Source of the DNA: Sipunculus nudus
Taxonomy: Eukaryota; Annelida; Sipuncula; Golfingiida; Sipunculidae
NCBI GenBank assembly: GCA_026874595.1
Contig: CM049317.1
Span: 49,808,401 to 49,872,400 of the forward strand
DNA length: 64,000 bases
Direction of reading: 5' to 3'
The notes below the pieces were generated by a model, which saw only the letters and a program-made list of their open reading frames with translations, searched no databases and was not told the DNA's origin. The translations under genes and the position numbers were made by a program. Each line of letters begins with the position of its first letter. Positions within the stretch are counted from its first letter, which is position 1. Positions 1 through 64,000 of the stretch are shown one piece after another.

Positions 1-860
1 ATTAAGATGTCAGTGTTTTTTTTAACAAATAATTATTATTTACTCTTAGAACAATCCTAACAATACAGTACACCTAATCAATACAACTACCCAGTATAAC
101 AATAAAATGTACAGTACCAGAGTGTCCGGATCCTAGGCTTTTCTGAATACCTTTACTGTCACAGCTAAACAAGAGTCCTTTAACAAAAGAAAATGTAATA
201 ATCCAAAGGCAAACTGGAGACAGTCCGTATTAAATCTGTATTTAGCCCGTTAAATATCTGACAACACTGCAAGTAACTATCAGTGCTCGCTGGTATTTTC
301 CTTTCTACCGCCTCTAAGCACAGCCCTTAATTTATAGCTTCTCACCATAAAATTCTAGAAATGGAAAATTGCCAAAGAACAATACACACGCACATGAACC
401 GACCTGGAACATCTAGAACAAAGCACACTGTGTCCCTATGCTCCAAACCCAACCACGAGCAAGCGCCCAACAAGCGAGGTTTCCATAACAACGAACTATG
501 CCTGCGCTGCACGAATCAGAATGTCAACAGACATGCGTACAATAAAACTGATACCTGTAACAATATAAATATTAAAGATTGAACCTCTCTACAGTTTGAC
601 TACATAACGGAAAGACATTAGAGAACAGTTTTTTAGGAACAGAAAATCCTCATATATTTTAAAGAAAATTGTCTCAAAATGTCCTCCTCACATTGCATAT
701 TAAAAACATTTTTCCAATATAATGTAGGGAGATACCCCTTCCATACCCTCCACATGCCACCTGTAATAAACCTTGATAAAACCATGGTTCGTAAATAAAA
801 TTAAAAATAGATCTTTATATTTTTTTATATTATTTAATACATAACGTATAGAAATAATAT
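1..860. other. AT-rich non-coding stretch
   Basis: I see no supported gene here. The only open stretch (361-582, plus) has no recognisable motif, no splice context and low-complexity composition, so I treat it as chance. The sequence is AT-rich. Confidence 0.5.
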
Positions 861-867
861 AAATATA

Positions 868-907
<40 letters not shown>

Positions 908-1030
908 ATACAAATACGCTTATATAGATAACACTTAGTTTTCATAATACCCATACATATTTACCCTCCTCCTCCCCCCCCCCCCCGCTCTCTAATTTCT
1001 GGATCGGTCACCCTCCCCTCTCCCAATCCA
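860..1030. repeat. (TA)n microsatellite and C-run
   Basis: A broken run of TA dinucleotides at about 860-904 is followed near 976-987 by a cytosine homopolymer in a pyrimidine-rich stretch. Both are simple repeats. The C-run is a likely place for assembly or sequencing length error. Confidence 0.9.
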
Positions 1031-1950
1031 TGGTACGCCCCTGGAGTGCATATATATTTCAGGAAGATCCGACATTCAAGCTAGGATATCAATTTGCAAA
1101 TGTACATCTTCACATGAAACCTACCTGTAATATCTTGGGATTTTCAACTAAAGAGCATGTCGATAGAATGCTCGCTTTTCAATTAGATATATAAACGATA
1201 GATTAAAAAAAATGTACACCGCTCTTAAAATATAATAAGTTTGCCATATAAAGTCCGAGCATGGAGATAATGCAAATTTATCAAAGGCAAAAAATGTATC
1301 TATAACAAATATTTGTTATTAAATAATTGAATCTGAACATTTAAAAATCCTCCACAAGATGCCAGCATTAGGCTGAATCTGATGGTCAATCCACTTTACT
1401 CTTGCAGTGCTAACAGTTACATGACTTACCTCCCAGGCTGGTGACTATCTATGACTGTAGTGTTTACGTACCTTACAACGCCTGACCCACGCTGTGCCGC
1501 CTCATGTATTCTAGTAGTCCCTACCCTGTCCAAGGTGGTCGCAGGAGCAGGGAGGATTTACAGGGTGTATGACAGAGAGACTTGGCTTCCTCTTAACTCA
1601 CATGTTGGTGGGTTTTTTTTCGAAGCTTTTAAACTGCAAGAAGTTAAACAAACAAGCAGGCTTTCAAATGCTGTGAGACTTAAATATAAAAAAAATATAA
1701 TTGTACAGAGTGTTTTATCGATGGACGGAGTAAGTTGTATTCAAGTAAGGATTCAATGTAAGGTAGACTTCTGCATTTTTCTTTTTTATCGGGATAAACG
1801 GAAAATGGGTTAGATACAGGATTTCCATTGAAACAGTTCGTAAAATCAGATTTAAAACAAATATATGTACTGCAGATAAAAAGAGAGAGAGAGAAGTTCA
1901 TCTTACGGATCCAAGCCACAGTTCCAAACATCAAAAATGCACCGAAGGTT
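1031..1950. other. Intergenic, nothing recognised
   Basis: Open frames exist on both strands (about 1451-1813 plus, 1680-1934 minus), but they overlap each other, lack convincing ATG starts or splice sites, and match no family I know. No RNA gene was seen. Confidence 0.4.
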
Positions 1951-2260
1951 TAACAAAATGCTTGTGCAAAATGCTTGTTGTGTTGCTTGTGCTGCCATCT
2001 ACAGTGAAATTGTGTGATAGAGAAGAGGTGGTGCAGGGAAAATAGCCCTCTACAGGGGATATAGTCTGATAGGGAAGCGGCTGTGCTGGTTTTGTTGCTT
2101 GTGCTGCCATCTACAGGGTAAATAGTGTGATATAGAGTAGAGCTAATACTGGTTGTGTTGCTTATACTGTCCTCTACAGAAGAAAATAGTTTGATATAAG
2201 AGAGGTTGTGCTGGTCATGTTGGCTGTGCTGTCCCCTTCAGAGGAATAGTTTGACAGAGC
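1950..2260. repeat. Degenerate minisatellite, unit about 65-70 bp
   Basis: Imperfect tandem copies share the core 'gctgccatctacag' followed by 'atagtgtgatatagag' and 'gtgctggttgtgttgctt'. At least four copies are visible at about 1970-2000, 2095-2130, 2150-2190 and 2210-2240. The phrase 'gctgccatct' appears again alone near 2290 and 2848, so the unit has also dispersed locally. Confidence 0.7.
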
Positions 2261-3660
2261 TTGGACGTTATATATGATGGTATCACATGAAAGATTTATG
2301 CTGCCATCTCTACTTAACTCATGTTTAGTGCTGGTTGATCTCCTGATAATCAATAGTGATTCAGCTAAAGACGTGCTGTTGTGATGCCAAAATGTTGCCT
2401 AGTGACAGAGTGAAAAATTTTGCCCCGTTAGAGAGTGCCGGTCCTGCTCAATATTCCCTGAGCATAGGCTCCCAACAGGAGAATTGATAGGTATTTACAA
2501 TCTATGCCTTAGTGTGATGACTTATAAGTGATGCTGGGATGCATCACAAACAAATACCCATTTAAAAATTGTATACCTAAATCTTGCCTTAAATATGACA
2601 GTAAGTCAATATAAGCAGGGGAGTTTACGGGATATGCTTATAACCATTTGAAAGGCCTCCTGGTTCATATGTCTTGTATTTATGGAGTTTCAAAGTAAAA
2701 TCAATTTATGACTCCAGGGTGCATCTAATAATCGAATAATCTGTACATTATATATGTTGCTGTTGCACATTTCAGTAAGTCTACCGTCACAGCAGTGCTC
2801 CAATCTATATGGGCAATTTATTTAATTAATTAGATGCATTCAGTGCTGCCATCTACCAGTTATTTATTAATTTAGTTTAATCCTCAAAAGACCTGTGTCA
2901 ATTATCTTTTGGTCAAGCTTGGTCATGTGACATGACAACTGTGTTGACCAGGTTACTTGGTAACTCTGCGCATTCCGGCTCGCCATTACGTTTGTTAGTG
3001 TGGTGAATGGACCTTGCAAGTGAATGGTACGAACGGATTCCGCCACCAAGGGGCTCCTGGTTCTGCTCGAACGAGCAGGCATACATGACCGTCCATTCGT
3101 GAAAAACAGACCAGCGGCTTTTCTCTGTCAGAGTGTCAGAGAGAAAAAATAACTGTCCTGATTGTCGAGAAAGGTGGTTTCAGTGGTGGAACTTTCAAAT
3201 TCACTACTGAAAGTCGTGAACCGGCCAATTCAACCGAATCTGGATCTCGCCTGCGCCTACCCAGTCACTCGCCGGATACCAGATTTTAGCCGAATTCCTT
3301 CACTGAATATCGATGAATTTTAATTTTGCTTAACATCTTCACTGAGGATCGTTGAACAATACCTCGTCCGCCTTGTGATTGTTTACACTTGGAAAATTTC
3401 TCCACGGACTTGAATATTTTTACTTCGTTGAAGGAACATTTTACTTGGATTTTAATAATGTGGAACACTTACCTGACTTTCAATGAACTGTTGTGCAGGA
3501 TCATATTTAAGATTTACCTTAGAGCCACTATCGAACGCGGGCTTCGCTTCTATTGAGGAAAATATAAATAAAATTGTCACCTCTCATTCCCTTTTTTAAC
3601 TCCTAATTTTCCCTGTGGATGTCCCTACACTTTACTCTTTTAACATGAACAACAACTAAG
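2261..3660. other. Non-coding stretch with a GC-richer island
   Basis: No supported gene. From about 2930 to 3270 base composition is richer in G+C and CpG than the surroundings. It contains GTTACTTGGTAAC at 2952-2964, two inverted GTTAC/GTAAC half sites that resemble an RFX X-box. A promoter is possible, but no first exon could be recognised beside it. Confidence 0.3.
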
Positions 3661-3667
3661 CATCAAA

Positions 3668-3745
3668 AGCCGCCTGAATCGGGATTCGAACCTACGATCT
3701 CTAGACAAGGAACCATACACGCTGCTAAGTGAGCCGTGAATACGA
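3668..3745 (-). repeat. tRNA-derived SINE head or tRNA pseudogene
   Basis: On the minus strand the sequence carries GGTTCGAATCC, a good Pol III B-box (T-loop) match, about 35 bases downstream of GGCTCACTTAGCAGCG, a weaker A-box (D-arm) match. The T-stem does not close into five pairs and the acceptor arms do not pair, so it is not a functional tRNA. A SINE head or a decayed tRNA copy fits better. Confidence 0.45.
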
Positions 3746-4257
3746 GATACCAGCAGCAGTTAGTTTTCTTCATTAATATATGTGATTGAAGCGCCATCTA
3801 TCGCGAAAATGGGAAACCATTTACTATTTGAACAGGTAAATTAAGCTTTAGCTTTATACAATAGTATTATATATATTTTTGATAAACTTGTAATATCCTG
3901 GTATCGTATCTGGAAGTACTCTTATAAGTGACAAACCAGAGTTCACCATCTGAATTCAAGCTTTACAATTCCAATCCGGCACAGCCTCAAATCTTATGTT
4001 ATCGAAATATCTTCTAAGCCATTCACATACTGTTTTTCTGTGATCAACATTTATGCAGTATTCCGTAACATTGTGATATATCGTATCACATACGGCTCTA
4101 TTGATTTGTTTGATAACTGAGATACTTCGATGAAACACTGTTGTTTTCTACCACTTTGAATATTTTTTGTGAAATTTGAAGATCATTCGTGATGATTGTT
4201 TAGATAAGATATCACCATGTCAAACAAAGATCGTATATCTTGTACAATGTATTAGAA

Positions 4258-4743
4258 ATGCACAACCTTGTATTTGATAGTAAACCACAAACTCTATCTG
4301 AGGTTGAACATATGGCCAACACTTCGGTCCAGGATCTATTAACAGATTACGAAAAGACTGTATTGGATGAGCTGGTCCAGATGCTGCCCAGACTGAGGCA
4401 TGCGATGTGTAAACGGGCACTGCAAAGGTTAAGTAGACTGCCCTCTTCGCATGAGAAAGTTCAACTCGTACTCCACCGGCTTTTCCGAACTGCAAATTTG
4501 TCATGCGCTCTTGTCGAAACAAGTCAGATACAGGCTATACCTGGCAGTCTGATGCTGATATCGGAGATGAAGGACGTTCAAGCTACAGGGTCTACAACAG
4601 GAGTGGATGTCTCGGTATACAATATAGGACCTAAGAAAGTCACGATACCAAATAAAACAATAATTGCTGAACTCTATACTGTTCTTCAGTGCATAAATCC
4701 AACCCAGATACTGGTCCGGCAACATATATATACCAATGAATGA
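4258..4743 (+). CDS. LTR-retroelement polyprotein-like fragment
   Basis: An uninterrupted frame of about 160 codons, starting at the ATG at 4258. The N-terminal half is helical and charged (DLLTDYEKTVLDELVQML). The C-terminal half ends in VDVSVYNIGPKKVTIPNKTI followed by IAEL. That pattern resembles the beta-strand segment often found between protease and reverse transcriptase in Gypsy-type polyproteins, where a short 'NxxxKPVxIPxxTxIAEL'-like sequence recurs. No protease active site, RT, RNase H or LTR is seen nearby, so at best this is an isolated fragment. It could instead be an unrelated host exon. The family assignment comes from pattern memory and is weak; the open frame itself is directly seen. 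Confidence 0.3.
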   Translation: MHNLVFDSKPQTLSEVEHMANTSVQDLLTDYEKTVLDELVQMLPRLRHAMCKRALQRLSRLPSSHEKVQLVLHRLFRTANLSCALVETSQIQAIPGSLMLISEMKDVQATGSTTGVDVSVYNIGPKKVTIPNKTIIAELYTVLQCINPTQILVRQHIYTNE

Positions 4744-5002
4744 CTAATTACAGCCATTTCAGAACAGACAAGACACGGGTTTTGTTTTTAAATATAAATT
4801 AAATTTAATTTTTTTAGGGTACTCTGGAACAAAATAACGAGTATGTGGTCACCCAAAACCAGGAAATAGACGGCAAAGATTGATGAAAAATTAATCAGTA
4901 AACTTCGTTTTTCTCCCTTTAAATTAACAGTTCATAAATCTTAACTCTGCAATAGTTATAAAATATCAGACTGTGTTGGTAAGGTTTTCCTGTCAGTCTT
5001 GT

Positions 5003-5005
<3 letters not shown>

Positions 5006-5053
<48 letters not shown>
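5006..5053. repeat. (TA)n microsatellite
   Basis: A perfect TA run of about 47 bases lies directly against the 5' edge of the Penelope-like fragment. Penelope-like elements often insert at or truncate within such runs. Confidence 0.95.
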
Positions 5054-5054
<1 letters not shown>

Positions 5055-5056
<2 letters not shown>

Positions 5057-5642
5057 GAAACTAGTTGACAAACACTTCCCTAAACTTCACAGGTACCACA
5101 GGTTATTCAACAGGAACAATTTGAAAATCAGCTATAGCTGTCTACCCAACATGTCTAACCTGATCAGCAGACATAATATGAAGGTTTTAAATACTGACAA
5201 TGCTGTACCCCAAAACCAATGTAACTGCCGTAAAAAAGACGAATGTCCTATGAATGGTCAGTGTCAGCTGAAATGCATTGTCTATAAGGCAACAGTAAAA
5301 ACAGACAATGACGAGAAATACTACATAGGGTGTACTGAAGATGATTTCAAGACAAGATACAATAACCACAAGCAATCTTTTCGTAACAGATCCCACGCTA
5401 AAAATACTGAACTGTCTAAACACATTTGGTCACTAAAAGACAACAATATCAATTACAAGCTCTCCTGGGAAATATCTGCCAAGGCAGCACCTTACTCCTG
5501 TGGGACAAGGAAATGTGATCACTGCTTGTCTGAAAAGCTACTTATAGCAACCCCCCCCCGGGATCATTGTTGAACTCAAGAGCTGAAATTCTCTCTAAGT
5601 GCCGCCACCAAAACAAATTCACTCTGAAATGTTTTAAAATCT
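5055..5642 (+). pseudogene. Penelope GIY-YIG endonuclease domain, frameshifted
   Basis: The frame from 5055 contains a cysteine-rich linker (CNCRKKDECPMNGQC), then KYYIGCTEDDFKTRYNNHK, which holds the YIG half of the GIY-YIG signature and the R-x-x-x-H helix. ELSKHIWSLKD and a C-x-x-C-L-S-E-K-L segment follow. These are the hallmarks of the endonuclease at the C terminus of Penelope-like reverse transcriptases. The frame runs into a stop at 5571-5573 just after a nine-base C run (about 5551-5559). The expected C-terminal residues continue in another frame to a stop at 5640-5642, so a homopolymer length change has broken the frame. This could be a true mutation or a sequencing error. Confidence 0.8.
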
Positions 5643-6241
5643 AGCATTCATACTAATTTCTACGTGCCCTCTAATCTCCCCCTACCCCCACCACGAGGAT
5701 CCGCTGGGCAGACTCATCTGTTCAGGTGGTTGCTCTCCCACTGCTGGCTCGTGGAGTCCATTGGATGACAGGAAAGTCCTACTTTATCCTACTCTAAGGG
5801 GCTTCACGACCTTCAGCTAGGAGACCTGCACCACTTGGTATGAGTATAGTACATTTGCCTTTCATATTACTTTTTATATTGTATATTTGCCTTTTGCATT
5901 GTATATTTTCATAGTATATGTGTATAGTATATTTATATCATATGTGTATACTACTGAAATGTTACTGTACCCAGGACCCTATTAAATATCAGCTTACTGG
6001 CACATGGGCTTCCTGGTAAAATATCTTTGTATTAATTATAAACATTAAAACCACAATAACTCTCTGTGCCCTGTTATGTTCCAGTATCGCACGTGTACCG
6101 CGCCCAATCCTATTGTGCCCCCGAGCACAATAGGATCAGTGTCAGTCATTAAATGTTCCCCCCAATACGCACAAAGCATAATCTCGTAATCTCGTAAAGT
6201 CTCGGCTTTTCAAACCACGCCGTTAGCTTCATTCTAACAAC

Positions 6242-6289
6242 ATTCACCTGATGATCGGGTCGCATCCCGTGAAACAGACTGTAGTGAAT
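6242..6289 (+). ncRNA. Type I hammerhead ribozyme of a Penelope-like element
   Basis: The full three-way junction can be read. Stem I pairs ATTCAC (6242-6247) with GTGAAT (6284-6289), six perfect pairs. The core CTGATGA is at 6248-6254. Stem II pairs CGGG (6256-6259) with CCCG (6266-6269) around a six-base loop, with a U-U mismatch next to the core (6255/6270). GAAA follows at 6271-6274. Stem III is very short: ACA (6274-6276) with TGT (6280-6282), loop GAC. Cleavage is expected after A6283. A short stem III is typical of the hammerheads of Penelope-like retroelements. The U-U pair at position 10.1/11.1 departs from the usual G-C and may lower activity. Confidence 0.8.
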
Positions 6290-6310
6290 TTACAATGTTT
6301 TTTTTCTCCA

Positions 6311-6366
6311 GAGTTATATATATATATATATACATATATTATATAATATAATATAATATAATATAA
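6311..6366. repeat. TA / TATAA simple repeat
   Basis: TA dinucleotides followed by repeats of TATAA-type pentamers, immediately downstream of the Penelope fragment. Confidence 0.9.
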
Positions 6367-6485
6367 ACCTTATTTAATTTACCTGGATTGTACAGCTAGT
6401 TATAATAAATAACAAGTGACACGCTCGATAGCATGGTTTGACAAATCGGAGAATGCCACCATCATTGATCGGGCAACTACAACCT

Positions 6486-6562
6486 ACCCTGATAGCCACG
6501 CTGGGAATCGAACCCAGCGTAGAACACCGAGCGTTTTACCCCTCGACTGTCCAGGCGCCGTG
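6486..6562 (-). repeat. tRNA-derived SINE head
   Basis: The minus strand reads like a tRNA 5' to 3'. It begins with GGCGCCTGGACAGTCGAGGG, an A-box/D-arm-like start, and reaches GCTGGGTTCGATTCCCAGC, a perfect T-arm with B-box GGTTCGATTCC, at about 6488-6508. The 5' and 3' ends do not pair into an acceptor stem and the sequence continues into non-tRNA DNA toward 6420. A tRNA-derived SINE therefore fits better than a tRNA gene. Confidence 0.6.
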
Positions 6563-7071
6563 TTAATCCTTGATACTTTAATAGATGAATCATTATGGAG
6601 AATGAGTTCTTCAAATTAGACCACGTAAACAATTGTGTGGAGGCATTAAATATTATTTAACGTTATACCAGTATTAGTCACTCTAACGTTTAAGATTTAT
6701 ATTACAATCGACGTGTTTTGTTAAACATTTACACATTTTCACACACCATTTCAGAATATTTATTAATAGTTCCCTTAGCATTTCTTTGAACATTTTATCT
6801 TAAAAAATCCTACTAGTCCTTCTTTTGTACATTTGTGTTACACGTTTCACAAGAATGTATTTTAATTATATATCATAGGCAATGTATATATATATATTTT
6901 GTATGTAAAGCAATCACAATGAATATATCTCATCCAGTGACAATAAGCTAAATCTTCCGCCCCCAAGCAGGAAACTTGTACAACTGTTAAAATAAGATAA
7001 TAACATAAGTTATTACATTAGCCATATGTACATTCGACTGTCGTGCAGTTATACAGGATGCTATTATTGTT

Positions 7072-7072
<1 letters not shown>
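6563..7072. other. AT-rich intergenic stretch
   Basis: No gene or RNA recognised. A short TA run lies near 6885-6897. Confidence 0.5.

Positions 7073-7073
<1 letters not shown>

Positions 7074-7110
<37 letters not shown>
7074..7110. repeat. (GA)n microsatellite
   Basis: About 18 perfect GA units. Confidence 0.95.
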
Positions 7111-7112
<2 letters not shown>

Positions 7113-7690
7113 TAAAATGGATACGTTTTTCATTCCTGGATCACCTTTTTTGTGTCAGCAACTAACTGTATGGAAAAATCAGACCTAAAATACTCATGGA
7201 ACACATACTCCGTTATGTGAGAAATTGTACCCCATTAACTACTGAAAAGCTTATCCTCTCGTCCACACCTGCCTTATAGTATCAAATTCTACCATCAGAA
7301 GGCTTCAGAAACGGAGTCTAAATTCAGGGAAAGAGATTTATGAACTTAAAGTGTCACCATTTCCATATTTTACTCGATGCACACAAGTCCATATCTTTTC
7401 TTTCGATATCTTCATTAATTTTGTAAGATAAATATTACATACATGGCTGATGAAAACTTCAACCGATGGTACAAAATATATTCAAGTGGATCCATGCCCT
7501 TTCTGGTCATATTTACAAAACAGGTATAGGTCTCTCAACGCTATTAAGAGAAAGTCTGATCATTTACTGTGTTTAAATAAGAGATATTAAATAAATTGCA
7601 AAGAAGAGGAAAATACAAGTGTTTGCATATTATTTTAAGTAGTTTTATCTGGATCGTTAACACCTTTTGTCATAAAATCAAATCAGTAAG
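7111..7690. other. 3' flank of a receptor-like gene
   Basis: No coding region recognised. It lies just downstream of the minus-strand tail exon that stops at 7692, so it may hold its 3' UTR. No clear polyadenylation signal could be singled out in this AT-rich stretch. Confidence 0.35.
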
Positions 7691-7691
7691 C

Positions 7692-7949
7692 TCAGGTTAA
7701 TTTTATCGGTCCTCTGTTAAGCTCAGAGATGACGTCATCCAATGAGTTTCCGTAGAGATTCTGTGATCCAGGTCGAGGGGGCGGGTATACCGTATGGGAA
7801 ATGCTTTTAAAAGAAGTCCCATACCGAGTAGGGATTGATGATGGCGGCTTGTTAGGGAGGGCTGGGGTCATAGGCGTCTGCAGATCAGGCACCGTACGAT
7901 CTCGCCGAACACCATGTTGTCTTATATATATACTGTCGTTGTCTTCATT
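7692..7949 (-). CDS. Cytoplasmic-tail exon of a receptor-like membrane protein
   Basis: Probable last exon of 86 codons including the stop. A good acceptor (TTGCACAG before AATGAAGAC) at 7949/7950 puts it in phase 0, matching the phase at which the transmembrane exon at 8745-8859 ends (CAG before GTAAAC). The peptide is hydrophilic and proline-rich (TPALPNKPPSSIP, TVYPPPRPGSQ), with tyrosines in short polar contexts (SIYIRQ, TRYGTS, NLYGNSLDD). These suggest SH3 or SH2/PTB adaptor docking, by analogy with other receptor tails. It has no similarity to the RSK motifs of the gene A and B tails. Function is inferred only from composition and from the exon next to it. Confidence 0.55.
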   Translation of the reverse strand, partial: NEDNDSIYIRQHGVRRDRTVPDLQTPMTPALPNKPPSSIPTRYGTSFKSISHTVYPPPRPGSQNLYGNSLDDVISELNRGPIKLT

Positions 7950-8744
7950 CTGTGCAATGTATATAATCACTTGTTTCGAACTCTCCACCATATACCAGAC
8001 ATATTTATGGCAGACAAATGATTATATAAACGATTCAAATGAATATTTATGAATAGTAAACACTTAACGAAGGTAAACATCCAAGACTAAAACATGGCCA
8101 ATGAGGAGATCTATGAAAAAAGTAGAGTGGGATCATTGTCAATAATAATATCTATAGATTATTTTTCTTTTTCTTATTTTTTATTATTAATAATATTATT
8201 GTTATTATTATTATGTTTATTATTATTATTATTATCAAATGTTACATATGATGCTAGTTGTAGCGATGTAAAAGGACAGATATACAAGGATATTTTCGTT
8301 CCATACCGCAGATATGTACTTAAAAAGAAACTCAAGTTATTTAAAGATACCATTTGCTGAATCTAATATTCTTTCAGAAATATCTTAAGACAAACCACCT
8401 GTCCGCATTGGGTGCACGGCGATTTGACTGTGGCCGCAGACGGACATGTCGTCATATCAAGTGTTGATGAGTAGTGTCAGATGTCTTTATGGGAACATCT
8501 GAGACCGTAATATGTGGTACCGGGTCAACTTGGATCTCCCTTCTATACATGAATAAACTTTTGTTTAACATCAATACGGAAAAGATGTTTCATATTGGAA
8601 AAGAATCTTTAGTTCAGCCCGAAGGCGGCATGCATATATTAAACTTATTTAATTGATTATTCTATCTAAAAGGTACGGAGCATGATCCTGACATATTGTC
8701 TACCTTAACCACAAAAGTGTTGTCTGTTGTTTTAACGTGTTTAC
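7950..8744 (-). other. Intron between tail and transmembrane exons
   Basis: Probable intron bounded by a donor CAG|GTAAAC at 8745/8744 and an acceptor at 7950. It contains an ATT-rich simple repeat (about 8165-8237). No exon was recognised inside. Confidence 0.45.
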
Positions 8745-8859
8745 CTGTCGGGCTTGTTTACTTTTCACTTGTTGCAGGAAAGTAACGATAATTTCTGACA
8801 TAATAACAGCAGCGATGACTATGCTGATGATGATTTTCCAACCGAAGTTCATACCCTTT
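8745..8859 (-). CDS. Transmembrane exon of a receptor-like membrane protein
   Basis: A 115-base exon on the minus strand with acceptor TTTATACAAG at its start and donor CAG|GTAAAC at its end. Its peptide is KGMNFGWK, then IIISIVIAAVIMSEIIVTFL (about 20 hydrophobic residues, one membrane span), then the basic QQVKSKQARQ. A positive stop-transfer sequence after the span places the following exon (7692-7949) in the cytoplasm. The architecture, a short transmembrane exon followed by one tail exon, is that of genes A and B in this window. The extracellular part is probably the CTLD exon at 15522-15728, with further exons missing or unrecognised. Confidence 0.6.
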
Positions 8860-9523
8860 CTTGTATAAAGTGAAAAATATAACGATATGAGAAGCAGAAT
8901 GTTTAGATTCGGCTATTATAACTTTATCAATACAACAACAGGTATTCATAAAGTATGTGTATATAATATTCGCCCATAATATAACATCACAGTCAAGACC
9001 ACCTTTGTTTGAAATCATATTTAACCCTTTATCACCTCAATCACAAGTTCATTACGACCAAAAAGGACCACCGACAGGAAGATACGGCAGGCTGTTGAAA
9101 TTCCATGGTTGCTGTCGGCATTTGTAAAATTATCTTTTGTTAACTGTCACTGTAATTTTTATTGGAAATGGAGTAATGCTTGTGTTTAACTGGGTCTCTG
9201 ACTCATAATCAAATTAGACAGATAACGGAAAAGAAATTGGTCCAACAGCACTACGATTTATTGACAAAGGAACAATACATACAAAAGTATACAGCAAAAT
9301 ACACACAAGGCAAACAACATTAAGTTAGTCCCACTGTAGAATATATGTGTGTATTTATACATACATTTCTCCCAGCTATAAATGAACAAAACATACAGAA
9401 AAAAAAATACATACAAACTGAAAAAAACTCCAACTGTAATGATATCAGAAAATTTCAACAACTTTGTATGAATACCGTAATGAAATGTTACCAATGTGAG
9501 AATCACTTCAATAAAATTATTCT
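8860..9523. other. Non-coding; probable intron and LINE 3' flank
   Basis: No exon is supported. Around 9040-9130 the minus strand has a short open stretch, but it lacks both splice signals and CTLD cysteines. The 3' end and tail of the L1-type LINE should lie in 9240-9523, but no clear poly-A or target duplication marks it. Confidence 0.35.
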
Positions 9524-12500
9524 TTAATAAGGCAGTGGAGATTTCCACTTATTCTCATGCTGTTGCAATTTTTCTCTTTTGAGAGCGATATATTTTTCAA
9601 TATTATGTATTTCTTTAATAAACATTTTACACTTCCTAGCCTTTGGTTGTCCTCTTCTACATCTACTAATATATAAGTACTTTTGATAAGTAAAGTCATG
9701 AAATTCAACCATCTTGTAGTGTAACATCCTAAGATAACATTATCGGCTGACCATATAAATGTTGTTTCAACTGCTACATATGATTTTAATATAGAAAGAA
9801 TATCAATCCAGATTAATCTGAAAAGCAACACTCCCAAAATATGTGTAAAATGGTTTCATCCTCATTTTTGCAAAAACTACATTCTGCAGAGTTAAATATA
9901 TTTATCCTATAAAGAAAAGGGTTAGAAGTAATTCTGCGGTGTAGCATATAAAATTGGAACATCCTTAATTTTACAGATATGGTACAGTTAAATATATTAC
10001 TGAAACCTTTATATAATTTCTCTTCAGATTTTGATTGTAGGTCAGATTCCCAATTTTTGATTGCAGAAGTTGGCTTCTCCAGGTTCTTCTGAATCACCTT
10101 GGTGTATACACATTTAGTCAGATATTTAGTCCTGATTATTCTATCAAAGTTAAAATTATAAGGCATGGTAATTATTCCTGGTTTTTTCGGTTTCAAATAA
10201 GATTTACCATTGTTTTAGGATGGCATTAATTATTCCTTTATATGGTATAATATCTATTTTAACATTAACTTTAATGACATAGCTCATTATGTTTTAACCA
10301 AACATTTTTTGCACCATCTGTTTTAATTATGTCAGAGATATATTTTATCCCTGCCACATAATGATTTAAGACATATAACTTTCCTTCCTCTTTTAATGTG
10401 AGAATTGAACCATATGATTTGATTTTTAATGTCTGCGCAAGTTAATGCTGAGTGGTAATTATATATACACCAAGATTGAATTACATGGTTTTACAAATAT
10501 CTCTATGAGGTCATTTCTATGTAAACTGCACCTGAATGACTCATCAGACATCTTGAGACCTGGTGTGAACATTTGTCTCCACATATCATTTTCTGATTTA
10601 GACAGTATTCTTTTTATCCAAGCTATTTTTAATGTTATGTCCTGTGTTGGTAGATGTATCATGCTAAGCCCCCACAATCTATAGGTGCATAAATAATATT
10701 CCTTTTAACTGATTCTCTACCTTTATGCCATATGAATTTAAATAGCAATTTCTCTATTTCTTTCAAAATTTGTTTTGTTGGGGAAGGGAGAACTGATAAT
10801 AAATATATTACCTGGGAAATAAAGGAAACTTTTTATAATGGTAATTTTTCCCAGGGGTGTGAGTTTTCTGCGAGACCATACAAAAATCACACCCTTTATT
10901 TTTTGTATTTTTGGTGTATAATTTAACTGTACAAAATTTTTCATGGAAGGTGTTATAGTAATTCCTAGTAAATTTAATTGTTTGTCAGCCCAGGTCAAAC
11001 CAAAATTTGTAACTATGTCTTTTTCTTCATATTTCCCTTATTTGATCTTATAGCCTCTGCCAGTAATTCAATAGCAAGTATAAATAAATAAGGGGATAGG
11101 GGACAACCTTGCCTGACTCCTCTACTTACTTAAAAAAAGTCAGAGATATAACCATTATTTATAACACAGCTGGAGATGTTAGTATTCAATGTATTAATCA
11201 TAGAGATAGTATGCAAATCAAAGTTCATTAATTCTAAAATTTTATAAATATAATCCCATTCTAAAAAATCGAAGGCTTTTTCAAAGTCGACAGCTATGTG
11301 GAAAGCTTTTTCTTCGTTTTGTAATAAATATTCAGAAAGAGTCATAAACTTTGCAACATTTTCCCCTATATATCTTCCCTGCATAAACCCTGTCTGGTCC
11401 CCGTGAATTAAAGTTGGGAGAAACTGTTTTATTATGTTCGCAATGCATTTTGAATTAATTTTATAATCGCAGTTCAAGAGTGTAAGGATAAGATAAAGTT
11501 TATCTTTTCCTTTTTTTTGGGAGACGGCTAATTATACCCTGCCTCTGAGTTATTGATGAGAGCCCTGTACTAAAACTAAATCTGATGCTGTCCATATAAT
11601 GTCTCTTTATGTCATTCCAAAAATTTGTAAAACTCAACAGGGAAACCATCTGTCCCTGGCGATTTTCCATTTGCACATGTTTTTAACTATTTAATATTTC
11701 CTGTTCTGTGATTTTTGGAGACATTGTTTTTTTTAATTTATTCATTATATTATATTTTTCAAGAAAATTTTCAACTTTACTAACATCATGTTGTTGATTT
11801 GAAGTATAAAGTTCCTGGAGAAATACTTTTCTTTTCTCTAATGTTACATGTGGATTGTTTATTCTATTTCCATTTATAATAAGTTTACTGACAACCTTTC
11901 TGTTGTAATTCCTTTTCTCCATATATGAAGTATATTTTGTTGATTTCTCACCCTCCTCACACCACCTGGTTTTGCTTCTGATGGCGGCCCCCTGGTTTTT
12001 TCTTCTGTATACTTATATATTTGTTGTTCCATCTCTTTTAATTTATGTTTATTACGTTGCTCAGCGTCTGTAAATATTTTATATCTTTTTCTAACTTACT
12101 TATTTCTTCTCTGGTTTTCTTTTGTTTTTCTATGGCTGTGACATTTACATGTTCTCCGGATAGTCATTTCTATGGTATCCCATAATGAGGTAGGATTAGC
12201 TTCTTTATTTTCATTTACAGTGCTCAATATACAATCCTTTATTTGCTGCACGCATTCTTCATCATATAATCAGGAGGTATTGAATTTCCAAAATCCTGGT
12301 CCTCGTTTTCTTTCATGAGGTTCCATAAGTAGATCAATCCCTGAGTGATCTGTGTTATACCCTGGTAAAATACTAGCCTCTTTAGTAAGCCATAAAAGAC
12401 CCTTAGATATAAGATAAATATCTATACGACTCCCAGTATATGTTGGTTTATCCCTCATCCATGTGTAATGTCTATTTTGGAAGTGAAAATGTCGCCAAAC

Positions 12501-13010
12501 ATCATTTAAATCAAGTTCTTCGATCCATTCATTCATTAAATTAATAACAGTTGTGTTCCCTAGTTGCCCACTTGACTTACCTAATTTAGGATTTATAACG
12601 GTGTTCCAGTCACCTCCAACTATATTATTTTCATTGTGGCTCTGTGCTAAATTATCAAATAAATCGGAATAAAAGTCTGCTTTTATTTGGTTTGGTCCAT
12701 ATACATTTGCCAAATTAAGGCGAATGCCTTCTATAGTAATATCTAGCACTACCCTTCCATCTTTATCTTTGTGTTCGTTATGGATCTGATGTGACACACA
12801 GTTTTTTTATCAGTATTGCCACACCTCGGGAGTTGGTGGCTCCATGACTAAATATTATACTGTGGCCCCATTTCTGCTCTCCACTGATCAGTGGAGTTTG
12901 GAGAGCTGTGTGTCTCTTGGAGAAATATTATATTGTGACTTTTATTCTGCAACCAATAAAATAATTGTCTTCTTTTAGGGGTAAGACTAAGACCCATTAA
13001 GTGACATTAA
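9524..13010 (-). pseudogene. LINE ORF2 (endonuclease-reverse transcriptase), broken
   Basis: Read on the minus strand from about 13010. The endonuclease begins near FLQETHSSP, and the core is at 12270-12797 with NLANVYGPN, VGGDWNTVINP, SRIDIYLIS and TDHSGIDL, the metal-binding and catalytic stretches of APE-type LINE endonucleases. The RT N-terminal half is at 11130-11477 (QTGFMQGRYIGEN, VDFEKAFDFLEWDYI). The next block ([20 protein letters not shown], about 11060-11120) shows the conserved turn. Then comes LLGITITPS and FVWSRRKLTPLGKI (10738-10998), and the Cys/His end at 9813-10196. The C-terminal stop is at 9524-9526. The catalytic Y/F-A-D-D block expected between 11060 and 10998 is missing, so the copy is dead. 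Confidence 0.85.
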
Positions 13011-13035
13011 GTGAGAGTACACTGATATTACTCAT

Positions 13036-13330
13036 TCAAGTGTAGATAAAAGAGACTGTTATGATTGTTAATGTAATAGTGACAATTAATCTGTTATACC
13101 AAACAACGTGCTGGAATGGATTTGGGCAGACAGATATATTTGTCAGATAATAAACTGCACACTTACTGTTGAAAACGTTATAAAATTGGAAGCAATGTGA
13201 CCCTGTTTCTGATGCCGTGTCAATATCATCGTTGTTATAACATAATTCATTCACATTACGTATGATACCGCCAAAGGCATCATTGTCAATGACACTGTCA
13301 GTCGTTGGAATGGATTTGGTACAAGTTAAA
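13036..13330 (-). CDS. Possible terminal exon of a small cysteine-rich membrane or GPI protein
   Basis: A fully open minus-strand exon of 97 codons plus stop. It begins after a good acceptor (ACATTGTTTACAG, rich in T) at 13331. The peptide starts LTCTKSIPTTDSVIDNDAFG, continues with spaced cysteines (ELCYNN, SHCFQF, SKCAVY, SVCPNP), and ends in a hydrophobic C terminus (RLIVTITLTIITVSFIYT). The end resembles a GPI-attachment signal or a tail span. An internal donor (AACA|GTAAGT, 13170/13169) allows an alternative end. I do not recognise a family. It lies between the two ORF fragments of the LINE yet has no LINE similarity. No upstream exon was found. Confidence 0.35.
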
Positions 13331-13866
13331 CTGTAAACAATGTAAAATGTTTTTGGAGAAACAAAACATTACGAAAAACATCATACGTGCAAAAGAGGAA
13401 CTGAGACACAAATGACACAGAACATAAATATCCTAAATGATATGGATAATGTTAAAACAATACCATTATCCCGGTGCTGTCGAGTATCCGCTGTCCAAAC
13501 TCACAGAACAACTTAAAAACTTCTACTGAACCATGATTACTATTTACAGTCTCCTTTAACCGAGAAAGCTCAAACGACGTCTCGCTACCCTAGGTATGAT
13601 CGGGACAGTTCGGTGTAATGCAGGACCTGTTCGGCAATGTCCGTCATGGTCTCACGAACATTAACGAAAAGAACCGATCCTTCATCAGGGCGCACGGTTA
13701 GCTATTGCGAGTACATAGTGAGTTGTTTAGAGCGATGATGACCTTGAACGTAAACGTCGCCGTGGTTGGCGTCCCTGGATTACGTATATCCTTTCTATTT
13801 TGGGCTTTGGCCCCTAGATACGGCTTTGGTGTGTTCTACTTAGTTTTAGCGCCCATTAACGGTCAT

Positions 13867-14707
13867 TCAGTGTTCTGGTTCAGTCATTTCTGTTTCGTCA
13901 TGTGTTGTTGTCTGCGTTGGCTTTCCGTTTATGTATAGCTGCCCGCGCCAAAAACGAACCCGGTCTCCAGCGTTGAATGCGGCTAACATCTGGGGTTTCA
14001 GCTGTTGTTTTTGTTTATAATCTTTTGTAGTGAGGTCTCCCACCAATCTAACATCAGCGTTCTTCAAAGTTTTCTTTGCTGTAATCAATAGTTTGTTCCT
14101 CTCTGCTCTGCTGAAAAATCTGCATATGATGTGTCCTGGCCTGGGGCACTTATTGCCGACCCTATGGGCCATTTCAATTTTGTTTTGAATTTGCTCAAGA
14201 GACAAGTTCCCCATAAGTTTGTTTTCTGTAATATACGGATAACACCATCATCTGACCAAGCTTTTTCTTCCAATCCTATAATTCAGACATTCCACTCTCG
14301 CAGATAACGTTCCTGTTTATTGAGTTCATTTTCTAGCTGTGTCTGTAATTCCTTAATATTTTTTTTCTTCCTTATCTGCTGTTAAGTCCGCAACCTGTTT
14401 GTGCAGCGACTCCACTTTTTTGTTTTATGATAACTGTTTTTGTTTTATTGGAGCTGAGAAGCTCAAGGCTGGTTTCAAGTCCTGTGACTCTTGTATTTAA
14501 TCTCTTATTATCTTCTTTGAGGATGTCTATGGAAAGGGTCATTTCAGAACGGTACTTACTTAACTGTTCAGAGAGTTCCGTCTGTATGCCTTTCACTAGC
14601 TTCTCCATACTGTCCATACCTTGTTAGAATAAGTCTCTCATCTCTTGGGGTTTCATTTCAGGAGTATTTTCTGTGTCTGAAGCTTTTGGTAGCAAATATT
14701 GTTCCAT
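13867..14707 (-). pseudogene. LINE ORF1 (RNA-binding coiled-coil protein), broken
   Basis: Minus-strand frames give, in order, an N-terminal region from the ATG at 14705-14707 and a coiled-coil (MDSMEKLVKGIQTELSEQL to SIDILKEDNKRLNTRVTGLE, 14372-14617). Then comes an RRM/C-terminal domain (NKIEMAHRVGNKCP, IICRFFSRAERNKLL, GDRVRFWRGQLYINGK, 13867-14214), as in L1/Tx1-type ORF1 proteins that chaperone element RNA. A stop after the first 25 or so codons and several frameshifts break the reading frame. Confidence 0.8.
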
Positions 14708-15175
14708 ATTTGCTTCCCCAGGTTTTTCCTTGTGTTCTAGGAGTATTCCTATTGTGGTTTGGCATGGCATTTGTACACTTCAGGTTATGTAATAGCGGAG
14801 CCCGACGTGAACACGTCTACTTTAGTCCGACATGCTACCGGAAGTCCCACACCCGCCTGTCTTTAGATTCTATCATAGATACATTCAGTTCAGCTTCACA
14901 ATTACATACATTGGTTTTATTTTTTTTAATAATTCAGAGAGGCCAAAGACAAAAAAAAAGAAAGAAAAAAAAAAACTTAACTTAGCTCAAATCTTACGTT
15001 TCACTGGTCCGCCTGAAGCAAACTAAATAGAGTGGTATATCTAGAGTCCAGATATACCTGACGGCTTCCTAAACGCACATATAAAAAGGCCATTTGAAGT
15101 TTATTTTGATTAGAAAACCGAAGAAAAAGTCTTCACAGCTCAGATCTGAACCTTTTGTCAATGCGGATCAGAGTG

Positions 15176-15176
<1 letters not shown>
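14708..15176. other. LINE 5' flank and intergenic sequence
   Basis: Probably includes the LINE 5' UTR up to about 14840. An A-rich tract lies at about 14950-14975. No exon was recognised. Confidence 0.4.

Positions 15177-15233
<57 letters not shown>
15177..15233. repeat. (TA)n microsatellite
   Basis: A perfect TA run of about 56 bases. Confidence 0.95.
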
Positions 15234-15237
<4 letters not shown>

Positions 15238-15377
15238 CACATTCATCATGAGGCCCACATCTTCTATACCTACAGAAGCGTTTGTCGTTCTCTCAGGTAA
15301 CCATATGTTGCAGAATGAAAAATGTTAGGATTAGTTATGCTTTAATAAATAAGTCTTTAAACATATATTTCATATTT

Positions 15378-15540
15378 AAATTACGAGACCTGAAAAATGT
15401 ATGGTTAATTTAAAAATAGTTGGCTGTTTGCTCAAATTATTTATGCCAGACTCACCATTATGCCTCTTTTTTATCCGTTTAAATTACGAGACCTGAAACA
15501 TGTATGTTGGGCCAGACTCACCATTCTGCCTCTCTTTTAT
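15378..15540. repeat. Local direct duplication over a lectin exon end
   Basis: AAATTACGAGACCTGAAA occurs at 15378 and 15481. The segment GCCAGACTCACCATT (donor plus exon end on the minus strand) occurs at 15444 and 15511. The second copy is the true end of the CTLD exon 15522-15728; the first is a decoy copy of the same exon end and donor. Confidence 0.7.
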
Positions 15541-15728
15541 CCATTGGTTCTTCACGCATCCTACCCAGACCTCGGAGCAGTTAGTTGGAAGCTTTACACC
15601 ACGTATCTGAGTTGCTAACTTTGACCCCTGACCTTTACACGTCATGAAAGCAGAGTACCAATCATACGTCATTGTGTAGCAACGATGGTCCTCCTGGAAA
15701 CAATACGGTTTTGCACACTCTCGACATT
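15522..15728 (-). CDS. C-type lectin-like domain exon (N-terminal half)
   Basis: A 207-base minus-strand exon with a strong acceptor (TTTTTTTCCAG) at 15729 and donor AATG|GTGAGT at 15522/15521. It starts two bases before a codon and ends one base into one, the same phases as CTLD exon 2 of genes A and B. The peptide runs CRECAKPYCFQEDHRCYTMT, DWYSAFMTCKGQGSKLATQI, EVWVGCVKNQWIKERQNGE. It shows the long-form CTLD start (paired cysteines, aromatic, A-x-x-x-C, G-S-x-L-A) and the W-V-G and W-I-K positions before the second half. No stop or frameshift is present. Exons for the signal peptide and the second CTLD half were not found. Its transmembrane and tail exons are probably those at 8745-8859 and 7692-7949. 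Confidence 0.7.
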
Positions 15729-15800
15729 CTGGAAAAAAACAAATAAAACTATCGTTGTATTTGATTTGATGATTAAATGCACGATAAATTAAAAACTCCA

Positions 15801-18640
15801 CTAATCTTTATTAGACACTGGATTTCATAATTTCATAATGGCAATTTAATCAAAGATATGCACTTATTTCTAAATGATTGCGGAACATTACACACCTCCC
15901 ATTGAAGATTCTTTTGGCAAGTTATAATAATAGCCAAAACCGAACCGAAGAAGACTTTATCAAATATTTTAATTCTTTAATAGCTAGTTGTAAAAAAGTT
16001 TTCGTTAAATATATGAACATATAATTTAGAGGTTATTTCTTTGGAATAATTCATAACAACCAAACCTGACCATAACTATATAACTACCCTTTATTATGTG
16101 TTTCAAGCCGCCTTCCTGAGTCTCAGATGTAACCTTTTAGCTTAACCGAGCATCCCGTCACATAGAGGTTATTCCCAGGAACACGAAAAGCACCACAGCT
16201 TGAGCCCGACATGGATGGAATTACATGTGTATGGACTAAAATAAAATTTGAGATTAGTTTCATCTGTCTAAGACCATAGGTCTGATTCATAACCTTTGAT
16301 TCACACCTTCCGAGTCAGAGTCCAAGTCCGCCATCTTGAAGTGTTCCTGCCCAAGTCCACCATTCTGGATTCCGAGTCATTTGGAAACAGATTCCATGTC
16401 AGAGTGCTAGTCTAATATAAATCTCTTTCTTAACAGAAGTTAGAAATGGACATTTGAAAATACCATGTACATTTCTTTGTTTACAACATTATTTTTACTG
16501 GAACTTTCAATTAAATTTAGCACGTGATGCAGAGCCAGAGCTTAATCTGTAAATTTTTATTTCTCAACATTTTGTTAAGGGTTTGCACACGGACGCAAGT
16601 CTTTAGTTTATGGAGATGTATGCAAGTCTTTCAAGTATTTATATTAAACTCGAGATGGACTAGTTGTCTTTCGAGTCCTTACCTCGACTTCTGTTGTTAT
16701 AACCTCCGCGTCCGAGAGGAGGTCCGAGTCCAAGACCTTTGAGTGCAAATCAAAGTCCGACTCCCTAAAAAGTGGACTCGAGGTCTGACTTAAGTCCAAG
16801 TCCGGATTCGAGTCCTATGTCACAATACACAATAAAGGGATCCAAAAATTTTATAGTTTTAACTTAAACTGCCCTTATATTTTTTTGTTTATGTATGTTT
16901 ATTTTTAAATCATCCTTTCCTAATCAACGAATATATAATTCGATCAGCACAGAAAGTACACTTACTTTGAATTATTTATATTAAACTGTTATTTTTTAAC
17001 ATCTGTTATTGAAAATTATATTGAAATTATTTACAAATCATATAAAATTTCAGATTAAATTATACAGGATCAGACGGTTTTGTCAACAAGTTTGATTTAA
17101 TTGGAAACTAACTGAAACTGGTTTGTAATTCAAAGTGAGACTTAAAAAGAATATAACGTAATTGAATACATGTACAATGGAACTACGGAATTAAGACCAC
17201 CTTCGGAACAAGTGAGAATGGTCTTAATTTCGAGGTGGTCCTATTTCTGAACACATATTTTACATGATGTATAATGGGTAAATAATGGGTAGTAACCCGG
17301 GAATATTGGCCGAATAAGTTAATGCAAACACGGTTTTGGGAGCATCCAACAATAGGACCCCCTCCCCCCTCCCCCCCCCCCCCCCACACACACATAGCGG
17401 AGGCTTTCATTCTTTAGAATGCATATTTCTTGTTTAGATTTTAACCCTTGAATATAAGTGAATTATAGAAATTGTCAGATTAATAGCTGGATTCCGAAAA
17501 ATGATGAATCATCCAACATCATCAGTTATTTTAGTATTTTGGTCATTTCTCAAATCTGCAGTCTATTGATATTTCAGGATAAGTTTGGTTAATACATCAT
17601 ATATATTTACAGTTTGGACTAAGACCCTATTTTCTGGCAAAATTACACTCTTTTAGTTACCAAAATGTGGCCTTATTGGAAATAGGGGGGGGATATTCCC
17701 CCTGTCCCCCACCAAAGTGCTCGCATGGGAGGCAAATCTGTGAAAGGAAATAACCTTACATTCATGTGCTTACACCCTACAGTGCCGTTTTGGTCGGTCA
17801 GTCTGTTCCGTTGAATGTGAAAATATTCTTTTGCGATTTCCCTTAATTTCATGATACAGACTGATATATGTAAACCGTGAGATGTTGTATGTAAACAGGA
17901 AAAGGAGAATTTCCCACATAATCACAGCAGTCATCGATCCAGCTTCCACTGTCGATCTAACAATTGGGTCTTCATCTTTTGAGTGGCAAAATTGTTGCTG
18001 CTACCGAATATGCTAGACCCTAAAACACCTATCAGTCTAGTTTAACTGTAAATTATATCAGTGTACATATTTTTTAATTATTTTCAATTTATTTTTATTT
18101 TTTTGTCTTTTTTTAAATCTTTTTTGTTGATGGTGTAGTAAGCATAAGAAGCATGAACATTGTTCATTGGGCAATGTTATTTATTTAACTATTGAACAAT
18201 TAATAAACTATTACATTAGGCCTGGTCTTCCTTCTGTGTTAAAGGTTAGTGTATACGCGAATAACCTGTGTGAAATACAAAACATTTTATTGATGAGAAT
18301 ATTAATAAAATAAATCATTTTATACACATAAAGTTTTGTGAATTTTCATGTATTCTTCAGGCTTTTTTTTTTCTTCAATTTATCTTGGCGTATAAAGTAT
18401 ATGCATGACAGTATACATAGCTTTAATGCAGAAAAAACGTTCCAGAGGATCCCTCTCTTGCATTTCATTCTCTATTATCTGTACCAAAGACCAGAGTTGA
18501 TAAAATCAGTAAAACATAATGGGTATAATTATGAGAATATCGGAAAGAGGCCCGGAAACCTCTTTGTACCAGCTCGAAACATTCCTGTCGGAGATTCTGA
18601 TAGCATGCTGTGTTAGTGTAACCCCCATTAGGTGGGTTGA
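15801..18640. other. Non-coding stretch with 'gagtcc' degenerate repeat
   Basis: No gene supported. At about 16300-16400 and 16660-16815 the hexamer-like phrases 'gagtcc' and 'aagtcc' recur many times, a decayed simple repeat. C-rich and G-rich runs lie at 17352-17386 and 17683-17705. A short unit near 17172-17235 (GGAACTACGGAATTAAGACC) recalls Tigger ends but has no partner. Confidence 0.45.
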
Positions 18641-18965
18641 CCTTTCACCCCCCCCCCCCCCTCATTTTTTTCAATCTGTTCTGGTTCCTTTGGCGGCCTG
18701 GGCAGAGATAATGAAATCAATAGTTATTTCTGTATTGTCCTTGGTTAAATATTTATAATGTTTATGATAAATTATTGGATATTCACATTATCATTATTTT
18801 AATTCATGGTATTGCTGTCAGCAATATAACTGTAAAACGGTCAAAATAGTGGTACCATATACTATACTTGTGTATGCTTGTATGTATCCTTGTTCGTATA
18901 CGTTTATTAACTTTGTGTATATGTATGGTTTGATACCATCTACCAGAGACCATCTGTCTATTGGT
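18640..18965 (+). repeat. Dispersed repeat, copy 1
   Basis: About 300 bases resembling, in inverted orientation, 23905-24210. Shared blocks include ATTCATGGTATTGCT, TATAACTGTA, and GATACCATCTACC with GGTTTGATACC. Both copies begin near a G/C homopolymer and TGGTTC/TTCTTG. This is probably a short interspersed or foldback element of unknown class. Confidence 0.65.
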
Positions 18966-20040
18966 AAAAAAATTCTTGTATTGGTAGCACGACACGGTCC
19001 GTGACCTGGCTTTTGTTTCGTTCAGGTATATAAAAGTAACCGCAAGTTTTACGTGTTTGAGTTTTGAGTGTTCGGTGTGGCCTTACCGCTAAATGTATCT
19101 AAAACCGGTCAGAACAAGTTTTAGAAATAAACGACGTCAACCCGACGTTGTGTTTCCTTGCTCAGATCAACTGACACTAGCCCAATTCCTGACGATGCGG
19201 GGCGGTGCAATTGTCAAAATTGGGAACAAATTCTTGTAAATATCCTTTTGTTCGGTGAATCTCTGATTCAAATGAATATAGTATACAACAAGTTCATAAT
19301 TTGTATGAAAATCTCTAACCTGACTGTATCACTATAGATAATAAAGAATTCTCAGCGGAACTATTGGTTACACGCCACACCACTACGATCGTCCGCTTCA
19401 TCGGTCAGAGTTGAAACGAACGTTCTTAGAACATTTTGTGTCTTTGCACTAAGAAACGCTTCCACAGGCATAGATAAATATTTTTTATTCACAACAACAA
19501 TACATAAAGATGACAATAAAGTGGATAATAAATATAAAAATACATATATCTATCAAATATATGTTCATAAAATCTGCAAGTGTTAAAAAGCTATGAAAAA
19601 GGAGCACTAAAAAGTAACCCTACATTTTTGAGGTATACTTATTTCCATAGTGGACCTTAAGAACACATTTAACAAGATTGCAGACCATGCATATAATTTA
19701 GATAATTTATCATATTGATTAATTTCAAAGTGCTCACTAAGACTATCGAACATGAAAACACTTAAAAATGTACATATGTCGATCAGTAACATATATTAAA
19801 ATCTACGACTACGATAATATAAAAATTACAGTGATAATAATAGTTACATGTATAGTTTAAAACGACTGAGTGTTCATTATTAAAAAGTGACTACAGAATA
19901 ACTAATGAAACTTAGAGTAACAAAGACATTCATGTACCTGTGAGTTACATATATAAAAATACTGTGACTAAGAGTTTCATAGATAAAAAATGACCATGTA
20001 ATAAAAAATCCATTTTCCAGTTCCTTCATTTTCCCAAATA
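18966..20040. other. Non-coding stretch
   Basis: No gene seen. The part from about 19480 to 20040 probably contains the 3' UTR of the minus-strand LINE that ends at 20053. Confidence 0.4.
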
Positions 20041-20052
20041 AGTAGTCTTCGA

Positions 20053-22520
20053 CTACTTCATAAATAATCCCTTAATGTTAGAAGTTTTAATAATAGATGG
20101 AAATTCGTTCCATAATTTTATTCCATTTAAGTTAAAACTATATTTACCCTGAGTTTTGACTTGAAGCACAACACATGAGCTTTCTCACTTCTTCGTGTGT
20201 TATTAGAATGTCTAACAGGTTCTATATAAGGTATGCTGGAGCATGATAAACATGAGTATTATACATTAAACCAAGTAATAATAAACAACCCTATGTGAAA
20301 CATCCAACCATTTCAGCTTTTTAAAATCACTTACTCTTAAGCTTTGTCTATTTTTAAAAAAAATCTGACAAAACGTACCATTTTATTTTGAGCAGTCTGA
20401 AGCCTAGTCTTCAATTTTTTTATGAAGTCCCCGGTACCAAGTGTTACAAGCATAATAACAAATTCCAGATAGAAGTGAAGAGCATAACAATTGGCTGTAC
20501 AGAAATTTTATTCTAGTATTTATTTAACTTATGACTGTGTTACCCATGATGTTTCCAGAAAGGGTCTGATAAAGTACAACCCTAAGATATTTAACATGTT
20601 CTTTAGACATAAAGTCCATTTAATGGATAACATGTTACTTTTTCTTAGTCTTCGGCAGGATGCAAATAAAATACTTTCAGTTTTACCCAGATGAATGGAA
20701 AGCTTATTTTCCTCCAACCATACACACAATGACTCAAAATCAGTGAAAGTTTACTCCTTAGGGTCTCTTCCACTCACTATTAAAGCAGAATCATCGGTAT
20801 ATAAGACTAAATCATATTCTACTGAACATTTCATATCATTTACATATATAGTAAATAACAAAGGTCCTTACGTTCCCATAATAAGACCGTACATTATTAA
20901 TTTCCACAAATTGTCTTCTGTCATTTAGATATGACTCGAACCATGAAACAGTTTTCCAAATGCAATCCAAGTGCATGTAATTTGGTAGTTAAAATATTTT
21001 GATTCACAGTATCAAAGGCCTTCTGCAGATGTATAAGTACCATGCCGGTGTAAATACCAGTATCCATATTAAATCTTATTATATTATCGGTAAGATGTAT
21101 TAGAGCAGTGTTAGTGGAAATACCAGCCTAAATGCTGATTGATACTAATAGAACATATTTTTGGTTCCAAGATAAGAATACAATTGGTCATATACTACTC
21201 TTTCTAAAATTTTGGATATGACTGGTAAGATTGAAACAGGTCTGTAGTTTCCTTAATAATTTCTGTCACCTTTTTTAAAAAATGTGACTATTCTGGCTGT
21301 TTTGAAATTAATTGGAACCGTTGACGTTTGTAGATATAGATTTATTATAAAAGCAATGGATGGTTGAGTATGCACCATCTTTAAGAAATTTTGCTGAAAA
21401 TAAATCACATCCAGTAGATTTTGCAACATTTAAACCTCTTAATAATTTTACAATGGTTTCTTCACTAACCACAGAATATTTGAAGAAACCACCTGCAATT
21501 ACATTCTGATTCTTATAAAACCCCAACACTTTTTTCTTATCATATGGCCTAAAGTAAGTTTATCTACAAGTTTGCTTGCAATATTGCAGAAAATTTCATT
21601 AAATTTGTTTGTAACAAATTTGGATTCAAAGCATACCTATTCATCATTATTTTTCAGCCTATATTAATATTTCCTTTCCTTATTTTTTGGGGGGATGCCC
21701 ATGTTTCTCAGTGTGTTCCATTTCTTTAAGGTTCATCTTGGTTTTCATTTAATTCATTCCTCACAACATTTCTCTTGGCTTTACATATTTCTCTTTGAGT
21801 TTTGTTTCTAAATTTCTTATACTCTCTAAAAATACTGCTTTCTTCAGTTTTCCTGAATTTTAACCAAGCTCTATCTCTCTCACTAATCAGATGTAGCTAG
21901 AAAACCATGGTTCCGTACCATGTTTAAGTCTAACAGTTTAAACCGGAGCAACACTGTCTACAACCTTAAGAAACAGTTCACTAAATCTAGGCTAAATTGA
22001 TATTTTCACATTTATACACATCTGACCAATTTACCTGTTTCAGTTCATCATTGAAACATATTATATTATAGTTTCTCATAGACCTTATTTTGGTTACTTT
22101 GTGTTTTTTTACAATACCCCTAGCAATTTTTCGTGTGCAAAAGGCTACTATATGGTCACTGATTTAGTCTAGGAGAACCCCATATTGTTTTATTTTTTCT
22201 GAGTCTGACACTAAAATTAAATCAATGCATGTTTCTGATGTATCACTTATTCTAGAAGGTTCTTCTATAATCTGTTTCACATCAAATATCCTAAGAAAGC
22301 TATTTAAATTATTTTCAAGTTTATTTCTCCTTTTATTTAGAACATCAGTATTGAAATCTCCTAATATGTAACATTGCTGCGGTATATTGGCAGAGAAATT
22401 TATCAAATTGTCTTCTAGTTTATTATAACAATCCAAGTCCTTAGGGGGTCTATAACCCACCCCAAATAGTGTAGGTTTTGTCTTTGGGAGTAGAGATAAA
22501 TAACTTGAATGGGTTTTCAG
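20053..22520 (-). mobile_element. CR1/jockey-type LINE, decayed
   Basis: Minus-strand fragments of a single endonuclease-RT protein in order. The endonuclease is at 22164-22460 (GYRPPKDLDCYN, CYILGDFNTDVLN, ETCIDLILVSD). The RT start is at 21308-21529 (GLNVAKSTGCDLFSAKFLKD). The RT C-terminal half is at 20529-20729 (WLEENKLSIHLGKTESILFA). A thumb-like stretch follows (KTRLQTAQNKMVRF, about 20380-20430), then the C terminus (GIKLWNEFPSIIKTSNIKG) with a stop at 20053-20055. Frameshifts and stops separate all pieces. GDFN and K-S-x-G-x-D are typical of CR1/jockey-group elements; finer placement needs a tree. The stop codon lies in a perfect 7-bp hairpin, AGTAGTC/GACTACT, at 20041-20057. Confidence 0.8.
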
Positions 22521-23575
22521 TTTTGAATTGGTAATTAAAGAATATATCAGTTACCTTTATTTGAAACTAATATTTACATGTTTTAGTTGTTGGTTTCAAT
22601 CAGAATTTTATTACTGCAACATTACTGTTAATAATAATAGCTCCATAAGCAGGGAGGAAGCCGCGCTATTTCCATTCAGAAAGATTATTGCGCGAGTACT
22701 ATAGTCTCCTCGCAGAGATATATTTTTTTAACATGCATGTTCAGTGTTAAACGTGAGATTGCACAATGCAAGACTTGTAAAATATTTATGTTAACGTATT
22801 TAAAGCACAATATTAAAATGTATTTTTATATTTAAATGTAAGTTAATTGTCATTCAACCAAGTTTAGTTCCGTATGGCACCATGTTAGTGTCGCCTCATG
22901 TGTCACTTATTGTTTACAGGAACCGAATAAACTGTGTCCGCCTACACCCTTGTCTTTTATTGGTCGTGGATTGGTCCTCACTCCACCGGACTGATACCAC
23001 ACAAGTCACAAATGGCGAAGCCTGCAGGATGCGTGGAGTGTGGAGGTGGCGTGGTTTTCTGTTTGCCTGTCCATTATTCCGGAGTCGCATGCAGCGTTCG
23101 CTTCGTGTTCGTGGAACGCATCGGCCAATGACAATCCACCGAAGTGGCACCAATACGGCTTGTAAACAAGTCCTACATCTGCTTCCATTTTCGTCTTTGG
23201 CGACTGGGTCCCTTGGAGAATTCCATGCATGTATCATTCATAGACTGTGAAGTCACAAAACTTTGGCCTTGGTGTAGCACTCTTCTGGTGTCTGGAATTC
23301 CTATAAAAGTCAGCAGGTTTTAACAATAGTGGACTATCTCTTTTGTTAAAGTGACTTACTTATATCTATATATATTGAAGGTCCTATGTGATGTTGTGCT
23401 TCTATTATTTCATGTCTGTTGGGCTCGATGTACTATTAATTAGTACTACCTGCATTGTGATATGGTATTTGAATATGTATAGAATTGTAAGAATTTGTAC
23501 TTTGCCCCACTTATATAAAACGTTGTATGTTTTGTAAGTTAATAACATCGTTAGCCGTCAGGATAGTAGCTCAAC
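22521..23575. other. Non-coding with a GC-richer segment
   Basis: From about 22880 to 23260 G+C is higher and both strands have open frames over 300 bases. They overlap each other fully and match nothing known, and no splice sites frame them. I see no supported gene. Confidence 0.4.
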
Positions 23576-23576
23576 T

Positions 23577-23750
23577 GTCATATGATATAAGGCCAGTAGC
23601 CCCGGCCAGTATACCTTAGGCTAGTAGCCCATGTCAGTAGTTCCCTGGGTAGTAGCCACCAACTGTCCATATGATATAGGGCCAGTAGTCCTGGCCAGTA
23701 GCCATATGATATAGGGCCAGTAGCCCAAGCCAGTACCCCTCTGGATGACA
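23577..23750. repeat. Short minisatellite with 'gatatagggccagtagcc' units
   Basis: The phrase CATATGATATAGGGCCAGTAG occurs three times in variant form (about 23578-23600, 23668-23690, 23702-23724), with extra 'ccagtag' / 'cagtagcc' pieces between. It forms an irregular tandem array of about 35-base units. Confidence 0.75.
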
Positions 23751-23904
23751 GGATTTAACCTCCAATTAGGTGGGTTGACCTTTCACCCGTCCTCCCCCCC
23801 TCCCCCCCCCCCCGATTTTTGTTTGGTTCCACCTGCTCGTGTTCCTCTGAACCCGTGGTGCCATACGCAGCTGAACAGAAGCTTGGAATCTGTCATTAAG
23901 GGAC

Positions 23905-24210
23905 CTCGGTTCTGAAAGGTAGATGGTATCCAACCGTACATCTACACAAGGTTCATAAATTTATACAAACAAGGAAACACCCAAGTTTATCAGTGGATAC
24001 ATATAACCATATACATGATAGCATTATTTCAACCGGTTGTACAGTTATAATGGGGATAGCAATACCATGAATTAAAATAATTATAATGTGAAATATTAAT
24101 AATATATCATAAACGTTATATATATTTTACCCAGACAATTCAGAAATAACTATGGATTTCACTCTCTCTTTCCAGGCTTTTAAAGAAACAAGAACAGGTG
24201 GAGGGGGGGG
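23905..24210 (-). repeat. Dispersed repeat, copy 2 (inverted)
   Basis: Inverted partner of 18640-18965. Matching blocks are GGTAGATGGTATCCAACC, AGCAATACCATGAATT and the G-run near 24200. Confidence 0.65.
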
Positions 24211-24254
24211 GGCGAAATAAGGTTTCTCCTCCGTGCTGTCGGCACTCACCCACC

Positions 24255-24380
24255 CGCTCTCCTTTGAAGTGAATGTTCCCGTTGGTAAAACCCCGTAATG
24301 CCTGCTAGTTCAAGTGGTAGTTATAAGTGGAAAGAGTAACAAGACGTATGCAGGGTATAACAACAGTGTAAAGAATGTAA
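24255..24380 (+). repeat. Direct repeat, copy 1 (about 120 bp)
   Basis: This segment matches 27118-27243 almost base for base: CTCTCCTTTGAAGTGAATGT, then CCCCGT-ATGC-TGCT, and GTATGCAGGGTATAACAACA. Both lie in the same orientation 2.86 kb apart. Confidence 0.8.
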
Positions 24381-25588
24381 GCTTAGGGTTGTCTCAATTT
24401 ATAGAGTGGCTGCCTTTACATAAATGTTATCCAATCGAATTAAATGAGTCGAAATATTGGGTAAACTGTCTTGTTCATAATTGATGAAATAGCTGGCAGA
24501 GGGGCTTGATATAGAACAAGGTCTCTGGGAGTGTAGCTGCCAGAACCTTGATAACAGAAGGGTGTTAGCAGGGAGTCTAAGGTTAAGTGATTGTCTTGTG
24601 GGAAGTGCATTTGGATGATAGTGTTTCAATTTGTCATTACAGGTCAGGGAGGAAGGCTTGATATGAGTTATTGAGTGTTATGAGTTACTGAGTGTTAATA
24701 TACACAGAAGGTTGCATGATTGCACCTACACAGTTAACCATTTTAGCGACAAAAGAACGTTCCTAGATCATGCGTGAAGTGTCAAATGTGTATTAATCGT
24801 TTGACCTTTTACATGATTAATACTATATACAAACCCTTCACTTATTTTATTCGTCACAGGCAGGGGGCGTTAGTCAAAGTGAAGAGCTGATACGTATAAA
24901 AAAATAGTTGGGTTCAACCTTATCAAAACCATTTGTTTAAGATAAATTACATGTGTTAATTAATAACCACCGATTTTTAGTAAGATATATCAGGTTTTAA
25001 TTATGTTTTAGTAATGCTCATAATCTTTATTTATGTAATATTTCATATTACCCGGCTTTCTGTGATTCAGTAAAATAACAATAACATGAGATATCAACAT
25101 GTAAAAAATGAGTTTATTATAGTGTAATATAAAATAATACAACATAAAAAAGCCTATTCAATGTATAAAATCGGTGATGTTATATATAACACTCAGGACT
25201 CAAGATAACGTATACTTTTACAAAAAAAAAACTCTCATTAACAAAGCTTCGATCGCTGTAACTCCATTCTGAAGCAAAAAAATATAATGACTGTTAGGAT
25301 AAAATCCTAATATATTCGACTGAGTAGATGGGAACATTGTATTAATTAAAGATAACAGGCTAAAATATAACCAGATATCATGCATGCATATGGCCCTGCA
25401 TGAAATAATGAATGTGAATGAACAATTAACACATCATTTACATGATTCCGGCACTGACAGATTATATTAATTATATCAGGGAATTCCCTGTTTTGCAGGC
25501 AGCTGCTATATCCTGTTAGGTACATATGCGTATATGAAGCTATATATGACTATATTAAGATAAGGTTGGGAGGCATACATTTAACTTT
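24381..25588. other. Non-coding; upstream region of a lectin pseudogene
   Basis: No gene seen. The last 100 bases (25490-25588) resemble the sequence upstream of the signal-peptide exon at 44635, for example TATGAAGCTA, ATATTAAGATAA and GGGAGGC, so a promoter is shared by descent. Confidence 0.45.
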
Positions 25589-27117
25589 ATGGCCTATAAC
25601 GTACAATTGATGTATTTATTCTCTTCATGGATTGTGTTCCTCGTACCATAAGGGCACAGCAGTACTGGTAAGAATTCCTAAACTTATATTGTCTGTGCAT
25701 AGGGATAGAATTAAATGGAGTTTCAACTTCGAATGCGTCTTTCAGTAAATATTTTATATACTATATATATCTATGTGAGTGTGCGTGATTGTGTATGTCC
25801 ATACGTGTCTGCGAGTCATTCCCCTACCCTTGAAAATACTAAAGTAAATTGAGGCTATTGCTTGAGAGCTGTCTTTTCTTACTTAAATTTTTGTCAGCTA
25901 GCTACTGGATTATCAAATGTACCTCTAAAACCAGTTTAAAAAAGTTTCTTCTAACATCATTTTGTGCACTTTTATAATACGGATTGTGGTTTGTTTCAGT
26001 ATATAATAGGCTACAAGCTGAAGAGATGTGCAGGACAGGCGGAAGTGACGTAGGTCTTCCCAAGGACCAATCAGAAATGAACATCGGCGACTGCTAATAA
26101 TCATGTCCCATCTAAAAGTACAGACTATGTGGATCTCTCTTAGAAGGAAAAGACTGGGGAGCTGGACCTGGATAAATGGTGTCTCCGGTAAATATATTAC
26201 GTCGTACAACTGAAACCCAAAAAATAAACTTAGTAAAAATTTTACATTGATTAATCCGCACTTGGTTAAATCTGGATCTATATATTTAATGGCAGAAAAA
26301 CATTTTTCCTGTAATTAAATTTGATTGTTATGATAATTCAACTTTTTGTTAATTCCAAATTGTAAACATTTACTGACTGACAAGTATTCGTTTTAACTGT
26401 GAGACGATCTTGTTTCATTAACTATCAATATTTACAAAATCAGCCTGTAGAACACAAATAATGTTGAAAACAAAACCATGATAACTGACTTTTATACAAA
26501 TTCTTGTGTCTGGGCATAAATAATATTAAGTCATAATGCGGGTTATCAACTTCGATTTCCTTTGTTAAATTTTATACGAGACCGAAGTACAAGTCTTAGT
26601 GTTTTAATGGCACGTTCCTAAATACTCAAGCTCCTATAAAATGTGTTTACCTCTTCGACACTTGTTAAGTAAATAAATAACGAGGGGTATGTGTCCATAT
26701 TAAAGGCATATGTGTAAGATTATATGTTGGTAACAGTTTTAAAAATAGGGAGACACTTGATTGCTTCCTTATTATTCATTTCCGCAGAACATGGTCCCAT
26801 TTGAGGTATACCATGGGGTCGATGCGCAGTGTACCCTGGAGAAGAAAACTCTCTAGAGAAAGCTTACTGTTTTTCCAGAGAACCCCAGGAATATGTGTGC
26901 CAGAACAAAGGTGTGCGATAATTTGACACATTTAACTATAGTTGCTTAATTTGTGTTTGTTAACATAGCATAACCGACCAGTTCTCAATTAATTACAATT
27001 ACCATTTGCTAGTCATATAAAAAGGAATTGATTGTATTTTGGTTTACTCTCATTACGCGATGGAAATAATCAGACCAAAGAGAGCGGGATAAAAAAGGGA
27101 GGTTTGAACCCTCGCCA

Positions 27118-27243
27118 TCTCTCTCTCCTTTGAAGTGAATGTTCCCGTTGGTGAAACCCCGTTATGCTTGCTGGTTCAAGCAGTGGTTATAAGTAGAAAG
27201 AGTAACAGGACGTATGCAGGGTATAACAACAGTGTAAAGAATG
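27118..27243 (+). repeat. Direct repeat, copy 2, in pseudogene intron 3
   Basis: Second copy of the 24255-24380 repeat. Just upstream (27090-27118) the minus strand has GGGTTCAAACC, a B-box-like sequence, so the repeat may be part of a SINE. Confidence 0.75.
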
Positions 27244-27380
27244 TAATCTTACAGTGGCCTGAATGTGAAGACATGCGCCGTTCTCCGAATGCTTTCTATT
27301 TTATTTTTAGATGGTGCAACTATAGCAGTCTAGCATAGCCTGTACTTCTAAACAGATACGCCTCAAGCATTTGCTGAGGA

Positions 27381-27484
<104 letters not shown>

Positions 27485-29150
27485 ATATGCAGCCTCATCA
27501 CAAACATTTTATGTTTAAATGATAAAAATATTATATCAACAAGTAGTAAATTTATTTTAAGCGCATACCTCGTATGCCTCCAATAGTAGTTAGATAGGAT
27601 TGGTGCTTGCATGGGAGGTTGAAATATTTATCTTTCTTTGTACTGTACAAAGAAAATTGTTTTTACGAGGTTTGATACGCTGCGACCTCTGCAACCCGGG
27701 AATGACCCTGTGATCAATCCATAAAAAGCATGGTTATCTTAGCTTTCACAATCTTATTTCGGTATTTTAATCAGGGAAGCAATTTCTCCTCAGCTCAGTA
27801 TATTTTTATGCCATGTAGATCTTCTTACTACTTTTATGTAATTCTTGCACAATGTGAGTGCTTTCGGTCAGCGGTCATGTCCTTCTGCGCGTGGAAATCC
27901 ATGCCCCTAATTTAGACTCAATTTAAATAGGTATGTTAGACAGAAGAAGTAGTTAACATTTAAGTTTTTAATAGTATAGAATATTTAGAATTAGTCAGCT
28001 CGTATTTATAATTGAAATGTGAAAGGATTTTGCATCCACACTTTGATTGCATGAAACTTAAACTTTTTCCTGGAAATGCTATCAAAATAGATAACCTTTA
28101 TACAAGTTGTAATCAGGTAATAAATATACCCACATACATATATTCTAATCTGTAACCAATAGCTTTCACCTCTTGGGTCTCTTGTTTGTTTCATATCAGG
28201 TTCGGCATGCCCATCCGACGTCCCCCGATTTAACTGTATCATCATCGATGGTAAGGCCATGACTCTTCATGGTGGAGCGTACGACTGGTTCACAGCTAGG
28301 TCCATGTCCCAACTATGGGAGCTGATCTAATTTATAAGAATTCAAAAAATTTCAAGAGGCAAATAAGGCAGCTTGTAGGAGCACAAGGTATGGTATTTGT
28401 TGGGCTGCACAGAGAGGATTGGTTCTTTGTGGACCCTTTCGGACGTTAGTTGTTCGTATTATAACACATAACAAGTAATACAATATACTATAGGATAGTT
28501 ATAACAAATCATTGAAGATATTGACCTGTAATTTCTCAGGAGAAAACTTAGGTCAGTAGTTTAGTAACTGGAGTTTCATGCTGTGTATAGGGTGTTAATG
28601 GTAATGACTGCCTTAAGCAATGAGATTTATATCTAATGTCCTTAACCTAGAGGTGTGAGGAACTCGCATTTACTTGTGCATAAAAGTCTGAAGTAAAAAG
28701 TTCGAAATATAAAATCATTATCAAAAACGGGCTTTCTCTTTAATTTTTTAACAGTTGGTTTACATTCTTGATTTGTAAGGATAGGTATATCAGATCACAT
28801 CTCATCTCACATCTCATGTAGCTATTACACACTTCTTTGTTTAATGAAATGAGCAAGGGTAGCATATTTTAAAATCAGTTTCATTCATTAACGAATCTTA
28901 ATCGTCCCAAAGCAATAAATCGACACCCCATGCGTTAGACTATCAAGCTGTAAAATATATTTCTCATGATATTAAATTTCTGTTTCATATGAGGAGTGCA
29001 TCCATTATTTAAGAAAGATGATAAATATATCACAATGGGACCATTTTGCATTTTTGAAACAAATAAACCTTTTTGTGCACATCAGGTGATTCAAATATGA
29101 AGGCTGTGTACTGGAGCAGGGATAGTTACTACAGGGAAGTTAGTATATGA

Positions 29151-29171
29151 TAGTATATGATTGTGATATGA

Positions 29172-29217
<46 letters not shown>

Positions 29218-29330
29218 AAAGAGTAAGAGTGACGCCTTTTAGACAGACTAATTTATCATCGCACCAGCTTTCGAAGCTCACAGGCTACTTCTTCAGGTGG
29301 TAAGTGGGAAGGGGTGGAACGGTGTTTTCA
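29151..29330 (-). repeat. TA run and possible retroelement 3' end
   Basis: A TA run (29172-29209) is followed by sequence whose minus strand reads ACCTGAAGAAGTAGCCTGTG, then AGCTTCGAAAGC. CTGAAGA and GAAA spaced like this recall the decayed hammerhead-like hairpins at the ends of Penelope-type elements, but stem II does not close on the core. Call it a candidate only. Confidence 0.3.
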
Positions 29331-29457
29331 TTTAGTACAGTAAAAGTGCACAAAACCTATAATACAAGAAATATTTAATTTACACTCTTTTTGGATATTA
29401 ATGATTTTTAACTATGATTCCCCGTGTGAGCGTGGTACACAGTAGTACGCATCGCTC

Positions 29458-29690
29458 AACTAATGGAATTTCGTGAAACTGCATGCATGCGTACGTCATC
29501 CAAATTATTACTTGGATTGGGGCTGCGATGGATGGGAATGCCGAACGGTGAATGATCATTAAGGTCCTCCGAGTTTGGACTATGAGTATAATTGTGAGGA
29601 CACTTTGGGATGTTATTGGTCCTTCTAAACACTATTCCATCCGTACATATAGCCTCTTTGTTCCTTACGATTTAAATAAGTAATACTTTC
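29458..29690 (-). pseudogene. Tail-exon-like open stretch, unknown
   Basis: The minus strand is open for about 67 codons to a stop near 29460. It reads AICTDGIVFRRTNNIPKCPH, then DHSPFGIPIHRSPNPSNNLD, DVRMHAVSRNSIS. The hydrophilic, proline- and asparagine-rich end with NNLDDV is reminiscent of the tail exon at 7692-7949 (GNSLDDV). The same frame continues upstream to 29869 after one stop (CWKWDPNLCKVV). It may be a decayed tail exon of another receptor or the C terminus of a retroelement. I cannot decide. Confidence 0.25.
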
Positions 29691-29869
29691 TGTGATATAT
29701 ATGTGATAATTAAATTGGTATCGCTGTTCGCACTTAATGAGGTAAGGGTATAGTTTAGGCCCAACACATTTGATTTGTTAGACACAACTTTACATAAGTT
29801 TGGATCCCACTTCCAACATTTATTATTCACTATATAAATATGCTCCAGCCACTCAGGAACTTCTCTCAA

Positions 29870-30199
29870 TTAACATAAAATTTCGATAGAATCACATTTT
29901 GTTTTAGAAAGTGATAACAAAATTTTGCAACCAGCTCCGATTCCTGAAAAAAATGTGTCTGAAAATCCAACTTTTGATTGGCACAATTTAATTAATTTGA
30001 TAACCTTTCAAAAATGTGAAAACAATACAAGCAATGTTGATATCAGTTGATAAACATTAGCGGACATCGTTAAATACAGATTTATCATAATAAACAAAAC
30101 AGTGTGGAATAGAGTGTTAAAATCATAGAAAGTTCTTTGGAGAATGAGATCTTTATATTAGTATTTAATAAAACATTAATGATTGTAAATAACTGTCCA
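29870..30199. other. AT-rich intergenic stretch
   Basis: No gene or RNA recognised. Confidence 0.45.
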
Positions 30200-31086
30200 T
30201 GTTGACTCGATTATTAACCCGTGAGTCAATTTACAAGCTGAACTTAGATATCTGACGCAGGCTGTCAAATGCATCATTCTCTGTGCATAGGCGTATTAGA
30301 GTAATGTACAGCAACAACCCGCGTCTTTTTTACCTTAATACAGGTTTCCCGTCCGGTGATACATGTATGCTTATTTTGTTTATGATATTCGAAAATTTAG
30401 AGAGTTTGTGTAGTACTTGCTAGATAGATATTATATATCCTGTTATTTTAAGATAACAAACAAGCTATACGGCAATTAACGTTAGTGTTTATTTTCAGAA
30501 ACAGCAAAACAGTACAACCCAGGAAATTACATAAAACCACTCACTCTATGTACAATATTTGCTTCATACAGTATTAATGTGATGTATTCTAATGGATAGA
30601 ATGAGTAATAGAACGATTAGTACTTGCTTTATCCTCCCTCATCAGTAAGCCAAATTATATTCACACAAGAATATGATTATCTATTACATGATTCATTTTA
30701 CATGATCGTGGAGAACAGAATATTTCAACTCGGGAACTATTTATGTCCGTATATCCCCAATATCATTCGTTAGTTTCTGTATTGACACGAAACAATGCAG
30801 ACTTGACTTCACATAAAAGTTGATCTTCTCATATCGCTATATTTACAGTTTTTCTTGAGAACACATTTTAAAGAAAAGAAATTATAAAATTAACTAACCA
30901 AAACAAAAGGCTTAGTACTGTTTTTAATGTACATTATACTCTCCATAATTGATGGTAAAAAATAACATAATATCTATAGTTCATATCAAGGCCACATATA
31001 TTGTTTTGAAAATTCAACTAAAAATATACATATTTAAACGTCGCAATGTTAACTCTCTTAATGCTAGGACCGATTACATGACCTGG

Positions 31087-33585
31087 TTATAAAGAATACC
31101 CTTGATAAATTGGATTGTTCACCATAATAGTGGTAATTGATTCACTCGAAATGGAAGCAAAAGAATGACAGATTCCGTTTTCCTGAAAGAAACCGAGATC
31201 GTTTTCATGTGTTTCTGCCTCGCTTTCCACTGAAAGCAAGTGCGGACGGAAGTCATAGCTATCAGTAAAGCATCTGATGTTATGGTCATTTTCCAAAATA
31301 AATTTCTCTTTAATGTTAGTCACAGATGAAATCGCAACTTTAGGGACGTTTGTTGGAAATCTGCGTGGTGGCAAAGGAGGGAGGTCAAGCTTGTTGCAGT
31401 TTTGAAATTTTGATCTCCTATTTTGCTTTCCTAAGCAAATTCTGGTTACTTCATCAGGTGTTTGGTTTTTAGTATATGATACACTTACACTGTCATAATC
31501 ATTGATGTCATCTGCTTTTATTTGTCCACACAAATCTACACCAATATTAGTGTTCGTTGCTTTATCAGATGAATTCATGTTTCTTGTTAGATAAGTTGCA
31601 ACCGACATATCTTCATTCATTAAGCTTATTTGTATTTCGCGTGGTGGTAAAGTTGGACAGTCAAACTGGTTGTAGCTTTGTCGTTTTGACCTCCTGTTTT
31701 GTCTGTTTGATCGAAGGTCCATTGCATTCAGAGATTCAATTAGTCTCACTTCTGGTACATACATACAGCTTCCAGCATTGTTGTGTTCCTGAGTCACACC
31801 TCCTTGTGTAATCTCAGGAGGGTTTCTTTTAAAACAAGTACAAATACAACTACCATTACATTTCCTTTTCTTGTTAGATTTATATTTAGTTATTTAGACA
31901 TATATGTGATATATAGTTATATTATATATTATGTAGTGATATTAGTATATATATATGAATATATATATATTTATATTTATATATATATATATATATTAAA
32001 AACAAATACGGAGTAAATTGTTAGATAACAATTATAGCATAATAAACAATTTGATCACATCTTTTACATCAACCTACTTGTAAACCCCTCGTCGCAACGA
32101 AACACAGAACGCGGTTGTAACAATGGCAAATGGTATCACCAGCAACACAATCGTCCTGCGATAAATGCCTATTATATCTGTAAAGCAAAGGTGCATTGTC
32201 ACATTAATATTTTTAAAGTTAACGGGTCTATATTTTTAGAAGGTCCATATTATGATTACTGTCCAACCTGCCACTGTTCTGAGACCCATCTTGCATAAAT
32301 ACCGAACATGTTGACGCTGCAAACAAAACAAATATAATGCTTTCAGTTTGGACGTAATTCACGTTAACATATTTAAAAAAAATAATCAATGACAGATACA
32401 TACCCGTTGGTTTAAATTCCTGTTCGTCTATGTAATTGCCTGTTTCTTCACTTTCTGAAACGTTGTACAACATATTGCTCTTAGTATTGTTTGTCTCAGA
32501 GTAACAGGGCAATATATTGATGGCCGTAGATGTTCGTGTGCTTCAACACTAAAATTAATGTATGACAGGGAAATATAACTAGGACAAGTGAACTTGGTTA
32601 CTTGTTGTCTTGAATAATTTAGAAATAAAGAGATAGAGATAGTCTTACTCATTTTACAGATGAACTTCGAGGTGCTGTTGCATAAAACTCGAATCCAGGT
32701 TTTGGATTTTGTGTCCAGAACAGCACACGCCAATACAGAATCATGAACTTCGATTAGTTCTTGCCGGCCGAAAAAAGTCCGGTTTGCCAAGAAGCTTTGG
32801 TCTACAGCATAAAATAGACATATTTCTTAAGGCATGGAACATGGGATTTTTCTTTCCATTTTACGTTGCAACACGTATTGGAAGAGATAACACATAAGTC
32901 ACCTTTGTTCAACGCGTTATTTATTATTATCCGATTATACCTTCTCTATGTGAATTGTTCGTGAATCATCTGTACTGAATTTTAGAAAAGAAGAGGGGAT
33001 TAATTGTAAATAAATTACTAGTTCTATTTATGAAATGCCAATCCAGTTTCCTGAGCCCTATGCCTATCAGCTTATTGTGCAGAGGATTCTTTCCATGGAA
33101 CATCATCTCCAGTGCATGATGTAGGCTGGTGAGGTTTACCGCACTGACCAGGTCTCCTCCGAGAGCTTTGCATATAGACCGTGAGTTATGCCAACTGTAC
33201 GACCCACGATGAAGTGAAAACACATGGTCAAGGTAGACGTAGCAGTTCACGCGAGCAATTTCACTTGGACAAATTGATCCTGTGCAAAGAATCGAGTTTT
33301 TGGGAATGAAATATAACGGTTTAATTTAAGATATTTTTTTTTAATTTTACAGAGCGTCCTCTGCTGACCGAAATAAAGGGTTATATTGAATTCATGAGAA
33401 TAATTTTTCTCATGAGAGAAAAGCACAGCAGTTTGGCACAAAATAAATACCTTGAAACTTGCATAAAAACATAGTTGATTCTTGTGTTTGACACATTCCT
33501 TTTATCATAACACGTTCTGTAAAATCGTAGTAGCCGCAAAGTCCTAGCCTATTTCCCTGGTCAGGTGTGGCCGCTAAATGGAATG

Positions 33586-33618
<33 letters not shown>

Positions 33619-34800
33619 ATATAAAGACCACGCATTGCATTGTTTTGGATCCGATCAATTCATGTCAAGTTTAAATCGGTGATGAAATCAAGAAAAAAAA
33701 ATATTTAGAGATAGCAGTCTGTTTCAATCTTCCGAAGCAACCTGAGTATAGTTTTTTTTTTCAAATAAATTCATGTACCTCAACTTTGTTTTACATCAAG
33801 CTAATAAATTGTCCCGCATAGGCATAATTGACTGAATATTGAATATCAAATTTAGTTAAATTATAATAAGTGTATAAAATGTATACCTATCTCTCCGTTG
33901 ACCCAGGTCCAGTTTTTTTGTTGATGCTGAGTCAAGGCTATCCAGGTTGTTTCAAGCCCAAGATCCTCCATTGCTTTAACTTGTTGCTCATGGTCCCTGC
34001 TGTTCATATCTAGTGGTAGCTGTACGGGTGGATCAAAGCTTGCGCATGCGTTATACACCTGTCTCATCGTAACAGAAGCACTTGTCTCTACGTAGCAGTA
34101 AGAGGAGTTGTGAGTGCTGTGACAAACTGGAACATATTACATTAAATTATCATTAGATCTTTAGCCTTTAAATTTCCGTGATTAACCTAATATTTGGCAT
34201 TTCTTTACAACTATATTTTAAAACCCGTGTACATAAATAGACCAGAAATCCGTATATAAGAAAGCAGTTAAAATTCAATACGATGAATTCTTGTGATCAG
34301 GAAGTCCGTCCATTTGTTTTAAAAGAAAATGCATGTAAATGCATGGTGGTCGATCAATAATACATTAGCATTTGTGTATGAGCAAATAATTAAATAATTA
34401 AATGTTATCCTGTAATAATCAAAATAGCACGTTGTAAAAAATACTATGCAATATACTTATACTACAAATTGTGTCGAGTAAACCGAGTTTAAATGCTAAA
34501 AAACGTATGTGTTAGTGTATTTCATATGATTGTCCTTTTTGTATTTGCGCTTGAAATTATAAACCTAGTTTCCGTTTGATTTATTTGAAACATAAACATG
34601 ACACGCGCTGAGTAGGCATGTGAATCGGTGATTAGAAGAATATGTGTCCTGGCGATGTGCCGGTAAATTTATACACAAGGTAAAAGGCTGTTCGTTAATG
34701 TATACTCACGTGGAACAGAATATTCAGCGTCATTTTCACATCTACATACTATGAGGACGGAACAGATGGTCAGGACTGTAGTATATTTTGACGTTTGCAT
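31087..34800 (-). CDS. Gene A: two-CTLD transmembrane receptor, intact
   Basis: Eight coding exons on the minus strand: 34710-34800, 33887-34126, 33451-33573, 33019-33279, 32649-32801, 32404-32454, 32078-32177, 31087-31825. All have GT donors and AG acceptors; together they make 1758 bases (585 residues) with no stop. The protein has a signal peptide (1-21), CTLD1 (about 31-151; MRQVYNACA, TTWIALTQ, NWTWVNGEIG, LGLCGYYD, MFLCKFQ) and CTLD2 (152-289; GSICPSE, SYSWHNSRSICKALGGDLVS, WIRVLCNSTSKFICKM). An 18-residue linker, one span (about 313-333) and a 246-residue tail follow. CTLD cysteines are kept; EPN/QPD and WND sugar-binding triplets are absent. The tail has RSKRQSYNQFDCPTLPPRE, RSKFQNCNKLDLPPLPPRR and terminal NPIYQGYSL. 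A surface recognition receptor signalling through SH3 and PTB adaptors is inferred. Gene B is its head-to-head duplicate. Confidence 0.88.
31925..31998. repeat. TA-rich microsatellite in gene A intron 7
   Basis: Interrupted TA repeats between the transmembrane and tail exons of gene A. The matching intron of gene B lacks it. Confidence 0.9.
33584..33616. repeat. (TA)n microsatellite in gene A intron 2
   Basis: A short TA run 10 bases upstream of the exon 3 acceptor of gene A. Confidence 0.9.
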
Positions 34801-34833
34801 CTTTTTAAATTATTCTTTTATTGTCAGTTCCTG

Positions 34834-34849
34834 TGACCTTGAGTATATA
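34834..34849 (-). promoter_or_regulatory. Conserved proximal element upstream of gene A
   Basis: On the minus strand, 34 bases before the ATG, the sequence is CATATATACTCAAGGTCA: a TATA-like stretch and the nine-base TCAAGGTCA. The same nine bases sit upstream of gene B (56580-56588). TCAAGGTCA is the extended half site bound by monomeric nuclear receptors such as ERR and FTZ-F1/SF-1. Function is inference; presence in both genes is seen. Confidence 0.35.
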
Positions 34850-36960
34850 TGGGAAAGGCTGGTACGCCAAATGGAATTTTGATCTCTGCAACGTCAAAAA
34901 GGAAAATCGTCAAATTCCCACGTTCTCCTTTTTTCGTCTACTGAGCTGTCTGATTTATTGAATAGCAGTTAGACGTAACGATCACTTATGCTCTCAAAAT
35001 CATTTTCCTTTCAAACGAATCTTACATCTATCTTTGTGATGTGGATATAATTTACTCATGGAAATAACAAATATTTTATAACAGCCTAGCCTTCTTACCT
35101 ATGCTTTCTAGTGAACACCTATAATAAGGAGCCAGGATACAGACTTTTTTTCACATACAAACATTTGTTTTTCCATCCTTCTGTGACATGTTTATTCATT
35201 TAGAGGATTTCTATTGGCATACAAAATTATGCAAAGTGTAAAAAGCTTACATATATAACATGCGATAATTGTCGAAGGTCATCAAAATGCGAATACTTCC
35301 TCGTTTTCGTTGTTTGTATAACCACCAAATGTTTCACGAGGGATTATGTAGTATTCATGTGAAATAACTCTGTGTACGTGGGCAACTATGAGTACTTTAG
35401 ATATGACGGGAACGGACTTGTTGAACTAATATCAGAGATATACTACTCTGCGCATCATCTCGCTGGTCAATTAGTGGAAATAGACCTTGTGATAATTGGT
35501 AACATGGGTTTTCTATATGACGGCCAAGTTTGCAGGAAGGCGATATAGTACGCTTTTGCCACAACGAGGAAATGTAACATGCTATTTTCTATAGGGAAAT
35601 TGACCATGGGCGTATTGAACGGGGGTTAGTTAGGTGTGAGGGAATAATTGTTGTGAGGTAATAGTTGCACTTCCTAAAGCCTCATGTACTTATCTATGTA
35701 TATAAAATGAAAAATATACCATCCTTGTGAAGTTCTAGTTACTAGAATGGAAAATTAAAATTAAATTAAATGTTACATGCTTGTCTATTTTTCTGGTAGG
35801 AATATACACTGAAATAAATGATGTCATCATTCCGCTCGCCAAAAACACAAGACGGACTATTGCAGCTGAGAACCTTCCGCCCTTTAAAACACCTTATACC
35901 AGACATAGAAACTACTATCCACATTTCTGGTCTTATTATTATCAATATACGCTTTCTTACTTTCCTCAAGCTAATCGGTGATGGTTTAACTGTGTAGGTA
36001 TATGATACTAAGTCGGGGCGGTCTTGTACTGGTGAAGGTGCCGGGGCTCATGACCGAGAGGTCAGCCACCTACCGTGCCAAACCATTGGGCAAGGTCCGA
36101 ACCGCAAGGATGTCTCTGTCCAGCCAGCATTAGAAATGGGTACCTGTAGATACTGGGAAGGTAACCTACAATTTACTAGCATCTCATCCTGGAGAGGTTT
36201 CTGTCCCAAGTCGGTTCACGCTACAGAATCCGTGATAAGCTCCGGCCTGATAAATCAGTAGGCTCGGATGTGAAAGCCCAACAGACTTTACACATATGAC
36301 CTTTACGATAAAGAAGCCCGTATATGGAGATGAAGATCGAATAATTATTGAGTGGCAGACAGATAACTGATCTACTGACCGTTTGAAGCACCTCGTCTTG
36401 CACAAGGAAGTGTGTTTTTATGAATCCAGTAGAGAAACAGTATTTGTCGACACTGCACGGTAACAAAGGATACAATTGAGCTTTCATACATGGATGTAAA
36501 GATAGCTAAACGTGGTTTCAGCTCTGTTAAGTTAAATATGTGCGCATACGTATAACTGCATGTTGACGCAGTTTGTGATTATATTGGAAAAAAAAGTGCA
36601 CAAGATATCTAATTATGTTGAATATAATTGGAAAAGCACGATTTGAAATTAGGATCAATGTGATAAACACGATTACATTACATGTTAACCTTATTCAACA
36701 GGTTCGATTAACAAATAATCAATTAAATCAGCACCAGCATGAACAAGAATACACTTCCACCAGTTTTTTTCATAACTGTTTACCCAGTTTAAGACCCTTG
36801 ACGTGTTCCGTTCTTGTAGATTTTTTTTTTATGTCAATACTATAGATACAAAATGTCTGTAAATTGTCGCATCTTTAAAGCCTGTTTTCGCATGTTCTAT
36901 GAGCATGGATTAAAAAGAATTGTTACTTGGTTCTTATGTGGAAGGAGACGTGAGCTTAAG
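34850..36960. other. Upstream region of gene A
   Basis: No coding exon supported. Homologous to the region upstream of gene B. Between 35280 and 35560 lies the first of three repeated upstream blocks (CTCGCTGGTCAATTAGTGGA, GGACTTGTTGAACTAATATC). Confidence 0.5.

Positions 36961-37032
<72 letters not shown>
36961..37032. repeat. (TA)n microsatellite
   Basis: About 36 TA units. Confidence 0.95.
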
Positions 37033-37036
<4 letters not shown>

Positions 37037-37458
37037 AAACAGAAGATATTATTATGTCATTTTTTGCAACTTACTATGTTAGTGATCTGTGATAATTTAC
37101 TTACAAATAGTTTAACAAAGCGGTTCTTTATGTGATATAATGGTCAAAACAAGTTTGGTCGGTTTTAGTAAATTCATAAAAGTTTATATCTCTTGTGGGC
37201 CAAATACCTTTAAACTAATTAGAATGTCATAAAACATCGGCCATGAGAAACAGATCAAACGAATGGAATTAATATGATTCAAAACGGAAGGATCCTACCA
37301 AATCCGATAAATCGACAGTCGGTCTCCTCGGAATACTTTCCTCGTCCTATTTGATTAAACATCATGTTAAATCACGTAACCTATCAATTGACTGGCATAC
37401 TGAACAAAACTTACGTAATTCGAATTATGGATAAAATAACTCACTTGACGGGGTTTCC

Positions 37459-37760
37459 TTAAAGCTGAAAATTAGAACGCGGACTGGCAAAGGAATTGCC
37501 CAAAAAACTGGGGTCGCTGTGTCTGTCTGGTCCTTCTGTGACAGCTTTTCTGACGCATCGCTCAACTATAGCTTCTTCATGGTCATATATTCGGTTATAA
37601 CAAGGTTGATTAAACCTGCATATGTAACAAGTGATAATTAGCGAGTGGTTGTAAGTAAACATGCATACCCTTTCCCCATTCATTTGCCATCATTTCACTC
37701 CGTCAAATATTGTGTCTGGGAATTATGTGTTAATCATATCAGACAACCATATGTCCTTGG
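37459..37760 (-). repeat. Block duplicated in inverted orientation at 55000-55276
   Basis: The minus strand here and the plus strand at 55040-55276 both translate from a shared MNGE-V-MF-YNHSLIIT stretch with similar flanks. A third diverged copy lies at 42215-42345 (CCTGCATATGTAACA, ATTATCGAGTGG). No splice sites or long conserved frame support a gene; after about 18 codons the two frames diverge. Confidence 0.55.
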
Positions 37761-38619
37761 GTTTATATGAACGAACTCGTTAAACTGATGCACCTGATAA
37801 CCTAATAATCCAACCAAGATGAGCATTGTATGTTTATTTTGTTTTAAATGACGCCAACCGAGATGAGTATTTTATATTTATCGAATTTGTTTTACGTTAA
37901 TTTTTAAATTACGCCACGTATAATTTAACCAAGCAATTAAAAAAAATGTGTACAACACAATAATTATTATATGGAGATTCCCCAACAGAGTGGTCAGGTT
38001 CGAAATTTAAATAATGTTGTGCTGGAGGTTATGTCCATATAAACGCTTTTGAAAGTTAACTATATAAAAAAGGTGTTAAAATGCACCGCCCGAACGATTT
38101 GATAGATAGGGATCTCTGTAAACTTGGTGGTCGTTTTAAATAATCTTGACAAGATAAGGTGACGCCCGAGTAGCATGGACAGGTCAAATGAATGGCTCTT
38201 TTTTATGCTGTAACTCAATATATTATATACATGTTATACGATAATATAGCGTTTTGAATATTTATATGAGTTTATAATAAATAATTATATCACTCTTTCG
38301 TTCAATCAGCGGAAAACAACATGAAACACTGTCATAGCTATCTCTTCTTTACTCCTTTAATGCTCTATGGTTAGGCTAACTCATAGCAGAAGGACGAATA
38401 TGAGTTTTCTAATACCCGCTCCTGGCTGAAAGATTAGTCAATATCTGAGGTCTGCAAGTCCTGCACACCCACACTGACAAGCAATGTAAATCAATGTGAC
38501 ACATTAATGGATTTTTCTTCACTTTGTAACCTGCTTAGTAGTAATTGCATATTTAATTAATATTTCTGGTTTACTTAACTGGTGTTATTAGTTTGCATAT
38601 ATCATATATGATAATAGGC

Positions 38620-40450
38620 GAGGGGGACGGGGTCAAGATACCCAGACTTCCTCGTTTCACTTGTTTGTATAACACATCCACAAATATTTTTGCTTGGAAT
38701 TACGAATTGATCATGTCAAACATCTATTGTGGGTCTCACCCAAACGGCCTTGTTAGCTAATTTATTAATCTACTACCTTAGCATCTCAATTATTTGCTGT
38801 TTTTTATGTTATTTTATGGGTGCCACAAAAGCATCATCCCGCTGGTAAATTAATATGCAAACATTGAATTAATTGTTAAATGAGGTTTTGGTCTATAGTA
38901 CGGTTGGATTGCAAAAAAGGTGATATAGTACCTAAAACTGCTTGAAAGCACCTTTCCTGGGAAAACAAACTTATAATTGAATATTTGGACAAACATTTAA
39001 CGTTATCTTAACCTGATACCAGTAGCATCATTAGTGCAAGCAACAGCATTGGGCCCATCCTCAGACAAATAAAAATGTTAATTAACGTTTATATATTTAA
39101 TCAGACTATAGTTTACAGGAAGCAGACATATAAATAGAGGGTATATGGTGTTATATGCACGATACAGCCATTCCAGTGTAAGCTGAATGGTCGGTATAGA
39201 AAAGGCATCCAGAGTATACAGATTCTACGCTGATGTTAACACGAGACGCCATGTAAATGCCATGTGTAAGCTGTGTTACATGTATGAGACAGCCATGAGT
39301 GCAAACAACAGAAATGGATCCATCCACAAACAAACATGTTAATTAATGTATCTCTCTTCAATCAGACTACAGTTTTCACGAGGCAGACATGTAAATGATG
39401 TGGGTGTGCTTCTGTATATACGACACAGCTATGTCGGTAAAGGGTTGGTTATACAAATGACATCCATGTTTATTTGGAGTATACTTTGTGGTAAACACCA
39501 GAGAGCCATGTAAATGCAATGTGTAAGCTGTGGTATACACGAGACAACCATTTATTAGTATGTATCTACCTTTCTATGTATATACAAGTATAGTGATTTA
39601 TGAAGGCACAGGAGTGCATGTATGATGATATATTTTGCCATGTACGTGTACCTTATGACCGTCAGACGTTGCTCTTTTCTTCTGAAATAAAAGGGATTGT
39701 AAATCTCAACAAGAGGTAAAACCACATTTGCCGATAACTCAACGCTCTTTATCCTGTATGGCTGTTTATATTGCCGAAACGTCAGTTCAGTTCAGTTAGA
39801 TTCGGCCATATTTTTTCAAGATTTATAACAAAAGTTTGCATAATTTGACAGAGCTCTGTCAAACAGAACACGTGTAGTCTGTACCAGTACCCATGTCGGC
39901 ATGTATTCTGGGAAATCTTTTTCATACAAAGGAGAGAGTATAAAACGTTCTAGGCTATAGGTTGCAGGAGCCATCTGACTACCGAGTGAATAATAATGTC
40001 TTACCGCGAACGCAGTTCGTTTAAGACAAATAATCCAAAATATTGCAAGACAATTCACAATTACTGCGAGAACAGCGATACCAGTTGATGACGTCAGTCA
40101 ATGCGACGTCACACGTCATCGACCTTTGTGACGTTATTATTATGTTCTAAACAGCTCTCGCTACCATGGGCAGGAGCGTTTTTGGGGCTCATTATAATAA
40201 TTGGGGTAAAAGGGCGGAGCATTTGGGCTGTGTTGTATCGGTCAGTTAGGTAATAATCATGTCAAACAACTATGTGGTCTGCCCGAACGGACTTGTTGAA
40301 CTAACGTCAGTGACGTACTTATCTACCAAGACCATGTTGTTCATATCCTGGTCAATTAAAAGGATTATACGTTAACATAATTTTGTTAACTGGCTTTTCG
40401 TCTACATGACGGTCAAGGTCGCTGATAAAAAGTGATATAGTGTCTTTTAA
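38620..40450 (+). repeat. Additional copies of the gene A upstream block
   Basis: Copy 2 is at 38620-38930 (ACTTCCTCGTTTCACTTGTT, CGGCCTTGTTAGCTAATT, ATCATCCCGCTGGTAAATTA). Copy 3 is at 40250-40450 (CGGACTTGTTGAACTAACGT, CATATCCTGGTCAATTAAAA). Between them, units with 'caatcagactatagtttacaggaagcagacat' spacing repeat at 39100, 39360 and 40645. None encodes protein. Confidence 0.65.
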
Positions 40451-40800
40451 AGGCACTATCTGGTTCGCTTGAGCTTGAGCGCTTCTTGCATAACGGCCAA
40501 ATGTTCTTTTGCCAGGAAAACGAATATATGATTAAATATGTATTCAATCACATAATCTCAGCATCATTGACATCAGAGCAGGCAGCAGCAATGGACCTGT
40601 CCTTATACAGTTACAAATGTTAATTTATCTGACGTTAAGCTCTCCTCAATCAGACAATAGTTTTCACGAGGCAAACATGGAAATGAAATGTTAACATTCG
40701 TATTCAAGTTGTGCAACACTTGCAGATAACTCAGGTATCAGAGCAAGCCCTCTTATCCTTTACACCTGTGAATATTGCCGAAATTTGTCAGTTATATTCA

Positions 40801-42720
40801 ACTAAAATTGGGCATATAATTAAGTTATATAAGAAACATGTCTATTCACTTAATATTGGTTAATATAATTCAAAACGCACGATTTTAAAGTGCGACAAAA
40901 TATATGTATTGCCCATGATTTCTTGAAATGGTAGCCTAAATCGAGAGATCCGGTTAACAAATCACCATCTTTAGTTTTATAATTTATAATTCTAGGGATA
41001 ACAACTGCTTTTATGTTTTCAACCACTTCACAAAGTTTCCACAGACTTTTCATTTTTAGAGACAGCCATAACTTACAGACCTCCAGGTCATATGAGTCAT
41101 ATTTGGCACACCTAGCACTTGAAGACACCTACAACCCACTTTACCTTTATTTTAGTATTCCCGATGGTTATATTTAATGCCCTTGCCAACTAGACAACAA
41201 AAACATGTATTACTGACCTTTCTTCAACCTCTGTAGAGCTGGTGTTCAGCGTCTCCAGAAAGATTCTACTACCCGGGATAGCCAGAACGCATTACTGCTC
41301 TTTTGAGACCTGAATGTTCTTTAAACTTATCGTGCTTAAATACATTATTGTAACATTATCATGAATATTTACTGAGAAATATTTTGTTATAAACAATATG
41401 TTATTGCATAAATTTCCAATCAAATTAACGTGTACCAGCTGAAAGTACTTGTGAAGTACTCATGAGTGCAATTTGTGTACTCATTTGCTCAAGTGTTTCA
41501 CAACTCGTACTCAGCTATTTTCAAAGCACTCGGACTCAACTCGGATAATAACTGATGACCAACTTAAAAAAATATCCTAATTAACTTCATTTCTAAATTA
41601 TTACGTTGATAATACTGTATGACTCAATTTCACCAACTTACTTTAAATCCTTCATTTTAATTGATGAAAAAGAATGGCATCCCATGTAGACATTAAAGTT
41701 AACTAGATGTGCCTGGGGTGAGATACCTGAGCTGGCTCTTTCACCATAATGTGTCTCAAGAAAGAAATACAGTAAACCGAAATCCAGCGATGTGTAAGAA
41801 CATACGAACAGATTGGACTATTATCATCTTACCTTTGGCTGGTAATTTTTAAACCAGGTCACTGCACTAGTGGTATCGAACAAGTTTGTACTTCGCCAAT
41901 CATGTGATGCAAAATGGAAGTACTGTAACCCCCCCCCCCCCCCCCCAACACATACAAGCTTACTTGGGCTTACTCTCTTTGTTTCAAACGACCCAAGATT
42001 ATTGAAATTAATGCTTTATTACCTTTGTCATTCAATGCATTTTCCTTTCTGAATGGATTCAATTTTAATTTTTTCTCATAAATAATATGACTTACCACAG
42101 AGTTTCTTAAAACTCAATCAGGGAATATAAACTGCTAATGGATTGACTCATTCGAACCGAGGTCACCTGGCCTCCTTGTTCTCCTGATGCATCACTCTAC
42201 TCTATTTTTCCAGACCTGCATATGTAACACTGGCAATTATCGAGTGGCTGAGAGTAAAAATGCCTCACACTCTCCATTCCTTGTTATAATTTCAGTCCGA
42301 CAAGTATTGTCTTGAAAGATCATATCAGACATCCATAACTTTTGTTGTATTACGCAATTGCGCAGATTGTTGAGAATATGTCCCATATCCGTATGACATC
42401 GTAGGATATTTCGTTAACATGATCCAATTACCGGCGGGGTTATTGCCTCGATGTGTCGTTTTGGGCATTTGTCTGCCGATTCATGTAATGTACTTTTGAA
42501 TAAACGCTGGCTTTAAATAGAAGCCTGCTTTGTATGAAAACCCTGAAAATAAAAATAAAGCACCCCGTTTCTCTGATGAAGTAAATAAGGTATATATCTT
42601 TTTCTTTCTATCGAAAGGAGAGGAACCCACTAGGGGACATATAGGGTAGCTTGTCTTTACTTTGATAGTTGTGTATTTAGTTACTTTTAGTGTTCAACGG
42701 ATACTCAAAGAAAGAGAAGG
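40801..42720. other. Intergenic, nothing firm
   Basis: An open minus-strand stretch at 40850-41128 (YDSYDLEVCKLWLSLKMKSL) matches nothing I know and has no clear splice context. A C-run lies at 41931-41946. At 42215-42345 there is a diverged copy of the 37.6-kb block. Confidence 0.4.
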
Positions 42721-42723
42721 AGC

Positions 42724-43074
42724 ATGGTCAAGCAGTTTTCTATGACCGCCCCTGGTTTCCAGTATGGTCCCAGGCACCCAAGTCATGCATATCAACACAC
42801 GTGGATGGAGCTTTCCTCGATGAGTATCCTGCGTAGTATAACCACGTTGAATTATGTCATGTGCCCTGCGCTAATTATCGTGATATATAAACCATGGTTC
42901 ATTCAAAACAAGAAAATTGCGGTACTATGGTTATATCTGTTAAGTATATTTCCAACGAAATTATGTGTTCATTCCCTTGGGGCAGAAATAGGTTTTATTC
43001 ATACAACATGTTATAGCGTCCAAAAGTCTGAATCGGATGTAGTATTCAATATATACTGTGACCCTGTATTCTAA
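42724..43074 (+). other. 116-codon open frame, unrecognised
   Basis: Starts at an ATG, contains hydrophobic stretches (TTLNYVMCPALIIVIYKPWF, IAVLWLYLLSIF) and ends in a TAA-flanked AT-rich region. No family, no ribosomal or splice context, and no copy in the other arm of the inverted duplication. Chance is the likelier explanation; listed because it is the longest ATG-started frame in this interval. Confidence 0.15.
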
Positions 43075-44630
43075 TTAGTTTAGATGTATACTGTTTCCTT
43101 GTTTATGTGGACATTATAGACAGGGTAATGATATTTAGTGTACATTCTGTTGGTGTAACCTGTATCGTCTGAATGCTGGTTATGTTATATAACTATAATA
43201 GGTATAATATCAGTAATACTTAGACAACTATTCAAACGCTTCATAGACTGTCACGATGATGTTATTTCATCTAACACATTCAGAATACGACACTTGCTGA
43301 CTGAGAGACCCTGTTCCTATGGTTGCTCTGCGTCAAAGATTAGGTTTATTGTGTATGGGCTAGTGTTGATATGGTTGATTATGGTTAATATATGCCCTCT
43401 GACATCACGGCCAGATTATTAGCCTGCCAGAGTGCCTTTACATCTAGGTCTGAGGAACGCATTATAAGGCCAAATGAGGATGCAAATATTTTTGTCATTT
43501 CTGACAAGGCCTCATAGCTTACAGGCATCGTTTCACTTCAAATTAAACCGCTAGACCTTTTAATGCATGCCTTATCTCTCCAACGACACCTACCATGTGT
43601 GTGAAATATTCCGTCATAATCAAATATATTCGTTTATTGTTCTGCATGTACTGGAAATTTCTGATTGCCGCCTGTGCACCGGCAAGTATGTGTGCCAAGT
43701 CATCTCTGATTGGCTTTTATGTTTGCGAAATACATTGTAATGTTGACCTGCGTAACTAGAAGGCCTCACTGATTATAAAACAAAACCACGCCTGTTCTTG
43801 GCTTAGTTTATGTAAAAAAATCGTGAAGTCTTGCACATGTCAGCGGAAAAGGAATTTTCATTGTATTACATTGTTCCTCGATGTGAACCGCCAATGACGC
43901 TGATCTAGGCGTATGAGTAATACCATTGCGTGTGCACTTCCAGCATCAAAAGAGTAGGAAAATGCGGACATATTAAAGGTCATAATCAAGTGGGTCCGTC
44001 TCAAAGTCTGAAAATCCGCGAGAGCGATGGAGAATTCACAGAGAATTTTCGGAGATTTTTAAAAAGAGATTTTTATACATTTAAAGTCAAAAATAACATT
44101 TAAAATCTATTTTAAAATTCTACAATATTACTATTCGGCATAATTATTTTAGAGCTTTCAGACCTAGGTGTGTACTAATTGCATGGTTAATAATAATAAT
44201 ACATCATCCTCTTGGTCTATATACAGGACCCGAACACTCCACTCCTTTTAGTCGTCGCCGGAAAGTAGTGTCGGTTTAGAGAATGCTCTGATACGTATTA
44301 AATACAGTTAGGTTAATATCGCAGCGGATATACACTTCAGTCGTCTAAGACATCTTTATGTTTAAACTCAAACACAATCATACAAACAGAAACATGGGTG
44401 ATCACATATAACATGCATATAAGTGGCAGTTGTTTGAAATAACCATGTGAATGAATAATAAAGGTACCGCGACTAAAGGATACCAGCACTGATTGATTAG
44501 ATATATTTATATCAGGCAAATTCCTCTCTCCTGGGTGATATATGAGAACTCGCATATCCTGTTAGTTAAATTCGGATATATGAAGCTACATAAGAGTATA
44601 TTAAGATAATCGTGGGAGGCCTATAATTAA
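43075..44630. other. Intergenic; ends in a lectin-type promoter region
   Basis: No exon recognised. The last 110 bases resemble those upstream of the pseudogene exon at 25589. Confidence 0.4.
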
Positions 44631-44634
44631 CGTC

Positions 44635-44713
44635 ATGGCCTTCATCACGCTATTGATGTATTTACTTTCTTCATGTATTCTTTTCTTCGTACCATTGGTT
44701 CAAAGCAGTTTTG
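44635..44713 (+). CDS. Orphan signal-peptide exon of a lectin-receptor relative
   Basis: A 79-base exon with ATG and donor TTTG|GTGAGT. It encodes MAFITLLMYLLSSCILFFVP, then LVQSSF, a textbook signal peptide, and ends one base into a codon. It has the same length, phase and sequence type as exon 1 of the pseudogene at 25589-25667, including the upstream 100 bases, but here the frame is intact. No CTLD exon was found downstream up to 52 kb, so either the rest was lost during rearrangement at the centre of the inverted duplication or it splices to exons I could not recognise. Confidence 0.6.
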
Positions 44714-45234
44714 GTGAGTACTTGTTTGTGTAAGTAATTTCCCCATCCTTCAAAGGGCTATAGCAACTGATTTGACAGGACAATTCGTTCATTTACTAGA
44801 ACTTGCATTTTTAGGAATACAAGCTCGCGGTATTCCTAAAACCGTGTTTGCAGTAACTTATTCTGCTAATTTTCCCTGGTTCATTCGTGCAAAAGTGACC
44901 CTACATTTGTGAATATTCTTCATGGCGTTCCTGAATACGAATCATGCGCCTGTTCCAAACAAAAATCTAATCAATATCCCCTTAAACTTTCATTAGATTC
45001 GGTTCTGTTTATGATTGCATGAGTTATGTTGTGAACAACACACACACACGAACATGAACGGTGATGAACGCATACCCACCTGGAGGAGGTAATAAGGACA
45101 AGTAGGTTAGTGAAGTTAGACAAGTATTCCCTAATGTACAGGTAATATATTCTCCTCTACAAGATAACCTGATAGATAAATAGACCTTAAAGACTACCAC
45201 CCCCCTCATATCAACCTCAGCAGTGTGTACATAT

Positions 45235-45236
45235 AA

Positions 45237-45288
<52 letters not shown>

Positions 45289-45300
45289 TTATTTATTTAT
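45235..45300. repeat. TA / TATT microsatellite
   Basis: TA dinucleotides followed by ATTT tetramers, directly left of the hAT-like element. Confidence 0.95.
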
Positions 45301-45302
45301 AT

Positions 45303-45689
45303 TAGAGCTAGGAAGCGGATCCAAAATTTGTAATCGATTAATCAGAACTTGTGGCAACCTGTTATCGATTAATAATCGATTATTTAACATGACAGTTGGA
45401 CAGTATGGGTACTGCTCACACTCACGCTGCTGTCATCATGGAAGTGAAGAATGAACTACAATTTAATTTTTTTAACCTTGTGAATTCTAGAATCTGCATT
45501 CTAGATCCTCTTATAACAAGACTAAGATACTGAGAGACTGACTTTGAATATAATTTTTATGTGGGCGATATTCCGGCCTAAATCTATTAAATAAGGTGGA
45601 CCGATTCTAGAGGATAAATCAGATAATCGTGAATCAAAGATTTTCAAAACATCGATTCGAATAATCGATAATCGTGATAATTGCAGAGC

Positions 45690-45693
<4 letters not shown>
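45303..45693. mobile_element. hAT-like MITE (391 bp)
   Basis: Terminal inverted repeats TAGAGCT (45303-45309) and AGCTCTA (45687-45693). Inside each end lie repeated ATCGATTA / GATTAATCG / ATAATCG units, a sub-terminal pattern common in hAT elements with TAGAGCTGCA-type ends. No transposase is encoded. It sits inside TA-rich sequence, so the 8-bp target duplication (ATTTATAT left, ATATATAT right) cannot be proved. Confidence 0.6.
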
Positions 45694-45742
<49 letters not shown>

Positions 45743-45785
45743 CATACATACATACATACATACATACATACATACATACATACAA
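45692..45785. repeat. (TA)n and (TACA)n compound microsatellite
   Basis: TA run to about 45740, then about 11 copies of TACA to 45784. Confidence 0.95.
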
Positions 45786-46220
45786 TTGAACCCCCCCATG
45801 AATATTTTTTTTCACTATTTTGCTGTATAACAATCACTGTTTAAATAATTAAATTTAATGTTTAATTTAAATTTGAAAATCGAAGAAGTTGGTATTGCAC
45901 ACAAAAAAGGATATTATCCCCCGGATGTTAGGTTGAACACAAATTAGAAAAAAAACTTTGGCACTAAATAGTCTTAATGTGTGCCTTAAAATGTGTTCGA
46001 TTAAGCATTAAAGGTATGACTGCAAATTTTTAGTTTCTAGCCTTGACATCATATTTTTTGTGCAAACAGAAAGAAAGCCTTGTTTTTTAACCGCCATATT
46101 GAATAATTCAGAACAATTTTTAATCATTCGTTATATCAGACCTTGATGCTAAATAATGTTTAGAACGGTAGGCCCTGTGGCCCTTTATTAAAATAAAAAA
46201 TAAAGCTATATGTTATGCCT

Positions 46221-46429
46221 ACAGGCGCTTGACACATTAGCCTGGGCGATAATTAGAGGGAAATAGGACTCCGGCCACACCGGCCTTTATTTCAGTTCTG
46301 GGATTTCACCTTGAATAAACAATCAAGTCCCCACATAACACTTTAACTTTGAATTTCAGTCCATTTTACTTCTATGACTTACCCTGTCTACTTACTTAGG
46401 CCAATACTGACATTGTGTTAAGCGCCTGT
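46221..46429. mobile_element. Small TIR element (MITE), about 209 bp
   Basis: ACAGGCGCTTGACACA at 46221-46236 and TGTGTTAAGCGCCTGT at 46414-46429 are inverted repeats matching at 15 of 16 bases. Similarity continues weakly inward (TTAGCCTGGGC against TTAGGCCAATA). No coding capacity and no clear target duplication. Confidence 0.5.
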
Positions 46430-47930
46430 TGTTCTCCCCTCCTGGTTTCAAAATGTCCTACCTCTGACTGTATGAACATGGGAGAGGCCGACTATCCGAG
46501 GGCGGAGTGAATACCCCATATGTTATATAACTCAGCTTATTACCAGATCTCCTGATTAAAAATAAAATGGGTACAAATACAGATCTGCCTAAATTCGGAG
46601 ATAACAGAATGATGAGAACTAAGAAAGTGGATAACCACTGATAACTTACACTGTTGTGTGCCTCCCGAGAGAAATCGGCTTCCGTCCATGCTTGACCATG
46701 CAGCCTTGTGTGATGAACATGTAAACCCAGTTTATCATGTTTATAGGTCACAGTTAAGTGGGGTCGGGCGGTGTTCTGCTGATCAAGTCGATTTCAAGTC
46801 CCCGGTGTAGCCACAGCTCCTCACATGTTGGCCTATGCACTTGTGTAATACAATGTGTTTTAACCGGGTGGGCCACGCGATGCAAGTACTAATCATTTGA
46901 TTGGCCCTTTTCGTACTTGCATTAACACACTGAATTTTGTTTCAGTGTGTGGGCTGATTCCCCGACAAATATACCATTGTCTCAGAATCAGTCTAAGAAT
47001 GCATAAAAATGTGAGACAACTTTTCCTTCTCTCATTTCTTATTTAGCAACTGAGTGAGAGTGATTTTTTTTAAATGACTTGTGCTTGTATGAAAAATTTT
47101 AAAATAAGAAGAAAATATGGTGGGTTTGACTTTGAGGGGGTACAGGGCAACGTTAATACCGTGTTGATTTCAGCATACCTTCAGCGTCGGCCTATAAATC
47201 ACCTACATCTGCTGTCCATGGCGACTTGCTAAAAAATTTCATTTTATCGCACCGTCTATCTCAAAACAGCACTGAATCAGTATATGCTCAAAATCTGCTC
47301 TGCAGGCTTTAGAAAAGGTCAATCGCTGTTGGAACTATTTCAAAGCAGCAGTGCGTGAGCATATGCTGAAAATCCGCTCTCTGAAATGCTCACTGGACTC
47401 GCTGGGACATCTTGAGGCAGCAGAGAAATAGTGGGAGTTGCTTTATCTGCCAAGATGGCATATATGCGGGCCCGAAAACCGACAGTTCCCCGTCTATCTC
47501 ATATTTTCAGTATATCTGCTGTAAATATACTGAGATTCAGTAGTTATAGAGCATATGCTCTAAAACTGCTGATTCTAGCAGCAGTTATGGAGCAGAGAAG
47601 ACAGGCATATAGTAACATCTGCTGGATTGCTGCTCCATTTGTCAGCATAATATGAGTACAAATACAGCAAAAACACAGCAGCTGCTCCAAAAACAGCATA
47701 TGCTGAACTTTTGTATGGGCTGTGTTTGTATGCTTATGCATTCCCAGACAAACTCAATTGTGCAACGCTGATTTCAAGAAAAAAAGTCTTCAGGATTTCA
47801 AGGTAAGTATTACTTGTAAAATCCGTAAAAACTCAAACCTAACATGCCAATCCATAAAGACAGACGATAAGCAGTTCCAGATATGAAGATTAAGATCATT
47901 TACAAGCATGCGAATACAATTGCATGGAAC
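46430..47930. other. Non-coding, with repeated CTGCT/AGCAG phrases
   Basis: Between 47230 and 47710 the words CTGCT, AGCAGC and AGCATATGCT recur on both strands, giving long but meaningless open frames. No gene supported. Confidence 0.4.
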
Positions 47931-47940
47931 CTATTTCTGT

Positions 47941-47957
47941 ATCTCTCTCTCTCTCTC

Positions 47958-48004
<47 letters not shown>
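47941..48004. repeat. (TC)n-(TA)n-(GA)n palindromic microsatellite
   Basis: A CT run, a TA core and a GA run form a near-perfect palindrome, which could extrude as a hairpin. Confidence 0.95.
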
Positions 48005-48007
<3 letters not shown>

Positions 48008-48098
48008 AGAACGACAGAAGTTCTCTTGGGAGCAGCGAGCCTTTAGTGTGGCCTGAATGCTTCTTGTTTGTCAATGTAGATTTTTATTAGTGTTTATA

Positions 48099-49301
48099 CA
48101 GTGGAACCCCCCCCCCCCCCCCCTTGCGATCATCCCACTATTGCGACCAACGCACAATTACGACCATTTTGCATGGTCCCGAATTTTTTTTAGTTTATTT
48201 TTGTATAAAAATGACTCAAAATTACGACCACCACTGAATTCAGAATTACGACCAGATTTCCTGGCCCCAGCGCTAATGCGACCCCGCTAATGCGACCACC
48301 GCCGAGAAGTACTGAAACAACATTTGTCACGAGTCAAAGGCTGCGCCTTGTCATAGGCGCAACGAAAGATCAAAGCGGGTAACAAGGTTTCTTAACCCGA
48401 GTGTTAATCTGGTCCCGCATATCTTCCCGACACGATGTCTTCGCTGAGACTCGTTGAGGTGTAGGTTATAGATCAAAGAGGGTAACCATCGGCCTGATTA
48501 CTTAATGAGCCGGTCTATCCTGGGGTCAGATACTAATTGTCCCTCAGTGATCACCTGTATCACAGGTACCCTAAGTGTAGGCCTAATATTTCAATTCATC
48601 ACATTTCGTTAGATCCTCAATGGTAAAATTAAAGACCTAGTTAATCCTAAATGTGTTCATACCTTACTGACACTGAGTATTGAGCACTCAGTAAAATGTA
48701 GAAATAAAGCTTGCATGGGGTGAAAATCCCTCACATTAACTTTCCTGATAGATCGTTGTCAGTTTATTTCTCTACTGGTTATGTTTGCATTGCTGTTAGG
48801 CAACCATGCCTCTGAAAGAGCTCTCCTTGAAGGATAAAGTGGCATTAATCAAGACGGCAACACCACGCGCAGTCAGCACCAAATGGCTCAGCAGTTTAGC
48901 GTCGGGAAAACTCAAGTGCACGCAATATATACTCAAGCGGAAGGCTAAATATATGACAGCCACGTATTATGTTCAATATACATTCAGTAGGTTGTAATCG
49001 TATTGCCTTAGTGTTATTATTTGTTTATCATCAGTCACTACGTATGTGTATGTATATTAATTTTCATCATGAATAAATATGTTCAGCTACACAAAAAATA
49101 ACATTTATAATAAGGGTCCTCTGCTAAGTAAAATATTTTGTTATAATTCACATTAAAGATATGCAATAGATAAACTCTGATACACATTAAATATCAGTGT
49201 GTTATATGCGACCACGGTAAAGGTTTCACAAATACGAACTCCCCCAAATTACGACCACTTTGCTCAGTCCCCAGGGTGGTCGTAATTGTGGGATTCCACT
49301 G
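48099..49301 (+). mobile_element. Tigger/pogo-type DNA transposon, internally deleted
   Basis: Both ends are visible: CAGTGGAACCCC at 48099 and GGGATTCCACTG ending at 49301, flanked by TA on each side (48097-48098 and 49302-49303), the target duplication of Tc1/mariner/pogo elements. Sub-terminal TGCGACC/TTACGACCA words recur near both ends. At 1.2 kb it is half the size of autonomous Tigger elements. Only the transposase N terminus remains. Confidence 0.8.
48806..48985 (+). pseudogene. Tigger transposase N-terminal HTH remnant
   Basis: From the ATG at 48806 the frame gives MPLKELSLKDKVALIKTATP, the start of a CENP-B/Tigger-type helix-turn-helix. The second helix (QQFSVGKTQVHA) lies in another frame (from about 48889), and ILKRKAKYMT (from 48928) is back in the first, so two compensating frameshifts are present. 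The DDE catalytic domain is deleted. Confidence 0.75.
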
Positions 49302-49303
49302 TA

Positions 49304-52300
49304 TGTATAGAGAAACGCAGCCTCCCATCATGAATCACCAGACGATTTTTCGGGTTGCATGGCAACTAGGTATCTAGTTTTATGTTGTCAAGCATGGCCG
49401 ACATGATAAGCATGATTTCATAGCCATGTGAGGTCAAAATCAAGGACAAAGGTCAAGGTCACGGTCACCTCAAGGCCTTAATAGCAGATGATAGCCTGTT
49501 TTTGCACGAAATCTCTCTATATATCTATATTTTGACACAATATCTTAGTTTCAGTGGGAGATTGATTGAATGAAATTCAGATAAAGTAGTTCTCAAAGAC
49601 AAGTAACTTGGTTTAAGGTCGTTGTCATCAGGTATGCAAAACAACCTATATGGTCAGCTTGATCCGTTCTGTGGTAATATAGACGAGTTTGACTATAATG
49701 ATTAATAAAGAGATTCTTTCATTCACTGGCGGAACAAAACATAAAGTTTAATGTTTTAAACCAGTTTCAAAACGTAAAATTAATTTTTCTAAATACCTTA
49801 TGTAGGCATAACAACCAACTCGTTTAGACAAAGAAACCATGGTTATTAAAGATTTTGATGAAATCCTGCTATATAGCAAAGAGGACTTATGCCAATTGAA
49901 ATAATTTACATTTGGAAACGGAGTGACTTGGTCTGATGCGACAAGTTTACACCATTTTGTCATTTTTATTATGTAAATTGTATCTCATGAGTATTTATTC
50001 AGTTTCAGTAAAAAAAAAATCGTTGAGAATCTAAGACATACAAATTTCACAAATTTAAAGGGGGGTCCATTCACCTATAAAGCATGTCGTATTAACACGA
50101 AAAAATTGCCTCCTCCTTTAAAAATAAATTTGTTCCCCCCAAAATATTTCCCTGAAACAGTAGACCGGGCGCGATCTCAAGTGTCAACATAACACTTCGA
50201 TCAGGACTCCACCACAACACGTGTCAATCAAGCGGTGCCCTGACTGACTTGGCCCCGAAAATGTTATACATGTTTCCGCCGGCTGATACATTGCGGGTTG
50301 AGGCTCACAATCGCACCTCCGGTCAAGCGGCCTTGTTATGGTAAAGAGACACACGTGGACTGTGTTCATTAACACGCAGAGCCATTAAAGGTATCAAACA
50401 GCCTTGTGTGAAGTGCTGGGATGGTTTTGATGGGAAACATTTGCATAAAGCCAAACTGAACGGTGAGTTTGAGAGTATACGCAGTATACTGCTCTTAATT
50501 AAATAAGGTCTATAAGCAACTGAATATAAGGCTTTAAATAATGTTTAACATATGTTAATTTATGTTCTACACACTGAATATAGCTAGAGGCTTTGGTCAA
50601 TTATTAACATTGGAGACAAAATGAGCACTTGTCTAAGCTCTGATTTGTTTAATCACATTTGAATAATTTTATTTTTTTAATACATATATAAAAAATGAGC
50701 AGTAATCTCAGCTGTAAAACTAATACACACTAATAAAAAATACCTCAAGAATTAGAATATCCAATAAGTTATAGAAGGATCAAACTTGAGATGAGGAAAT
50801 AAAAGGATTTTTAATATAAATTTTGATTATTTACATAGTATCATGTGACATCTGGTATAGCCATGACTAAACCATTTTTTCTTAATTTTGCAAATGATAT
50901 AAATTAACAAACTGAAACACCTTGAAAATACCTGTAAATTTAGATTATTTTTTTTATATAATATACTGCAGCCTTGTCTATCATTGTTTTGCTTCATATC
51001 ATCCCAAAAAGGATAAATCAATTTTATTCAATTTTTTTTTTTTCATTATTAAGTTTGAAATGAAAATACCCAAAGGAGACTACATGGTGTCCTATGGAAT
51101 GCACTTAGGGTCATTTATACAAGATCCATACAACATCAGTAATTGCAAGGTTATTCCCTGTTACTCATTAACTATTAATTCCCTTTTTCGTTATTTTTTA
51201 AGTTGTTATTATAAACCAATAAAAAAATCATAATTGTTTATTGATATGTTGTTGACCTATACAACTACCAGAGGAGAGGGGTTGGGCACCTTGGGCCAGA
51301 GGTGGCCTGGAAAGAGCGAGAGAGCTGCGCAATATTCCCCGATTAAAGCGTGTATAATTAGCCTGAAAGGTCAAAAAGGGTGACATGCAGGCGACTGAAT
51401 AGGGCTGCTGAAAAAAATATTCAAAGGTTTTTACTTTTCTGATTTAGGGAAATCCTCATCTTATGAACTTCCACATTTTAGTAGCAATTCATCATTTGGT
51501 GGACATTATTAAATGAAATTTTGATCATTTTAACACCTTCACAATTCATAATCCAAAATGTAGCTAAATCCTTGAACAAGAACGATTAGATATAGAAAAT
51601 TACATTATTCAGCTAGTTGACACATCATCCTTGGGAGGGAGGGGGGGGGGGTGTAGGGCAGAGTTGAAGCCCATCCAAGCTGAGCTAGGGCAGATGCCTG
51701 ATTGCATAACACAGACCTGTATAAATCAATGTACTAGGTGCGGTTGATATAAAAAAAGTTGACTTGGTCTGTGTAAATTGAAAAAAAATACTTTTCTTAA
51801 TGATTTCTTTGAATTTTTTAGCAATTCCTTTGATATTTCAGCTACTAAAAGATCCAATCTTCATGTGTATATGCTTGCTGTCAAAATGAAATCAACAGTG
51901 TTAATAGGAAACAAATGTACCGTAGTCGGAATTGGCTAGCATTTAAAATAATGATTTAACATTTATGCTAATAACCTAAAAATTAAAAAGTTTGATCAAA
52001 TTTCAAGTATACAATTAAAACTAAGTTTTAATATTGATATGTGTATGAAATAAGCTCATTAGATTAAATCATTATCACGTTAAGAGAGTTTTTTTATTCC
52101 CTGATTTGAACATTGCTCCCATTGTCACTCTCACCATCTTCTTCATAATTGTCAATATCGCTAATGTCATCAACCTCTGTATCATTATCCTCATGAAACA
52201 GATTATCCGGAACTCGCTCTCCATAAAAAAAAAATAGGAATGAAATTTCCTCCTTCATCCAACCATGTTTCAGGGATCCCATTCATTTATATGAGCCCTG

Positions 52301-52880
52301 TGCGCATTTGCCGACATATGGTTGACAAGTTTGACCCTAGAGGTTTTTCTGCTCAAGGACATAGAGGCAGGGAAGAAGGTTGGCAGCGTCAAAGGAATTG
52401 AGCTTAGACAGTTTGCTTTGCTTTTCTCTGTGGAATCTTGTTGGGAAGAAGTCTGTGCCAAACACGGTTCATATCTTGCCAGTTACTCCCAAATCCATTA
52501 TGTGAAATTACGTAAAGTACTCAAAAGTACTCATAAAAGGGTTCGTTTGTATGAGAATTGTCTATGTACTCGAATATTGTTGGAGGTAAATGTTATTTGG
52601 AAGAACGTGCCTGATCTCAAGTTCCGAGTTCCTAAGAAACTACTCACCAGTACGGGTACTTTCTGGACGAGTATTTTAGACTAGATCTTGTAATTATTAA
52701 ACTTAAATATGAAAGATGGTTATATGTTAATTAGATTTGTGCTAACTTTTCAAGTAATCATGTGCAATACAAATATCCTGTTGCAAAATCGTGTTTGTTG
52801 AATTATATCCATTATTAGTAGGGAATAGATAGTTGTCTTATATAACTTAACTAATATGCCAAATCTAATTGAACAGATCT
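49304..52880. other. Non-coding stretch between transposons and right arm
   Basis: No gene supported. A 120-codon open frame at 52322-52684 (plus) and overlapping frames on the minus strand (52094-52461) are AT-poor relative to the surroundings but unrecognised, possibly transposon remains. A G-run lies near 51636-51650. Confidence 0.35.
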
Positions 52881-55800
52881 GACATGTTTCCGCAAAATAA
52901 ACAGCCATATAGCATAAAGAGCGTTGAGTTATCGGCAAGTGGAGCACAACTTGGAATGTTTTAGCTCTTGGTGAGTTATAACAATACCGCTTATGGTGCA
53001 AGAAAAGAGAAACGTCAGAGGGTCAGTAGGAATTATAAATGTACCGCCTCAGTACTTAACCCGCAATATGTTTGCAAAGATTTTTTTAACGGATATTTAT
53101 GTAAAACAGTGGTGATATATTTAGTATGCATCCTCTCTTATTTGTCAGCATCTTTAACGCAATAGGATGTCTAACTAAATATAAACACCAGATTATCTCT
53201 TGGTACAGCAAATTCTTATATAATAGACGATGTCAGTCTCATCCGACTTGATATTTTGCCTTCCGGGTCTTTCTGGCCTTTTTATTTTTGAAGCCATTCT
53301 CGTCTCCCTGCGGAGCATACAACCCTAGCAACCATATCAGACATATCAGGCGCTAGAAGATTATTCGTTCCACATTTGCCTGCCGCCTATGATCAGTACC
53401 AATTCACTCCTTGGTCGATAGAGCGGCCTTCTTTTAGGTCATGAGGAGATGTCAAATATATCATTATAGAGCATTTTAACGTTGTTCTGCATACTAGAAA
53501 AAAAACTCTGCCTCTCTTAGAAAAATATTTTTTTTTTCCAGACAGCAGGCTGTCTCATATGTAACACAGGACACACATTGCATTTACATTTTCTTATGTT
53601 TACCACAGAGTATACTCCTTATGTACATAGATGTCTCTGGTATATCTCACCTTTCGCAGACATAGCTGTATCGTGTATACAGCAGCATACAAACTTTATG
53701 TACATGTCTGCCTCGTGCAAATTATAGACTGATCGAAGAGAGCTAATTAAGTTTACACATTTATTTGTCTAAGGCTAAGCCCATTGTTGTTTCTCATGAT
53801 GATATAGGTAAAAGAGATTGAGATAATGTTAAATGTTTGAGCAAATATTTAATAATATATTTGTTTTCCCAGGCCGTGTAAGTTCAAATTGCAACTTTCA
53901 CCGTCATAAAGACCATGGCCTCATTCAACAAATATTACACTGTTTGCAAATAATTCCAACTGATCAGCGAGATAGTGCGTAGGCGGCACCAATGAAACAA
54001 GGTAAAAACAACAAATGGATTAGATGCTATGTAGTATATTAGTTAATTAGTTTAACAAGTTCGTTCGGGTCAGACCCACATAAATGTTGACGATATCTAA
54101 TTCCAAAAGAAAACATTTATGAATGTGAAATACAAACAGGTAAAACGAGGAAGTCTGAGTATCTTGAACCACCACTCCCCTCACCATTTACCACATGTTG
54201 TATGAACGAGCTAATTATACTCAGCACACTTTTATAGGACTGCCATAAATGTAAATTCACAAGGCCAATACTATTGCGCGGGTTACTTAGTTAAGAATAA
54301 ACTATTTAGGTGTCGCATTAATTTACATAAATGTTACTGTATGCATGACGTCCAGACCTTTGATATAAACAAGACTTTCAACCAGAAGTGGGTTTTAATA
54401 GACTGTTTGATCACATTCGTCCTTTTTTATACGAAAGCTTCTCCAAAGAGCATTAAAAAAGTAAAGATGAGACAGTTATGGAAGTATTTAAGTTGTTTTG
54501 CCCTCCCTACTATTGCCGGATATATAACTATTTATAATAAACTAAAAGCATAAGAAAGATCCACTCATTTGACCTGCCTATGCTCCTAGTATATAACCTG
54601 ATATTATATGTAAGCATTATTTTAAAAGGCTTTCAATTTTACATAGGCCCTGTCTATTAAATCGGTCGGACGATACATTTCTTACACCCTTTTTTTTTCA
54701 TTTTCAACAACATTTAATTTGCTTTCTGAAGCCTTTAGAAAACATAACCTCCAGCATTATTACATTATTTTAATGTCAAACCAGATCATTCCGTGAGGAA
54801 ACCTCCAAACCACAATTGTTGTGTTTTACAAACATTTTTTTTCAATCGGTTTCTAAATGATGTGTGGGAGTCATTTTGAAAAATAAAGTAAAACAAACAC
54901 GTTAAGTATACAGTGCTTATTTAGTCTGGTTTATGAGGTCATCAAATGCAAAAGTTTAGCGAGTGCGTTCATATATACCCAAGGACATACGGTTGTCTGT
55001 TATGATAACCCAACATTTGTCGGAGTGCAATGAAAGCAAATGAATGGGGAAAGTGTGGGCATGTTTATTTACAACCACTCGCTAATTATCACATATGCAG
55101 GTTTAAATAACTTTGTAATTATCATATATATGACTATAGCACTATGGTACAGCGATACATCAGTTAAGCTGCGACAGTTGACAAGACAGGCCAAGGAACC
55201 TCGGTTTGTAGGGGCAATTCCATTGCCCGTACCCGTCCGTATTTTGAGTTTTCAGGAAACCTCGTCAAGTGAGTAGTTTTATTCATAATTCGAATAACAT
55301 TAGCTTTGATCTATATGACAGGACATTGTCAGCTTACATAATTGAAAATTATGTTTATCACATAGGAAAAAGGAATAATTTCAAAACGACCGACTGTATT
55401 GTCGCTCAGTAACATAATCTGAATGGTAAGGGTACTTCAGTTATGAATCATATTAATTCCATGGTACGCATTTGTTCGATATCATTGGTGCAAATACAAT
55501 TTTGATCCTCTGATGTGATAAAATTAACATCGTCCATTGTTCTTCTTTATCTTACTTTTTGGTTCTATAAGTATTTTAAGAGGGATATTATTTCATAATT
55601 CATAATTTATAAATTCATTATGTATTTCATAATGATTTCTTACGGCATAATAACCATGAAACTATTATCATTATCTAGTGTTCCTCTACGGTCATAACAC
55701 ACAACTCCTGCTGGTGTAGAACGAGTTACTTTATATGGTATTTCATACAATTATATTTTCCTTGATTACATGCTATCTTTGTGTCCAATGATGTAAAATA

Positions 55801-56516
55801 AGGTCGTCGTTTCAGAGTGGCAAATATCCATGCTTTGTAATTATCCGTCCATACTAAAACAAATACGATCTCCACCTTCATTTACAGACTTTGATATCGT
55901 ATACCTACATAGTAAAAACATCACCGATAAGACCCAGGAAAGCATGAAAGCGTATAATGACATTAATAAAACCATGGTCTTATTAAATTATATGCATGGT
56001 TTTACTGCCTGGCACAAGATTCTGTAAAAAGGTGGGAGGTTCACAGTTACAATAGTCCGTCCGGTGGTTTTGGAGAGCGGAATGTTGACATCATTTATTT
56101 CAGTGTATGTTAACTAGTGCCCGGTCAATGCGTCCATGGTCATTTTTCCAATAGTCAATAACATATAACATTTCCCCCCTGTGCCAGAAACGTACTGTGT
56201 CACCTTTTAGCCATCTTTGCCGTAATATAGAGGAAACCCTCAGTTTCCAATTATAACAATGATTATTCCCATAAATTGACCAGCGAGATGATGCGTAGGT
56301 GGAGTCCTTATAATCAACACATTTGAAACGATGTTAAGGGGGTAGAGTAGTACATCATATCAGTTCAATAAGTCCGTTTGAGTCAGGCCCTAAACAATAG
56401 TTCAAGTACACATTTGGGTGACATGAATTATATATAATCCTCGTGCAAACATTTGTGGATGATAAACACATAACGAGGAAGTGTGAGGATTTCGACAACC
56501 CTCGACAACTATCGTC

Positions 56517-56517
<1 letters not shown>

Positions 56518-56552
<35 letters not shown>
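56518..56552. repeat. (TA)n microsatellite in the gene B promoter
   Basis: About 17 TA units ending 47 bases before the gene B ATG. Gene A has no such run in the same place. Confidence 0.95.
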
Positions 56553-56554
<2 letters not shown>

Positions 56555-56567
56555 GCAGACAAGAATT

Positions 56568-56588
56568 TCCCATATTTTCTCAAGGTCA
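56568..56588 (+). promoter_or_regulatory. Conserved proximal element upstream of gene B
   Basis: CCCATATTTTCTCAAGGTCA lies 11 bases upstream of the ATG. Its TCAAGGTCA (56580-56588) matches the element at 34834-34842 of gene A, and the flanking CCCATAT is shared too. A nuclear-receptor half site is possible. Confidence 0.35.
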
Positions 56589-56598
56589 CTTCAAAAAG

Positions 56599-59500
56599 AT
56601 GCAAACCACAACAAACACTAGAGACCTTATCGTTTGTTTCGTCTTCATCCTGTGTATATGTGGAAACGACACGGAATTTCCTGTTTCACGTGAGTATACA
56701 TTCACGAACATTCGTATACCGTGTGTATAAATTCACCGTCACCGAGCCAAAAAAAATTGTCTGATCATGGCATTCACTAGGGAGGTAAGCGCGTGTAATG
56801 TTTTTTTTTTTTTAATAAATGTGTAATAAATCTAAACGAAACGCGATTGAATATATCGCATGCACATACCAGAACCACAATCATTTGAAAATTAACCATT
56901 ATATAAACACTTTTTTTGCATTTGAACACGGTTAAATCGACACCATTCGTAGTATAAATATATTCCATATCTATTTTACAAAAATGTATTTTGATTTTTA
57001 AAGTTTGTTTATATCAAATGCTATTGTTTGACTCAGTGGCCAATAGGCATTTACATGCTGGTGTTGATAGACTTCCTGATCGCATTAGCATAACAATTCA
57101 TCGTGTGCAATTTAAACTTTTTCATTCTTATATATGATTTTTTGTCTCTATTTATATATTAACGTTCATTAAACAATCACAAATATCAAGTCCATCAAGG
57201 AAATATAAAGGCTAAAGGTATAATAATAATTCTATATAATTATTTTTTTTCCAGTTTGTCACAGCATTCACAACTCCTCTTACTGTTACGTGAACACAAG
57301 TGCGACTGTTACGATGAGACAGGCGTATAACGCATGCGCAAGCGTTGGTCCATTCGCTCAGCTGCCAGTTGATATCAGCAGTAGGGATCATGAGCAACAT
57401 ATCAACGTGATGGAAGAGCTTCGGCTTGAAACAACTTGGATATCCCTGACTCAGCATCAACTAAATGACTGGACCTGGGTCAACGGAGAGATAGGTGGAT
57501 ATTTAATGCACATATTATTTTATTATATTTAATATTTGACATTCAGTCAATTATTATACAACCGGGTCATTTAATTGATCGAATTTACAAAAATTGAGTT
57601 ACATGAATTTATATTTATTACTATAGTCAGGTTGCCAGAAAGAATGCCAAGGCTAACAGACTGCGATCTGAATAGGAATATTTCGTGATATAACCGTATT
57701 TTTCTTAACATGTATCTAATAGGTTCAGAACAATGAAGACATTTTTTGTACATATATTTCCCCATTTAGAGGCCACACCTGTCCAGGGGATTAAGCTAGG
57801 ACTGTGCGGCTACTACGACAACGGATTACGGGCTTTAGTAAAAGGGTTGTGTCATACACAAGAACCAACTATGTTCTTATGCAAGTTTCAAGGTAAAGTG
57901 CTAAGCCATACCCTTGTGAAATTCCCTCATATGTGTTTTGACAATATAATCCCTTTTCCGATTTGCCAGAGGATTCCAGTTAGAAGTACATGTAAACTAA
58001 AAAGTCTTAATTAATATGCCTCTAAAAAGCATTTGTTTTAAATTAAATCAAATATCTTTCTTTATAACTCGTTTATCATCTCCCAAGCTCGGCATTTTTT
58101 TTGCAGGAACCATTTGTCCGAGGAAAGTTTCTCGTGTGAACTGCTACATCTTCAAAGATCGTGTTTTAACACTTCATCATGGGTCGTACAGTTGGCATAA
58201 CTCACGGTCTATATGTAAATCTCTTGGGGGTGATCTGGTTAGTGCGGAAAATCTCACCAGTCTTCATCACGTTCTCAAAGTGTTATTCATTAAAAAGAAT
58301 GAGCTGGTAGGCATAGGACTAAGGAAAATAGATTGGCATTTCATAGATGGAAGTGGTAATTGATTTACAATGTGTCTTCTCTTCATTTATAAGGTCCATT
58401 CAAATAATAATTGTAAAGGTAAAATTGGATAATACGTAAAGCGTTGAAGAAAGATTAATTATGTGTCATATGTTCTAATAAATGCTGCAACGTAATAGGC
58501 AATAGTGATAGCCAAATAATATATCCAATGCTCCATGACATATAACAAAGGAAATATGTTTATTTTATGCTTAAGGTCAAAGCTTCCTTGCAAACCAGAC
58601 TTTTTTCGGCCGACAAGAACTAAATGAAGTACATGATTCTGTATTAGCTTGTGCTGTCCTTGACGTAAAAACCAAGACCTGGATTCGAGTTTTATGCAAC
58701 CTCACCTTTAACTTCATCTGTAAAATGAGTAAGAACATCATTTTCTTCAAAACTATATAATACATAATCTTGTTTAGTTGTCACAGTTTTACTTTCCCAT
58801 AATCAATTAATTTAGTTTAAAAGCACACGACTATTTATTGCACCAATATATAGACCCGTGTTCATTCCAAGACAAATAAGAGTAATATATTACACACCGT
58901 TTCAGAAGGTGATGAAACAGGCCGTTACATAGACAAACAGGAATTTAAATGGGCGGGTTTGTATCTGCGATTTTTCAATTCATTAATTAAAAAAAGACCC
59001 TATACTAAGAGCACTAACATTCGTTGTTTGCAGGGTCATTGTTTTCTGCATTGATGCAAAAATAATGTTTTTCCTCGACCCAGAACTGTTGCTTTCACCG
59101 TAATATAAAATGGACCTTCTAAATATAACTATGGTTATAAATATAAATTAGACAAAGCACCTTTACTTTTGCGTTTACAGATACAATCGGCATTTATCGG
59201 ATGGCGATTGCGTTGCTAGTGATATCATTTGCGATTGTCATCGCCGCTTTGTGTTTTACGTTGAGACGAGGGGCTTACAAGTAGGTTAATGTAAAAGATG
59301 TAATCATACTGTTTATAATGCAATCTGACACTTTTTTCTGTATTTGAATTGTTTTAACAGTATAGCTTTATCTAAATGGTTATATCCAATGTATTATACA
59401 ACTATATATAAAAAATTCTCAATAACTAAAACTTAATCTAACAATAAAAGGAAATGTAATGATAATTTTGTTTCTGTACTGTCCTTGTTCTACAAGAAGC

Positions 59501-60235
59501 ACTACTGAAATTACAAGTGGAGGCGTGACGCAAGAACACAACAATGCTGGGGGCAGCACGTGTTTGCCTGAAATGAGACCAACGGCATCTCTGAATGCAA
59601 TGGACCTTCAATCATACAGACATACGAGGAGGTCAAAACGGCAGAGCTACAACCCATTCGACTGTCCTCCGTTGCCACCACGCGAAATACAAATGTGTCT
59701 CAAGAATGCAGATACGCCGGTTGCAACAAATCTTGCAAGAAACATAAATTCATCTAATAATGCAAGGGACACAACTATTGGTTTGGCTTTGTGTGGGCAA
59801 ATAAAAGCAGATGACAGTAATGATTTGGACAATGTAAGTCCATCATATAATAGGATCCGTTTACCTGAGGAAATGGCCCGAACTTGCTTAGAAAAGCAAA
59901 ATGGGAGATCAAAACTACAAAACTACAAACAGCTCGACCTCCCTTCTTTGTCCCCACGCAGAATTCCAATAGACGTCCATAAAGTAGAGAATTCATCGGT
60001 GACTAACGTAAAGGAGAAATATAAAGTGGAAGATGACGAGAACATCAGATGTTTTGCTGATAGGTTTGACTTCCGTCCGGACTTGCTTAAAGTGGACAAT
60101 AGAGCAGATACACATGAACACGATCTTTGTTTCCTTCAGGAAAACGTCTTCTGTCAATCGATTGCTTCCATTTCAAATGAGTCTATTACCACTGTTATGG
60201 TGAATAATCCAATTTACCAAGGATATTCTTTATAG
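56599..60235 (+). CDS. Gene B: two-CTLD transmembrane receptor, intact
   Basis: Exons 56599-56689, 57255-57494, 57770-57892, 58107-58355, 58576-58728, 58906-58956, 59181-59280 and 59497-60235, all with GT/AG borders. They total 1746 bases (581 residues). In order: signal peptide (1-21), CTLD1 (31-151; SSYCYVNTS, RQAYNACAS, TTWISLTQHQLNDWTWVNGE, LGLCGYYD, MFLCKFQ) and CTLD2 (152-285; GTICPRK, SYSWHNSRSICKSLGGDLVS, DWHFIDGSG, WIRVLCNLTFNFICKM). Then a linker, a span MAIALLVISFAIVIAALCFT (309-328), RR stop-transfer, and a tail of about 246 residues. The tail has RSKRQSYNPFDCPPLPPRE (381-399), RSKLQNYKQLDLPSLSPRR (473-491; YKQL is a YxxL) and NPIYQGYSL at the end. Several N-glycosylation sites lie outside. 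No calcium/sugar triplets. Exon 4 is 12 bases shorter than in gene A. Confidence 0.9.
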
Positions 60236-61020
60236 TCAGGTGATCTATTTGATCCTAACATAATTGTACATAATATTGGCAGCAGTTACTCCAGGCTGAG
60301 AGTTAAAAGACGTTTATGTTTATAGCTTTCTTTTTATTTTCGGTACAATATATGTAGCGTTGTACATAAACAAATGTATTATGTTGTGATGTTTTACACC
60401 AGTTATGTTTATTTACGTTCAAAACAGTACTAAGCTTTTAGTTTTGTAAAGTTTATTATAGAATTTCTTTCACAATGTCACGTAAAGAAGAGATGGAAGC
60501 AGTGAATTGACAAGACAAACTTTTATTTTGATATTGGGAATAAATGGACATAAATAGTTCATGAGTTGAAATATTTTGTTCTCCAAGGTCATGTATAATG
60601 AATCATTTTATTGGCAATCATTTACCTGTCTGAATATAATCTGGCTTTATGGTCAGTGAGTACTATTACCATTAGAATATATCACATTAATACATGTTGG
60701 AGGAGACTATGTGTTTGTACAAACGAACATAGAGTGAGTGGTTTAATGTGATTTCATGGGTTGTACTGTTTGCCGATACCGACAATAAACATGAAGGTTA
60801 ATTGCCACATCGCTTGTTTGTTATCTCAAATTAGCAGGATGTACTTTATTCATCGACTAATTACAACACACACTCAGAATTCTCCAATAGCATGAACATA
60901 AAAGGCATACATGTCTCATGGGAGCGGTTGAGGTGATCAAGTAAATAATATGCAGGGTGCTGTTGTATATTACTTTGCTACTTCAGCTAGCAAATTGACT
61001 CCCGGGTCAATACTCGTCTG

Positions 61021-61555
61021 AAAATAGAAAGAAATATATGAAACGCTGTATATATCATAATAAAAGCTTTCTGGGCAATCCTTTTAATCGTTTTTATAGC
61101 TGATTTCCAACTAATATCCAGTCATACCAAACAAAAATACAATGCTGATATTTTTTTCGACGCTATCGGCTCTACGAAATGGTCGCATGTTTATTTATTT
61201 TTCATTGCACACCAAGTTCATGTCTACTTTGTTTACCGATTGAAGGGAATGCACAGAGAAGGTATGCCTTATTCAAATCACTACTTATTTTCCTATTTGA
61301 GTCTTCAGGATTTTTGAATATTCACATTTCGTCAGGAAGAAAAGAGGGTTTGCCTCGCTTACACCTGTGTCTTTGTCACCATTGTTTATAGAACATTAAG
61401 GTGATTGTAAGTGTTTTTAAATCATAATGGACCGAATTTAAACAAAAAAAGCCAATATAAGACACGAGATGGACAAATTTTCTAAGAGGATAATATTGAA
61501 CATTATAATGCATGCAAATATTATCATTAAAACTAACTACAGGACCTGTAGTATT
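61021..61555. other. Intergenic stretch
   Basis: No exon recognised. An open frame at 61179-61391 has cysteines but no splice context or similarity. Confidence 0.4.
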
Positions 61556-63000
61556 ACTGAAAATAAGTTTAGCACTGTGAATGATGGGAGTACTACTGTG
61601 AATGATTGAAGAAGTATTGTGAGATATAGAATTAGACTGAGTGATGGGAGTAGTACTGTGAATGACAGAAGCAGTAATGTGAATGATAGAATTATACTGA
61701 GTGATTGGAGTAGTATTGTGAATGATTCAAGTAGTATTGTAAATTATAGAATTAGACGAAGTGATAGGGGTAGTACTGTATATGACAGAAGTAGTGTTGT
61801 GAATGATAGAATTAGACTGAGTGGTGGGAGTAGTTCTGCGAAGCGTTGAAGTAGTATTGTGAATGATAGAACTAGAAGGAATGATGGGAATAGTACTATG
61901 AATAATTGAAGTAGTATTGTGAGTGATAGAATAAGACGGAATGATGGGAGTAGTACTTTGAATGACTGAAATAGTATTGTGAGTGGTAGAATTAGACTGA
62001 GTGGTGGTACTTGTACTGTGAATGGTTGAAGTAGTATTGTGAACAATAGATTTAGACTGAGTGATGGGAGTACTACGGTGAAGGTTTGAAGTAGTATTGT
62101 AAATGATAGACTTAATGTTGTAAATGATAGACTTTAACTCTGAGTGATGGGGGTAGTACTGTGAATGATTGAAGTAGTAATGTGAATGATAAATTTAGAC
62201 TGAGTGATGGGAGTAGTACTGGGAATGATTGAAGTAGTATTGTGAATGATAGAATTAGACTGAGTGATGGTAGTACTGTAGTATTGTAAATGATAGACTT
62301 TAACTCCGAGTGATTGGAGAGGTACTGTGAATGATTGAAGTAGTATTGTGAGTGATAGATTTAGACCGAGTTATGGGAGTAGTACTGTTAAAGGTTGAAG
62401 TAGTATTGTGAATGATAAATTTAGACTGAATGATGGTAGTAGTACTCTGAAGGGTTAAAGTAGTATTGTGAATGATAGATTTAGACTGAGTGATTGGAGT
62501 AGTACTGCGAATGATTGAAGTAATATTGTGAATGATAGATTAAGACTGAGTGATGGGAGTAGTACTGGGAATGGTGGAAATAGTATTGTGATCGATAGAA
62601 TTAGGCGGAGTGATTGGAGTACTACGGTGAATGATTGAAGTAGTATTGTGAGTGATAGAATTGGACGGAGTTGCACTGTTAATGATATAAGAAGTATTGT
62701 GAGTGTTGGATTTAGACTGAGTTACTGGAGTAATTCTGGGAATAGTTGAAGTAGTATTGTGAGCGATAGAATTGGACGAAGTGATGGGAGTTGTACTGTT
62801 AATGATATAAGTAGTATTGTGAGTGTTGGATTTAGACGGAGTGATGGGAGTTGTACTGTGAATGGATGAAGTGATATTGTGAATGATAGATTTTGACTTA
62901 GTGATGGGAGTATTACTGTGAATGGTTGAAGTAGTATTGTGAATGATAGACTTAAACTCTGAGTGATGGGAGTAGTACTGTGAGTGATAGAAGTAGTTAT
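61556..63000. repeat. 60-bp minisatellite, about 24 copies
   Basis: Unit of the type GTGAATGATAGAATTAGACT, GAGTGATGGGAGTAGTACTG, TGAATGATTGAAGTAGTATT. From 61560 to 62100 the period is exactly 60 bases; extra or missing pieces at about 62100-62150 and 62270-62300 shift the phase, after which it resumes. Because 60 is a multiple of three, both strands stay open for long stretches (for example 61619-61849 plus, 61744-62046 minus), but stops in some units argue against a protein. Confidence 0.95.
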
Positions 63001-63540
63001 GTGATTCTTATTAGTGGTACCAGGGATGATACAAGTAATAAAATGACGTTAGTAGTTGCAATATGAGTAGAATATATATATATATTTAATTGTTTCATTA
63101 TTATTATTATTTTATAATTGCTTGTTCTCTGAAAATCATAATACAGCTATACTGTGTTCGGTTAAAAAGGATAATTATATCATGAAACTACACTGTGCAA
63201 AACTGATGAATGCATTTTTGTACTATTATTGTAGAAAAGTATTATCAAATCCTTACTTTTTTCTTAGCTAACGTATTTGAAGGGGGGCACCTTTGAAAAA
63301 CAGTGGGTTTGTTCCATATCCAACACATCATTCTCCAAAATATATATACCGCACTCAGATTCTTGGTTGTGGTCCTCAAACAAATAGTTTATATGCTTAC
63401 ATAGTATGCTAAAATGTCTGCATTAAATACGGTACTATCTCTGAAATAACAAAACATATATGATCTGTCATATCAGTGCATTGCAAGAATAAATAAATAG
63501 ATATATGTTATCGTCATTACTGTCTGCACTGAATGTTAAC
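63001..63540. other. AT-rich flank of the minisatellite
   Basis: No gene recognised. If the lectin exon at 63541 belongs to a gene, this is its intron, but no next exon was found on the minus strand before the minisatellite. Confidence 0.4.
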
Positions 63541-63787
63541 CTGAGCTATTATAGATTCAGGTCCAGTTATCTATTTACTGTTTTCTCAGTGAGAGCCAGA
63601 GGGTCTCTGGTTTCAGATCGGTCATGAGTCTGCAAATGTCGATGTTCATCTTCTGATTGGTCCAGAGGTAGACCTACGTGACTTCCGATTCTGTTACATC
63701 CTTTTTGGGCCTGTACCCAACCAATATCTCCGCTAATATAACAATATTTGAAAGTGTGTGGAGAGCATGTCTTAGTTAAACACTCAG
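63541..63787 (-). pseudogene. CTLD exon of another lectin-receptor copy, broken
   Basis: Minus-strand exon 2 relative. It opens with ECLTKTCSPHTFKYCYISGD, then WVQAQKGCNRIGSHVGLPLD, matching the long-form CTLD start. After a frameshift come LKPETLWLSLRKQ and, past a stop, DNWT, where genes A and B have ETTWISLTQ and DWTW. A further stop replaces the second tryptophan. It ends at a donor CAG|GTTAAC (63541/63540). DNA similarity to pseudogene exon 2 is clear: GACCAATCAGAA-ATGAACATCG is shared with 26065-26090. The signal-peptide exon would lie beyond the window's right edge. Confidence 0.65.
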
Positions 63788-64000
63788 CTTCATTTACAGA
63801 GCTTACGCCGTCAATGACAATGAGAAATGGAACACGAAAACAAAACTGTGCAATGAGACATTTACTTAGACCTTATGTATTCAATACATGATAAATGGTA
63901 CATAAACTAGATGTTGAGTAAATACAACAGGTTTACGTAACGTGAATCTCAGATTATTTTCAAGTCGAAATATCTTCCAATATGTTCAATATAAATCCAA
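63788..64000. other. Probable intron at the window edge
   Basis: No feature recognised; probably intron 1 of the minus-strand lectin pseudogene. Confidence 0.3.

Follow-up and report, generated by a model that had tools for sequence, protein, structure and literature searches.

Two intact genes of Sipunculus nudus, A and B, each appear to encode a cell-surface receptor with two lectin-like domains (CTLDs), one predicted membrane span and a long cytoplasmic tail. They lie within a stretch of 64,000 nucleotides of contig CM049317.1 (the window, from whose first letter all coordinates below are counted unless a chromosome is named). With a probability of roughly 0.6, A and B are type I lectin-like receptors whose tail motifs connect them to endocytic or signalling adaptors and whose role, as we infer it, is probably immune.

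Gene A (34800-31087, minus strand, 585 aa) and gene B (56599-60235, plus strand, 581 aa) point away from one another, with 21.8 kb between their start codons. Models rebuilt from the DNA bear out the initial annotation, which had described eight exons in each gene, seven of them equal in length, with equal phases and no stop. The exons measure 91, 240, 123, 261 (A) or 249 (B), 153, 51, 100 and 739 bp, so that 7 of the 8 are equal; the intron phases are 1,1,1,1,1,1,2 in both genes, GT-AG is present at every predicted intron, and there are no internal stops. Exon 1 (A, 34800-34710; B, 56599-56689) would encode a signal peptide, of which residues 10-29 rise above the hydropathy threshold in B while the A segment remains below it. 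Exons 2 and 3 encode CTLD1 (A, 34126-33887 and 33573-33451; B, 57255-57494 and 57770-57892), and exons 4 and 5 encode CTLD2 (A, 33279-33019 and 32801-32649; B, 58107-58355 and 58576-58728). The gene models place the juxtamembrane segment in exon 6 (A, 32454-32404; B, 58906-58956), hydropathy places the span in exon 7 (A, 32177-32078; B, 59181-59280), and exon 8 encodes a tail of about 245 residues (A, 31825-31087; B, 59497-60235).

Three of the four CTLDs score above the Pfam Lectin_C cut-off of 22.6 bits (A CTLD2, 28.3; B CTLD1, 24.4; B CTLD2, 36.3), and the whole proteins reach 34.1 bits (A) and 53 bits (B). The exception is A CTLD1, at 16.8 bits (E 0.012); because this score is below the cut-off, the assignment leans on likeness to B CTLD1 (88 of 122 columns identical) and on the retained cysteines. 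The long-form set of six cysteines per CTLD is complete (12/12) in both proteins; in A it comprises residues 32, 41, 58, 123, 138 and 148 of CTLD1 and residues 155, 164, 188, 264, 279 and 287 of CTLD2. Presumably, these cysteines are paired. Thus, with the proviso that A CTLD1 is below the cut-off, gene models, Pfam and hydropathy agree with the earlier description of two CTLDs, one membrane span and a long tail, in the order CTLD+CTLD+TM.

A and B belong to a large, clustered family of two-CTLD receptors that is gaining and losing members. At a threshold of E<1e-5, the genome contains at least 49 related CTLD2a exons (A, B and relic C, described below, counted in), of which 40 are on C12, the chromosome of A and B, 5 on C9 and 4 on C15. 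In the loci that were read, not all of which were followed as far as the tail, the exon order is that of A and B, in which CTLD1a-1b-2a-2b are followed by the span and the tail. A cluster at 71.6 Mb groups with A and B (99/98 for CTLD2a, 84/88 for CTLD1a). Several family members carry stops. Among 13 downstream stretches (L039-L051), a tail was recognised in 7, with broken frames in L039, L040 and L045, and none was recognised in 6, one of which has its tail just past the end of the stretch (C12:50114940). Two decayed relatives flank the A/B pair, one on each side: relic C (25978..28443, plus strand) has CTLD1a and CTLD2a pieces that are each split by a frameshift, together with a CTLD1b piece, and relic D (63270..63806, minus strand) has a CTLD1a with one frameshift and two stops, also with a CTLD1b piece. 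The same genome contains a dispersed GC-rich element with CARD and MULE-transposase frames as well as intronless two-CTLD frames; when a 441-aa frame of the latter kind was compared with IMG/VR, one stretch matched a pattern and no close relative was confirmed.

The clusters of the family are large, with broken copies and local duplication, an arrangement that is usual in families of immune receptors and is also found for some gamete proteins. It argues against the possible, though rather unlikely, alternative that A and B are the same surface receptors put to a non-immune task, namely gamete recognition, adhesion, food-particle sorting, or symbiont or self recognition. This alternative gains from the lack of classical calcium/sugar motifs in A and B and from the CTLD+CTLD+TM genes of Elysia sea slugs, whose reported link to feeding and to the recognition of plastids comes solely from expression (PMC7663992). 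As described there, the Elysia receptors have two CTLDs and one membrane span, as do A and B; E. cornigera and E. chlorotica each have more than one such gene, and they are known from transcripts (PMC7663992). The comparison with A and B covers the layout. Given these receptors and the 49 or more related exons in the S. nudus genome, the layout is not unique, and CTLD+CTLD+TM was known already.

The reading of A and B as immune receptors has counterparts in bivalves. Molluscan CTLD repertoires are large (PMC10140915), and the accessible portions of two reports give molluscan CTLD receptors roles in microbe recognition and uptake (PMC12842671, PMC13027682): knockdown of CgCLEC-TM2 lowers phagocytosis (PMC12842671), and CgCLec-TM1 signals via Syk (PMC13027682). 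As far as these portions describe them, oyster CgCLec-HTM and CgCLec-TM1 resemble A and B in combining a CTLD receptor with a cytoplasmic motif (PMC12842671, PMC13027682), and in CgCLec-HTM the span likewise follows the CTLD on its C-terminal side; however, the oyster proteins have one CTLD and a hemITAM, whereas A and B each carry two CTLDs and lack a hemITAM. Razor clam ScCTL-1 likewise has several CTLDs and a C-terminal span, but four CTLDs (d1-d4) are reported for it in the part of the source at hand, rather than two (PMC12842671).

The tails of A and B were examined by motif scan and by Pfam, which matched no domain. (A KRAB match in the tail of family member L044, at 15.5 bits against a cut-off of 20.4, was taken as chance.) When the tail exon of A was modelled alone without an alignment, the mean pLDDT was 31.8, with 244 of 245 residues below 50, values so low that the model has no usable fold; they are compatible with disorder, but are no proof of it. 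Both tails have a C-terminal NPIY (A, 31105..31116, minus strand; B, 60206..60217, plus strand). Of the 4 further full-length tails examined, 3 also end in a C-terminal NP[IV]Y (those of C12 50.07, C15 and C12 48.30, but not that of C9), and for each tail with the motif the chance, by shuffling, is 0.001-0.0025; in some members the motif is degenerate (NSFY in C9, NHVY in L056 and L057). A membrane-proximal YxE[IVT] is present in all 5 of the other clusters from which a tail was recovered and is absent from the tails of A and B; without this shared tyrosine, A and B may have lost a signalling role. No hemITAM (acidic-YxxL), ITAM or ITIM pattern was found in either tail, which rules out a receptor of these types. 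The initial annotation had called the tail 'adaptor-type', and this holds insofar as short docking-type motifs are present, although no domain was matched; such short motifs are weak evidence for the putative binding.

The two tails differ in their motifs. PxxPxR occurs twice in A and once in B, and B has an NPF (59651..59659, plus strand) at the position where A has NQF (31663..31671, minus strand). The C9 and 71.6-Mb clusters have an NPF as well, so that this motif is probably ancestral and was lost in A. These differences would suit a division of labour, in which A and B use different adaptors and the pair has for that reason been kept by subfunctionalisation. However, single-residue differences in a motif can arise by chance in copies that differ at about one third of their residues, and we regard such a division as improbable.

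It is very improbable that A and B are mannose-receptor-family lectins of the classical kind, which bind sugars in a Ca-dependent way, even though the A ectodomain finds its best sequence matches in the PDB among CTLDs of that family (IgY receptor, 3.5e-6; MRC2, 0.0021). Members such as MRC1, MRC2, PLA2R and the IgY receptor share a type I span and tandem CTLDs with A and B but have about eight CTLDs, along with cysteine-rich and FN2 domains and a short tail (described in part in PMC12321717). In contrast, both A and B combine two CTLDs with a long tail; Lectin_C is the sole Pfam domain in both, with no cysteine-rich or FN2 domain found, which rules out membership, and a motif scan of the two proteins found no match to EPN, QPD or WND.

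A and B arose by an old inverted duplication. Its left arm (30300..40991) matches the right arm (52692..60974) in ten blastn pieces of 68-77% identity, which are collinear except for two small overlaps in the right arm. The proteins are identical at 394 of 585 alignment columns (581 ungapped), and the pair is under constraint. The introns contain 49 gaps in 1748 aligned bases, 34 of them frameshifting (not a multiple of 3), whereas the coding sequence contains a single, in-frame gap of 12 bp; the Poisson chance of zero coding frameshifts is 1.8e-15. Without selection, about 7.5 nonsense changes would be expected per copy, and none is observed. The pairwise dN/dS, a value that is not divisible between the two copies, is 0.44-0.51, which is only moderate but not near 1, the value in both copies that the initial annotation had named as one that would refute its claim; the interval includes 1 for the signal peptide and for the juxtamembrane segment plus span. 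The earlier claim of intact duplicates kept by selection is upheld by the frameshift and nonsense counts. These counts, together with this ratio and a dS close to the intron divergence, lead us to reject the idea that A, B or both became pseudogenes recently and have stayed open by luck, which is extremely improbable despite the decayed adjoining relatives and the stops in several family members.

Taken together with the proposed role, these features suggest how the receptors might work. At the cell surface, the CTLD pair, which lacks the classical calcium-sugar site, would bind a ligand carried by a microbe, a particle or a cell. The tail is probably unstructured and would recruit PTB-domain adaptors through the C-terminal NPIY and SH3 proteins through the PxxPxR sites in both proteins, whereas EH-domain proteins would be recruited through NPF by the B tail alone; the bound material would then be internalised or a signal passed on. 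In this way, A and B may capture and internalise foreign or altered particles. A wider proposal, which is tentative and distinctly doubtful, is that they represent an undescribed, chromosome-clustered repertoire of innate receptors, in which two-CTLD ectodomains diverge, tails keep only docking motifs (YxE[IV], NPF and the C-terminal NPxY), and members turn over by local or inverted duplication and decay; the intronless two-CTLD frames of the GC-rich element would possibly share this origin and might be soluble decoys or receptor copies.

In the literature consulted, few molluscan membrane CTLD receptors are described with their gene structure and with a tail that can be read. A and B offer an intact, constrained duplicate for which the decayed neighbours serve as an internal control, and the tails of the family allow questions to be asked motif by motif, such as whether the C-terminal NPxY acts in uptake and whether adaptor use is split between A and B.

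Rebuilding gene A (34800-31087, minus strand) and gene B (56599-60235, plus strand) from the DNA reproduced the models of the initial annotation: eight exons each, seven of them equal in length, no stop, and the same phases in both (1,1,1,1,1,1,2). All introns are GT-AG, the tails end at 31087 and 60235, and the proteins have 585 (A) and 581 (B) residues. Lectin_C is the sole Pfam family matched in the whole proteins (34.1 bits in A, 53 bits in B). Taken domain by domain, A CTLD2 (28.3 bits), B CTLD1 (24.4 bits) and B CTLD2 (36.3 bits) lie above the Pfam cut-off of 22.6 bits; A CTLD1 lies under it (16.8 bits, E 0.012), and its assignment as a CTLD follows from its likeness to B CTLD1 (88 of 122 columns identical) and its six cysteines. 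Hydropathy gives each protein one membrane span (residues ~307-336 in A, ~302-334 in B) and an N-terminal hydrophobic stretch that is over threshold only in B. Because a motif search found EPN, QPD and WND absent from both proteins, a classical sugar site is disfavoured.

Over 1748 aligned bases, the introns of A and B share 70.4% identity and carry 49 gaps (34 not multiples of three), while the coding sequence has a single gap of 12 bp. Because dS (0.33-0.40) differs little from the divergence of the introns (0.376), it can serve as a fair neutral reference. The initial annotation proposed gauging selection on the pair by dN/dS, and the outcome supports it: 0.44 by NG86 (bootstrap 0.34-0.57), 0.50 by LWL85, 0.51 by YN00 and 0.50 by ML, each a pairwise ratio that cannot be divided between the copies. 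By part, the ratio is 0.36-0.44 for the ectodomain and 0.48-0.60 for the tail; in two parts, the signal peptide and the juxtamembrane region plus span, the bootstrap interval contains 1. About 7.5 nonsense changes are expected per copy and none is found; as neither copy has disabling changes, constraint on both is indicated. The columns conserved in the other family members are largely kept, in CTLD2a (15 of 19 in A, 16 of 19 in B) and in CTLD1a (16 and 17 of 21).

A and B are mirror copies within an inverted duplication (30300-40991 versus 60974-52692), whose arms align by blastn in ten pieces of 68-77% identity, collinear except for two small overlaps in the right arm. On either side of the pair lies a decayed relative from the receptor family: relic C (25978-28443, plus strand), with frameshifts, and relic D (63806-63270, minus strand), with a frameshift and stops. 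Each relic has its tail end turned towards that of its neighbour in the pair (C> <A B> <D), a layout which suggests that two genes were duplicated jointly and that one of each pair decayed. The single piece shared beyond the inverted duplication by blastn (26040-26145 / 63687-63583, 75.7% identity) falls in the two relics, and this short piece is the sole basis for tentatively pairing them as sisters. A 60-bp minisatellite of ~24 copies (61570-63004) sits between relic D and B, at the place expected for the remainder of relic D. Elsewhere in the window, an exon at 15484-15807 (minus strand), CTLD-like by eye and without a Pfam match, may be part of another CTLD gene.

The initial annotation could name no ortholog; A and B are nonetheless not alone, as genome matches and a common exon order place them in an expanded family. 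Used as query against the S. nudus genome, B gives 79 matches (E up to 10, counting its own exons and those of A), all on C9, C15 and C12, the chromosome holding the window. One CTLD2a exon gives at least 76 matches at E<=0.001 (C12 57, C9 6, C15 5, C7 4, C13 3, C17 1; relic C is entered twice), and at least 49 at E<1e-5 (C12 40, C9 5, C15 4), including A, B and relic C; these counts are lower bounds from the 150 of 257 candidates scored. Some copies have stops, and the exon order in the loci read is that of A and B. In a tree of 13 CTLD2a exons A and B join the cluster at 71.6 Mb of C12 (support 99/98), with the caution that long branches meet at this point; a tree of eight CTLD1a exons agrees weakly (84/88). 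Near-identical stretches within the receptor cluster at C12:50.10-50.34 Mb (L034/L035 and other pairs) are a sign of either very recent segmental duplication or an assembly artefact. Expanded CTL repertoires are known in bivalves (PMC10140915).

The tails of A and B match no Pfam family. The stretches downstream of another 13 loci (L039-L051) were inspected by eye and for motifs. Seven showed a recognisable tail exon (L039, L040, L044, L045, L046, L047 and L049; frames broken in L039, L040 and L045). In the remaining six none was recognised, although for one of these the tail lies immediately past the stretch end (C12:50114940). Alignment between clusters is poor (19-24% to B), but short motifs nonetheless recur. 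A C-terminal NP[IV]Y is found in A, B, C12 at 50.07 Mb, C15 at 31.09 Mb and C12 at 48.30 Mb, with NPxY-like variants in the C9 tail (NSFY) and in two 50-Mb members (NHVY). A membrane-proximal YxE[IVT] is present in each of the five other clusters for which a tail was recovered (C9, C12 50, C12 71.6, C15 and C12 48.3); the motif search found none near the membrane in A or B. The chances of these motifs (0.001-0.0025 each by shuffling for NP[IV]Y, present in three of four other full-length tails tested; 0.03-0.04 per tail for YxE[IVT]) are descriptive, because the motifs were noticed before being tested. NPF occurs in B, C9 and the 71.6-Mb cluster, A having NQF instead. PxxPxR occurs once in B and at two sites in A, of which one is an overlapping pair. 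NPxY is a PTB-domain ligand and uptake signal, NPF an EH-domain ligand, and pYxE[IV] is suited to SH2 domains. The A tail modelled alone, with no alignment, has a mean pLDDT of 31.8, a value that would fit disorder while showing little. The literature consulted, partial in coverage and mostly outside subscription journals, did not describe the motifs that the tails share.

Intronless two-CTLD frames also occur in a dispersed GC-rich element of the same genome. The one copy read, in three stretches (L052-L054, C5:66532000-66546000), has a GC content of 47-52%, versus ~36% in the window, and holds two adjacent two-CTLD frames (382 aa, Lectin_C 65.2 bits; 441 aa, 40 bits), along with one frame matching CARD (38.3 bits) and another matching MULE transposase and FLYWCH (43.4 and 32.1 bits). 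Many similar frames lie on contigs C1-C17, dozens at near-equal Lectin_C scores (359-382 aa). The element looks like a mobile or virus-like one carrying immune-type domains. In a blastp comparison against nine sequences, its two-CTLD frames resemble A collinearly over the two domains (E 3.6e-7 and 8.1e-6), and a shared origin with the A/B family is possible from this resemblance. This comparison lacks a clean control, since L005, an ordinary frame with a single CTLD, nearly equals the element frames on the family profiles for CTLD1a (22.5 versus 24.6 and 22.9 bits) and CTLD2a (19.0 versus 27.3 and 23.3 bits), and matches B at 8e-5. In the window itself, frames at 9813-12806 and 22164-22550 (both minus strand) resemble by eye the remains of a LINE-type reverse transcriptase and endonuclease, and a frame at 4204-4743 (plus strand) has a MULE transposase match below threshold (13.3 bits, cut-off 27.6).

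We file A and B under an already known kind of receptor. A CTLD+CTLD+TM layout is reported in Elysia (PMC7663992). In bivalves, the reported proteins include hemITAM receptors with a single CTLD (PMC12842671, PMC13027682) and one that combines four CTLDs with a span at the C terminus (PMC12842671). The bivalve CTL CgCLEC-TM2 is reported to bind microbes despite aberrant motifs (PMC12842671). Recognition of food, symbionts or gametes is a possible alternative to an immune use, which we infer from the relatives of A and B and from the turnover of the receptor family. A and B are most likely uptake or signalling receptors, in which the CTLD pair would lie outside the cell and adaptors would dock inside, and which may serve immunity.
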